Shown here: piece by piece, positions 1 through 64,000 of the stretch
Numbering within the stretch: the first letter of the stretch is position 1
Layout of the letters: the number at the start of each line of letters is the position of its first letter
Assembly (NCBI GenBank): GCA_026027325.1
Contig: JAMSLZ010000006.1
Span: 496,001-560,000, forward strand
Origin: Actinomucor elegans
Lineage: Eukaryota > Mucoromycota > Mucoromycetes > Mucorales > Mucoraceae
Length of the DNA stretch: 64,000 bases
Reading direction: 5' to 3'
Translations under genes and position numbers: made by a program
Notes under the pieces: generated by a model
Databases searched by the model: none
What the model saw: only the letters and a program-made list of their open reading frames with translations
What the model was told of the DNA's origin: nothing

Positions 1-390
1 TTCAGGATTCACCAGGGATTATGATGTTTGTGTATATCGATGTTTGTGTACGTATGCAGGCAGTTTTAATTAATGTCACCTGTTTTTTATAATTATTTTA
101 TTCTTTTGAGAATGTTCTTACGGTAGACTTTGATTAACGTTATTTGATTGAAATTCTTTGGCCGTTGGCGACTATAAATGCACAAGCTTTTTAATGGAAT
201 ATGTATTTTTTTATATATATATATATCAGATGTAGCAACTCAATCTGGGTATGAAGCACAAATCTGATGCAAGATTAGATTGAGATTGACCGAAAGATCT
301 GACAATGTATACAAAATCCGTTACTAATTATCGATTAATATAGCGTATTTACCATGCTTTAGCTAAATAAAAAGTTTTTCGAGTTTAGCT

Positions 391-436
391 GTGCATTATG
401 AACATGTAATAATAATCAAATGTGATATATATTAAA
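391..436 (+). repeat. Dispersed spacer repeat, copy B
   Basis: GTGCATTATGAACATGTAAT, then AATAATCAAATGTGATATAT, then ATTAAACC. It lies about 170 bp before copy A in the same orientation, and the sequence after each copy (GGTAGA...) is also similar, suggesting a local duplication. Confidence 0.6.
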
Positions 437-560
437 CCGGTATCGGTAGAGAATTCTAAAGATCATTACATCTAATCAAAGCTAAAGGCATCGTTTACAA
501 ACAGTCGATAACGGCGTAATATACTCATAGTAGTTCCACCAAAGAGTAGTTTTAGCAAAT

Positions 561-611
561 ACAGCAGCTCATCATTATGAACATGTTCTAGTCATCAAAT
601 GCGATATTAAT
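561..611 (+). repeat. Dispersed spacer repeat, copy A
   Basis: ACAGCAGCTCATCATTATG, AACATGTTCTAGTCA, then TCAAATGCGATATTAAT; one of the clearest copies. Confidence 0.7.
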
Positions 612-1511
612 AAGAATCGCTTGGTAGAATATAACGATGACGTTGAAAAATGATCTGATTTCAGAAAAGTCGCTATGTATACCTTTTGGTTCAAATTAGC
701 TTCTTTTTTTCAGTGTGCAGAAAGCACTTCTGAGATCCAATCAATTGGCAGCTTATGTTTAGTACATTCAAAAATGTCCAAAAATATTATTTTCGTATTT
801 TATTGCGTATTAAATATACGAGTTAGGATCGCACTTTTAAAACGTCGCAGAAACTACTTGATGGGCCATTGCTTCCCAATCAAGACGATGTAGCTTCATA
901 GAGGTTTATCTTTGGATCCCTTCTTGATAATATTAAAGATATTTTAAAATTATAGTTCCTAACACTGTTCTTCTTCGTACTGTTAAAGTAACCAATGTAA
1001 TTGATTATGTTTATTTTGTATAATAAACTAGAACAACTATAATAAAGCAAGTAAAGTGTATACTAAACCTCCTACATAGGTTCAATCAACTTTTGTCTGC
1101 CTTTAAACTCTAAATTGTTACACTACACTATGTCTTGTATTTTGTGTTACCCTAAGGTAGCACTTCCATTATTGACAGTATCATAGATCAAAGTATGATA
1201 GTTTGAAGGCTTACTATAGCTAGAATTCAGTTTAACGATAGTCTACTTAACTATACTGTTGATTTAATAGCATTTTTTTTCTTTACGACGATAATCGGCC
1301 CAGTCCGAGAACTACTAATGATTAACGATATTGCGAGACAAATAAATGCTTCCGCCATATTACTAAATAAAGAAGGTGCAAAGCTTCTATCAAGTTGAAA
1401 TTATTTGGTTAATGAAGGCTGTATATTAACAAATGAATGTAGGATATATATACATCGTTAGAGCTGACTTGACATCTTAATAGATGAATTAGCACATTTA
1501 GCGCGTAAACC

Positions 1512-1535
1512 ACTAAGCAGATGTGACATTTGACC
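1512..1535 (+). repeat. Dispersed spacer repeat, short remnant M
   Basis: Only the right block is kept: ACTAAGCAGATGTGACATTT followed by GACC. Confidence 0.4.
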
Positions 1536-2635
1536 AGGATCCATGACAACCTCTCATGTTGAATAGGCGCATCATGTCTATTTTTTTTTTTCAGTCTTTG
1601 ATTTTTGGTATTTTGGGCTCAGAAACCAACTAAAAAATGGAACCGTCATAATAGAAGAGGTGGTAAAAGACGTGACTGGACTTTGTAGGTTTAATAATGT
1701 TACATTTTATAAAGATAAAATGGAAGGTCTTCCTGCAGGAATCAAAAAGACTGCATATTTGAAGACCATTACGTCCTTACTCAGGCTAGATGCAATTATG
1801 AAACTACATTCATTGAAAATATTTTGTTTAGTTTAAGTAACGCTTGGAAAGGAAAACTCTCTTGACTTCTTGGCAATTTCATAATTTGGAAGATGAACCA
1901 CCATCGGCCAATATATCCACCCATTCTTCTATCAATTAGTATTCAACAAATCTCTACATTATTCTTCAAGTGATCCCCGTCTAATGGTTGTATTTATATG
2001 ACAAATATAAGCTTATAACGGCCTACAACGTCTATTAGGACAGTTAGTTGACTGAGATGCTATGATCACACTGAATTTTAGCAGCAGGTTGTAAAATGTA
2101 TACATTTTATATCATTTAGATCTATAGAATTATGGATCAGTGAAACTTCACACCAATCTCCCTCAAATGTCATATACTTAAAATGTGCTACTGCATATGT
2201 AGAACTTTTTGCTTGACTGAAATTTAATTAGTGCATTATGCTTGAGCTATGAATGACGATACAGTATGTGTATATCATGCATAAAACGATCCAGTGCTAG
2301 AATTTGAAGCTGTTTTATAGTTATATTCAATTCGTACTCCTTCGAATGATAAAACAATTGTTCAACCGTTATACAATAGATAATTAATAGTAACTTACAT
2401 GATACTACTGTAACTGGAGCTATTATTGTATTTCACTTTTTCTAATTTTTGTGATTATGTTATGGCCATACTGGATCAGATATATACAAAGATGAAACTG
2501 TATGTTTATTTGTGTTTCTACAATTATCTAAAAGTCTGTGTTTAGTATGCTATGCATATCCACCTGTCATGATATATATGCCTCATATATAAACCGACTG
2601 TTTCTATTGTGTTTGTATGTAAAGTAATATCAATT

Positions 2636-3181
2636 TCAATATATCAAAGATACATAATTAACGAGATTTTTATCCAGAAGCGCCTGGTGGGTCGGTAGAT
2701 GAGCAGGTGTACACAATCCCCAGAAATCCAAGGCTGATCCATAGAATGCCAGAGCCCCTCCACCGGTACATTTTGTCATGAAAGTAGGAGTCTTAGTCAG
2801 TCGACCATCAGCTTGTTTGAACGTGAACTGGATCTTTAGCAAAATGTTGAGGAAAATGTATATATTGTTATATGATAAAGACTTACTTGAAAGAATATAT
2901 CTTCGTCTCTTTTAAGAGATGCATTGCATTCTGCATTCTCAAAATGGCAGCACTCTTTTCCACCAATTCCAAGCGTCTTTTGAAAAGCACTATTTGAGTA
3001 AATTTAATAGTGAATTTTTATAGACTATTACAGGATGTGCCGTGTACCTGAATGCCTCAAGATGGACGCCATCAAATATCCTAAAGCTACTACCTTCGTC
3101 CATGAAATTATATATACAGAAGCCTTGAGCTTGAATGATGAAGATTGTGATCAACAATATCGCATAGAAAAAGAACTGCAT
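2636..3181 (-). CDS. Small secreted Cys-containing protein, three exons
   Basis: A predicted 144-residue secreted protein of unknown function. Exons are 3181-3048, 2989-2887 and 2833-2636; introns are 58 and 53 nt with GT-AG ends, and the frame is kept across both. Residues 1-20 form a clear signal peptide (MQFFFYAILLITIFIIQAQG). The mature part holds six cysteines, including an ECC pair and a later EC, KC and LC, and it is rich in Gly and aromatic residues near the end. No transmembrane segment follows the signal peptide. Proteins of this size and layout are common in Mucoromycota secretomes, but I cannot name a family. It is transcribed in the same direction as the nucleotidyltransferase gene upstream of it. 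Confidence 0.72.
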
Positions 3182-3592
3182 AATAGCTTCTAAAATACTT
3201 TTTTACTATTGCAAATATACTTCTATATATACTAGAGGCTTTCAAATTTTATTATGCATAAACAAAGAAATAAATTGGATATAAACCAAGGATACAACGC
3301 GTTGTAAATAAGCCAAAAGCAAAAGTCAGTTCACTCTGTTAAATCAAAGAAACAGCTTGTTATATTTTGTCAATTACACTTTATTTCTTTGTTAGCTTGA
3401 TCACAGTGTAAATGAAAACACTATGCATCTTTATGATCAAATGCCAATAATAATAGTTTACAAAATTAATCTCTAAAGTGATATTCTTTTCTTTGTTACA
3501 AAACAAGGAGTGTTTCTATAGTCTTTTTTGTTTGGTATCTTTTGCCTTGGAGCAAAAAGATAGAGTTATGTATAGTTATTTTTATGTACAAT
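3182..3592. other. Spacer between secreted-protein and nucleotidyltransferase genes
   Basis: About 410 bp without a gene. It must hold the 3' end signals of the nucleotidyltransferase gene and the promoter of the secreted-protein gene, both on the minus strand. I see no distinct site. Confidence 0.5.
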
Positions 3593-5997
3593 CTACGCGC
3601 GAAGCTTGATATTTTTCTTTTTTTGCTTGCTACTGTTAGCTAAAGTCTTGTTATTTCTCTGTCTTCTACCAGGCTTGCTATTGCTTTTGCTACTAGAGGT
3701 ACTAGTGCTTGGAATAGGGGAATTGGGTGGACTTTTTTGTTTGATCAATGATGGAGGCGTGTGTACTTTAACGATCTCTGCCAAGGTTCGTTTCTTGGGT
3801 TCAGATGCTTCATTGGTATGACTTTGTTGCTTTTTAGTGGTAGACCATCGTCTTGAACGCTGTGGTTGTTCTGAAGACTGTGAAGATTTAAGAGTTTCGG
3901 CAGCAGCTACAATATTTCCTGGTGTGGAATTACTTTTCGATATTGTAGGCCATTCCATACCACTCGATCGTCGCCTTGGCTTTCTCTCGTTAAAATGGTG
4001 AGTATGATTATGATTATTAGAATTAGAATTAGTGTTATTAATAGTATTTCCACCTTTGCGACGGTTGGAAACTGTGGCCCTTTTAGTAGATTTAGTTTCT
4101 GAAGATGGCTGCTGACGCGCTGGCTGTTGTTGAGATGATGGTTGTTGCTTTCTATGATATCTTGCAAAGATCTTATCGACAGATTGATCTGTTCCATGAT
4201 TAGCATTGATATTTAGCATCGACAATAGTGTAGAAGGCACAGGGGGCAAAGGATGACTTCCATGACGCGTATTACGAACTTTCAAGATTGAGTCTAATGC
4301 TTGTGGTGAACTAAAGCGTGGATGAAAAGTATTGGATGTTGGAAAATGTGACTTATTGATAGGTGGAGCACGGTACGTAAATGAAGGAAAGTGTGTGTTG
4401 TTATTATAAGAATCTGACAGGATAGGCGAAGGATAAGCGCATATGCCATCTACCATACTTCTTCGTCGATCGTAAGGATGTGCTGCCGAGGTAATATATT
4501 CAGGGCTAGGGTGTATTGGCAAAAAGAAAGAAGAAGTTCGATTTTCAGCAGGAAGTGTAAGTGAGAGTATACTACTGTTAGCGTTGGAGGGTATTTCAGT
4601 AGTAGTACTGATGGACATGGGTTGATAAAGTGCACAGATGGATTCTAGATCGTCACCCGCCAATAGCAAGTCCAGAAATCGTTGAAACTCGCATCGTAGA
4701 CCAAGCACAGAAGCAATATCTGCAGAATTGCCTAGATTTCGCCCCACATTGAAAGGTTCTTCTACGCATAAACTCATTCTATTTCGTCCTGTATCCCATC
4801 CTTTCTCTTTCTTCGACAAATAACGACCTTGACGCACTGAAACCACTTGATGATCATAATCAAACTCTACTGCAAATCGACGGAAAAAAGCAAACAAAAG
4901 ACCGCCTAAACTTTCCTGATTAGCTGAGCCGAATCCTTTCAGTTTATCCAGATCATCGTAAAAGTAATCGTCGTCTTTATCCTCGCTTTCAATTAAATGC
5001 AATACAGGCAGAACGGGCGGTTGACGTTGCTGTAAGAAATTAATAATCATACAAGTCCATGTGTAGGACGACAAAGTACCACCGTTGGCTAATAGTAGAT
5101 AAGTCTCATGTAATGCACGAAATTAATTGGTATTACCTGCATCGTTTAATGATCTTTGCTTTGTCCAATGCTTTATAGTCATAATAAGCGGCCTCACGCG
5201 AGGATCCAATGCAACATAGGTCTTGATCATCTTTGTATTTTGCAGAGCTAGTGTATTATTCACATTGATATCACATGAAAGTTGACTAAACAGGATAGTT
5301 AGCGTATGCAATTGATTTACGATAGATCAGGCGTACAGTTCTGGATCAAATAATCGGACAATGGGTACTTTTGCTCGAGGAACACATACTACATGCTGCA
5401 TACCACCTATAATGACAATACTATTGAATTGATTTACTCTATATGGTTATTGATATGATCTTACATTTGCGAAAAAGTTTTGCAAGCACTCTAACGTTAC
5501 GAAGACCGTTCCAAGGTGTAGTAATACACAAATCAACATCAGAGGAGCTAGTACCGAGATCATTAACCGAAGATCTATTGCGTGTAAGTGTATCGTTTTT
5601 GAGAGCTTTTTTTTTTTTCGAGCATCACTCTTACCCAAAGACATTGGCTTTGATATCATGGTCTGGCCATTCGTTGTTTAATAGTCTTTCCATTAACTGT
5701 ACAAATTTGACTCGTCTGTCATGACTTTCTTTGCTGGGCAAAAGTTCCTGTTGATACAAAGGTGAGTTTATAATCAAACGCTTGTCAAAACGGATAACAT
5801 ACTTCGTACAATTTAATCATGCTTATAGAAAGGTTATCTTCTTGTTGCGTATCAAGAGTATATGGAATAAAGGAATCAGTTTTAGACTCATCGGGTGCTG
5901 GGGCAGGTAATCGAGCGAGCGAACTTTCAACTTGTTCTGTTCGAGAGCCAGTGTTGAGCTCGACCGTATTATCAAGACTATCTGTGGATGCCTGCAT
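3593..5997 (-). CDS. Cid1/TUT-type terminal RNA nucleotidyltransferase
   Basis: Adds non-templated nucleotides (U or A) to RNA 3' ends; which base cannot be told from sequence. Six exons (5997-5803, 5747-5635, 5574-5465, 5406-5337, 5285-5137, 5088-3593) encode 710 residues. The polymerase-beta-like core has the helical turn FGSSVNDLG followed by SSSDVDLCI, giving the first two catalytic aspartates, and the third lies in LSCDINVNN. The PAP-associated domain follows: VRPLIMTIKHWTKQRSLNDA, then ANGGTLSSYTWTCMIINFLQ, with a later EEPFNVGRN segment. The last 330 or so residues are low-complexity, rich in Ser, Asn, Gln and Pro, and end in clusters of Lys/Arg that may direct nuclear entry or RNA binding. 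The start at MQAST is the first Met in frame; an upstream exon cannot be excluded. Confidence 0.88.
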
Positions 5998-7678
5998 CCT
6001 CTTCTTTACGATAATTCCTTTGTTTCAGAAGTCCACTTCTAGGGAAGAGAAAAAGGTTTCTGAGGCAGACCGAGAAAAACCTTTTTTCGCTTGTGAAATG
6101 GTTCAACCACCAGCAATTAGTTCTGCTTGTCACTGAATCGAAGTCACAATGGTGCCTGAGCCCGAAATGCACTGCCATTATTTGTCAAATTTCTTTCTCT
6201 TTGACGCGTCATTTACGCGTTTAATCAAATACACATTGTAAGCACAAGCCTTCGGTATTTTTCATACAACAGATGAATTATAGCCAGGCCTATCTTGTCT
6301 GTTACTAATACTTTTTGTTATGGTCATGATTCATTATTTCGTTTACAATAATTCGAAGCTAAATTGATGTTCTTGATTCTACCTTGTATATTGAGCCCCT
6401 TAACCCTTAAATTCATTATTTTTATTAAAAGCTCTACTATTATTCTATCAGAAAAGAAATCAAAGATAATATCATTATTGTCGTCATTATCACAATTATG
6501 TGTTTCTATTAGATGGTGAATATCTAACCAGAGTTCACAGAGGGTCCAGCAAATACTGGCCCATTTTTTTCATAACAAGACATTAGCAATGCACAAAGTG
6601 TGCTTTAGCAAACTCCAATTTTTCTTGCTCCACAAAAAGCATACAACTGCGAGAAACTTTGCCGGTTTAGATACAGCATTATGTTATATTTCGCAAACTA
6701 TATTCGGCATGTGTATATGTGAGATTATACCTATCAAAGTGGAAAACTACGCTTTACTGTCTAGATTAACGCCCAATCCACTTGAGTTTAACCCAAAATA
6801 AAATAAATATTGGCGTGTACTATCTTGTACTGCATCCTATTTCACTTTAGGCTCATGTAAGAGCAGCAATTCACCCACAATTTACATCGATTTGTCACGT
6901 ACCAAATGCGGCCTCGACTAGGGCCTTTAAATTATAAAATAGTTTTTACAACAACTAATCAAGGTATTGGTTCGAAAATATACGTAATTATAAAAGTTAA
7001 TGTATTCTTTTTCAATGAATGCGCCTTTGAAAGTATATGCTAAAGCACCAGGGAGTTAGAAAACTTTGACGTACATCCATTTTTAATTTCTAAAATTTTA
7101 TTCTCCTTGAATTTTCCTTATAAAACCATATATCATCCGAAATAAAATTCGATTTTATTTAAAATTTGAACTTTCCAACTAGTTTCCACCTTGTTCTACG
7201 ATCGAAAATCTAATATTTAGATACAACTTTCGATTTGTAGTACCAAAAATGCCGCTTAGTACAAAAAGGTCTCAATTGCCTATATTGAAGGATATTTGTT
7301 TATTTTAATATTGCGATTATAGGAAAAAGTAAATGCAAATAATAAGAAATGAAGGGCTATATATTGTATATAAAAAGGTATAGATAATAGGCAGGATCAT
7401 GTTAAAAAAAGAAGATATTGGCAGAGTAGAAAAACGAGAGACAGATAGTAGTAATAATAGAAGGCACAAGTCATATCATATATTGACGCCATCAGAGGAA
7501 ACGTCTTGCATGTATAGGGCCATAATAGTTAGTTGAGCATAGAGTGAATAGAGAGGCATAACATAAAAACGAGTGTGATGGGTTGAAATACAAAGGATAG
7601 TGAGGGGTCATGGCTGTTATTACTACTACAGTTGCGTGGTTTTCTTTAGTTGAACGAGAGGTTGAGTTGCTGTAGCAT
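5998..7678. other. Spacer upstream of nucleotidyltransferase gene
   Basis: About 1.7 kb with no supported gene. The left part is the likely promoter of the minus-strand nucleotidyltransferase; the right part is 3' sequence of the bHLH gene. The 70-residue frame at 6589-6801 has no family signature. Confidence 0.5.
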
Positions 7679-9894
7679 TCATAACTCACTGTCACCAGCA
7701 AAGCTTTCTGAGAGTCTTTGGTTAGTGGGCGATCTCTTGTTACCCATATCCATATCTTGAGCTTCATCTTCATTGAAATGATGATGTCTACGTTTCAGAT
7801 TCATTTCATTATTGCCCTCGCCATCGTTGTAGCATTTATCAGCTTTTAATTGGGCAATAGTGGCATCTCTTTCGTCAAGAGCGCTTTTCAAAGACGATAT
7901 ATATTCGTACGCATACTGGAGCAAGAGTACCTTTGAAAGAGGTTTCATGGCATTGGAATCTACAGCAGCTGCGTCTTCCATTTCTTCATCTTCACCAGCA
8001 ATAGTAGTAGTAGTAGTAGATGAAGAAGCAGAAGAGGAAGTAGCGGCATTACTACTTTTTTTATTGCTATTTTTCTCCAGTTCTTGAGCCTTGATCACCT
8101 GGGACATGAGGGTCTTTTGACGCTTTACATAGCCCTCTTCAACTTCACGACGTAGTCGATCAAACCATTCTTTTAATGAATCGCGTCGTTTTTGTTCAGC
8201 AGCTTTGTGTGCAGTCCTTCTTACTTCAAGACCGCTTTGATTTGGGTTGAGAAAGCAATACCAAGCGCAGCACCTTTGCCTTCCATCAAATTTTGATAGT
8301 TGGATCTTGTAGCCAAGATGCGCTCAGCATCCTCGACCGATTCTACTCTACTAGCGCTACTGAGGCCGCCATTGTTGGTAGGAATGATACTACTAGGTAA
8401 AGGCTTGATACCAGGATTGAGAGTAGGACTAATTAACAAGGGCTTGAGCGCGCGAGGAGAGGAATGGATACCGCCCTTATCAGATGATTCCCGACGTTGT
8501 TTTTTGCTGGTATAGCGAGACGATTTTTCGTTCTTGAGAGAAGAAGATCGCATACTGGATTTACGCGGACGCTGAGTAAGAGGGGAGGCTGGCGTAGGCT
8601 GACTAGTTATCATAGGAGAAGACATGGCCATACTGCTATTGTTGTCATGAATAGGGCTCGTGTTCATGATAGGGGATTGGTATGCATGGCTAGTCGTAGT
8701 ACTCGCAGGTGCACTATAAGCAATTGCAGTTGCAATACTAGTAGGCGTAGGAGGTACCTTGGGATAGAATTGCTGAACATTTCCTCGACTACTTGAAGAG
8801 AACTGAAGCTTGGAGGAGTTTGAACTGGCTACCTTCATGTTCATTAAAGAAGCAGGTGTAGCAGGCTCCATGTGAGGCGATTGAGAAGGAGAACTAGGCC
8901 TTGACATGACTCCAGGATGATGGATAGACATTTGATCAGTATGGTTATTGCTCATCTGCTGTTGGGGCATCGAAGAAGTGCCTAGAAGATCATCATTAGT
9001 TTCAAAACTATGAATCAACTAGAGATGTACTTACTGCTCTTTGACATAGAAGAGGAGCTCGAGTCAGAAGACGATAATAGGCTGCGTTGATACCCACCAT
9101 CATTGTATTGATGCTGTTGCTGCTGTTGCTGTTGTTGCTGTTGTTGCTGCTGTCTCTGAGACTTTTGAAGCTCAGATAACTTTTGAGTGATGAGTAATTT
9201 AGCGTGTTCCAACTGCTCATATTGTTCGCATATTTGATTGGCAGACAAGCCTTCATAAGAATCATTGTTATTTCGTGCGGAGGCATTGTTGGTTGGAGAA
9301 CTGGCGATCATTTGATCTTGAAACGTTGCACGCTTTTGATGACGATCAACCTGAGGTAAGATGGCAGGTGAAGAAAGCGGAGAAAAATCCATATCGTTCG
9401 TGAAGTTGATCGATTTACTATGATGCTGTTGCTGCTGTTGCTGCTGTTGGACTTGATAGGTAAACGATGGAGTCATAGCTGGTGATATAAGAGGAGTAAA
9501 AATATCCTAATATGAGATAATTGGATGATAAAGGTAATAAAGAATATAAATGATACATACTTTTCATATTATTCTTTTTGCTAGTATATACCTCTTGATG
9601 ATGCTCAAAACAATCATTCTGCGGAACTGAGGTTGGCCTATAATGTGGTGAAGGCATTATCTGATTTGCATTACTGTTCTTGTAAGAAAGAAATGAATTC
9701 ATATGGTTCTGATCTGAGGGAAAAAATAAAGCCATGTTATCGCCTTGAAGGTGAGGATAAGCGGCACTAGTGGAAGGTGTATGTTGCGGTTGACTTCGCT
9801 GTTGATATTCTTGCTGACCGGATAAGTTTCTCAACATATCCATATCATTAATTGCATCAACTAATTGAAAAGTTGATAGGTCCATATTAACCAT
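7679..9894 (-). CDS. bHLH transcription factor (NUC-1/PHO4-like layout), frame broken by one base
   Basis: A nuclear DNA-binding regulator. Exons: 9894-9592, 9506-9035 and 8981-7679 (introns 85 and 53 nt); about 692 residues if the break is discounted. N-terminal parts are Gln/Ser/Asn-rich, with a 13-Gln run and the motif FTPLISPAMTPSF. A conserved lead-in (ILATRSNYQNLMEGKGAALG) precedes the basic region RRTAHKAAEQKRRDSLKEWF, and helix 2 is KPLSKVLLLQYAYEYISSL. Between the lead-in and the basic region the frame shifts at a three-A run (minus strand, 8236-8238). A run of four would join IKSGLEV to RRTAHK with no stop, so a sequencing error is likely, though real inactivation is possible. The loop between the helices is very long, about 65 residues. 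The family placement is by layout and memory only. Confidence 0.82.
8236..8238 (-). other. Putative one-base deletion in the bHLH gene
   Basis: On the minus strand the reading frame runs through TQIKAVLK to a stop at 8223-8221, while the continuation VRRTAHKAAEQKRR is in the next frame. One extra A in this run makes a single open frame. No GT-AG intron of normal length fixes it without discarding conserved residues; the only candidate (8224-8273, 50 nt) starts GTGCTG and would delete the segment just before the basic region. Confidence 0.65.
9111..9152 (-). repeat. CAG/CAA tract encoding polyglutamine
   Basis: Encodes 13 consecutive Gln in the bHLH protein. A second, shorter Gln run of eight residues is encoded near 9424-9450. 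Mixed CAG and CAA codons suggest the tract is fairly stable. Confidence 0.9.
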
Positions 9895-11307
9895 AAGACA
9901 AGATCAAGGATCGTAGTTTTTTCAGTATAAAGCTAGAAGAATATTATTAAAAAAGAGAAAAGGAATAACGCTTATTCTCTTCATTAGGGCTGAGGGGCAA
10001 AATATATATATAAAAAAAAAGAGATTATTGTACGGATAAAGTGTAAAGTTGAACCCTAATCAAATCAATTTACTTCTGACCAAAACGTGGGCCAGTTTTC
10101 CTGCAATAACGGGCCACAACAAGGTGGCACGGGAATGTAAAGCGCTTGCACAACAGTCACATATAGCAGCAAAATGAAGCGCGTAAAACTTGCTCTGTGC
10201 TAAATACTGGTTAATGATTGGCTAGATTCTTTTCCAATGTCCATCTCTATTTGATGTGCCCTTAATCTCGGATGGGTCATTAGGATATCAAAGGTATATG
10301 ATCCATACCTGAACATGATATAAAAACCAAAGACAGGGTACATGTAGCACATGGCTGCCATTCTGTAATCCGTCTAAGCTTGAGATCTTCATCTACTGCT
10401 TTTTCATATCATCTAATGAGGGGCCGACGATCAAAAGAAATTGATCAGCCTTCCGTACCTTCTACCCCAGAAAGATAGCCCCAACTTTTAGCCGAGAAAA
10501 CCAACTTGTCTGCATGGTGGCTGTCGTGTGTATTGCGAATCATAGTGAGTCCGGGGCTTTGACAACTATTATTGCAAGTAGCAAGTCGGAGAAAGTGTAA
10601 TATGCCACGTTTTTCTACTATTGACTGCCAAGAACAAAAAGAAGTCAAAGTAAGCCGCTGACGGAATTACCACCGAGAAAAGCGCTTCTTTTCTTGAATG
10701 CCTCGTGGTGTGTGCGTGCCCCAGGCACTGGTAAATTTTGTGCTTTGCTGATGCAGGCATTCATGTAGTACAACAGTATAGATTGACACAGCCTATTATG
10801 GAAATAATCCGCTTAGGTAGAACTGAAAAATTTTCCTTATCACTCTTGTCTTTGCTGTCTATGGTTCAGTTTGAAATTTGGTATTTACTTTCAAGCCATC
10901 ACGCAGGAAAGGCAGCCTTGATATTTGAGTTATAGCATTTAAAACACAGATTTAGGAAGGCTGAGTTTTCAAAATCAGGCAAGACGAGATTTGTCGAATT
11001 GCGGAGGTAGTCATCTCGAAAAGGTAACTAAAGAACCTCTTTAAACAATTATTAAGTGATTTAGATCAATGCTTTATATACTGCTCAAATGAATCGAATC
11101 CGAGAGGAAATATATTATTGTGTAACCGAGATAGCCACTTAATTGCCTAATCAGGACACGTATCAACGCTAGTTCAAATGCAACTACAAATCAATGGCAT
11201 AACAGACAATATTTAATCGTTTAAAAAAAATACAACTAAAAGATAACAAAGAAGACTGACCATCTTACGAGTTATATCCTACATCCCATGTCCATGGCTG
11301 GGTTAAA
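9895..11307. other. Spacer upstream of the bHLH gene
   Basis: About 1.4 kb with no supported gene. The part next to 9894 is the likely promoter and leader of the bHLH gene. Short reading frames at 10445-10935 on both strands have no motif. Confidence 0.5.
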
Positions 11308-11670
11308 TCAATGTCCTTTCTGAAAAGAAGGTAACAACGCTCTTTTAATCAAACCCGCAGCAGTGGAAGGTCCAAGTCTGTTCGTCCGAATCTCGTTAGG
11401 AACTAATCCAATCACATAGTGACTCGCGTCGTACAGCTGTGAAACATTTCCTGGCTCATACCAATGACGTTATAGAGCTATAAACATCTGTGCTTCGCTA
11501 TTTACCAGTATTTGTCTATCATAATCAGAACGGCAATATACAAGAGAATGTAGATCCACCTACTTTTCTGTATCTCTATAATGAAGAATTGAAATACACT
11601 GTTCTCGTGTAGAATCAACGTCTATTTTAAAAATTATCCGAATGTATTGATATGGTTCGGCCAGAGATAA
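11308..11670 (-). pseudogene. Gene relic with two in-frame stops, family not recognised
   Basis: One frame of 121 codons on the minus strand reads like protein throughout but is cut by TAG at 11562-11560 and TAA at 11472-11470. Pieces include KIDVDSTREQCISILHYRDT, then VDLHSLVYCRSDYDRQILVN, then RHWYEPGNVSQLYDASHYVI and GLVPNEIRTNRLGPSTAAGL, ending in LPSFQKGH and TGA. The segment after the second stop has no Met and only 53 codons. Frame continuity across both stops, with protein-like composition on each side, argues for an old coding sequence and not for introns. I cannot name the parent gene. A hidden intron around the first stop (GTAGGTGG...TTTATAG) is possible but would leave the next piece out of frame. 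Confidence 0.55.
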
Positions 11671-11798
11671 TTACGTTTGGCCTTAAAGCGAGATCGGGAT
11701 CTGTTGATCATTAAATCCAGCTTGCATTGTTTGCTGATTGTAGCTAATGAGCGTGACATACGGATTATATTTCAGTTAACAATGGTCCAAGTAGATTC

Positions 11799-11880
11799 TG
11801 TAGTTTATTTCGAACATGCACTAGTCATCCAATGCGACATTAAACCAAGAACAATTAATAGATTTATTAATCCAGTTCAT
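11799..11880 (+). repeat. Dispersed spacer repeat, copy C
   Basis: Contains GAACATGCACTAGTCATCC followed by AATGCGACATTAAACC and a 3' extension with AGATTTATTAATCCAG that resembles the extension of the copy at 30928-31010. Confidence 0.7.
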
Positions 11881-11958
11881 ATAAAATGCAAGTTCATTAG
11901 AGACAGCCTTCAAGATAGAATATGAACCTAGTTCTTCAATCAAACGATATTCCTAATA

Positions 11959-12016
11959 GATGCAGCAACTCATTCTAAACATATACTAGCCACCGGATGC
12001 GACATCAAACAAGGCA
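11959..12016 (+). repeat. Dispersed spacer repeat, copy D
   Basis: Reads GCAGCAACTCATTCTAAACA, then TATACTAGCCACCGG, then ATGCGACATCAAACAAG. It lies about 80 bp after copy C, in the same orientation, beside the secreted-protein gene. Confidence 0.7.
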
Positions 12017-12145
12017 TCACAACTACAGACCACTATTATAGTAAAATTTTAAAAGCAAGCTTTATTTGATTTGATTATACAATGTGTGCATTTTTCTAAT
12101 AATGCTATTATCGTTGCTATAACTGTAATAATGTTGTATCGTAAA

Positions 12146-12520
12146 TTACTTTTGAATAGTACAGTCTTTACACTCTTCACAATCATCATGCATAGAATCC
12201 AGATCGTCTTTACACCGTTTATAAAGATCAGTGACCTTTCCATCCAACTTTTTAAAGTATTCACAGTCTTCTGTATTCTCTACTTTTTTACAGTGCTTAT
12301 CAAACTGCTTGTCGAGATCAGTCAACTTTTCCATTGGACATTCTTTTGTATAAGTTTCAAAGGCTGTTTTGATACGTGCGCAACCACAGCAACACATGTC
12401 AACGAGTAGAGGTGTAGTGACGTTATTACAGACGCAAGGGTCACTAGCCAAAGCTTGATGCATTGATAGAGCACTGATCAAAAACGCATAAATGGAGAGG
12501 TATCCTATTATAGTCTTCAT
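12146..12520 (-). CDS. Small secreted Cys-rich protein, single exon
   Basis: A predicted 124-residue secreted protein. The start at 12520 is preferred over the in-frame ATG at 12547 because it puts a clean signal peptide first (MKTIIGYLSIYAFLISALSM, cleaved after QALA), and a TATA-like GATATAAATA near 12578-12569 sits too close to the upstream ATG. The mature chain of about 97 residues has 13 cysteines (CVC, CCCGC, then spaced single Cys and a final CEECKDC) and many Lys, Asp and Glu. The spacing suggests a disulfide-linked helical protein. No family is recognised. Function could be in the wall, adhesion or host contact, but nothing here proves that. Confidence 0.7.
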   Translation of the reverse strand: MKTIIGYLSIYAFLISALSMHQALASDPCVCNNVTTPLLVDMCCCGCARIKTAFETYTKECPMEKLTDLDKQFDKHCKKVENTEDCEYFKKLDGKVTDLYKRCKDDLDSMHDDCEECKDCTIQK

Positions 12521-13434
12521 ATGGACGTGTTTATCAAGTGCCTTCACGCTTAGTTTAACTGCAGTATTTATATCTTCCCTGTCAAATTTAAGGGTGTGTA
12601 TAAAGCCAGGGATATAGCCAAGGAGAACGTTCGAGCTTAGCGCAAGTATCAGATGATGAGTAGCTATTTCACGACCGAGAGCTTATGAATTAACATGCAT
12701 ATAACTCTTCTATGTTTAGTCTTGTTGTTTGCCTTTGATTGCATCTTATTTGAATCGTTTCCTTTGTTTCAAATCTTTATATAGAACTTACAAGTCAGAA
12801 TCATGTCGTAATTGGTGGAGCAATTATTCTACCAAGACACGTCTTCCATTTTTATTGCGTCTTACAAGAGGTTCAACATTGCATATGTACAATCAAGCCC
12901 TTCAAAAACTTTCGCTGGTCAGCAATGGAATCCGATAGCAAGGGACATGAATCCCTTGCATGTTTATCCGCCGTAATATATCCAATAACTTAGGAGAATT
13001 GCGGCATGCAATCAAAGTACCGTATATACTGTGCCCTTTGCCCTGTATGTCAAATCATCTCGTATATCCCGCTTCTCTGTCTCAGCCGGGAATTATACGA
13101 GTTGTTTGAAAAAGCTTATGATGCACTACAAAGTATGCTATTATAATCTTACATACTTAATCAAATGTATCACTGGCCCTAGTAATATTTATCCGTTTTT
13201 GTTCATTAATATCAAGATTATCAATTGAGTAAGTCAGTAGCTACGATGATCTACTAGAACATAGTAAGAGAGCTTGTTGTACGGCTAAGAGCGAGTACTT
13301 TACTGTGAAACTGGAATCAGTTAGTTTATCACTACATAATATCCCATCAATATGTTCTCTCTGACTTTATATTGTTAATGGATTTTGCTGCTTTATGAAA
13401 TCCGATGGTCACTAACAAAAAAATCTTTATTGAT
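12521..13434. other. Spacer between secreted-protein gene and WDR81-like gene
   Basis: About 0.9 kb. It includes the likely promoter of the secreted-protein gene (12521-12700) and the 3' region of the WDR81-like gene. Short plus-strand frames at 12729-13228 have no motif. Confidence 0.5.
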
Positions 13435-16400
13435 TCAAGCATACAAAAAGATTTCGCCTTCTGCACAACCAAACAAAAGTAGTTGATCAGTTGGTACGAT
13501 ACTAAAAGAACTGACTTGTGACTTGATGATGGATGTTTTGAACTTGGACGAATAGGCCTGGAACTATAATAAACAGTGAGAAACATGGAAAGGAAGGCAC
13601 TAATCACTAGCTTACATCGTCATTGATTGGTATAAATGAAACAGAGTTATTAGCGTTAATGGTGAGTATTTCATCTTTGTAAACGTCCAGCGAAGTTACA
13701 TCTTGTGGTGCAGAAATGGTCTTGACCAGAGCCAATCGATTCACATTCCAGCAGCATATTAAGTGATCCGCGGGAGCACACGATAGCAATAGGTCATCCG
13801 TATAGAATTTCATCTAATATACACTTTAGTTCCTTATCTCTTAAGTTTACACATACTACTTTACCGACGTGATTTCAGTATCGCCACCTTTCCAGCTTGC
13901 CACTAAAGTGCCTGTTCTAGATTCGATCAAAGATATCGCGCCTGTCGAAAATCCTACAGCAACTAGCGTCTCGGCTGGGTTTACAGCTATCACTCGGATA
14001 ACACCACTCATCATTGAGCTTGATTTCCATATATGTAAAGGCGTATGATTATGTGCATCATAGAATCTAATTGTTGAAGGGTGAGTCTTGTTTTTGAATG
14101 TCTTAGGAGTATGACACTTACGTTATATTGCCTTCAATAGTACCACCGACTAAATGTCTGGATTGAAAGATAGGTTTTACAGAGACAACTGAAGATCTAC
14201 CGCCAGTAAATTGATGAAGGCCAGTAGCTGTTTCTGGATCCCATAGCTAAATAATGAAGGATTGATCAGTATCTTCGTTCTGTACACACTCTCAAACTTA
14301 CGTGAACATGGCCATCACAGCTGGCAACTATATCATTCAGACCTCCTGTTGATAGAAAGTGCACATCATTGATGGTACCACGACGATGGCCAGTATAGGT
14401 AACCAAGCTCTCAGAGAAAGGATCTGTCTCCCAATACTCAATACCTTGATGCACATTCAAAGACCAGATTTTGACGGTCTTGTCTCTCGATCCAGAAGCA
14501 AATATCTTGGCAGGCTCATTCACAGCAAATGTACGAACTGCTGCATTATGGCCTGCAAATCCTCTCAATTTCAAATCATTGAAAGAGAACTGCATTGACT
14601 TTGACATTTCTTCCGAGTTAGTTGATAGAAATCTATTCCAGTTTCTTTTTTTTTCAGTGGTATAAGTATCTCATTCAATGACTCTATATGACATACATAC
14701 TTTTTGTCTTCGGGGGAGGGCTTCCATTTCGTCTTCCAAGGTAAAACACTTGTAGGCACCTTGGTTTTGCTCGTATTACTATAGTGCCTGTTACCATCCG
14801 TCATGATATCCTTAGCATATTGGTCCTTACCTGTCCTTGTCAGTCATCTTGGTTGTTGCATTTTTGTCGAATATATCTGACACCTTGATCTTTTGACTGC
14901 TGCTGCTGCTGTTTCCAGCATTCGTAGAATTGTTGATATCCAAAACAGAGGACAACGTGATGGATGTCACAGATGTCACAGTCGTACTATTCGAACTAAT
15001 GATGCTGCTTGTACCAATATTGCTGACTGTAGTAGTACCATTCACCGTTGTTCCGTTGTTACTGATCATCTTTTCGCCCACAGTATCATGAGGCACAAAG
15101 AATACAGACATGGAAACAAGCAGATGCAAGTCTTTGGTAGAATAATCATACAGTTTCGCCGCATCCACTCGTTGAATGTTCTTTTTATTGGATATGGCAA
15201 CCAACTCATCCACTGTATGTGAGGATTTCTTGGAAGCGATAGAGGATGCGTCGCTTGCCAAATCAGGCGATCGTTTCATGGGTATCATCCATGCTAAGAG
15301 CTTGCTGCTGGTGTTGGTTGTTGGTTGTGTTTGTGAGGTGGTATCGGACCGAGTGGGCGAGACTACGGGTGGTTTCTTTTTGAATGAAATATCGACACGA
15401 GAAGAAGACATGGAGGCTGTAGGCATAGAAATTTCTTCAATAGGTGATGTGTTGGAAGAAAAATGGTTGAACATCATAGTTTCGATGGCATCACTGTGAA
15501 TTTTTGTTAGTAAAAACTGGGTGGGTTAGCTGGTTCCTTGTCTTTGCCTACCTTGTGGGTATGACTCTTCTCATCTTTTCTATTGACACAATCAAACAGA
15601 ATCTATAATACGAGTAAATCATCTATGTGCATAGAACACGAATTAGTTAAATATCCTCTGGCGCATTAAAAAAAAAAGGCATCTTACCTGATAGCTCTTT
15701 TGTGCGGCAAGTGAGCTTGAGAGTTGAATTTCAGCTTCTTCATCATTTGCAATGTTAGTAGAGAATCCAGAAAAGTACTTTTGAAGTGTAGATACAATCT
15801 AGACAAAAGACATTAGTAAAATGACAAAAGACACTTAAAATACACATACTGTTGATTCCCATTCTGGCTCTGTTAACTTCTGGCTCACTTTGAGCAGATA
15901 ATCAATCGTCTTCATGCTCATGGTCAAACGTAGTCGTAGTTGTTCATTGGGTATAGCGATAATATCATCAGCAGAAGCTTGTTGAGGGATAGGTTCCAGC
16001 AACTGATACAAGGTTGAGATGAAGCCTGATTTTAACTCGGTAACTAACGCTTCATTGGACATGTAGGGCACCAAGTCCTGCAGCAAGGTCAGAATACTAC
16101 ATATGATCTTGACGTTTTTAAGCGTGATATTTGCCGATTTATTGTATATATCGATTAAGCTGATCAAGTAAGCGTATTGCACGGCTGTAAATGTCGAACC
16201 AAACCCGCCAATGATACGTACTGTAGTGCGTACGAGTGAAGGCCGCAATTGATTGTCTCTGAATATAATCTTGACCAGCTGTCTAACAATATGTTTGGAT
16301 GTCAAGATAGGTCCCAGAAGAACACAGATATGCACTAAGGAATCTCCTGCTAGATCCGTCACTGAAGCTGTTTTTTCCGTTGTATTGGGCGTAGAGAGCA

Positions 16401-19400
16401 TTGGTGTTGCATTTGGACTACTATGTTCATGGATAGCCAGGGCTTCCAAATAGCAAGGAAGCATCTGTTGCAAAAATATTGAGATACCAAGTCTTTTAAC
16501 AAACTCGTATATAATGTCATGTCCAAAGAGCACTTTGGGGATATTAGGCCTTAGCGCTTCAAACATGGATATAATACGTTTCAAGAGGTGACGACGCGCT
16601 CTTTCGGGCCCTAGTCGTTGAGCTAGCTTAGGGAACAAACTGATGGATCCAATGCGCGTTTCTACATGCGTAAATAATTGAGAGAAGCTAGGAAGCAATA
16701 GTAGAAAAGCCTATCATATCTAGTTAGTCAAATCAACGAGATCTAACTCTATTCAAATACTACCTCATCTTCTAAATCGCAAATACGGTCAATCCATTTA
16801 TCAGCCAAGTACAGCCTTCTTGACCATTCTGCTTGATGAAACGCAGCAAGATATTCATACATCTCAGGTACTGTATCAGGAAAAGGAAAAGAGCGACATG
16901 GGTCTCGTACTGTCATTACTGGAAAGGATGCACACAGGATTGACTTGGCTGTAGGTCTCTGCTGCCATACATCCGACTTTAAAGCTGTAATCACACCTGT
17001 CACTGCGGGCGATACGTCCACTTTGCCCGTAGGTGCAATATCATATGATACATCACCGTTGCCTACTTCAAAATAGCCACTGGCTGGAGCCTGAGCTGGC
17101 TCACCATCTGAATCTACCACTTTAGAGTTTCCTGCCGTATACACGCTTTCCATCACTTGACCCAGACAATACATATCATAAGCAGCGCCAACAGAGAATG
17201 GGTTGGCAGGATGTTCAACGTCATCAGTAGGATCAATAATAAATCGATGCGGCGGGTTAGGGTATACTGGATTGATCGTGAGTTCGGCTCTGTCCATAAA
17301 CTTGTAATTGGCAGCAAATGCAACCATGTCTTCGTAATGATCCAGGTCATCAATAAAATGGGTTTCATTAATGTGCAAGGGCATTCGGATGGGCTCGGTA
17401 CGTAAGACAGAAGTAAATGGTTCAGCTGCCAGAGATGAAGGTAAACTACGGCTGGTATCAATAGAAGATGCGGTTGAATGAATAGAAGGTGTACGGTCTC
17501 GGTTGGTATTTGTATAGATAGACGTAGCAGCACTAGGAGATCCATTCGCCATATGAGAGAGCAGTCCTGTAGTAGCACTATCCATACTATTAGTGTTGGA
17601 TAATACAGTCTGTCTTGTTCTAATGCTGCTACTTTTGTTAGTTTTCGTTGTACTATTACTCATAGCCGGTAAAGGCAATACATTTGTCATTGCAGTGATA
17701 GTATCGATTGTGGCGAATTGCTCCGATTTGACTGTAACTTCTAAACTCTCATCATTTGTAGCTGTCATTTTTGGTGAAGTCGACAGTGTCAGTTCTTTCG
17801 TCTTGTTCCAATTGCATCCACGCTGAGGATGTTTGTCTTTGAACAATTGAATAATACCATGTTTCATAAAACTGTTTTGACCGGCTAGTAATGGAAGTGC
17901 TACATTTTTTGCCTCCACAGCACCTTTTCCAGTCAGATCGTGTCCAAAGGTAAGATCAATCCAATGATGTAAGTTGGCAGAGACATAGTTACTCTCGAGT
18001 GCTTCTGAATGTTTTCGAATAAAGTCTTCGGGTGAACTTGCCCACTTGGGTATCTGAATATCAGGCATATCTGCGTGGATCGATTTGAAAATGGTAGGAT
18101 CGGTATAGAATTCAGGTATACACTCATCTGGTGTCCATTGATAAAGGCGTTGCATGGAAGAGGGGTATTCATTGGGCTCATATTTCGACCTGACAAATTG
18201 GCAGAGGACTGGAATTGGTGTTTTTCTTGCTTGATATACATAGTAAGTGATATCAGATAAAATATCAGTGATATGGTGAGGTACAGGCCCATCAAAGGTG
18301 AAATCCAACTGCACATCGCCCTTGTTAATTCTGAACTTGGTCTGGGTAAAGTTGCGCCAGCCATCTTCGACAGAATCGCCAGAAAAATCAGTAATCCAAG
18401 GTAGAATAGGATAAAAGTTAGGATCGCCTTCTCTTCGACCAGCCAAATGATTGAGTGCCATTAAATAAGTAAAATTTGAAATATTTCCTTTCACCCAGCT
18501 CACCACAAGTGAGTCCTGCGGTATTTGCTTGCTCATTTTAGACATTTCTTGATCATATAACCATTGCTTCAAGTCTAATCGTTGTTAATAATGCGGTGAC
18601 ATATTAATTACTTTTGCTCAGCTTACCGAAGTCATTGACATTTGGTTCAAATTCTATACCAGCTAGTTGTATCCATAGGTTTTCATCCACCAATATATTG
18701 GATGCTTTTAAACCTCCATGTAATATGCCTCTACTATGTAAACTAGCGATGATCCTCAGCAACTGATAAATGACAAAGGACTTTTTCAGGTTCGAACTCA
18801 ATACACCAGGGTTATATGTAATCAAATCTTGCAGAGTAGCGCCACGATAAGACGCTAAAAAGTAATATGCGTTGTCTGTTTCAATCAATGCGAACACATC
18901 GGGCAAGTTGGAATTTGAAGTATCTGATAGATCCTGGTTATCATTGCTGCCATTATACTTGGGTATTATCTCTCGTTTTACAACGATGTGATCATCATCT
19001 TCCGCAGTGGTAGCCTCTGACAGTTTTCTAAACCATTTGCAATTGGGCCATAGCATTTCCTGTATTTTTTTAACAAAAATGTCTCCAGTTTGTTGCGGCA
19101 ATGGCTTATATTGATTAAAGGCATCGTTTAATGCTTCTATTTTCTGATCTGCGCCTTTGCCTTCTAATAGAGACTGAATATAGTTGATCAATGGCCATCG
19201 ATCAACTTGCTTCTGTTGCTGTTGTTGCTGCTGCTTTTCGAACGGCTGACAAAGTGATAAACTATGAACAGTTTTAGCATTCTATCTATCGCATTATTAC
19301 TATACTTACCTTTGCGCTTTCTCTTTTGTCAGTATGGTTACGTAGACGTTGACGGTAGGTGATTGTTTTTGTAAGGAACCTTCAGTTACATTACGCGCAT

Positions 19401-19656
19401 ATCCGGGATTCTTTAAAACAATAGGCTCTTGTTGTAAAATATCGGGTGAATTGTTTAATTTCTCGATCCATTCTGTGTCGACCTTTGAGATGTATTAGAT
19501 TCCTACTTGTATTATGCATAAACTCCCCATGCTTACGACACAACACGCGCTTGAACCTGTCTTTCTTCCTAATGGTAGGAAAGGAAATGCTACATCTATC
19601 TTCAAATCTTGGTGTATCTTTTGTTTTAATTCTTGTGTACTGTAACTATTGCCCAT
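13435..19656 (-). CDS. WDR81-like protein: pseudokinase, BEACH and WD40 domains
   Basis: A large scaffold of the WDR81/LvsG class, which in animals acts on endosomes and in aggregate autophagy. Fourteen exons (first 19656-19537, last 13563-13435) give 1838 residues; exon lengths sum to 1839 codons and introns are 43-68 nt. A kinase-like segment ends near residue 309 and has HGGLKASNILVDENLW where an active kinase has HRD, so it is probably catalytically dead. The BEACH domain follows (about 335-600), with SNFTYLMALNHLAGRREGDP, then FYPILPWI, and later LTFGHDLTGKGA. After a helical middle (such as STLQKYFSGFS), WD40 repeats fill about 1525-1838, including FASGSRDKTVKIW and a GH start. Ser/Thr-rich linkers are at 600-700 and 1270-1460. 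The start MGNSYS would permit N-myristoylation. Confidence 0.9.
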
Positions 19657-20683
19657 GTGAATGATAGAGAACAAAGCTTAGTATAGTTCTTACGAATAAG
19701 GGCGTGCTTATTCCCTTTCTGCGCGGCATCTGAATCTACGAAATCACTGCACGAGGAATTCAAATTTTGTAAGGTGAGCCCAATTTTTCAGAAAATTGGC
19801 TTTACCTTTTAACTATAAAGATGTCCTTTCCAAGGCATATTCTTTTATCAAAATCCCTTTTTTATACATAAATGCGTTCATGTATATATACATGTATTAT
19901 AAAAGAAAGTCGATTATTGGTATAAGATCGTATATATTTTGTGAATAATTCCTAGTTTTGAAGAACAAGGCAGTATAATTTCTGTACCATTTTATATGAA
20001 ATAGTATTCTATAAAAACTAGATTGGATGTTTTTTTTTGTAAGCGTTTATGCCTTTTGTTATATGAAAGCATGTTAAAAATAAGGGCACACTTTCAGACT
20101 GCAGATTTGTATACTTTTTTGCATCAACCAATAATAATTCGCTCTACATATTTATATCTCCGCTTACCAATAGTATACTAGCTTGAAATGCAGTCAGTTT
20201 TTTTGGATTTAATATTTTCTAAATTTTGGTATATATAAATATCATTTTTTGGATACACTTTATAATTGTAAATCTCTTTTTATAGTTTCAATTATTCTTT
20301 TATAATTGGTTGGGAAAGCAAGTTTGCGTTGTTGGTATAAACCAAGTAAAACTAAGACTGCCATATAAATAGATCATAGCTCACAATATTTGATATAAAA
20401 AATCTATGCACCTTACATTATATAATGTGAAATTAAACTCTGATAAAATACTATACTCAGGTCATCACATTTTCATTATGCAAAGTTTCCAATAAAATGT
20501 GAGACTATTAGTCTTGGCGAGTTTCCGCTTTTGGAATTTTCACGGTCCGCCATCCAATGAAACTCGTAAAAATAGCCTAGATGCGCCCTACCGAGGTCAA
20601 TCAAATCAAGCGAGGATTGTAATGAACGCAATCATTCTTTTCTTAGCTTCTTTTTTCTTGGACTAAATCACAATACACATATA
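19657..20683. other. Divergent promoter region between WDR81-like and YKT6 genes
   Basis: About 1 kb separates two divergently transcribed genes, so promoters for both must lie here. The centre (19800-20500) is very AT-rich. A more GC-rich block at 20515-20620 lies just upstream of YKT6 and contains ATCCAATG, a CCAAT-box-like site. No gene is seen. Confidence 0.5.
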
Positions 20684-21486
20684 ATGAAATTGTACTCCAT
20701 TCTTGTTTTACGCAAAGATGCTGATAAAGCAAAGATTCTTACGTCTCAATTTGACCTGTCGAGCTTCGGCTACTTTCAACGTGGCAGGTTTGTTGGTTGA
20801 TTCACTATTGATTATGCTGAAATCTAATCCAGCACCCGTTTAGTGTTCAAGAATTTATGAATTTCTCGGCTGCTACTATTGCAGAGCGTACACCAGCAGG
20901 TCAACGTCAAAGCGTAGAAAGTGAAAGTAAGATCATGGTACGAGATGAGGAGATGAAAGAATTAACTGTGAATTATAGACAATGTCGCTCATGTCTATAG
21001 CCATCCACAAGGACTGAGTGGCATGATTATCAGTGACAAGGACTATCCTTCGAGAGTTGCTTTCTCTTTATTGAACAAGATTATGGACGAGTTTCTTGTC
21101 AAATTCCCAGTTGATACCTGGAAGAAGGCAGATACAGTTGAATACCCAGAGTTAGCTGAGTACTTACGCAAGTATCAGGACCCTCAGCAAGCAGATACTA
21201 TCATGAAAGTTCAAAAGGAATTAGATGAAACTACTGCAATTTTGGTAAGTATACATAAATAACAAAGAAGTAAGATGCTAATACAATGAATTAGCATAAA
21301 ACCATTGATTCTGTCCTTCAAAGAGGCGAAAAGGTAATCGATAATAGGAGAATAGTATAGGGGAACGACGGCTAACTTTTATTGCAGTTGGATTCACTCG
21401 TTGATAGATCAGAAGCTTTGTCTAGTCAATCAAAGATGTTTTACAAGACTGCCAAAAAGACAAATTCATGCTGCGTAGTTATGTAA
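20684..21486 (+). CDS. YKT6: R-SNARE YKT6
   Basis: A prenylated SNARE that works in ER-Golgi, vacuolar and autophagosome fusion. Exons 20684-20787, 20844-20926, 20979-21244, 21295-21333 and 21388-21486 encode 196 residues, the usual family length. Residues 1-130 form the longin domain ([11 protein letters not shown] at the start, [20 protein letters not shown] in the middle). The SNARE motif follows, with the zero-layer Arg in [20 protein letters not shown]. The protein ends in CCVVM: the first Cys is the palmitoylation site known for the family and CVVM is the farnesylation box. Introns are 49-56 nt. The next gene starts only 174 bp downstream in the same direction. Confidence 0.96.
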
Positions 21487-21660
21487 ATAACTAATAAGAA
21501 AGACACTTACCCACTAATAATAAAGACTACCATAATAACATCGGGAAAATAAGTCGTGGTTGAATGCTGTTTCTATTCTATATTTGTAGCTTTGCGTGTG
21601 TCTATAAATTGTAATGCAGAAAATTCAAATGACTCCTTCTTCTTTCGCTTTTCCTTAACA

Positions 21661-23862
21661 ATGACTACCACTTTACATATTAATGATACTCTATTCAATA
21701 ACGATCATTTACATGGTTCAGTTGCAAATGGACAGCTGTATCTCGTACAAAGACTGATAGCCAATGGTTGTGACCCAAATTTGCCTCATACAATAACTGG
21801 TTTAAGACCTATTCATTTCGCTGCTTCACGAGGCCATGTTAATCTTGTTAAGTTCCTTATTGAATCAAGTCATTGCCAAGTCGATGCCGTAGATAAAGAA
21901 GGCGAGGTAAACAAGCATATGAATACTAGTGATGGTAGATTTGGGACTAAGTATATAAAAGACTGCACTTTTAAAAGCAGCCTATGCCGGTCATTACTCG
22001 GTTGTAAAATATCTTTTGAAGAAAGCACGCGCTAATCCTTTACATCAAGATTGCGACGGTTGGACAGCTTTACATAATGCTTGCTCATGTGGCAATATTA
22101 ATATGGTTGAACTATTGGTTACTCAACCTAATGTCAATGTCAATGTTACCAGCAATCAAGGACATACTCCGCTAAGTAAAGCTGATTTACGCGTATTCTG
22201 AGAAGTTACTAACTGTATTATCGTAGTGAACGCTGCTTCAAAGGGCTTTATAGATATCGTTCTAAAGCTATTAGAAAGACATAATGCAAATCCTATGCTC
22301 AAGAACAAGTTTGGGGAATCGGCATACGATGTAGCAGCAGCAGCAGGAGAAGCTTATCTGTGTCAGTTGTTGGAACAATACGAGATACGATACTGCCAAC
22401 CAACCGCGTATAATTCGCTTGATAACCATGTGACTATACCTGTGTTACTAGTGGAAGAAGTGTCTATTGATCTACAACAAACATCCAACTCTTTGACTTC
22501 TTCTTCCTCGTATCTTGGCGGATTTCTACTAAAGAATAACAGTAATAATGTACAAAAGATAGAACAGCATACATGGTATCTTCTTGGAAAACCAATCCAA
22601 AACAAGGCCAAGGTCGAATTACCTAATCCATCCTGGTTTTGGTTATCAGACTGGACGATTGATCATACGTTTCCCGGCGTAGACGAAGCAGGTTGGTCTT
22701 ATTACCAAAAGGGGAACGATCATCATCACTGGTTACCATCATCTACTTCCAATCAATGGATAAAGAGACGCCGCTGGATAAGAATAATGAAAAAGGCCAT
22801 GGAAATGGTCAATGAAGATGCAAATAGTAGCAGTAGCAGTAGCAGTAGCAGTAGTAGTAGTAGTAGTAGTAGTAGTCATAGTAGTAGCAATGATAATGAT
22901 AGTCATAGTTTAGGTAACGTACTTAGATTGTATTTTATACTATAACTAACGCGCATGTGTAGATCTAACAAGACGGCATTCAACTACACTAGAAAGCAAA
23001 ACATCGACTTCAGTCAGCACAACCATGACAAAGGCGCATTCTGTCTTTATTGGATGCTCAACACTTCCTCAACCTCTTTTACAAGAACAAATGGCAAGCA
23101 GTAGCAATATACCTATTCAACAAACAGAACAAGTACTGGTTGATATACCAGCGCAAGAAGATCTCTTGATTTCTTGGGAAAGCAATGAGCAAGCGTTGGA
23201 CTGTAGAAGATGCCATCGATGGTTTAATATTATTACACGTAAGCACCACTGTAGAAAATGCGGCCAAGTCATTTGCGATCGCTGTTCAACAAATCGGGCC
23301 CTATTGCCTCAAGGCCAAATCATACAACCTCCTAATACGCAATTTCAAGACGCTTATACCTTATCCTTACAACCTCAGCGCATTTGCGACACCTGTGTTG
23401 ATGCCGTTGTCTATGAAAACAGTATCAATCGGAAAAGAAGATCTACGAGCAGTATCATGTCCGAATGTCCAGCTTGCAATAAACGATTACATGAATTAGA
23501 AACCACTGAAGAACAAGAACACCATGTTCAGTCGTGTTTAAGTCAGGGTTCATCTACACTGGCTGGAAGCATTCGATTTGTTGGTAAGCGTATAACTATC
23601 TATTTGAATAGCCTAATATTTAACTGTATATGTATAGTGTATAAACTGACAAGCAGTTCAACTTTGATTGGGCAAGAATGCGTTATTTGCTTTGAAGAGT
23701 TTGAAACAGGTAGAATTGATATATTATGTATCGTCTTTTAATTAACCCTTTTACTTTATAGATGATACAGTGACTAGATTAAACTGTATGTGTTCCTATC
23801 ATAGACATTGTATAAGTAGTTGGTTTGCTAAAGGAAAAGAATGCCCTGTTCACTCTCAATAA
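21661..23862 (+). CDS. Ankyrin-DysF-FYVE-RING protein, putative endosomal E3 ubiquitin ligase
   Basis: Six exons (21661-21906, 21962-22175, 22227-22913, 22963-23583, 23638-23709, 23762-23862) encode 646 residues. Four ankyrin repeats come first (such as GLRPIHFAASRGHVNLVKFL and WTALHNACSCGNINMVELL). A dysferlin-type (DysF) segment is at about 270-343: WYLLGKP, PSWFWLSDWTIDHTFPGVDE, and the RRRWIR end. A serine tract follows. A FYVE finger at 463-527 has CRRC, then RKHHCRKCG, CDRC and RICDTC, so PI3P binding is expected. The C-terminal RING (about 604-646) reads CVICFEEF ... CMCSYHRHC ... CPVH, with His as the last ligand. By analogy with FYVE-RING proteins such as yeast Pib1, it is likely an endosome or vacuole E3. 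The Met at 21661 is chosen because the frame upstream is low-quality. Confidence 0.85.
22826..22880 (+). repeat. AGC/AGT microsatellite encoding polyserine
   Basis: About 18 Ser codons in a row inside the FYVE-RING gene, first alternating AGT and AGC, then pure AGT. It is a linker between the DysF and FYVE parts and is probably length-variable. Confidence 0.9.
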
Positions 23863-24821
23863 GAAACAAATAAATCTGCATGGATTTGAAAGTTACGACT
23901 GTCAAAACATTCGCTTTTTTGGTGTATTTTTGATCCTGGACTCCAATGTGTACTTCTTGGAGAACAGTCTTTTCGTTGCATATTAAACTGTTATTGGAGT
24001 AAAACTTGCTTTGATGTTTGTAAGCTGCTTTTCACAGCGAGACAGAAAGAAAGAGAGGAATTATACTTTTTAAAATGCTTTTTGAGATTTTTATTATCCA
24101 CAGCAGCGATGTTAAACAATGGTTATAATAGGCTTAGCAGCTCATTGTCGATGCAGGCTATTATTTTGATGAAGGCATTAGACCGAGAAATGTACACATA
24201 ATAGTGCATTCATATGCTGATTTATACTGCGTAAATACTTTCTTTGTCTATTATGCAACTATATATGCTTCCATAGGAGTTGAAGCGGTCAAAGGATTGA
24301 TCAATCGGCTATTATCAAAGATAATAAATGCTATATGGTTGAAAAATAGATGCAAAAGTGTATTTTTTTTTTAATTGTCGATTGGCTATCGGAGGTGGCG
24401 AGAACGACTCTTCAGAATCAGGAACAAAAGTTTAGTATGAACCTTGATCTTATTTTTAATAACAAATAATTGCAGATGGGCGCCACATGTATTATGAAAA
24501 CTTGTGTCAAACTGAATGATGCATTTAATACTGCAGAAATCATTGATAGCTCCTTCCACTGACTGTGCTATCATTGATAACAGGTAATTTTCTGTATTCT
24601 ATAGAAAAGTAGTCATAATTGGAAAAATACATAAAAATCCATCTGCATTACTTGATGTATGTTCCATCTATATACTTCATTAACTACATCTTTAAAGTAT
24701 TCTATTAGTGCTCTAAAAAATTATTTAGGCGTGGATAATTTGGACCCAAGGATAATACTCTGAAATTGGCCCTTTTTTTAGTGTCTCTAAATTTATTGAG
24801 TGATTCTCATTCAGCTATATC

Positions 24822-24862
24822 TCATGGCCAGTGCATGTTTTGAATGAAGCATTACATCTACA
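24822..24862 (-). repeat. Dispersed spacer repeat, partial copy N
   Basis: On the minus strand it reads TAGATGTAATGCTTCATTC, then AAAACATGCACTGGCCATG, matching the left half of the family. The right half is lost. Confidence 0.5.
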
Positions 24863-26127
24863 TAATGGAAGTGCTACGAGTAGTACATTTAAGCCAAGTA
24901 CTATAAATATGTAGTTTCTGAAAACGGGATCGAAATAATCGATTAATCTTCTTGGGTGATCTTGATTTAATGGGGCATCCAAAGGTTAGTAATATTCATA
25001 ACAGACTGTTACAATTATTAGACCTATCATTTGACTGGATTACAGCGAGGATGTTATAGAATAATGGTGGACTATACTATATGCATTTTGTAAGCTAGAA
25101 CTAATGATCCACAGATTTCTCCACGGATCCTGGCCTATTCCCAGTGATTATGTAATACTCAATGTTTACAACAAGCAGCCACATCCATATTCATTTGTGC
25201 TATTTCCACTTGTAAAGTAAGATTCCACTTTGATTTCCCTATACAGCTCACATCATCCGCTAAAATACTGGAATATACATGGCTTTTGCTAGATAATAGA
25301 ATAATCAAATATATCGTCTTTTACTTTGCAACTTTTTTATTCCAAATCAATAATAAATCACTTCAGGGTTGACTATCACAATGATCTAAACTAAATAACC
25401 ATCATAAGCTCACCTAATAAAAGTACACTCAAAAACGTACAATTGCGTGTATATATAACAATGAACAATTGAGGTATGAACTTAATTCTCGGCAAGTGCA
25501 TAAAACGAATTGCACTCGTTCAGACATGTATAAATTTGCGACACTACCTGTTTGTAATAAAATCTTAAAAGAACATGATCATATAACAACATCTTAGTTG
25601 TCTACGTTGAGATTTTTGTATTTACTTTGTTAAAAAGCTTTCAGTGCTCGGAGAAAATTGAATTATATATAGATTATATTAAAACGAAGAAAATATAGCT
25701 TCCTCTACCGTGGGACAATTTGTATTTTTAGATGCGTGAATTCTATTTCTGAGCCTCGAAATCCATAATCATTTTTATTCGTTGATGGTAATTAACAAGT
25801 TTAGTTTCTCATCAATACATAGAAGAGAAAATAGTCTTTGAAGTCAATATACCCTTGAAATTGCAGCGCATCGTGGAAAAATTCTGAAGGATTCTAACAA
25901 TATAGAAGCGGTTGGCTTTCAAAATGATATTGTCTTCTTGTTTTGTTACAAAACTAGCGTCATTGAATGGAAAATTTAATTCTTTACAGGCCATATAGCT
26001 TTGATGATGTATGCTTGTATTTACCATTCTGTATAAGGCTGTTTGTATTTTTGTTTTAATTGTTGAAACCTGTAAATTTCTTCCTAGAAAATTGACATAA
26101 TACACTTTTTAGCACGAGAGATATCGT

Positions 26128-26191
26128 TTGACCTCGGTCAAATGTCGCATTTGACTAGTTGTTCATGTTCTGAATGAGAAGCTGCATCTGT
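26128..26191 (-). repeat. Dispersed spacer repeat, copy E
   Basis: On the minus strand: GATGCAGCTTCTCATTC, then AGAACATGAACAACTAG, then TCAAATGCGACATTTGACC. It keeps the palindromic right block perfectly and is one of the best copies. Confidence 0.75.
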
Positions 26192-26835
26192 TTAAACCTC
26201 AATTTGACTTGAATGTGTTACTACAAATAACATATGGCAAAAACGCTTCAGACTGGCTATTGGGCAGTGTATGCACGAAATAACGCGTCTTTCTCTAAAT
26301 ACCAGCTAACCAATTTGGCTTGATTGTTTTTATGAGACATTACATGTGCTTCTTCAGGGAACTCCGAGGCACGTACCAAGAAGGATTCCTAATTGTCAGC
26401 GGGTTCTATTCCTTGAAAAGGGAATTGTGCCCTATAAGCCAACGGCTTCCCAGTAAAACGTGTTTCTCCCAGCAGAAATTACCCTGTCTTTGAATAAAAT
26501 TCACACCACATTTAATTAATTTATTATCTTTTCTTCTCATCTCTATTCTTGATTCCATTTGTTATCACATTAGCTCTCCAACTGTTATATAGGCCCTTTT
26601 ATTAACTAACAAAAAGACAAAACCCTTCTTATATCTTATACATTACAATAAACCCTAACCAGAATGATGGCATTACTCCTTTAACTACCGAAAAAACTAC
26701 GCACTTCGTATACACAATAACAAAGAAAATCAATGAACCTTTAGTCCACAACACATATCCTATACATATAAAAAAAGAAAATCTCCCCTTTCACCTTCCC
26801 ATCTGTCTATATATAATCAAAGAAAAATACCCTAA

Positions 26836-27978
26836 ATGTCGACTACTGAAGAACATTGGAATCATATCTCAAAAAACATGATTGATAAAGTCGTTGATCA
26901 ATATCAACTTGTTGAAGAATTAGGTCGAGGATCCTATGGTTGTCTGTTCTTGGGTCAATCCATGGTGGATAATGCCTATGTAGCTGTTAAGGTTCTGTGT
27001 AAAAAGGGTCTTGATGAAGCACAGCTTGCATTACAGCAATTGGAAATCGATATCCAGCAAAGTCTCAAGCACCCTCATCTATTGGGTCTCGACCATGTCA
27101 TTCAGGAACAAGACTATGTATTCATGATTATGGAACTGTGTGATGGTGGTGACTTGTTTGAATTCGTCGTGAATCACCCATCGCTCAATGATCAAGCCAT
27201 TCGATCTATCTTTTGCCAAATTTTGGATGCAGTGGAATACATGCATCAGAACCAGATTTACCATCGTGATATCAAACTAGAAAACATTTTACTTCAGCAA
27301 GATACGATTTGTAAAGTAGCAGATTTTGGATTGGCCACCAAAGAACGTTATTCTTTGGATTTCGGCTGTGGATCAACAACTTATCTTGGCCCCGAACATT
27401 TTGGTGGTAGTCTAGATGAATGTCAAGTGGAGTTTGATCCCTATGATGCGGCTGCTTCCGATATCTGGTCTTTGGGTATTTTATTGTTGGCGTTGTTATT
27501 TGGTAGAAACCCATGGCAAGAAGCAACACAGGAGGATTTAGCGTTTGCTAAATTCAGTTCGGATCCAGTGTCATTGAAAACTTCTTTGTTTCCTGAACTA
27601 TCCAATGATTGTTTGCAGTTCTTGCAGTCTGTTCTTTGTGTCGATCCTTTACAACGAGCTACTGTCCAAGAAATGAAGCAGCAGTTTATTCAGTTGAAAA
27701 CATTGACGGTCGATTACAACGATGAAGACATCTTGCCATTAGATATCCACCCTGTGTCACAAAATAAACCCAACAAGGCTAGTTATGATTCTGCTATCTT
27801 TAGTCAAGATGGTCTTAGTTGGTCTGATATGGTTGAAGAAGATATGTTGTTACAGCAACAGCAATGTCATGAAGGCGATGGAGTGCTAGTAGACCACTTT
27901 CACGATGATGATGAGGAAGAAGAAGAGGATGATGATTTGTTTATTCATAGTCAAGAGAAAGAATCTTGGTGGCTTTAA
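26836..27978 (+). CDS. Serine/threonine protein kinase, Ran1/Sks1/Vhs1-like
   Basis: An intronless 380-residue kinase. The domain spans about 22-300: glycine loop LGRGSYG (29-35), VAVK lysine at 52, catalytic loop YHRDIKLEN (142-150), DFG at 163-165 and a GPE in place of APE at 185-187, followed by SDIWSLGILLLALLFGRNPW. All catalytic residues are present. The short spacing between hinge and catalytic loop and the wording of the motifs resemble fungal Ran1/Sks1/Vhs1 kinases, which act in nutrient signalling and meiosis control; this placement is tentative. The last 80 residues are very acidic and Gln-rich. No intron interrupts the gene, unlike nearly all its neighbours. Confidence 0.88.
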   Translation: MSTTEEHWNHISKNMIDKVVDQYQLVEELGRGSYGCLFLGQSMVDNAYVAVKVLCKKGLDEAQLALQQLEIDIQQSLKHPHLLGLDHVIQEQDYVFMIMELCDGGDLFEFVVNHPSLNDQAIRSIFCQILDAVEYMHQNQIYHRDIKLENILLQQDTICKVADFGLATKERYSLDFGCGSTTYLGPEHFGGSLDECQVEFDPYDAAASDIWSLGILLLALLFGRNPWQEATQEDLAFAKFSSDPVSLKTSLFPELSNDCLQFLQSVLCVDPLQRATVQEMKQQFIQLKTLTVDYNDEDILPLDIHPVSQNKPNKASYDSAIFSQDGLSWSDMVEEDMLLQQQQCHEGDGVLVDHFHDDDEEEEEDDDLFIHSQEKESWWL

Positions 27979-28244
27979 ACAAATAAATAAATATATATAT
28001 ATATAAAAAAAAAAAAAAGCAAAGCTTTTGTCTGAAGTCCTTTGATATTAACGAAATGGCTGATCTTTGCATTTCATTGGTAGATAACACACTTGAATAG
28101 TGATTGGCTGATTATCAGCCAAATCCCAATAATTTGTTTCTAAGTTATTTATACTTTGAACCGCCGCTTCAACCTGAATAGCAACCAGGTAAAAGGCTTC
28201 TTCTATTCTTCTTTTCCTTTCCTCTTCTAAACATAAACGTCAAA

Positions 28245-29546
28245 ATGGCGCCAACAACTCAACAATGTCTAGAATCTTCTATGCTTTGGTTAGCCATGTA
28301 TTTCTTTTTAAACTTGGGTTTAACCCTCTATAATAAAGTAATCATGGCCATGTTTCAGTTCCCTTTTCCTTGGGCACTCACTGCTATTCATACACTATGT
28401 GGTACGATAGGTTCTTATATCTTTTGGAAATTGGGCCTCTTTAAACCTGCAAACCTTGGTGAAAGAGAGAACATGGTCATGTTGATGTTTTCTGTACTAT
28501 ACACTATCAACATTGCTATCAGTAACGTTTCTCTGTAAGTAAAATCACACAAGTTTAATTATCCAACAACTAACTCTTGTTCTGTTCACTGTAGTAACTT
28601 GGTAACTGTGCCTGTAAGTATACTATTCTCGGTCAAAAAAGAGGAAATCTCGGTATGAATGCTAATTTTGATTCTCATCTCGAACTTTAATAGTTTCATC
28701 AAGTAGTAAGAGCGATGACACCTGTATTCACGGTCATGTTGAACGTAATGTTCTTGAAAAAGATGTATTCGGGCAAAGTGTACATTTCTTTGATTCCTGT
28801 AAGTTTGAATAAAGAGATCAAGGGCAAACAAACTCATTTTATGGATAGGTCATTGCTGGTGTGGCATTCGCCACATTTGGAGATTACAACTACACAGCCA
28901 TGGGTTTCTTCTTGACTGTGTTGGGCACTATTCTGGCTGCTATTAAAACAGTAGTAACAAACCGTGTTCAAGTGGGACGTCTCAAACTTCATCCTTTGGA
29001 TTTATTATTAAGAATGTCTCCACTGGCCTTTATCCAAACCATGCTCTACTCTTATGCTACTGGTGAGATGGCATTGGTGCAGGAATACTACAGAAACAAT
29101 ATGACATTGTCTGTCTTTTTGGCATTGCTATTAAATGGTATCATTGCTTTCTTTTTGAATGTCGTGAGCTTTACTGCCAATAAGAAGACTTCTGCATTAA
29201 CAATGACTGTTGCAGGTAAATGTGTATTGACGGATCTATGGGCAGAAACTGATTAGAACCATCGTAGGCAATGTGAAGCAGGTTCTTTCTATTGTATTGG
29301 CAGTCATCATTTTTGATCTCAGTATTACAATGACGAACGGTTTAGGTATTATATTGACATTGGCAGGTGGTGCTTGGTATAGGTAAGTTTGTTTTGAACA
29401 ATGGATATCAAGAGACTTACATGTACGATAGTAATGTGCAATTGCATGAGAACAAAAAGAGGAGTAAGTTATTAGGCGGTGAATCACTATTAGGTGTTAG
29501 TGATAAGAATGACAATGAACTGTCAAATATCAAATCTCAAAAATAG
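28245..29546 (+). CDS. Triose-phosphate/nucleotide-sugar transporter family membrane protein
   Basis: A Golgi/ER-type solute carrier of the TPT (DMT) family. Six exons (28245-28534, 28595-28613, 28694-28798, 28849-29215, 29268-29382, 29432-29546) encode 336 residues with about ten hydrophobic segments. The conserved core reads LVTVPFHQVVRAMTPVFTVM, and later NVVSFTANKKTSALTMTVAG followed by NVKQVLSIVLAVIIFDLSIT. The Lys and Thr in TANKKTSALT match residues conserved in this family. The tail is hydrophilic with Lys near the end (SQK), compatible with a cytosolic C-terminus. Exon 2 is only 19 nt. The substrate cannot be told from sequence. Confidence 0.9.
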
Positions 29547-30272
29547 TCCTCTTTCATCCACGAAAAAACTGAAAAAAAAACACTTCTATAGAATGATTCC
29601 CTTTATTTAATTCTTTATTGCAGAAATCCACAGTTTAATACTAAATGTAATAAAGTATACAATAGCTAAGAAATAGATATGTGTATATTCGATGATGGTG
29701 CAACCTCAGATCATTAATGACCCACGTTGTGTGTTCTTATTTAAGCATTTAAGCCAGCTCAAAAGCGTTTAAATTTTTACAAGTATAGTATCAAATAAAA
29801 GCCATCGATATGCATTCCCTTTATGATGCTACTAGTATCAGTTTCATAGGTTTGCACTTGTAGTTGAATGGGTCTAACATTCTAAAAAAAAAAAAAAAAT
29901 GAGGGGCTTCGTGGCTGGAACACAGGGCTTGGTTCTCATTAGCCAATAAACAAACACATAAAACTGATTCCGAGCGTGTATAATAGATATTGCTTAATAG
30001 ACCTATAATTGGTCTATGCGCCATTTAATACAATTCCAGGTAGCATTGCACGAGATAAACTGACATTCAGGCGAGGATAACAGGTCTGAGAGAAAACTCA
30101 GCGGCATTAGATAGAAAGCTAATTGGGCATGCACAGCGGACTCACGTTACCGATGTTTACTAAACAGCCAATTTGAGCAACGCAGATCTGGATACCTCAA
30201 GATGGATAGACTGTGTGATATAGAAATCAACAAATGATTTGTGTATATTCATTATGACTTGGGTTCCTGAAT

Positions 30273-30300
30273 GGTGTAGTAGCTCATTCTGAACCACAAC
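30273..30300 (+). repeat. Dispersed spacer repeat, partial copy G
   Basis: Keeps only the left block (GTAGTAGCTCATTCTGAAC). Confidence 0.45.
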
Positions 30301-30927
30301 TTATGTTACAGTCCAGTCAGCTAATGAAATTATGTATGTTTTAGCTCAAGACTCGCCGATGAGACTTCATTCTTCTAAGAAGAACACTAGCTACTGTAAA
30401 AGAGCATATCATTGAGCAACTAATCCCGTATGCTTATTATTATATTTGATACTTTCGTATTACAAGCAGCGAAATCGTGCAATTCAGTATATTTGAAAGA
30501 GAAAAGTGATTTTGAGTAGTTTAGATAGTAGTTCTATACTCATGAAACAAAGGATGGCTGTCAGCTGTGAGCTATAGATTGATATAACATTCCATTTACT
30601 GACATCATAACAGGGTTTTTTACTGTATACTTTGTACTGATTGTATTCTTCTGAAATAGAAGAAATGATGATTGGTTCCATGTATAACATATAGTCTGAT
30701 TTGTGGCCATTGCAATATGTTTGATGCCTTACAATTGGAAAACGTTCGAACGCATACACTTGCTCATTTTTAATGCGAGTATCTTGTCAGGCGCGACACT
30801 TGACAAAGATTGAGTGAGATATCTATAGATTATTAGTTTGAAGCTATATCCATATCTCATTTAAAGACTCGTTATGTATTAGAATAGTATATCAATAGTA
30901 TTTCAATTGATCAAAATTTGCAGTAAA

Positions 30928-31010
30928 GATAGTAGCTCATTTTGAGTATGCACTGCATAATCATCAAATGCGACATTTGATTGAGAACAGTCAAGAGATT
31001 TATAAACCAT
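30928..31010 (+). repeat. Dispersed spacer repeat, copy F
   Basis: Reads GTAGCTCATTTTGAGTATG, CACTGCATAATCA, then TCAAATGCGACATTTGATTG and an extension with AGATTTATAAACCATTAG. The right block is a perfect 7-bp inverted repeat around CGA. Confidence 0.75.
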
Positions 31011-31931
31011 TAGAATCAGGCCATACTCAATGCATGCTCTCCACAACCATTCATTAAAATGTAATTACCTACTAAGTTGTCAGAATAATGGCTTTATTCA
31101 ATATAGTATATACTTCTCTTTCAACATGTGCAAGTCATTAAATAGAATATTATTAAATCTGAGTCGATCAAATGTTGAAAACAACCCCATTTCAGAAAAA
31201 TGCCAAGGTATATCTTTAGGCCTAGCGCTTCAAAGATTCTTTTATGTAATGTGAAAATGATGCTTTCGTAACGCGGTTATGCGTATAATAGGTAGAGCAT
31301 AGAAAAGAAATGATCAATCCGAGTATTTCATTCGATATTTCTATAAATGTGCCATTCAAACATAATAACGTCCCCAAATTGTGGGCTGCGACAGTTTCAT
31401 TTTAGAGTCGGATCATTTCCAATATCTCTATGTACATTTCTCAACCATTCTCTGCTTAATGGTGCAACAAATTAGTGATCTATACTCAAAGTAAGCAGCT
31501 ACTAAAATATCATTTAACTAAAAGTACAAAGAGTATATCATGTAAACTAACGATTGACGGTAATATTCAAACATTTTATACAGCCTAGGTCTGATTCGTA
31601 TTTGACAAGCAATTGATAGTCAAAGAGAGCTGTTGTATCTATTAGAGCTTTCCTTTAATCCAAATACAATGAATCCGTTTTATTTCTTAACTATATATAT
31701 GTATGTATATATATATATATATATCTTTTGTACATAAATTAGATAGAATAATGCTCTGCTGAATGTTCAACTGGTCTCCACAGAGTCAACAACCACACCT
31801 ATTTGAACTTTTTCTAAAGATAAACTTGCTTCCCATTTTCCAACCGAAACTACAAATAAATTTATTCTTGCTGTATCCGCGTTAAAATCGTTGTATACTG
31901 CGTTATGTGTAATATGATGGTTTTTATTTGT

Positions 31932-33398
31932 TTAGTTTTTGGGAAATACAGGACGATAATACATGGTAGTGACATACTAGAAAGAAAAGATGAGTACACA
32001 TTACATAAACTGTGAGGGTTACATTACCTTTTTTCTATATCTTGAAGTGGTTGCTAGTGCCATTACATTATCTTTTATAGAACAAGCATACAAGTGGTTC
32101 AAAGTGACATGATTTGGTTCGTGTAATACCGAATTATCTTCTTCGCTGACTGTTTGAGAGTTTAACAAGACCTTTTCAAGGTGTGGAGGTAATCCAGGTG
32201 GCTGTGGCTGCTTCTTTTCCCATTCTTTTTTCTGATCTTGATCCTGTTCGTTTAAACTAGCCAGTTGAAGTAATTCGGCTGGGATTGTGGTGGAGTATTT
32301 GTCATTATCAGAAGAAGATACAGTTGATAAATCACCAAAATCTTCGTTATGATCTTGTTCATCGTCTTCATCCATCACTTGTAGATAATTGACCAAGTTA
32401 CCGTCAGGATCGGTTGCAGTTTCCATATCGTTTGAGCATTTCCATTCATCATCCACAATAAACTTAAGCCTATGCGTACCAGGTGGTAACTCAAGTACTG
32501 CACTGAAATCATGTACACTACAAGGCAGTTCTCGGTTATTTGTCCATTGTCCAAACGGCTTACTAGGACTTACCTTTTAATCAATTTGATCTTGTGCTTC
32601 CATCCGTTGAATGTACCAGTTATGTATACGTTATTTCCGCCTTGAGTCCATGTGATGATAGTAGGGACGCCTATGATAAGATATTAGTTATGCGAAAACT
32701 ACCGAATAGACGGATCTACCTTGATTTGCGGTGATTTTAGGTTGTACTACCGAGGAAGAAGTTGTAGATGGTTGTTGATTTGCTGCTGTAGTAGAAGCAG
32801 TAGCACTCGTATTCGTAGTACTTGTAAGGATATTAGTCAAATCTTCATCATTTTCAGAGTCACGCGTGACGCTCATGCCGCGCGTACGATAGTAAGGACC
32901 GCTGATAGAAGCGCGATGATGCCAAGAGGAAGTGGAAGAAGATAAAGAACCATACCAAGGGCTTGCTGCACCTGTGCTGGAAACCCAACCTGATTTACCA
33001 GTTGACACAGGTACTGCTTTTGGCGCTGTAGTGGTTTCTGGTTGCATTTCATTATCTTTATTGTTATCTGCTTCCTTCATTGGAATGGGTTCTGCACTTG
33101 TTGTTGTGATTGTAGGTATGCTAGCTTCTTGGATTGGGGAGTCTTCGGGTGACCAATGGTGTGGCTGAGTAAATTCCGTATTGGCTGTTGGTTCTGGTAT
33201 ACTTGATTGATAAGATTGGCGCTTATGTGAGGTAGAAGAAGAAGACGTAGTAGAGGAAGACGAGGTTGGTTTTTCAATTGAATTTATAATGTCACTACCG
33301 CTACTTTGTCTCTTTAATTCTGCTTGTTGTTGTGAATGTTGTGAATGTTGGTAAGAAGCAACTAAATTATTTCCTTCTGTTGAATTCGAATTTCCCAT
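31932..33398 (-). CDS. SNF1/AMPK complex beta subunit
   Basis: The scaffold and glycogen-sensing subunit of the energy-sensing SNF1/AMPK kinase. Exons 33398-32720, 32670-32574, 32517-32028 and 31976-31932 encode 436 residues. The start is set at MGNSNSTEG, 12 nt inside the open frame, because Gly-2 fits the N-myristoylation known for the family. Residues 1-220 are Ser/Thr/Gln-rich. A CBM48 glycogen-binding domain follows (VPTIITWTQGGNNVYITGTF, NGWKHKIKL, then FSAVLELPPGTHRLKFIVDD). The C-terminal ASC domain binds alpha and gamma subunits: PPGLPPHLEKVLLNS, NHVTLNHLYACSIKDNVMAL and YRKKYVTTMYYRP. An intron splits the CBM48 domain. The gene for CK2 beta lies just upstream in the same orientation. 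Confidence 0.95.
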
Positions 33399-34403
33399 TG
33401 ACTTTTTCAACTATATATAAAGTGGTTTTGTACAGTGAAGGATACGAAAATAAAAAGATTTGCTTAAATGTGCCCACACGCTGGTCTGGGTTTGAATTCA
33501 GATTTGCAAAAGGTAGACCCCTACAACTTACTTCTCGAGCCTTTGTGCTCGCTTTTTTAGCTGTAGTCTTCAGCCTTTGAGGCATACTTTTTAGTAGAAA
33601 AAAGTTTGATATATATTAAAGTATGTTATTTACATGAAGACTTATTATCCTAAAAATGAAAACCCAAAAAACCAACATAATTCCATATATTTGCACAAAA
33701 GCTAGCTATATCATTACTCTGTTCGATATGAAGTTTTTTAGTGAAAAACTAACTAGTAGGCTTTCTGTGCATCGCTTTCTTTTTTCATTACTTAAACACT
33801 AGATTAAAATGAGCAAAAAACAATTTCGATCCAAAATCACCTTTAAGCATTAATCCTGTTCAATGACCGACCACCAATTATGTTCATTTTAAATTCGAAA
33901 CATCTTGTTTTGAGATGGAGGATTTGGCTGTGATAACATCTTTTTTTTTTTTGTGCATTTCAGACAATGCATATACATAAATACTTTGCTTTATAATATA
34001 TATATTTGTGACTGATGGATATCAATATATATAAGTGTTAAAAATTGATATAGGCCGATAAGCGGAGATTGCAATTACTAAACCCAAGATGATCCGTGAG
34101 CATCGCTCCAGATCAGGAACAAAACGAGATGAGTCTTTGTGTTCCCGAAAATACATAAAACAAATCACGCCCTTTCATATGAACGGGATTATACATTGGT
34201 ACAGACCTTAAAAGTAGATATATGCATGCATCTATATATTCTTGATACCTCATTAAAATCACGTCTAAATCAACAATGAGCAGGGATATTATAACGGCTT
34301 CTAGGAAAAATAAAGAACAAACCATAATCTAACTTGTATAGTACAGCTGCAAAGATATGGTGCCCCATTTCTTCAGTTGCTATCTAATCCTAAAAATGGA
34401 ATT
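33399..34403. other. Spacer between AMPK-beta and CK2-beta genes
   Basis: About 1 kb. The 33399-33600 part is the likely leader and promoter of the AMPK-beta gene; the rest is AT-rich with short A and T runs. No gene is supported. Confidence 0.5.
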
Positions 34404-35263
34404 TTATTTTTGGGAAGCTTCTTGTTGGTTATTAGTAGCATTATTCTCTAATGCTCTCAGCTGTCTACTATTATTGCTATTATTGTTTAGCGCTTCTTGT
34501 CTCTTTTTTTCAAATGCTTCACGAGCTTCATCTTGCCATCTTTGCTGTTCGGCAATATCATGAACTTTGAAACCAAAGATACGAGGTACGTATCTTTCAG
34601 TATTCTTTGATGGCAAATAGTTGGAGTGAACTTGAAATAACATATGCGGGAACGATGTACCAAAATACGCTCCATCTATAGCTCCATGGCGTGAAGACTT
34701 TGGATTATATATATCTTCACAACGAGGACAATACAACTTGACAGTCTTGGTCATCGGGATATCTGACAATCCAACTGGAAGTAAAGATTGCATATTACAC
34801 AAGACTCTTGGGCAACGACCAAATTCTGCTCTTTTATACTTGTCCAGCTATTATAACAAAACTGTTTAGTATCACCAACACAATGTTTGATGCCTTTCCA
34901 ATTACCATCTTCATCAATCCACGGCTTGTAATTACAAAACGCGCATGAATCATTCCAAAGAGATGACGCGCAGACTTTTCAATTTGTTCTCTTACTTTTT
35001 CGTCCAATCCTTCTTCATCTATTAAGCAATAAATTATTTCAGCTTTCATGTTGGATTCGCGTTTGTTTCATTTTACCCAAATTGTCTGTAATCATATCTA
35101 AAGCCTCTAAATAATAATGAGGTACTTCAGCACTTAAACCTGTCAGGTTGAATCTATCGAGAATATATTCTTCATCCACTTCACAAAAGTATTCATTTCC
35201 TTTGGTGTCTAGAAACCAATCAATCCAATACTTGGCGTATTCACTATCTGATCCGCTGCTCAT
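34404..35263 (-). CDS. CKB1: Casein kinase 2 regulatory (beta) subunit
   Basis: Dimerises through its zinc finger and tethers two catalytic subunits of CK2. Exons 35263-35077, 35018-34906 and 34847-34404 encode 247 residues. Conserved segments are all present: [20 protein letters not shown] near the start, the acidic stretch [15 protein letters not shown], then [19 protein letters not shown]. The zinc ribbon has CPRVLC and [20 protein letters not shown], followed by [17 protein letters not shown]. The C-terminal tail (about 40 residues) is rich in Asn, Gln and Glu. Fungi often have two paralogues, and whether this is the CKB1 or CKB2 type cannot be decided here; the symbol is the general one. 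Confidence 0.96.
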
Positions 35264-36723
35264 TATGTTTGAATGTCTAAATAAAACGAACGAGTTGATT
35301 AGCATAAAAGAAAAAGTGAAACCAGGTCTGTGCTTACTTGAATTTTGCTGTATTTGATGTAAATTGATTTACGTTGATTGGGGAAAAAACCTTTCGATAA
35401 TAAAGAAGAAAGCAAGTCCTGATAATGGGAAATCAGAATATAGAGCTCACGTGGGACACTATGCCATTAAAGTTTGACCATAAAGTAAAGTAGCCTGTAT
35501 AGGAATCGCCTTGTTGTCCAACAAAAATATGTATACTTGATACACAAGGTCTTTAGAATGCTGTGTTTTTCACGTATAATTATCAGATATGGCTGCCCCT
35601 TCTTCAAGTCTCAAGAGAGAATATCCAAGCAGTAGAAGGTCATACGACACGACAAGCAGATTTATAGTAAGTAGTAGATTAATCCTTGCTATAGCTATGA
35701 TATGTCGATTTCAAGACTCTGTGTTTTTATTTGATTGAATTGGATAATTGGAGATATATGTTATACGCCAATGTACCAGTAGTCGCTTGGTCACATTCAA
35801 TTGAGTGGCATATTTGGCTTGTATGAATAATGCGAGATGTTTATATTATATATTTAATTCTGTTTCGGAGTCCCAGCTCAAGCAAAATGCCTTTTTTCGA
35901 GTTTTTTTCTTTCAATGCTTTATATACGTATTATTGAGATTCTATCGAATACGGTTGCTCACTCCAAATAAGTGGTAATAATCAAATATAACATCAAATG
36001 GGGGTCGGTATAGAGATCTATTAGTTGTCAAATCTAAAATATAATATGAAATGTATATACTTTATAGTCAAATGTTGAAATATAATAAGCTCGTAGTACT
36101 TTGAACAAATGGTAAGACCATTCAGTGCAATGATTTATTTTGAACGCATTATAGGCATTAAATGTGAGATTGTACCAGCATCACTCGGAGAATGTTGAAA
36201 TGCTCTATGTTTAAAATCCAGCTGAACGCTTGATATCTTATTTTCCATTGTATTCGTCCGATTCATGTCAGAAAATGAATAGAAACTAAAAACCCCTTGT
36301 GACATCAAGGATAAAAATGTTTAAGGGTTCTGCTACAATTAGGTTATCTGATTTTTCGATATTAATAGCCTGTGAATTCAGAACCTAATTCAGAATTCTA
36401 TCCTGACCTGCAGATGGGTAATTGGTCTTCTCGCAATGTTCAGTATTAAGAACCTACCAGAGACATCGGGTTTTGCAACCTGCTCGAGATAACTGGGTCC
36501 CAGATGTAAGAGCGTATTATGGTATTTATTTCATTGATTAATATAAAGGTCAATAGTCGCTCTTATTTTTGGCAATAGATACACAGATCGAAATTATGAG
36601 CAAGTCATTTGCTATACGCTAACTCGTTGTTTATTCGCTGGAGATATCTACCGTCTGTAAAGTTGCTATTTGACTGATTATCTGATCATAATTGTAGTTA
36701 TTTTCTCTCTTCGTTTGAATACT
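35264..36723. other. Spacer upstream of CK2-beta gene
   Basis: About 1.5 kb, AT-rich. The first 200 bp is the probable CK2-beta promoter. One diverged copy of the dispersed repeat lies at 36131-36176. No gene is seen. Confidence 0.5.
36131..36176 (+). repeat. Dispersed spacer repeat, diverged copy H
   Basis: TTTATTTTGAACGCATTATAG is followed by GCATTAAATGTGAGATTG; the order of blocks matches the family but the right block is degraded. Confidence 0.5.
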
Positions 36724-36933
36724 ATGATCCCTAGTAGGTTCAAACGTGGTAATGCAGCGACTGCTGATATTTTAGCTGAAAGGAGTAAAAGGCCAAACTA
36801 ATATCAGCAAGACGAGCGACATGTACATTCAAGATATCAATAAAAACTCCAACCTGTTTATCATTAAGCCTCACAAATACACAGCCTTGGTTAAATTAGG
36901 AGGCTCGGTAAGCTCAGCCCTCTCTACTTTTTA
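36724..36933 (+). pseudogene. Short gene relic with one frame break, family unknown
   Basis: From an ATG at 36724 the frame reads MIPSRFKRGNAATADILAER and stops at 36802. The next frame continues protein-like text (GQTNISKTSDMYIQDINKNS, then FIIKPHKYTALVKLGGS) to a stop at 36931-36933. Removing one A from the four-A run at 36787-36790 would join both. A GT at the end of LGGS could be a donor, so this may be a fragment of a spliced gene. I do not recognise the family, and chance similarity to coding sequence is possible. Confidence 0.35.
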
Positions 36934-39742
36934 GTATACACTGACTTTTTTCCCATTTATTGTTTATCTCTCTTCTTTTCATTAAGTGCAATTATCTTGC
37001 CATTTGTTCGCACTTGGTTAATTGTTTATACCTTTTTTATATCATTTATTGTATGGATTACTTATTATTTATTATGCCAAAGTTTATTCCAAAGATGAAC
37101 GAATAATTTCTAAAAAGATCTTTAAATTATTTATAAATATTGAAAGTATTTATATGTCTTTTATAATAATTTTCTACATACTTGGCCGTCCTAAGTTTTT
37201 AATGTCGCGTTGAATGATGAGTAGTGCATCATATCCACAATAAACTATTGCTTCTACTACTAGAGCCGTAATTTAACTCAGGTACTGCATTTATACGGTA
37301 GCCTTATCTGCAACCTAAACGAAATACGTTGCACACGTACAATGGTGCATTTTCATTTTAGTTAGTATTGTCATATTCATCGACAGAAATATGGTATACT
37401 TACTACAACTACATGTATAATGAAGTTACACTCTTTATTAGAAATAATAAACCTTATATGCTGTTCAAAAATATTTTGCGTCAAGAATAAGCTGAATTAA
37501 TGAAGTTTCTTTTCTATTTCTAATATTTATTTTTGGCGATCAAAGATTGCAGAGGCTGATGGAAATGAATATACTGGTTAAGCTTTTTTTTTTTTTTTTA
37601 CTTTACTTTTTCAAGCTGTGCTCAAACTAAATATCGCTAGTTAGACAATTCACTGTATTTGAGGCGCCTACTGATCAATGATGCTGCTACTTCCCAATAT
37701 TGCTATCGACATTCGTCTTTTTTATAGTGCCTAGTATATATGGTTGTACTTAATGTTTAATACGTACATTATAAACTATTTAACTATATCAACTGATATT
37801 TGCGAATGCTAACGCAAATTTCGAACCTAAGAGAAACAATGAGAACTATTGTCATTATCACTGAGTGCTTGTTCATTCATTATGAAATACTAATGATACC
37901 TAATTGTATCAAATGTAAAACAAGTCCCCTGTTTGAAGTAGAGCATATACCCATCATCTGCATCACCAAGGGATTATGCGTCAAATTAGTTTAGCCTATT
38001 CTTCTTCAACAAATACAGTAGCGTATATAATACACTCTCTTCAATAGAGACATAGGGCCAGTATCTAGAGATTTAACTAGCTTAAAAAACCATTTATCTA
38101 TTCTTTTCATAACATTTATAATACTTTCGTTAACCATGTACCACATGAATATGACGATTATAGATAACGAATACATTAGTTGTTACATATACTTGATTTC
38201 AAATCTTAGTATTTACTGTTTTATTGGTGTCCCCTAGCTTTGTAGTTAAGAGCTTTTTTTTTGCAACCGAACAAAGCCTCTTCACAAGAGTTTTATACAA
38301 ATTCGTGTAGTTATCAATTACTATATTTTTGACTTGAATTGAGGTTCTCAATAACATCATTAAATATAAAGTTGCTCGCAGGACATAATATCGATCTATT
38401 ATTTGAATATAAAGTGGTTGTTACGATTCGATTGTATTCAAGACGAATAGAACAATAAACCATTGTAGCCCGTAACAGGAGTAGCTATTTCAGGGAAAAA
38501 TCAGAAGGGGCTTTTAGACTCAAAATCCCAAACATTGTGTTTTTTGGGCAGCATAAAGACAGCGTTTGAGGCAAAATACATTAATGCATATTTATTTTTA
38601 TATTTTTCTGATATAAAACTCCCATGTTATCAAGGATGATTTGATGAATTAAAGGAACCCTTAGTAAAATTTACCCCGTCCGATATATTTTTTTTAAAAA
38701 AAAATCGCAATAACAGCCTTTGCTCATCAATATCCTTTTATTATCGAAAGTTCTGATTAAAAAAAAGTAAAAAGCTGAAAAAAAAATCTGGCATCCGAGC
38801 GCCGATTGCTTTTTTTTTTTCAAAAAAAAATTCTATCGTCCACTAGAGATCGAGAGGGTCCCAAAAATGAACATCTTTTTGCTGCTTTTTTATAATCTTT
38901 TTGATGGCATTAAAGGCACTTTAGTGACAACATTTACAATAAATAATTGCTGTATGTTTATCTAAATATACTATAGTATTTTTCTACGAATTTTTTGGTA
39001 TATTGGAAGTTGGGCTATTTTCTAGAAATCAAAGCCGAGTATATATCAACAGTTTTTAAGACACTGCTACAGGTACCATTTGATACGCCAATGAATTCCG
39101 TATAATAGCCTCCAATCAACTTTTTTACGTATTGATGCTTCTTTGTTATTTAAAAGTCGGATAAAAAAATAGGGACTTGATGGGAGTCATTTCAAATGAA
39201 AGCACAATTTTTTTTTTACAGAATTTCTTTGCGATTGAATGGTGACTAAACTGTCGTTGAAATTTGAAATATGATAGGCATTGCCAAAGCTAATAGAGCT
39301 GTAGCCAATATCCTATTAAATTCAGTAACAACTCATGGTAGAAAGTTGCATTAGCCATAACAAATCTGTAGGTTTTCCTTTAGTATTCATCGTATCCCTT
39401 GTTTTCGAAGCAGGCATCGATATGCATAACTAATTACAATGTCACAAAAACGATTAGTAGCACTTTTTCCTTGCATGCGCGTAGTTAAATGCATCTAGAG
39501 CCACATACTGAGACATTTTAGATATATATATGTATAAAGGGTTGCGCCTTCCAGGACAGTAATCTGTTATACCGGTATAATAGCTCTTGAAGGACTTCCA
39601 ACTTGTGCATGTATATTAAACTGACCATGGTCGCCGTTTTAAACGAAAAAGAAAGAAAACTGCTATTAATTTATTGTTGTATATTTAAACAACTCTTTTT
39701 CTCGTTCCTTTTTCTTTTCCTTTTCTTCTTCTTTATACCACT
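36934..39742. other. Long AT-rich spacer before LIM gene
   Basis: About 2.8 kb with no supported gene; the frames at 37022-37213 and 37800-37994 are low-complexity. Runs of A or T of 8-15 nt are frequent, notably at 37587-37600 and 38680-38830. The last 200 bp, with a TATATATATGTATAAAGG near 39525, is the likely promoter of the LIM gene. Confidence 0.5.
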
Positions 39743-41608
39743 ATGGCAACCGAGAGAATTTCACAAATTTTACCTACTGTTAAATGTTCAGATTGTGGAC
39801 GAGATGTTCTCATTCGACGTTTAGGCGATCATCTCTGTACCAGTCAACCACCTGTCCCCTCTCTACCCATCATTCCACCTCTTAAAGGTAATATTAGCAG
39901 TAACAAAAATCAATTCATAGCTTCTCATATCTATACAGAAAAATATCCTACCAATTACAATAAGCCTATATCGCCATTACAAAGCCCAAATGGGTCTAAT
40001 TACAGTTATAATAATACACAAGCAGCAGCAGCACCACCACCACCAGGAGCAGCAGTACCAGCAGGATCAGTCACACCACCCTATTATAGTGGCATGGCTA
40101 GAGATCTGCAACGTCCTTTAATGAAAGATACTTATAATGACGATTCACATCATGACGATTTCTACAAGACACCTTATTATCAATCGAAAAGTTCTAGTAA
40201 TATGGATTTACCGAGAAAGAATAGCACCTCTCCAGCGCCTTCAAGTCCGACCTCATATCGGTAAACCAATATTTAGTATTGGGAAACGTTTTGTGTACTC
40301 ATTATTTATATAGTTATAATAACAATTCCAATCCTGATTTCAATACGCGTTATGGTAAGATAGATTGTAATTAAGATGAATATATATATATATATATATA
40401 TATTAATATTATATATGATAGAAGGAACAAGAAAACAATCATTGGGCAACATCTATCAGCAGCAACCATCAACTCCTAGAAATAACAACAGTAGCAGTGG
40501 TGCATTAGACAATCTGATGGCTGATTTAATGAATTCAATGAATGATGATATTCATCTAGCTTCGCCTTTATCTATTGCTAAACCAAGTACCTCCCATTGT
40601 GCTGCTTGTCAAGAAGAATTTGATTATCGAGACGATGTCAAGACTGCAGGCAATAAGGTAATAATAATATAAAAAAAATCCTTGTTTTACCAAGACAAAG
40701 TTTGTTAATTTACTTCCAGTGCTACCATAAGGCGTGTTTTACTTGCCGCTTGTGTAGCTCACCGTTTGATCAACGTCGTACACATCATGAATATGATGGT
40801 AAACTCTATTGTGAAAGAGATTTTCATGTGGTAAAGAATCGAATCATGTGTGCATCATGGTAAGCGTTATATTACATACTATATACTATAGCTACTGACA
40901 TTATATTGCAGTGACCGTGTTATTCCACCGAGCACTGCACCCGTCAAAGCATTAGGCAAATTTTATCATCCAGGACATATCAAATGTTATCACTGTTACT
41001 GTCCTATTGATGAACGTACAGGATGGAAAGAGTTTCAAGGAAGAGTCTATTGTAGATCAGACTTCAAGGCTCTATTTTTGCCAAAATGTCGGGCTTGTCA
41101 TCGTATAGTAGAAAAAGAAGCGGTTTCTGCAAAAGATGGTAAATTAAAGGGCAAATGGCATCTGGAATGCTTTGGCTGTCATGTAAGTTGTTTTTTTTTA
41201 TCGTATGTTTGAGCCTCTCCTCTTTAACTTTATTATAATTAGAAATGCGGTGGCAAGTTTCCAGATTCAACATTCTATGTCTATGGTGATTTACCTTACT
41301 GTAAAAGGCATTACCATGAATTAAATGGATCACTTTGTAGAAGCTGTGATAGAGAAATAGAAGGCAACTGCTTGATTACTGCAGAGCATGACAAATACCA
41401 TCCTAGATGCTTTGGTTGCAATGTAAAGTATACCCATAATATTTTATTTGAAGATGCTAATGCAAAAGCATAGGTTTGTGGAACCGCTATTCTTGATACA
41501 TATTACGTCTTTGAAGGACGTGTTTATTGTGAAAGAGACATTAGACAACTACAGCGCCAGAGAAACATTCGCGCGGAAAAGCGAAAAACACAGTTTGGAC
41601 ACATTTAA
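39743..41608 (+). CDS. Four-LIM-domain protein, paxillin/Pxl1-like
   Basis: An adaptor of the actin and cell-polarity machinery, inferred from similarity in layout to paxillin-like fungal proteins. Seven exons (39743-40260, 40314-40354, 40422-40657, 40720-40859, 40912-41182, 41243-41422, 41474-41608) encode 506 residues. The N-terminal 225 residues are disordered, Pro/Ser/Asn-rich, after a short CSDCGRDVLIRRLGDHLC piece that looks like a small zinc-binding motif. Four LIM domains follow in series: CAACQEEFDY...YCERDF, CASCDRVIPPS...YCRSDF, CRACHRIVEKE...YCKRHY and CRSCDREIEGN...YCERDI. A basic tail ends the protein. Exon borders fall repeatedly near the LIM cysteines. Confidence 0.9.
40376..40410. 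repeat. TA microsatellite inside intron 2 of the LIM gene
   Basis: A nearly pure (TA)n tract occupies the middle of the 67-nt intron between exons 2 and 3. Confidence 0.85.
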
Positions 41609-42488
41609 ATCATGGGTCGTACAATACCAGTAAAATATACTTTTTATTATTAAAGGACATGTATACCATCCAACTATTTATACATTATACTTCTTGTTTA
41701 ATAAATAATACTATAATTTCATTGTATGTATAGTACCTGGAAGAGCACTTGAACATGAGGAGTTCGACTTCTGATTGGTTAATTTGTATATACGCTAAAG
41801 TAAGAACGTGTTTTTAACTATCAAAATCAGGTTTAGAATCGAGGCCACTCAAGCGTGTTCCTGAACTTTACTAAATGAATATGCGCATTTTTTTGTTTTT
41901 GGTTCCATCTGGATGATCTGGAGCTACCGTGCTTTGCATTTGTTTTCTTGTACTACTGTACTGTGCGCCCACTTTGCGGGAGAAGTGAGATCAAATTATT
42001 GTAAATTTCTGTCTTTGAACTATACTAATATCTATGTAAATAGACTTGTTATAATAAATGTTACCTCATTAGAAAGAGTATGATTTTTTCTATACTTTCC
42101 CCGAAAACGATCCGTTCAACTTGGTACACTGTTGACCTAGGCATGGTTTTCTGATTTTTTCAACGAAATATCCTCGGGCCATATATTTGATCTCCGAATG
42201 TTAAAGTATATCTAGTTCTAGTGTCTGCTAATATTAATATATTTTCAGGGCAACTCATTTATTGGAAAGAATATTTACTATTCTATATTTTTTGCTCAAG
42301 AATAACTCTAAAATCTTTGTTTCCTGTGCAATTAGATGCGTTTTTGTGATTTTACTGCTACTATTTTCAATTACCTTCTGACCAATAAACATCGCCCAGT
42401 AAATTTTAAAAGTGCTTTTTTTTTATTACAGTCGTTGTTTATTATAAAAATATATGGTATTATGAGTGTATGTATTGATAAATGATAA
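41609..42488. other. Spacer between convergent LIM and syntaxin genes
   Basis: About 0.9 kb holding the 3' ends of two convergent genes. No gene or distinct site is seen. Confidence 0.5.
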
Positions 42489-43889
42489 TTAGACGCCAAC
42501 ATGGTCAAAGGCAAACCACCAAATGAGAATACCGGCCACGATTAATATGATAATGAAGATAACAAAACAGATCCATTTTTTCTATTTAAAAAAAAAATCC
42601 ATTAATTCCTTTTTTATCAGCAACAGTTATTATATACACTTTACAGCACGGGTACTTTTAGCAATGACAATAGCCTTGTCAATATCTTTATTGCCTTGTT
42701 CCAAATCCACCACTGTATTCTCTGCGTGTGTTTCGATTTGATTCAATGTTTCTGCTTGCTGTTCTATCATCATTTGCATATCTACAAACAGTTGGTGCAG
42801 TTCCAATATGGTTTTTTCAATTTTTTTGATATCATCATGACGAGATTGGACTTCAGATAATACAGCTTTTGCTTGTCCTGATCGACTTGATTGCATCAAC
42901 TAGTACGAATTAGATGTTGCACTATTGTATATATTCAGACACTTACAGATTGCGCAAAGATTTGAGGCGGTTCATCCGAGTCTAACACACGTTCAATTTC
43001 ATCTGGTGTAGCATTAGGTTGAACAATCTTGATTTGTCTTTCTACTCTTTGTCTATATTTTTGTTGGTATGTTCTTTCGATATCCTGATATCTTTGAATG
43101 GTCTCAATAAACTTCTTTTTTAATGCAGCATGTTGAGTTTTACGCATAGGCAAATCACCAGAACTGGCAGGCATACGAGCATTACCCAACTCGATTGCCT
43201 TGATCTTGGTTTTACACTGGTTATTCAGTTTGGTAGTTTGTCGCACCACTTTTTCTAATCGATACGCGTTTTCCTCAGTTTGTTCATCATTAATATTGGA
43301 TAACGCTAAACCATGAAGCTCTTCAATCAATGTAATGTTACTAATAATCTTGCGATTGATCTCTTTGACTTCCTCAACCTATTATGTACATAAGTACCTA
43401 TAGATTCACTTGTAAAATATGCCTACCTCTTGAAAGAACTGATCGGTGGTGGATATGCCATCCTGTTGGACTGGTGTAGTACGCTGGCTCATTTCGTAGG
43501 ATTCTTTGCTGTCTGCATGTCGATCACCACGTGAGCCATTGTTATATGTTGGAGAAGGTGGTACAGGTGGACGATAACCAGCATCGTGTCTACCTGTAGG
43601 CATAGGAGGCATTTGTTCATAATCATCACTATAATAGGATAGGAGTCATTTGAGTTACTCGTTCTAGTATGTCAAATTGTGTTTGTACCTGAGACGACTA
43701 TAATCAAAAGAATTAGTACCTGATCTATTGCCATATCATTTAAAACTTACTCGTAACGTTTTTCGTTGTTATTTGAGCCCTATAAACATACTGTAAGTTT
43801 TTTTTTTTGATGTTTTCTCGGTTTTAAAGGTGTATTACACGAAGTTCGGCTAACCGATCTCGGCTCATTGTGAATCTTGAACCAGACAT
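42489..43889 (-). CDS. Syntaxin (Qa-SNARE), Sso1/2-like
   Basis: A t-SNARE expected at the plasma membrane. Seven exons (43889-43839, 43779-43751, 43697-43689, 43628-43427, 43378-42947, 42899-42645, 42581-42489) encode 356 residues. After a Pro-rich N-terminus come the three-helix Habc bundle (about 98-240) and the SNARE motif ILELHQLFVDMQMMIEQQAE, LNQIETHAENTVVDLEQGN, with Gln in the zero layer. One C-terminal membrane anchor follows: KKWICFVIFIIILIVAGILI, ending DHVGV. Exon 3 is only 9 nt (encodes part of DRLS) but is required to keep the frame into SDDYEQMPPMP. The assignment to the Sso class rests on overall layout and the Habc wording. Confidence 0.93.
43689..43697 (-). other. Nine-nucleotide micro-exon of the syntaxin gene
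   Basis: TCGTCTCAG lies between a TTATAG acceptor and a GTACAAAC donor. Leaving it out would keep the frame but lose three residues, so it could be an alternatively used exon. Confidence 0.6.
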
Positions 43890-44064
43890 GTTTGTAATTA
43901 GAATAAGAAGTCTCCGAGATTAGTGAAAAAGAGATGAATGAAGAGAAAGAAAGAAGAGAGAAAAGAATTGAGAAAAAAAAAGACAAATTAACAGTAAAAA
44001 TAACAGGTTGCACAACTCAAATTAAAAAATAAAGGCTAATTTCGATTTGATTTTTTATTGCACA

Positions 44065-44932
44065 CTAAACTTGAGCTTCAGCCTTTTTCTTCTTTTTTTC
44101 CTCAATCTTATCAATGTTCTCCTCAGGAACCTATACTCTGAATTAGAAAGGTATACCTTACATTCATCATGACTTACATTAGGCCAGTTGTTCAAGATCA
44201 TCTTGAGTAACTCGTCACTGAAATCACCCTGAACTACGATTTCATCTTGTCCTTGGTTGTTCTTTGCTACAGAAGAACCACAAGCAAATCGATTGGCAAA
44301 CATCTTTGCTGCCTTTTTCAAATCAACACCAAAAATATCCAGACCATAGATAGTTGTAACACACTTTCTTTTTGTTCTTTCAATACGCTTAATCAAAACG
44401 CGAGAAGCCTACCATCTACCAGTCAGCAATCAACTCGTTACTTTGAATTACATGACTCACCATTTTTTTCTTGTTTTCACGTTCCAGCTTAGCTTCCAAC
44501 TTGGCTGATTTATCCTTGACTACGGTTCTGTCCTTTTTATCGGTATTATCGTCTTCAATTGTAGCTTTTTCGATGCCTTCAGTCACATCTAATCATATAT
44601 ACACGTCAAAAAGACGCATAGTGCAAGGTTGATTTTAAAGCTCTCACCTTTGATACCACCATAAAGCTTTTCATACATGTCCTCGTCTTTCTCCTTTAAC
44701 CATAATTTACACTTTTCCTGTGTTCCACTGAATTCACAGTACTATAAAACAAAATACATTAGACTTTCATTTGGCCTTTTTTTTTTTTTTTTTTTTTTTT
44801 TTTGCTTGGCGATTTTATTTTACTTCTAAAGGCATGGTACAAACTAATCAAATAGACTTGAGTTTTTCATGAAACAGACTTGTACTTATACTTACTGCCA
44901 CATAAGAAAACTTTACGCGGTTCAATAGACAT
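44065..44932 (-). CDS. TMA22: DENR/TMA22-like translation factor with SUI1 domain
   Basis: Partner of MCT-1/TMA20 in ribosome recycling and re-initiation. Six exons (44932-44896, 44843-44824, 44741-44648, 44588-44461, 44408-44178, 44130-44065) encode 191 residues, the usual length. The N-terminus has the zinc-binding pattern LCGICTMPLEYCEFSGTQEK followed by C. A charged linker leads to the SUI1 domain: TKRKCVTTIYGLDIFGVDLK, then AAKMFANRFACGSSV, DEIVVQGDFSDELLKMI and NNWPNVPEENIDKIEEK. Exon 2 is only 20 nt and is needed to complete the cysteine motif. Intron 2 carries a 27-nt T run on the plus strand. The tail is Lys-rich. Confidence 0.95.
44777..44803. repeat. T27 homopolymer inside intron 2 of the TMA22 gene
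   Basis: Twenty-seven T on the plus strand (poly-A in the transcript), lying inside an 82-nt intron. On the sense strand it is an A run, so it is not a polypyrimidine tract. Confidence 0.9.
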
Positions 44933-45339
44933 ATTGAACTAAGATACTGTAGAGTAAGGGAAAAAGAAACAAAGGTTGTTTTTGTATGCATGGAATATAT
45001 TCAAAAAAAATCGAGATAATTTTTTAGCAGTCATTTTTATTGCATACTAGCAATAACTTGTCATCATGAGTGATCTATGAGCGGACCTGAAAACATTCAT
45101 CTGTCAAATATAAGCACTGTTTGCTTGGCTTGGTTTTGAGCTATGTTCTGTGTTGTATTTTTGAATGATTTATTAAATGACACAGTTCATTTTGAATGAG
45201 GATTATTATTTAACATGAATTATGACCAAGATCTATTTCGATTTATTGCCAATGAATGTAAAATGCAATGAATATATTTTTCTGAATCTCAACAATTGAG
45301 AATATAACATTCTTTATATTGAGATTTTTTGGATCCAAC

Positions 45340-45393
45340 GACTTGTTCTAGACATGAACTATTAATCTGTCGCGGCATTTGACTGGGATTATC
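45340..45393 (+). repeat. Dispersed spacer repeat, copy I
   Basis: CTTGTTCTAGACATGAACTA, then TTAATCTGTCGCGGCATTTG and ACTGG; block order is kept, with changes in the left arm of the palindrome. Confidence 0.6.
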
Positions 45394-46009
45394 ACCTTGT
45401 TGATACATCTCCCAGTAGTGAGAATGTCTGACTTTAGAATTGAATTAACAACTTTATCCAACTACAGTATGCCTTGCTCGCCTGTACTGTATATTTAACT
45501 CTCACTCGATTTTTATTGGCTGATGATTTACAACGATTTTTGAGGTGATCGCAAAAACGATACAAAATTTGATAATAAAAGACTATTAATGCACAAAACA
45601 TAATTTAACGAAAGAGACTGTATACAGAATTGAAAGACGCGTTTATGAATATAAATATTGGTTTATTTTTCCTTTAGGTAGTGGAGAAATATTAATGGAA
45701 GTTGGTTTTTTGAGATTTTTGGAAATACAATTGTTGTATGTTCATAGAATATATATTTGCATACTCTGCGGCTTATTTAATTTGAGTTATAAATAGGTTA
45801 TACCTCTAGGAAGGAAAACCTGAAGAAGGTGAAACTCTTTAGCTTTAATTATACATCCTCAAGCTGTCACATTGAAGGAACAGGACAGATATTCCGAAAA
45901 CAGTGTATTCATACTCGAAAAAATACATCTGTTTTGAAAATCTGGGTCTATGATAATATAATTTGAAAATATGCCATTTTTAACATTTTACATTCTTCCT
46001 CAAGCGATT

Positions 46010-46062
46010 GGGAGCTAATATCGCATCCAATGACTTCTTATACATGTTTAGAATGGAGTATT
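46010..46062 (-). repeat. Dispersed spacer repeat, copy J
   Basis: On the minus strand: ATACTCCATTCTAAACATG, TATAAGAAGTCA, then TTGGATGCGATATTAGC. Confidence 0.65.
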
Positions 46063-46171
46063 TTATCCATTAAAACTATTGTTTAACTGAAGAAGATTAT
46101 ACTATACAATTAAGGCTAGAAATGAATTGTGTACATTCTACATGATCTAAATCTAATCAACAGATCCTTTA

Positions 46172-46212
46172 TCGATCTCAATTAAATGTCACATCAAATG
46201 ACTAATACAAGC
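46172..46212 (-). repeat. Dispersed spacer repeat, copy K (right part)
   Basis: On the minus strand: TTGTATTAGTCATTTGATG, then TGACATTTAATTGAGATCG. Confidence 0.5.
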
Positions 46213-46285
46213 AGATAATAGACTACTGAATGTATTGAAATTATAAGTTTAACTAAGTTATAATTTGTGTATTCATTTTTTTTAC

Positions 46286-46289
<4 letters not shown>

Positions 46290-46319
<30 letters not shown>
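46290..46319. repeat. T30 homopolymer
   Basis: Thirty consecutive T in a spacer. Possibly the tail of an old retroposed sequence, but no target duplication is evident by eye. Confidence 0.9.
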
Positions 46320-46320
<1 letters not shown>

Positions 46321-47301
46321 GAATGAACAACTTCGTTTATCAAACTTTTTATTTAGCCAAGTACAATTAGAGCCTTGTGGTATTCATTGATTATTAGTAG
46401 TAACTTACATAATGCAATTGATACAACAAGATCATGATATATAAATTTATATATCTCTTGGCTAATCTAAATTTAATTTAACATTTAATCAATCAAAATT
46501 TCTTGTTCATAATCTACTACTGTACTTATTAAAATCTTATAAAAGAAAGTGTCACTTTATTTTGTAGTTGAATTCTCTGACGAAATTTATCTGTCATGCC
46601 AAAGCCTTTTATCGTAATTGCATTACATTAGTGATTCATTTTAAAGATGTATAAATTGGGCATTCTTTAAAATAAGACTTGTATTAAGAAGCCTTATCAT
46701 TTCTTTTTTCCTGCAAAAAAAAGATGTTCACTGTTAGTTCATCAGCCAATTAGTATAAACTATTAATTTTTTATATATTTTTAAATAAAACTTGATTTTC
46801 ATTTCCTTGATTTATTTTAACATATTATATTGTCCACATATTTGTTCAAATATCATTTGACGGTCCTTCCTTGATAGTAAATTACAAAGTATATCACTGA
46901 CCTTTTATTGTCTTCTATATTCCAATTTTATATTATTATTGTTAAGGATTGTTTCTTATCTCAACGTGGTTTTCATTTATAATTGCATTATAGCCATTTA
47001 CTTATCAAATTATTAAATATTTTAGTATTTCAATTTATCGACATGTAAAAAAGAATGGAATTGAAACATGTACTTTCTATTATCGTGAGCAGAGATGTAT
47101 ATTTTAGTGTATATATAAAAGTATAATTAAGAGATAAAAGATAATCTTTATTCATTTAGCATTCTATTTGATATTTATACTAATTAAAAGGTTACGCACA
47201 AATCTGTGCGTATCTGACACTATAAATACTATTTTTTTAGGATGATTCATGAAAACTAAGCACAAACATATCACGAAAATCATAACAAAAATAAAAAGAG
47301 A

Positions 47302-47374
47302 AGCCCAACGGGGGGGTCGAACCCCCAACCTTGAGATTAAGAGTCTCACGCTCTACCGATTGAGCTAGCTAGGC
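47302..47374 (-). tRNA. tRNA-Lys (anticodon CUU)
   Basis: A complete 73-nt tRNA without intron. Acceptor stem GCCTAGC pairs with GTTGGGC (including G-T pairs). D arm GCTC-AATCGGTA-GAGC; anticodon stem TGAGA/TCTCA encloses CTCTTAA, giving anticodon CTT; T arm is GGGGG-TTCGACC-CCCCC; the discriminator base is T. CCA is not encoded. On the sense strand a T5 run follows within a few bases (plus-strand A run at about 47291), a normal RNA polymerase III stop. The A box (TAGCTCAATCGG) and B box (GGTTCGACCCC) are intact, so it should be functional. Confidence 0.95.
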
Positions 47375-49230
47375 CTTGTGTCACAAGAGCATAATTTAAT
47401 ATAGGACCCTTCAAATTTAGCAAGAAAAACGTGACTTTTCGGGCCGATACTTGCATATGCGGTCCGGATTTTTATGTTTTGTTACACCATGTTGAATGAT
47501 GGTGTATCATAGATGAAACTATAATCAATATGGTGGAGCCATGTACTCTTTTCGTATTTTGCAAGGTTTCACCATGATAATGCGCCAGGGAGAATCACGT
47601 TAAATTGGATGGAAAATGTACTTTTTCAAAACTCTTTCAAGAATCACATAAGCTAGTTTTTGATGAACAATATATAGCTGGTTCTGGCAAAGTAACTAAT
47701 ATATAAATTCTGAAACTTCTAATATTTGCGTTCTAATATACCCTTTAGAACGCCTATAAAAGAATTGGTCAAACTATAATTTTCTTATGCAAAGGATGGT
47801 GAAGGTTCAAAAATAGGTAAATCATCAGCTTACAGCTCTTCTAGACAAGTAATCCAATATTACTGTGCTTCACTAGAATGCTTATATCGCACGCTTCTTA
47901 TAACCCGCTTCCTTTCATATGAATGTAACAGCAAAGGAAGTTGAGGAAAAGAGTACTAATAGATGCAGGAAACTATAAGAGTTTGAAATGATATAATGTC
48001 CAAGCGGTTTTCAATAATACATCATCACAAATGAAACTTTTCTTTGGCAATATTAGTCCATATGTGTTTAATAACTCTTACAAGTAAGCAGTGATCTCAT
48101 TTAGCAATTTATTACTCTTATAAGACGTGCTATTAGTTAAATATGCAGTTAATAGTAATGCTATGGATGATGTATAAAACCTTATTGATATATGAAGTCT
48201 ATATTTGGGAGCTGTTCAACCGTTTTTCTTTCTATCATTCCTTCACTTGATTGTAAGAAAATAACATAATGCTGAATATATCATCGCACTGCATGTTATT
48301 CAGTCGGAGTTGTTCTAATCATTCATTTTATATGAAGAAGGACCTCAGCTAACAAACACGCCATAGTTACTACTTAATAAAGCATCTGTCTCAACATAAA
48401 TGCATAAAATTAAATGGCCTTAGAGCCTAATTATGTGGCTCGAAGTTGGTCCTTCAGCAAATCTCTACCAGTCGGTTTTTAATATTATACAATGTATCAA
48501 TTTACAGGTTGTTTAAGAAACTGTGATATTATTATTATATCTTTTGTATTTGAAGGGATCCAAAACTGGCGAAAGAATTATTCACTAAACCATTTGCAAA
48601 GCCTTCTCGAAATCAAACATAAGCATTACTATCGCCTCTTGTTGATTCATAAGTCTTGCATGAATATACATCCTGACTGGAAGATCAGTTAATTCAAAGG
48701 CCCAAAAACATGATGGCATAAGTTTCAGAGTAGAGCTGGAAAGACAGTTTCTTTCAAATTGGCTGTTACAAGCAACATATCCATCATTTAATCAGCCTCA
48801 AAGGATAAGCTGTGATTCTTATTCACAAATTAATTCTACAATATTATTGAAACCGTGCTAGTATTAGTCTGGTGATCAAAGATGTCTCTCAAATATTGAG
48901 TCAGTCAACAAGGATATCATGAGTGGTATGCGTATTTCTCAATTGATTCTACACGTTACACATATTAAGGCGTATAAAGTTAAAGTATTTTCCATGGATG
49001 AAGTTAATAACACGCTTAATCAATTTGTAAAAGTGCAGAAAATTCATATAGGGAATAATTTAATGCTAAATAAGTAAAATAAAAGTATAATGCATTGGTA
49101 TTTATTTAAAAAAAGTATATAAATCTATAAGTGAATGAATTGCCACTATTACTATAATTATATGTGTGCGTTTATATATGAACAAAAAATAAAGAATATA
49201 TACAGTTGGTAATTACCAACTAGTGATTTA
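47375..49230. other. Spacer between tRNA and WWE-like gene 1
   Basis: About 1.9 kb, AT-rich, no supported gene or recognisable repeat. The frame at 48492-48692 has no motif. Confidence 0.45.
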
Positions 49231-49443
49231 CTATGGTTTGTAACAACGAGCAATACCATAAGAGATACCATTGCACATAAGTACCATTTGATTTATATCA
49301 ACATAGACGGGACAGCGAAAAGATTCACTCTCGATCCAGCTTGACGTGTTGTGAGACCAAAGGCTTTCAATGTGCTTTTGAGCTACATAATCGAGCGTAA
49401 CCCAGTTGCATCCATTGGCATAGACCCATTGCACAGTAGGCAT
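49231..49443 (-). CDS. WWE-domain-like microprotein 1
   Basis: A 70-residue single-exon protein made of little more than one domain. The start is set at MPTVQW, where the similarity to the paralogue at 51374-51589 begins; the open frame extends 27 residues further upstream. The sequence starts QWVYANGCNWVTLDYVAQKH, then IESLWSHNTSSW, and ends CPVYVDINQMVLMCN plus a short tail. Paired Trp, the IE dipeptide and the VYVD...M stretch fit the WWE fold, which binds ADP-ribose polymers in larger proteins. Free-standing WWE-like proteins are inferred to act through binding alone. About 45 of 62 aligned residues match the paralogue, so both are under protein-level constraint. Confidence 0.6.
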   Translation of the reverse strand: MPTVQWVYANGCNWVTLDYVAQKHIESLWSHNTSSWIESESFRCPVYVDINQMVLMCNGISYGIARCYKP

Positions 49444-50301
49444 AATTGTTTTAATAGAAATACAGCGACCCCGGATTGGAGGAATCAAAGTGGTGCAGAA
49501 GGATGGCCTACTTATATACGGCATTGATGAGGTGAATCTATTTTTACGTTTTGGTCAGAGCACTGAAGGCCTAGTGATTAAGTTCATGTACCTCGCCACA
49601 GGGATTTATGAAATGGATAAAATAAATAAAAAAAAAAAGTGATGAGCCATCTTGTGTAATACTCTTAAAGCAAGTGGTTGTTAAAACGACAGCCAACTGG
49701 ATCCATACTGATATATCATGCTTCAAATATACGCACCTGCTTAAATGATGAATAACTTGCAGTCATTGATACGTCAGTTAGCATCAAAATGTTCCATAAG
49801 TAAAAGTGCATAATGGCATATTTGTATTTTATGTGATAGAAGATCGAAGCTATCCTACGTTCAAGTAATACAACAATAATGTATTTATAGATCGCTATGT
49901 AGTACACATAGTTTGGTTAAAGGGTTGATGTTCGTTCATTGCATGTAAAGTTCAGTAGAGTAAGTCAAGTAGAGCAGTCTATTATTATACAAACATTGTC
50001 TGAAAAAAAAAGACGTACTGGTATTGTTAAATCGTATTGTTCATTGTTTATAATTAATATGTCTAAACATTCGTATACTATGTTGAGCAGGTAAAAATAG
50101 ACGACCTTGGTAGTACACAGAAAAACTTTACTTGTAATTCAAGCTACACCAAAGCCTTTGGTTCATTAAAATACTAAGCTATAGATTAAAATCAAAATAG
50201 TCTTTAGATAAAATTATAACATCAATAGTTCAAATAGCATGCGCAATATATTCACACAAGGTATACTGCGTATATTCCAGTAACAATTCCAGGAGGGGGG
50301 A
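49444..50301. other. Spacer upstream of WWE-like gene 1
   Basis: About 0.85 kb; the first few hundred bases are the likely promoter of the minus-strand WWE-like gene. No gene is supported. Confidence 0.4.
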
Positions 50302-50538
50302 GTGCTTAAACAAGTAAGCGGTGTTTCTGTACCTGAAAGTGCTACATTCCCTGTTTACAGAATAAACTATCAGATGTGTTGTAAATATAGATACAGTGTG
50401 GCATATCGCCCAATCACAAAGACTTTAGTCATTCATTGTATACATGCAGGTTCCGAAACAAGAGTACACTTTCCACGCGTCGGTAAAAAACCAAATCCCA
50501 GATATTGTAATATATGCTTCGCCCCGAAATCTAAATGA
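50302..50538 (+). other. Unassigned reading frame between the WWE-like genes
   Basis: An open frame of 78 codons without an ATG at its start; the first Met is at 50374. The text looks protein-like: YRPITKTLVIHCIHAGSETR, then VHFPRVGKKPNPRYCNICF and APKSK before the stop. It has a CC pair and a CxxC. An AG just upstream of GAGGGGGG (near 50291) could be an acceptor, making this the last exon of a spliced gene whose first exon I cannot find; it could also be a relic. No family is recognised. Confidence 0.3.
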
Positions 50539-51373
50539 TATAGTCCAACATTCGGTTCTCTTCCGAAACACCCTTTAATTCACTATAGATTATATGCCCT
50601 GTGACATCTACCTATATCCCACAATGTATCCTATTAATTGTTCACAGTCAGAATGTAATAATAATGCTGCACTGCGCCTATCTAAATAAGTTGACTACAG
50701 TAAATAAACATATTTGCTATTGTTGACTCCCCCTCTTTTTTCTTAAAAAAAAAGATGTCGTTGGTGATGGGTGTAGCTGATCATCTGCCAATAAAGATAA
50801 CTGATTTTATACTCTGTACTGCATACAAAATATGCAATCTAAAGCCTTGAGCCACCCATTTAGTAATTTGCGCTCTCATTGGCTACTTTTTCACAATTGA
50901 TCTTTTCTTTGTATAATTTCGCGTTTTTAACACTATATCAATAAATCTTTTTTCTCATTTATCAAACTTAATGTTTTGCGCAAGGTCCCCGAAGATTGAC
51001 TTATTTTCGATATACTTATTCAGAAGTTTTCATTATATAATAAAAAGCAGCCCTCGCGTGGCGGCGACCTTGATTCTGGTCATGTAGATTAGGTGAGTGA
51101 AGACGCGTTTGTAACAGACGAGGCGTATAATTAAGAATTACTGAGAATAGAAATAATATTTCTGTATTGGGTACATGCAGTATACCAGCCCATCATCTAA
51201 ATGTTGTTAATGTAATCTAATGTGGCGAGAGTCAAGGTCGTCACCTAATAGAGTAATTCTTAAAAATAGACCCTGATTTCAATAGTAGTATATATAAGAG
51301 CTCCCAAGGGTCGAGTTTTATTTTCAATTACAACAAGAAAAACCTGTCTTCCAACAATAAATCAATTACAAAA
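50539..51373. other. Spacer upstream of WWE-like gene 2
   Basis: About 0.8 kb. It holds the TATA box listed below and, at 51064-51100 and 51225-51249, GC-richer blocks sharing GACCTTGA(T/C)TCT and TCACCTAAT in opposite orientations, which might be regulatory. No gene is seen. Confidence 0.4.
51289..51298 (+). promoter_or_regulatory. TATA box of WWE-like gene 2
   Basis: TATATATAAG lies 76 nt before the ATG at 51374, followed by an A/C-rich leader, the normal spacing for a fungal core promoter. Confidence 0.6.
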
Positions 51374-51589
51374 ATGTCTCCTCAATGGGTATACGCTAAT
51401 GGCTGTAACTGGGTCACTTTAGACGATGTCACTCAATATCATATCGAAACCCTGTGGAATCAAAATGGCTCTAATTGGATCCAAAGTAAATCATTCCACT
51501 GTCCAGTCTATGTCGATATCGGCCAAATGGTACTCGTATGCAATGATCAAGCTTATACCATTGCCCGTGTAGAACAACGAAAGAAATAA
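51374..51589 (+). CDS. WWE-domain-like microprotein 2
   Basis: A 71-residue single-exon protein starting MSPQWVYANGCNWVTLDDV, then QYHIETLWNQNGSNW, ending CPVYVDIGQMVLVCN and a basic tail (EQRKK). It is the paralogue of the minus-strand gene at 49231-49443, and the two are transcribed away from each other with starts 1.9 kb apart. The domain fills the whole chain. There is no signal peptide or membrane segment, so it is probably cytosolic or nuclear. Binding to ADP-ribose-modified partners is the family expectation, but the call rests on motif reading only; an unrelated small beta fold is possible. Confidence 0.65.
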   Translation: MSPQWVYANGCNWVTLDDVTQYHIETLWNQNGSNWIQSKSFHCPVYVDIGQMVLVCNDQAYTIARVEQRKK

Positions 51590-52425
51590 GCGCAATATAC
51601 GTACACACGTATATATACATACTCACACATACAAAGTTCATATATATTATCTCAATGCTTATATGAACATCCTCTTATATATCATATCTATGCCCTTTAC
51701 TTGATTATGCCCTTATTCATCCGCTCCTCCTTTTTTTTTCTATATGCTTTCTATTATCAAACAGTTCCAATAAAACAATATATATGCAATGCAAATGTTA
51801 TGCTCAATATACAAACTCCGTCACAATAAGCCACCGAGTAAAGATTATAAAAGCGCAAAACAAATTTTTCCTTCTTTTTCCTCTTTGTGCATAACGGTAA
51901 GTTTCTTTCAAGACTAAATTATCGGTATATTAAACAACTTTATATTATTAGAAAGGAGAGAACTTTGGCAATCCCCTTGAGAAGGACGGAACGAGCTTTT
52001 GCTCAAACTTACAGCACCTTGTGTGTTTGAAGGCATCGCTCTTTGGAGCATCTAGGCATATTGCCAACCCATTTTTTTTATTATATAAATGAAAACGAAA
52101 AAAAAAGAGCTTTAAATAAAGTAACTCGAGATACTCTATATAATTAGGGCTTAAGTTAAGAAAGAGTGAAACTATAGATAAAATTGTAGTGTATGTAGCT
52201 ATAACTTGACAACAGAGGTTTGCTAGTGAATAAACGACTACCTTTACAAACAATACCTTTGGCTAGTTGTTCTGCAGGCCGAGAATAGACGAATTCTCTC
52301 GAGAAACAAGCTTTTTTGCGTAGCATGGGGGCAGTCACCAACTTGCTGGTAACTTTTTCTGCTTTTATCAGCAATTTTTTCCCTTCTTTCTTTATACCAA
52401 CCCTAGTCAAACTACACAACCAATC
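51590..52425. other. Spacer between WWE-like gene 2 and CMC1
   Basis: About 0.8 kb. Overlapping minus-strand frames at 51948-52653 look like chance openings in AT-rich DNA. The 52260-52425 part is the likely CMC1 promoter and leader. Confidence 0.45.
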
Positions 52426-52850
52426 ATGGGCAAAACACAAGAAGAGACTATGAATAACCCTTTTATTCATAAGGATAGTAGACTTCATGCTCTTACAAGA
52501 GCTGAAGAAGAGAACTGTTATAAAGATATGAAGGCAAATGCCCTCGAGGCTTGTCAAGTACCTATCAAAGGTATATATATATATTTTAAAAGTTATACAA
52601 ACGTCTGGATATTGACCGAGGAAATAGATTTTGTTACTTGTAGTAAAGAACATAATGTTACTGTCATGTGGACATGTAGAACAAAATTAAAGGCAATGAA
52701 CAGCTGTTTAAATGAAAGGTAACTCAAATGTAACAAAAGCGAAGTAAACTCGATATACTCATAGTGTTTATTATGTGTAGAACTTCACAAGCAGAATTAG
52801 ATAAACTCATGTTGGCCAAATTAGAGAAAAAGAAACGCGAAATGAAATAA
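52426..52850 (+). CDS. CMC1: CMC1-like twin-CX9C mitochondrial protein
   Basis: A small intermembrane-space protein that helps assemble cytochrome c oxidase. Exons 52426-52570, 52628-52718 and 52781-52850 encode 101 residues. It has the twin CX9C motif: C-QVPIKDFVT-C and C-RTKLKAMNS-C, joined by a segment with VMWTC, which forms the disulfide-locked helical hairpin imported by Mia40. An extra Cys lies upstream (ENCYKDM). The tail is Lys/Glu-rich. No N-terminal presequence is seen, as expected for Mia40 substrates. The stop codon is only 6 bp from that of the convergent HPRT gene. Confidence 0.88.
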
Positions 52851-52856
52851 ATACTA

Positions 52857-53739
52857 TCAAACAGCATACTTTCTTTTGCCTTCTTCCTATTAGATTGTGT
52901 GAGCCAACGAGTGTTACATGATATGAATCCTGTTCAACTTACACTGATAACGCATATATGGTCGAGATCTCTAAAGTATTCATTATAATCCAAGGCATAA
53001 CCAACGACGAACGCGTCAGGAATAGCAAAACCGACATAGTTAGGAATATAACCGTTGCTTCTTGTAGTCTTTTTAATTAACAAACTAGTGACTCGGACAG
53101 ATTTTGGCTCCACCTTGGCCAATCTCTCCAACAAACGAACCATTGTTGCACCTGTATCGATAATATCTTCAACAATCAATAGGTTCTGTGCATGGAGTGC
53201 GTGTTAACAAACAATTCGTTTTTTTCCCCCCAGAAACACTTTTTTTTTCCTTTTTACCTTTCCCTTGAACTCTTCCAGTTCAGCATCAGTCAAGGAAATC
53301 TTGACACCGCCTGAGGATTCATTGGTATAGGACTTGACACGAATAAATTCTAAACTAAGCTGAACACTTGTGCCATTGTTTCTACGAAGCTTCTTGATTT
53401 CATTGACCAAGTCTGCAAAATATTGATGGCCACCTTTTAAAATACAACATACGACTATTCTTTACTTGTGAGATTTTACTTCTAAACCCTGAAGAGTTTG
53501 TTTTTACCTAAGGGACCTGGGGAATCATCCACAATCAATCTTGCTAGCTTATGAATTCTATCCTACAATAAAAATAAGTATCTCTCTTATCATATGCATG
53601 CAATCTATATTACCATGATAACACCATGAGGAATCAAGATACTAGAAACGTCTTGCTCATAATGATTGGGAATCACAAAGTGATCCAGAGAATAGTGGTT
53701 CTTTTCAGTAGTAACATCGATCCAGTCCTTAGGGTCCAT
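52857..53739 (-). CDS. HPT1: Hypoxanthine-guanine phosphoribosyltransferase
   Basis: Salvages hypoxanthine and guanine with PRPP to IMP and GMP. Five exons (53739-53614, 53562-53508, 53454-53258, 53185-52943, 52886-52857) encode 216 residues. Active-site parts are all present: [16 protein letters not shown], the mobile loop region [13 protein letters not shown], the PRPP motif [14 protein letters not shown], and [14 protein letters not shown] followed by HICVIS. The last exon encodes only EEGKRKYAV, matching the Lys-containing C-terminus of animal HPRT more closely than the shorter yeast enzyme. The downstream gene on the other strand (CMC1) ends 6 bp away, so the two mRNAs must overlap at their 3' ends. 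Confidence 0.94.
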
Positions 53740-54730
53740 TTTTTTGTTTTGTTTTTAAAGAAATACAGAAGAAAAAAAAAGATGCACAGATACACTAAAA
53801 AATTATTTATGCCAACTATATCGACTCGTGAGAAGTAGATTAAGGGCAGGCAGCATGACGAAAGTTCCGTGTTTCAGGCTCAGATTATCTACGTGTAACA
53901 TTATTACTCTATCTATTAAAAGGTATTTAACCAGGGTAACAATACATAAAATGTATGTACATTGTCAGATGTAGGAAATAAGAAGTCTGTATTTTTTTTT
54001 GGGATAACTTCAAGGCACGACAAAAGTATGCTAATATCGTCTATACCGAATCCACTTATCAGTACAATGTTGTAAAGGTCGTATTGTACCTTCTTTAAAA
54101 CCATAGCGTTTTCTTTGAGATAAGTCATCGATGCATGCCCTACTTTATTGAGTAATAACAATTCAAGTTTTCATATAAGAAAGTACACAGTTGTATACTT
54201 TAACAGGTAGGAAACAAAGCTGTCTTATAAGCCTTGCCTATAAAATATTTTTACTGTCGACGAATAAATCAAAGGTGTATCACCACAGAGTTTTTAGTAC
54301 TTTAAAATAAACCACTCAATTTTGCGCGATTTTTTAGAGAACATTATAAAACTTAATCAACCATGGCACTCAGATAGCATGAGCAAAATGAATAAGAGGA
54401 AGGAAAGACGTTTGCTGGTTTTGCTTGCGGTATGATTTGCGGTTCAGCCATCAAAATTAAATGGGAGTAGTCGACATTTCAAAAGTAATTGTCAATGATG
54501 TAGCAATGAAATATCGTAAATACGATTGAAAAACTGCAGTAAGACCTAAATCACTCACTCTTAGAAATATGTGTTCACTGAAGTACATAGTTCAAAAGAA
54601 TATTCATGAGCCTACAGAACAAACGTTAGTCCAATATAAGCAGGGACACTAACATGTCAACTATTATAAATGTGTTTAAGAAAAAGAGCTTTAAATCATG
54701 TAAACTTTCTAAGAAACTTTACCTAAGCTA
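53740..54730. other. Spacer upstream of HPRT gene
   Basis: About 1 kb. The part next to 53740 is the likely HPRT promoter. The minus-strand frame at 53916-54161 has no motif. Confidence 0.45.
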
Positions 54731-55047
54731 TCATAATTGGTTTAAAAGAAGGGCTTGAGTCCAAGACAAGACCGATTGGGCCATCAATGAGTGAAGCGAG
54801 GTTATTTGGTCCGATGAGTCTTGTTCCACTTTGAGACACAACGATAATAATATTAGAGTAATCCGAAAGATGGAACAGTGGTTTTGTAGCAAATTCTGTC
54901 TACTTACCTTCGAGTTGGGAGCAGGCTCTATCCATAGTATGGAACTAGAAGTTTGGATCTGTTGGTTATTCTTCACGGGAATGTCAATCAAGACAAATAT
55001 GTCCAATGGTTGGGCAATTTTCCTTCTTCTGGCTCCATAAACTCTCT
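54728..55047 (-). pseudogene. Degraded coding relic, family unknown
   Basis: Three protein-like pieces lie in order on the minus strand but in different frames: REFMEPEEGKLPNHWTYL, then IFVLIDIPVKNNQQIQTSSS and WIEPAPNSK, then GTRLIGPNNLASLIDGPIGL with VLDSSPSFKPIMIA at the end. A GTAAGT follows PNSK and a CAAAG precedes the third piece (an apparent 70-nt intron), but the phases do not fit. This suggests an inactivated gene. It may equally be a real gene whose exon borders I have not found. Confidence 0.35.
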
Positions 55048-56403
55048 CTCAAGAACATAGCCGAGGCTTTATATTCCAAGAAAAGTGTGCTCCCTTTTGC
55101 CGTACAGGATCATATACTCATTAATGAAAGAGAAAGGAAATGATCAAGGTCTTTGATTTCTAGCCAGCACAAAGCCTCATGGAAAACCTTTAGCATTGCC
55201 CCGAAAAGCGTAATGAGAAGCGCAGACACCAAATTAGTTTGTTAAAAAAAAGTAGATGCAGTTATCCAAGAAGAATGGGGAAAGTTGAACCTCGATATCT
55301 GTCTTAAACTAACTCTTACCACGCCAGAAAGATACCAAATAGTCAAAAAGCCTTTGATAACCATATTAAATATTAATTATCTTGAAAAAGGTATTGAAAA
55401 TGCCTATCATTGTAGTGATGGAGACGTTGATGTACCTTCTTCAGCGATTCTCCTCTTCTTGTTTTGTTCAAATATTACTGAGCCGTACGTTTCCATTAGA
55501 GCAATAATTCCGTAATTGACATTGTGGAAGCTGCTAGCAGTAAATTTAGATCGGCCTTTGTGCTATTTCAGCCAATATTAGTATCTTTTATACTACAAAA
55601 AAAGGACAATCAATAGTACCTTGTCATTGATTTTACCGAATAAATAAACTCAAGCTACTATAGGATGGTGACTCAATTCTATAATGCAATAATGCGGATT
55701 CATGTGAATAGCCTATGAAAAGTAGGATTACCTGGCGCTAGTCACCGTTATGAGAATACATTTGAAACCTGTGCCTAATGGTAAAGCAATGCCCTGCAGG
55801 GCAAGCTGCTGAAGTCCCACGATAGAGTTTTTTTTGGGGGGGGGGAGAAAGAGCACTCCACTACTTAGTAGCTTTGCTAGTTTACTAGCGGATTGCTTGG
55901 CGTCGAACCATTTCAAGCATATGAATGGATGTAGGGCCTGCACACATTGGTGGTATAGGGGCTGGCCACCCTAGAAATATAATGTGGTGCCCATGCGAAC
56001 TACGGTAGCTATTATCGTTTTAAATATTAGAGCTAAAAAAATTTGAATAAATGCTTTCATATTATTTATGTCACCGTCTTGTGTCATATTCTTTATCTCT
56101 GCTGCGGTATTACCTGTACTGTTTGAGCATTTTATCGTTATTCAAAGAAACGCGAGTATTGAGTTGACAATATTGCATATACTTTTCAAAGCTCCATTTT
56201 CACAAGTTGTTATTTTCAAAGAATTGCAATTCTTTTCTGTCTGATAGATTTATTGTTGAAGTCAAACGTTTTATTGAATAGTTATCAAAGAAGAAGGTAT
56301 TTGAGTTTACTTTTTTCACAACTTGACTTTTTATTATGCAAATAAATTGTACTATGAACAGGCACATTTTTTTCCATTTCATATTAAAAAAAACACGATT
56401 TAT
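55048..56403. other. Spacer without supported genes
   Basis: About 1.35 kb. Frames at 55285-55515 (plus) and 55728-55943 (minus) have no motif. A G-run (GGGGGGGG) follows a T run at about 55828-55846. Confidence 0.4.
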
Positions 56404-56836
56404 AACTATGGAAATGACCAGAGCGATGCTTTTGATAAAGCAATTGGAAGGCTTAGAAAATTTAGGTTGGTATCCAGAAGAGGCTGAACTGTTAGATCGG
56501 ATAGTTATCATGGAAAGTGAGCCTGTCCATACTGCTGATGTTGGCAAAATATCTGGACGTAGAGACTGTCGATGCATTTATTTATCTCCTTATCCATCAA
56601 TGCCCATCATTATAGAACAATTTTTGGTAATTGTAATGTATAAAGCAAGGCATAGTTGCCGCTGGCATAATAACTATTATTCTCCACTTTATAAGTGTCT
56701 TTTTTTGGTTTCTCATTACCGTAACATGAAGGGTAAGCGCACCACTCAATATAATGTGGTACTCTCTCTAAGCTTTTGGATAAATTACGTGCTTGGCATG
56801 CCCTACATCTTTCTTTGTATTGTAATTGTAAAGTAA
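56404..56836 (+). other. Low-confidence reading frame next to the epimerase gene
   Basis: The plus-strand open frame has a first half that looks coding (MEMTRAMLLIKQLEGLENLG, then WYPEEAELLDRIVIMESEP, then VHTADVGKISGRRD) and a second half that looks random and hydrophobic. No family is recognised. It may be a gene fragment or a first exon with a donor near 56627 (GTAATTGT). Its end lies 18 bp from the end of the convergent epimerase gene. Confidence 0.3.
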
Positions 56837-56854
56837 AAAGAAGGTATTTTATTT

Positions 56855-57711
56855 CTATGTAGAAGCAGCAAATTTGGCTTGAGCCTTATTCACTTTATCT
56901 TTGAAAGTAGCAATGACTTCGTCAGGCTTTTCAGCCTTAAAGATACCAGTACCAGCTACGATGACATTGGCACCTGCATCGGCAGAGGCATCAATAGTAT
57001 CCATGGATAAACCGCCATCTACTTCGATATCCAACTCAGGGTATTTGCGACGCAAAGTCTCTACCTTGGGCATACATTCAGCCATGAAGCGCTGTCCACC
57101 GAATCCAGGTTCAACTGTCATAATCAAGATCATATCACATTGTTCAGCAATTTCACCGAGAACAGCTTCAACAGGCGTACCAGGCTTGACAGCAACACCT
57201 GCTTGCATACCAGCTGCATGAATTTGTTGGATCAATTCTAAAGGCTTCTCGGTAGCTTCAATATGGAAAGTGTACATTTGACCACCAGCTTTAGCGATGT
57301 CATCAACCCATTGAGAAGGGTTAGATACCATCATATGGCAATCTAGTCAATAATTGTATTAATTAAACGTGTTATTATATCTCAAGTGAGCTATACCAAA
57401 GTAAGCCTCGGTATGAGGTCGGATAGCCGAGATAATAGGTGCGCCCCAAGTAAGATTAGGTACAAAATGACTGTATACTGTTTATTAGACCTGTGCTCTT
57501 AAGCTGTCTTTTTTTTTTCTTTTTTTCTTACCCGTCCATGACGTCTAATAAGTAAAGATTTAAATGATTAATAAAGTGGTACTCGAGAAATGAACAAAGG
57601 CTTACCGAGATGAAGCCAGTCGGCACCATTCTTGGTCATACGCTTAGCTTCAGCAGCCAAAAAGGCAAAGTCGCTGGAAAGCATGGAGGGAGAAATCTTG
57701 GCAATGGGCAT
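56855..57711 (-). CDS. RPE1: Ribulose-phosphate 3-epimerase
   Basis: Interconverts ribulose 5-phosphate and xylulose 5-phosphate in the pentose phosphate pathway. Four exons (57711-57606, 57544-57532, 57470-57397, 57342-56855) encode 226 residues, standard for this TIM-barrel enzyme. Motifs in order: MPIAKISPSMLSSDFAFLA, LHLDVMDGHFVPNLTWG (metal-binding His and catalytic Asp), DCHMMVSNP, MTVEPGFGGQRFM, and EVDGGLSMDTI (second catalytic Asp), then AGTGIF for phosphate binding. Exon 2 is a 13-nt micro-exon that encodes the DVMDG stretch and so is essential for activity. Introns are 54-61 nt. Confidence 0.96.
57532..57544 (-). other. Thirteen-nucleotide micro-exon of the epimerase gene
   Basis: Lies between a TTATTAG acceptor and a GTAAGAAA donor. 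It supplies VMDG of the active-site motif LDVMDG; skipping it would break the frame. Confidence 0.85.
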
Positions 57712-59190
57712 TATTGTACGTGTCAAACAAAGGGAAACACACCATCAAATGATCATTACAAAGTAATCTCATAAAAAAATAGTCACAGAACGGACCACTA
57801 TTCGAGTTTTTTTTTTCTAATCGGATAAAGTTTCATTCGTTAGAGGGGAAGGATATCGGGAATAGAAAATATCGATCCATGGGTGACCCAGAGTAGCGTT
57901 CAAAATTACAAAATTGTGCCTAAAACAACAGTCAACCAAGAAAAAACTTTGATTCCCGGAAAATCTATAGAACACAATGCGTTATTTTTAATGCAACAAT
58001 CTTTATTACGATGCATGGAGACAGACACCGAAAATAGTCATCGTCTGATACCATCTTAATCATTCTGAAAAGGGATATCTGATAATGTCTTTACCTAATA
58101 CAAGCCGACAAAGGGAATAAGGAAAGAAAAAAAAGACAGGGTCCAGGGTTTTCAGTCATGCATAAAGGCTATTATAGCAATGGTAAACGATGCTGATGAG
58201 ATAAACTTACATAATAAGTTTCTTTGAAGGATCTGATTTGACTTTTGTTCTAAAGAAAAAAGAACAGTAATAACGTAATAATTGTATTAATTGCCTGTTC
58301 TATGGTAGTACTTTTTCTGATTTTGTAAAGTGAGCTATTAAAAGCTCACATCGTTATAGTTTGCCAGCAAATAAGCATATATAGGTATCACAGTGTAAAT
58401 AACATGGTTGTTATCAGCCTTTGATCTTTCTAGAGTACAATATCTCCATGAGAAATTTCTTCGTTGAGAGTCTACATCAGGCAAATATTTGGAATTACAT
58501 AACCAAAATGTTCGCCTTTGAAATATGTATCATTTGTATAATGCATTTGCTATCCATATCAACTACAAAAGCGTGTTTTTCTTGACTGTGATCAGGATGG
58601 AAATGAATAGTTCCCAATAGCAAGTACAAGCCTACAGCATTTGTACCACGGGAAATATCAACAAATTGTCCCAACCAATCACAATGACAAAAAGATAACT
58701 CAGGGAAGCATTTGCAGGGTGTAATTATATAATCAGGCTACCGAGGTTCCTTTTTAAGATACGGAACTTGAACAGAAAGAGAGAAAGATAAATAGGATTG
58801 ATCATCGTCTTATTTACATAGAAGGTTGTGCGAATATGTATTGTGATATAGTCAAGTTCATAGATAAGGCAAGTAACGCTGAAAACAGTAAATCTATTAT
58901 GGGCTTTGCACGTGTATTACACTATAAAATGACTGGTTTCTCGAGAAATTTTTTTCAGGGAAGAAATGATAGGGTCCAAAAAGGACCCTTCATCCTCGGC
59001 TAACGGCGTTTCAAATATCGGAGCTTACATAAACGAATCAATTTCGAGAAACATGGACCCTTTTTTTTTGAGAAAAAAAAAGCATTTCAGTTTCGAAAAT
59101 CTTGCCATATTTTTACCCTCTTTTTTCCCAGCTCTATATTGTTTTATACTATTTAACCGGAAAAAACTCGAGAAATATTCGAAAAAAAGT
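57712..59190. other. Divergent promoter region between epimerase and Zn2Cys6 genes
   Basis: About 1.5 kb between divergent genes. The region near 58937-59060 holds two palindromes and repeated GGACCC and CTCGAGAAA words. The open frame continues upstream of 59191 to an ATG at 58966, but that stretch is Phe/Lys-rich and unlike a regulator N-terminus. Confidence 0.5.
58937..58989. promoter_or_regulatory. Pair of palindromes upstream of the Zn2Cys6 gene
   Basis: TTTCTCGAGAAA (58937-58948) is a perfect 12-bp palindrome, and AGGGTCC-AAAAA-GGACCCT (58971-58989) has perfect 7-bp arms. Zn2Cys6 dimers often bind spaced inverted repeats, so these are candidate operator sites, possibly for self-control. 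No binding data are available. Confidence 0.3.
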
Positions 59191-61876
59191 ATGAATGGCA
59201 TTCACTTAAATGACTCCATGGTTCATCAGCCAAGAGAAAAAAGACTTAAAGTGTCAAAAGCTTGTTTTACGTGTCGAGTGAAAAAAATTAAGGTAAAGGA
59301 ATAAAAAAAAAAAAGATGTTTTCATTATGAATATTCATCTTGTATGCCAATGTAGTGTGATGGTTTACAACCCTGTATGCAGGTAAGGTATTATTTAGAA
59401 TCAATAGTCATTTACTAACTCTTTTCTTTTCTTTTTTTTTGTAGTGCAAAGGTAGATGACGAATTGACCTGTAAAACTAATGATTAATCTTATTATCTAA
59501 AGCCCGTAGAAGACCCTGCTCTTTTTCTAAAGATGGTACTGTAGACCAAACTCAGCAATCTCCTGATAATGATGAGCTAGAAAGACCCTTTAAACGTCGT
59601 TTTTCATCCGAATCATCCGATTCACCTGTCAACCCTCATCTTATAGAAGCTAGGTCAAAGGAACAAGAGGAGCTACGAGTAACTTCTCAACAACTGGATA
59701 GACTAAGTATGATGTGGCCCGGAGAAGGAAAAGAAGGTCGCTGGTTGGTAGACCTCAATCTCTTGTTTAATGGTGCAGAAGATAATAATACACATCAAAG
59801 GCAGCAATTGCACCATCAGCCGCCAATTCACATCAACGCTCACCTCCTTGACCTTTATTTTCGACACCGTTACACTGTTTTTCCTATCCTACCCAAGTCT
59901 ATCTTTTACCGCTTGCTGGATAATCGTGATGCGTTTATTAACCCTTTACTGCTTTATAGTATGTATTCTCATTCTGCTCATTTCTCGCATGAGGATGCCT
60001 CCGAAGCTGATGTATATTATAAAAAAGCACAAGCTCTATTGGATACGTACATTGATACGCCTTCGCTTAGCACGGTGGTTTCCCTTTGCTTGCTATCATT
60101 ATTTGAATCCAATCGCTATGGATTAGGGCCTCACTCTGCAAGCCGGGCCCGTATTTACAGCGATATGGCATGTCGTATGTGTCACGATCTGAAATTACAC
60201 AAAAGGTACAGCTTTCATAACACTGGTGCGACACCTGATGATATCGAGTTACGAAAGCGTGTTTACTGGGTATGCTATTGCCTAGACAAGGTACACAGCT
60301 TAGTCAATTCTCGTCCTTTTTGTTATCTTCCAAACAAGCCGACCTGGATTTCCCTATGGTTCTAAGAACGGATGATCCTAGTGAATTTGAAATCAATACT
60401 TGCTTTGTTGAGCATATCAAGTTGATGCAAATCAGTGAACGTGTCTTGCGGTTGGAACTGCCAGGATCACCCGAAACGGTAATGGATTTGGATGGGCAAT
60501 TAATGTTCTGGTTGCGAAGTTTGCCTGAACAGCTTCATTGGACACCGCTTAATATGGATGCTCACGTAGTGCCAACCCAACCGCCTGCAAATGCGCTCGT
60601 AGCCCATTTGCATTTGGTATTTAACTTTGTCGAAATCTCGGTATTGCAGCCACTTGCTTCTACAATCCTGTCTTCCTCGCCTACATCCGTTATGATTCAA
60701 CAGCGCTGTTCTACGGTTGCTACCAATCTAACACAGCTCACTTGCGCTATGGTTGACCAGCCTAACTGTATCATGTCATTTACATTGGTAGCTGAGGCTA
60801 TCATGGCTGCTGTACGCGTTCATATTATGGATTGTGCTGATGAAAAACTCAACAAAGCGCGACATGCTCGTTTCATGTTTCAACGTAGTATACGTTCCTT
60901 AAGATCCGTCTTGCACCATCGCATCATTGATCGTATTCAAGAATATACATACACCATTGAAAAAACTTTAGAAGACGCCGACACTGGTAATGGCAGCAGT
61001 CGCAATAGTAGTCCAAAGCTTCATGTCTTATCGCCCATCATACCAAGAACTACCCCCAATTCATCAACATCCAATACTGCAATGGAATGCCAGTCTACTA
61101 TGGAAGACCGTTGGCCTTCAAGATACAATAATTTGTTTTCTTATGGTCTAGTCTCACCTGCCTCCAGTACTGCTTCTGCACCTGCAGAAAAGAGTACTAT
61201 TTCTCGTGAAGATGAGCTCGTCCGACCTCAATCAAATTTGGCTCAAAGCAGCGTATATCCTCCATCATCAGAGTCTACAACTGTCACTTCTACATCTAAT
61301 CTCAATAGCAGTGTCCACCATAATCATACAACCACTACCGCTGTACCTTTAATTGATCCTTACTCCCGTTCTGCTTCCTTTACTATACCTGTTAATTCAT
61401 CACCTTCTTTATCCAGTCAACAACTATCTCCTATTCGAAACTATGATCGTGCTCCACAGCATGATCAAATGGAAATGTATTCCAGCATTTGGTCTCGTTC
61501 TATAGGCGGTACTGACTTTTCATCCTCTTCAGAAAACTTGAACTCATTCATCAGCTCAACACCACAGGAACATGGCGCCACAACCTCAACCGCAACTGAG
61601 ACAGAAGCAATCAAAGCAACAGAAACTGTTTCCAAGACAATGAATGCAGATGCCGAGATATACTCACTCTGGGATCAATCCACGCCACAGACAAAGAAAC
61701 AAGAAGAACCACCTGCCTTTTTCACGCCTAGATATGGTTTGGGTGTCTATGCCTCTGCTCAGCAGCATCATACAGATGTTATTCGACAACATATGCCTGG
61801 TATCAAATCCAATCATCGTCCTGTGTTATTGAATCATCATGGTCAAGTTGTCGTGAACAATAATATACAGTCTTAA
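59191..61876 (+). CDS. Zn2Cys6 transcription factor with fungal_trans domain, frame broken by one base
   Basis: A fungal zinc-cluster regulator. Exons 59191-59292, 59356-59382, 59445-59451 and 59503-61876; about 836 residues if the break is discounted. The zinc cluster at residues 25-51 has Cys spacing 2-6-5-2-6: CFTCRVKKIKC, DGLQPCMQCKARRRPC. It is assembled from four exons, one of only 7 nt. The middle homology (fungal_trans) region includes LLDLYFRHRYTVFPILP, RARIYSDMACRMCHDLKLHK and RKRVYWVCYCLDKVHSLVNS. Immediately after VNSRPF the frame shifts at a T5 run (60317-60321); a sixth T would continue as FLLSSKQADLDFPMVL. The last 300 residues are Ser/Thr-rich. The start at 59191 is chosen because the preceding frame is not protein-like. 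Confidence 0.82.
60317..60321 (+). other. Putative one-base deletion in the Zn2Cys6 gene
   Basis: The upstream frame ends at a stop at 60363-60365 after SRPFCYLPNKP; the downstream frame (open from 60272) carries SSKQADLDFPMVL. One extra T in the T5 run joins them, and total exon length becomes exactly 837 codons. No GT-AG intron of normal length bridges the two frames. Confidence 0.65.
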
Positions 61877-62091
61877 AAAAAAACCTACTTGCATTACAAT
61901 AACTTGTACATATAATACATATTATGCCAACCTTCATTTTAGTTTAATTCATTTTTTTTTTATCTTATGCTACTACATTATATGAACCCTTTCTATGCAA
62001 GACGTGCGAATAAACATTTAGCTTTTAATAAACTTTATTTTGAACGACGATAAACTCAATTCTCAACTTGATGACTCCACTTTTGCCAAAT

Positions 62092-62092
<1 letters not shown>

Positions 62093-62122
<30 letters not shown>
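62093..62122. repeat. A30 homopolymer
   Basis: Thirty consecutive A downstream of the Zn2Cys6 gene. It could be a retroposition tail, but no flanking duplication is obvious by eye. Confidence 0.9.
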
Positions 62123-62124
<2 letters not shown>

Positions 62125-62417
62125 GTAAAATGAAGCCTAAAAGGAAACTCAAGCCCTTAGATAGGGTGAAGACAACAAAAAAGAATAGAGCTCCAGGAAT
62201 CAAATCCCTAATATCTCAGCGTATATGTATATATATAAATTAGAATTAAATATCATTGTATACAATTAAAATTTTTTTCCTGATAGCATAACTTCATTCT
62301 ATCATTTTGCTGTGACATTGGGCCAAGATTAACAGATTCTAGATATGAAATGTATGTGATCTTTCACCACAAATCAATACAATAGTTACAGTATTTTAGT
62401 CAAATAATAGTTATAAT

Positions 62418-62472
62418 GGACGCAGTTTATATTGGACATACAATAGCAATCAGATGCGACATTAAATCGAAG
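62418..62472 (+). repeat. Dispersed spacer repeat, copy L
   Basis: GGACGCAGTTTATATTGGAC, then ATACAATAGCAATC, then AGATGCGACATTAAATCG. Confidence 0.6.
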
Positions 62473-63516
62473 CTAATTGAGTAATGTAGTACGGTCAAAA
62501 AGAAAAAATAATAATAGTCTCAGTCAGTTAGATCTCCGCTGTCCAATAAAAACCTCAGAAGGATCATTGTGGTGGTGATGGTGGTGACGTGAATGCTTTT
62601 GTATCATTTTTTTGAGATGATTTTAAAGACGCTTTAGAGTTATGGCCCAGAATCCAAATTTCGTCGTTACGTTTTAAAGTATGTGTTTTTATTTTTAAAC
62701 TTTTTTAAATAATGAATTAGATTGGTTACTACATGTACCAGTGTCTTACCAAACGAAAATTTCATTGTTTCCAAAGAAATGTAACATGATCTTTACACGA
62801 GCGCAACAAACCTGGTAGGTCAAGATCCGACAGTACAAAAAACGTTTTCATATGGGAAGAAAGCTTAGTGACCAATTAGCACCCCCGGGTGCGCTTCTTT
62901 GATATTTTTATCACCCGCAACTCGCCGTGAGGCGACTGAATTAAGGTTGTATTGCTGGTAAATATTTAAGCTAGTGTAGCGTCAATTGAACATATATAAC
63001 ATTCTTAAAAGCATATACGATCAAAGATCATATAGAATGTGTTCAACATTAGGCATTTTGAGCGGTTTAGAAACTTAAAAGCGAATTATTTGATTTTGTT
63101 TTTCGTGGTGTTACCATAATTGCACACAGTTCATCTTATTGTTCCAACATGTAAAACAGGGATTTTGTTTCCTCCAGATCCGTTCGAGTTTTTTCTAATA
63201 ATGTATATCGCTGTAATAAAAGCGTCTAATACTAAGCCCGAATTTGATTGTGCGTGTCATCCTTGATTCCTTCTTGCAATAAATTAAGTTCAAACAACAA
63301 CAACAGCAAAAAAAAGGATAATCGAGAACAATAGAACGGGGTCTAGTACAAAGAAACCGGTTAATCAATTGCATAATTGGTTTCAACTAAAAAATCATCA
63401 GGTTATTTTGTTCTACAGGCCAATGCTTGAAACTAAAATGGATAAGAAGCAAAGAAGATACCGTTTCCAAGTGATTGGCCGCTGTCAATTAAAGTAAAAC
63501 TTTACTTTCCAGCCCA

Positions 63517-63523
63517 TATAAAA
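63517..63523 (+). promoter_or_regulatory. TATA box of the right-edge gene
   Basis: TATAAAA, 70 nt before the first ATG at 63593, followed by a C/T-rich leader. Confidence 0.55.
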
Positions 63524-63592
63524 GGTACCTAACCTTTTTCCAGCCGCACCTTTCTTCTTAATTGGTTCCTTCATACATGTAAATATCTAATA

Positions 63593-64000
63593 ATGACCAT
63601 GAACGACCATTCACCCTACGTGAAGGCTTCATTTTATACATCTTTTTTGATCCATCACAAAAAAAGAAGCTGCCACGCTTCACAGGACTGCCAGTCAGCC
63701 CAATCAACCGTACTTTCCTTCAAACGCCTTTGTGGCTAAACAAATCTTCAACACCCACTCCAGCCGCGCTACAACAGGCTGTCTACATACTTCCCAAATC
63801 ACCATCCAACGTTTCTATATATTTACAAGTCCCTCAATTTCGTTCCATGGCTTTATTTTTACGTTGTGGCCATGTTTCTCAACTGGTCGAAAATTGGCTT
63901 TGTAACCCAATGGACCAACTTAAAAAGAAAGCTGCATCCGTGCCCTTGTCCCAGGACCATCATCGTAACACTTCGTCACTGAATAGCTTGCCTTCCTCAT
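63593..64000 (+). CDS. Start of an unknown gene, cut by the window edge, frame conflict near its start
   Basis: An open frame runs off the right edge with protein-like text: LREGFILYIFFDPSQKKK, LPRFTGLPVSPINRTF, LQTPLWLNKSSTPTPA and FLRCGHVSQLVENWL. It has no ATG near its start. The natural start, ATGACCATGAAC at 63593 below a TATA box, opens a different frame (YVKASFYTSFLIHH) that ends at 63737. One extra base in either the T6 run (63643-63648) or the A7 run (63659-63665) would join the two, so this may be a third case of the single-base breaks seen elsewhere in the window. The family is not recognised and the 3' part is missing. Confidence 0.5.

What the first reader, a model, noticed from the sequence alone, without database searches (positions are those of the whole stretch)
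391..62472. Unnamed dispersed repeat confined to intergenic spacers, with a palindromic end
At least a dozen related segments (391, 561, 1512, 11799, 11959, 24822-, 26128-, 30273, 30928, 36131, 45340, 46010-, 46172-, 62418; minus means reverse strand) share ordered blocks: left GCAGCTCATTCTGAACATG, middle ACTAGTCA, right TCAAATGCGACATTTGA. The right block is an inverted repeat (TCAAATG-CGA-CATTTGA). Two copies (11799, 30928) also share a 3' extension with AGATTTAT. None lies inside a predicted gene, both orientations occur, and copies are diverged to different degrees. This fits an old miniature element, a solo terminal repeat, or a structured non-coding element spread by transposition. I know of no named family.
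Basis: seen in the sequence. Interest (0 to 1): 0.75.

Follow-up and report, generated by a model that had tools for sequence, protein, structure and literature searches.

The report
Fossil repeat family in Mucor-like fungus
The spaces between genes in this Mucor-like fungus hold, by estimate, thousands of badly eroded copies of one old non-coding element, about 0.9 kb long, built of roughly 172-base units in a fixed order followed by a separate tail; it is most likely the fossil of an extinct mobile element.

Summary
The ~60-base motif is the core of a ~172-base unit in head-to-tail arrays of 1-4. A 224 kb sample holds 70 units, controls below threshold, about 10,000 per genome by extrapolation; no unit base lies in predicted coding sequence. 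Units within arrays have position-specific sequences, and 24 of 35 3'-complete arrays are directly followed by a second module M of ~0.4 kb (the M profile was trained partly on these flanks, independent support). So what spread was a composite of about 0.9 kb, three units plus M, now ~66% identical to its consensus. Palindrome and fold ideas fail. The transposon class is unresolved: units resemble the ~170-base central repeats of Helentron derivatives, but that family's ends were not tested. A young 2.5 kb inverted-repeat element has re-amplified two decayed units as a passenger. Best reading: extinct non-autonomous mobile element, decaying nearly neutrally.

The parts
192..649 (+). array of three units (224-312, 346-474, 521-640); ordered types 1-2-3
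   Evidence: three-unit model 247.8 bits
646..1036 (+). module M directly after the array
   Evidence: 116 bits, controls at most 9.1
   Evidence: leave-out 34.1 bits
   Evidence: leave-out 59.5 and 49.3 bits
19774..20173 (+). module M without units
   Evidence: 76.9 bits
24087..24208 (+). single unit, facing the next array
24371..24779 (-). module M of the following minus-strand array
   Evidence: 152.7 bits
24759..25208 (-). array of three units (24775-24909, 24937-25050, 25096-25187; the last only 17.2 bits)
   Evidence: leave-out 22.0 bits for 24822
   Evidence: leave-out 48.1 bits
   Evidence: leave-out 5.1 bits, E 0.65; absent from the refined list
30723..31201 (+). array of two clear units and one very eroded third
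   Evidence: three-unit model 221.8 bits; leave-out 60.2 bits for 30928
31176..31613 (+). module M; its 3' half overlaps the next minus-strand array, so one of the two alignments is overextended
   Evidence: 62.0 bits
31380..31690 (-). array of two units, facing the array at 30723
35914..36251 (+). array of two units
   Evidence: leave-out 21.0 bits for 36131
37127..37306 (-). single unit
38487..39166 (+). two M modules side by side (38487-38763, 38847-39166), a local tandem duplication
   Evidence: 70.0 and 58.4 bits; duplication
45295..45462 (+). single unit, marginal alone
   Evidence: 31.3 bits; leave-out 12.5 bits
45510..45981 (-). module M of the following minus-strand array
   Evidence: 90.4 bits
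   Evidence: leave-out 35.2 and 34.8 bits
53989..54258 (-). module M without units
   Evidence: 56.8 bits
62285..62540 (+). one clear unit plus a very weak one upstream
   Evidence: leave-out 42.9 bits
62548..62798 (+). module M
   Evidence: 47.3 bits

Best explanation
These are fossils of an extinct, non-coding mobile element of about 0.9 kb. Its 5' part is up to three (rarely four) related but distinct ~172-base units in fixed order; its 3' part is a ~0.4 kb module M. Shown here: the composite architecture, dispersal in both orientations (matches on 22 of 27 contigs in the listings), absence from predicted coding sequence, and strong divergence with a transition-rich, GC-to-AT mutation pattern. 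Inferred: copies were spread by enzymes of an autonomous partner; selection removed insertions in genes; amplification stopped long ago; the copies since decay roughly neutrally and are now and then carried along by younger transposons.
For: Three ordered unit types score 303-335 log units better than four order-shuffled sets (six restarts for the data, four for each shuffle). Label swaps never reach the first/last signal (0 of 200, 39 arrays). Genome-wide word order 11 to 1, backward controls 2 and 4. M directly follows 24 of 35 3'-complete arrays (its profile was trained on 30 such flanks, so this is partly circular). Exact words for last unit plus M start occur 13 times against 5 backwards, and in the capped top lists one place outside the training set, C12:653 kb, has units and M adjacent in the right order. 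Adjacent units of one array are hardly more alike (54%) than units of different arrays (52%), so arrays spread as wholes. Column information falls to control level beyond unit 1 and beyond M. 0 of 6,661 unit bases coding against 2,186 expected. The 43 matches scored and listed are 66-79% identical to the consensus; transition/transversion 1.53, G>A 31%, C>T 29%.
Against: No terminal inverted repeat, target-site duplication, autonomous partner or empty site was shown; the ends are fuzzy. Some A/T columns are 95% conserved, against at most 0.88 in four decay simulations of similar divergence (sd between A/T columns 0.146 against 0.103-0.118), which plain uniform decay does not predict; but G/C columns are not over-dispersed (0.094 against 0.078-0.103), and of two harsher runs one reached sd 0.136 and maximum 0.93 on 14 units while the other could not be scored. 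An excess of arrays facing each other (13 to 2 within 1.3 kb; two of the 13 are one local duplication in L006 and one is a local palindrome in L037) hints at structure not captured. 13 of 42 M copies lack units directly before them and 11 of 35 3'-complete arrays lack a detected M.
Confidence: 0.7

Rival explanations
1. Non-autonomous rolling-circle (Helitron2/Helentron) element of the HINE/DINE kind with central ~170-base repeats. This is a sub-case of the best explanation: it names the class.
For: In oyster, short satellite-like arrays (56% with 2-3 monomers, 51% of monomers 160-180 bases) are dispersed genome-wide, and the 13 commonest clusters sit in HINE elements (PMC7492417, abstract and passages). 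Head-to-tail neighbours of the form units-M-units-M occur here in L002, L016, L026 and L032, and M-units-M in L040. Helitron2-type elements exist in a fungus, Fusarium oxysporum (PMC5148889, passages).
Against: Helitron_like_N gives one hit below cut-off with two stops in the whole genome (none of the 14 control genomes rings either, so this absence is weak). SubTIRs and a 3' stem-loop were not searched for because the ends are unresolved. In Cg_HINE the repeats sit between a left and a right flank; here no conserved left flank was seen in 21 aligned copies.
Confidence: 0.25
2. Foldback or long-inverted-repeat DNA element: unit arrays were the two facing arms around M. Also a sub-case of the best explanation.
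For: Facing arrays within 1.3 kb 13 against 2 diverging; at window 24087-25208, 30723-31690 and 45295-46557 the order is units, M, reversed unit(s). Neighbouring genes do not explain it.
Against: Only a minority of M ends have a reversed unit close by; several facing pairs rest on weak hits; L037 is a 959-base local palindrome and the two L006 pairs are one duplication.
Confidence: 0.15
3. A functional spacer element (for example a nucleosome-positioning or chromatin-boundary sequence with ~172-base repeat length) kept by selection at many sites.
For: Unit spacing peaks at 165-180 bases; over-dispersed A/T-column conservation, up to 95%; A and T inside ApT steps more conserved (0.77, 0.76) than elsewhere (0.67, 0.66); present in 13 of 16 sampled 10 kb stretches.
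Against: No orientation bias to neighbouring genes in 36 arrays (upstream 14 same, 13 opposite, 9 none in reach; downstream 16, 15, 5). Linkers between units are conserved too, and fixed unit order plus M is the mark of a copied composite. G/C positions have decayed to 55-57%. The ApT effect may be mutational context.
Confidence: 0.12
4. Scattered remains of a satellite, spread by recombination rather than transposition.
For: Nucleosome-length tandem unit; conserved linkers.
Against: Arrays do not exceed 4 units in the sample of 70 arrays; unit order is fixed; module M is linked. Centromeres were not examined.
Confidence: 0.07
5. Structured RNA or tRNA-derived SINE.
For: The consensus holds GTAGCTCA, like a tRNA A box (by eye).
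Against: No Rfam tRNA match at the window's units up to E 10; box scores at shuffle level and ARAGORN finds nothing on four consensus units; no consensus fold and ordinary fold energies.
Confidence: 0.03

Closest known systems
Cg_HINE elements (non-autonomous Helentrons with central ~170-base repeats), PMC7492417
   Same: Short dispersed arrays of ~165-175-base monomers linked to a conserved flanking module; non-coding; thousands of arrays
   Different: No left flank seen; subTIRs and 3' palindrome not tested; units here differ by position in the array; host genome has only a sub-threshold Helitron_like_N relic
DINE-1/INE-1 of Drosophila (PMC4067079, passages)
   Same: Old, very abundant, non-coding, with central repeats
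   Different: Its defining 13-base subTIRs, short inverted repeat and 3' stem-loop were not shown here
Foldback elements of Drosophila (recalled, no call)
   Same: Tandem repeats in facing orientation around a middle part, in some clusters
   Different: Facing arms not regular; most copies one-sided
Young 2.5 kb element L043:357-2881 (CACTA/EnSpm-like by its CACTG start; class name recalled)
   Same: Carries two decayed units inside (77.6 bits); similarity to the start of M is by eye only (1.8 bits)
   Different: A later carrier: its other parts have no match in the 36 sequences searched, so it is not read as the source of the family

Membership tests
HINE / non-autonomous Helentron | short central tandem repeats, ~160-180 bases | tested here: met
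   (not unique to this family)
HINE / non-autonomous Helentron | 5' and 3' subTIRs and 3' palindrome | not tested
   ends unresolved; only a general check for conserved sequence upstream of unit 1 was made, negative in 21 copies
HINE / non-autonomous Helentron | insertion between T residues, no target-site duplication | not testable with these tools
   copies about one third diverged; no empty sites
HINE / non-autonomous Helentron | autonomous Rep/helicase partner in the genome | tested here: inconclusive
   one hit of 25 bits, cut-off 28.9, with two stops; partner may be extinct
MITE / TIR element | terminal inverted repeats with target-site duplication | not tested
   3' end not resolved, so the two ends were not compared; 5' borders only looked at
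Foldback element | long inverted arms made of tandem repeats | tested here: inconclusive
   13 facing against 2 diverging pairs, but most copies one-sided
Satellite DNA | long homogeneous head-to-tail arrays | tested here: not met
   70 sampled arrays, at most 4 units; fixed order of unlike units; centromeres not examined
tRNA-derived SINE | Pol III A and B boxes / tRNA similarity | tested here: not met
Structured RNA family | conserved pairs with compensatory changes | tested here: not met
Solo LTR | TG...CA ends, two copies flanking an internal coding part | not tested
   ends not resolved; no paired copies searched for

The most novel reading that the evidence does not exclude
A fossil transposon layer turned into chromatin furniture: the ~172-base units still act in many spacers as nucleosome-length phasing or boundary sites, with their ApT-containing core positions under selection in a fungal lineage known for adenine methylation at ApT (methylation context recalled; only paper listings seen).
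Probability: 0.08. Interest if true: 0.8.

Novelty: new member of a known kind. Interest (0 to 1): 0.45.

Why it matters
Matches to this one eroded element cover 5.7% of the sampled 160 kb outside the window and 10.7% of the window, yet searches with single copies barely see it: a two-unit query from the window finds 17 places at E<=1, itself included, while a composite consensus gives 1,645 first-look candidates, 40 of them scored. If the same holds in other Mucorales, part of their seemingly unique spacer DNA is old transposon. The family offers a record of mutation pattern and age, and the young carrier shows how relics can be re-amplified.

Tried and rejected
Structured RNA and tRNA-derived SINE: rejected. 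Palindrome as a conserved feature: rejected. Placement at gene ends in sense orientation as the cause of facing arrays: rejected. Young copies by consensus search: none above 79% identity among the 40 candidates scored per query; most candidates were not scored. Young 2.5 kb element as the living source: rejected, because its left part and right parts, and also the stretch just after its units, have no match at E<=0.01 in the 36 searched sequences, and its units are decayed like the rest (77.6 bits). Subtelomeric near-identical copies (L038, L039, L040) are one larger duplication, not young insertions. Helentron partner: one weak hit only. Target-site duplications of the old copies: not attempted because of divergence. 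Related Mucorales could not be searched: the session had no fungal genome collection and no metagenome scans. A genome-wide profile count could not be run, so copy number is extrapolated. Literature: seven searches, of which I saw listings (titles and starts of abstracts); none of those describes this repeat, which does not show that none exists. Three papers were opened: PMC7492417 (abstract, outline, passages), PMC4067079 and PMC5148889 (passages).

Limits and dropped rows: of 20 stretches asked for as a sample, at round coordinates chosen by me, 16 existed. The non-redundant set of 36 sequences leaves out L001 and L020 (the window itself), L024 and L028 (overlap L041 and L010) and L038 and L039 (duplicates of L040); it still holds both arms of the L037 palindrome and both copies of the L006 duplication. 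The coding map is a home-made hidden Markov model; 12 of 20 of its window exons that I tested match a Pfam family at E<=0.001. The refined unit, three-unit and M profiles were trained on copies in the same sample; independent checks are. The all-against-all comparison of upstream flanks failed and printed the downstream result again, so 'nothing conserved upstream' rests on the column profile alone.
Full report
What was checked. The window is 496001-560000 of contig C24 in an unnamed 36.5 Mb, 27-contig genome. A kinase encoded in it is closest, among named proteins, to Mucor plumbeus (66%) and Mucor circinelloides (64%); an unnamed metagenome protein is 87% identical. The host is thus a Mucor-like member of the Mucorales. 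A profile from them finds all of them plus nine more places at E<0.001 in the window, and nothing at E<=1 in 20 simulated windows. With neighbouring copies left out, 12 of 14 stay clear, 45340 is marginal and 30273 fails. The same window-built profile finds 30 matches at E<=0.01 in 13 of 16 stretches from elsewhere.

Unit and arrays. The conserved core belongs to a unit of about 172 bases. Same-strand neighbours are spaced mostly 150-190 bases with a mode of 172-174. Genome-wide, two exact GCGACATT words 150-180 bases apart occur 33 times (7 of them copies of one young element), and 60-90 bases apart not at all. In a non-redundant set of 36 sequences (window, 16 placed 10 kb stretches, other fetched loci) there are 132 units in 70 arrays: 31 single, 19 double, 17 triple, 3 quadruple.

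Abundance and place. The refined profile gives 70 units at 13 bits or more in 224 kb; the highest control scores are 9.1 (five simulated sets) and 11.3 (reversed sequence). The 16 outside stretches (160 kb) hold 44 of them, in 13 of 16 stretches, which extrapolates to roughly 10,000 units in the genome. The 22-base core with up to three mismatches occurs 317 times against 0 backwards. A simple coding model marks 33% of the sample as coding; 0 of 6,661 unit bases fall there against 2,186 expected. Units and M together cover 7.1% of the sample (window 10.7%, rest 5.7%), again with no coding overlap. No bias of orientation relative to neighbouring genes was seen in 36 arrays.

It is a composite. 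First and last units of arrays differ consistently; swapping labels within 39 arrays reached the observed signal in 0 of 200 trials. A model with three ordered unit types scores -16119.7 against -16422.7 to -16455.2 for four data sets with shuffled order (six restarts against four). Independently, ACTAATCA followed 150-180 bases later by TAGTCATC occurs 11 times genome-wide (backward control 2) and the reverse order once (control 4). Adjacent units of the same array are hardly more alike than units of different arrays (54% and 52%), so arrays were not made by recent local duplication. Beyond the last unit a further ~380-400 columns are conserved above control in 31 copies. A profile of this module M finds 42 copies at 18 bits or more, controls at most 9.1. 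Of 35 3'-complete arrays with room, 24 are directly followed by M; of 42 M copies, 29 are directly preceded by units. Because M was first trained on flanks of unit arrays, the first figure is partly circular. Free of that: exact words for last-unit core and M start, correctly spaced, occur 13 times against 5 backwards, and one untrained place, C12:653 kb, shows units and M adjacent in order in the capped lists. Upstream of unit 1 (21 copies) and downstream of M (31 copies) the column information is at control level. The ancestral piece was therefore about 0.9 kb.

Age and decay. The matches scored and listed are 66-79% identical to the three-unit consensus and 67-77% to M. In 99 units the mean core identity to consensus is 66%, transitions exceed transversions 1.53 to 1, G and C positions show about 1.5 times as many changes as A and T positions, and CpG is not special. 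Simulated uniform decay reproduces the mean but not the spread between A/T columns (sd 0.146 observed, 0.103-0.118 in four runs at factors 0.8 and 1.0). Against this, G/C columns are not over-dispersed, and of two runs at factor 1.2 one gave sd 0.136 on 14 units and the other could not be scored. Some constraint, in the source lineage or in the copies, or context-dependent mutation, is left open. In the same simulation only 71-75 of 360 units reach 30 bits at factor 1.0, so many real copies may be too eroded to be detected.

Puzzling arrangement. Oppositely oriented neighbours within 1.3 kb face each other 13 times and diverge twice. Some of these hits are weak, two of the 13 are one local duplication (L006) and one is a local palindrome (L037). 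Some clusters read units-M-reversed units (window 24 kb, 30.7 kb, 45.3 kb), others units-M-units-M head to tail (L002, L016, L026, L032; L040 as M-units-M). This could be element structure or clustering by later events.

A young carrier. Seven of the 33 spaced pairs show the same first 80 letters. They belong to a 2.5 kb element without open frames of 100 codons or more inside it, with a 21-base inverted repeat beginning CACTG; nine places match the first fetched copy at 95-98% over 0.84-1.54 kb and three older ones at 84-85%; flanks are GAA/GAA in one copy and TTT/TTC in another. It holds two decayed units (77.6 bits); the stretch after them looks like the start of M by eye, but scores only 1.8 bits. 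Its other parts match nothing in the 36 sequences searched. It is read as a later transposon that picked up a relic. The copy in L042 is interrupted by a 285-base element with 25 near-full matches at 99-100% in a capped list.

What it works like and whether it belongs. The closest known arrangement that I saw is the HINE group of Helentron derivatives, whose oyster members carry short arrays of ~165-base monomers with conserved flanks (PMC7492417, abstract and passages). The defining ends of that group were not tested here and the only Helitron_like_N match in the genome is below cut-off, so membership is not claimed. Satellite, SINE and structured-RNA readings fail their tests.

Verdict. Real, widespread and not described in the listings of the seven literature searches made here; but of a familiar kind, most likely an extinct non-autonomous mobile element. 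The unusual points are its share of the spacers, the fixed order of unlike units, and how invisible it is to copy-against-copy searches.

Noticed in passing
L012 (G000:C11:500001-510000), about 1-8 kb: A block of 19-22% G+C with an ISXO2-like transposase (DDE_Tnp_IS1595), two related proteins with DDE_Tnp_4 and Chromo domains, and pieces of a Tc1-type transposase (DDE_3, HTH_Tnp_Tc3_2) on either side; looks like nested transposons or a foreign AT-rich insert.
   Followed up: partly
L042:2296-2580: A 285-base element with 25 near-full matches at 99-100% in a capped list, inserted in one copy of the young 2.5 kb element; probably a recently active small transposon.
   Followed up: no
L043:357-2881 and L044: Young 2.5 kb non-coding element with 21-base inverted repeats starting CACTG and short tandem repeats of about 56 bases near one end.
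   Followed up: partly
L038, L039 (C24 near its end), L040 (C6:23000-26000): Segments of at least 2.4 kb, 97-99% identical, at two places near the end of C24 (opposite orientation) and near the start of C6.
   Followed up: no
window 51942-52079 +: U6atac minor spliceosomal RNA (67.5 bits), suggesting that this fungus has a minor spliceosome.
   Followed up: no
L037:1625-2575: Local 959-base palindrome, 92.6% identical, with unit and poly(A) near both outer edges.
   Followed up: no
unit core, 131-unit alignment: A and T inside ApT steps of the consensus are more conserved (0.77, 0.76) than other A and T (0.67, 0.66); cause unknown.
   Followed up: no
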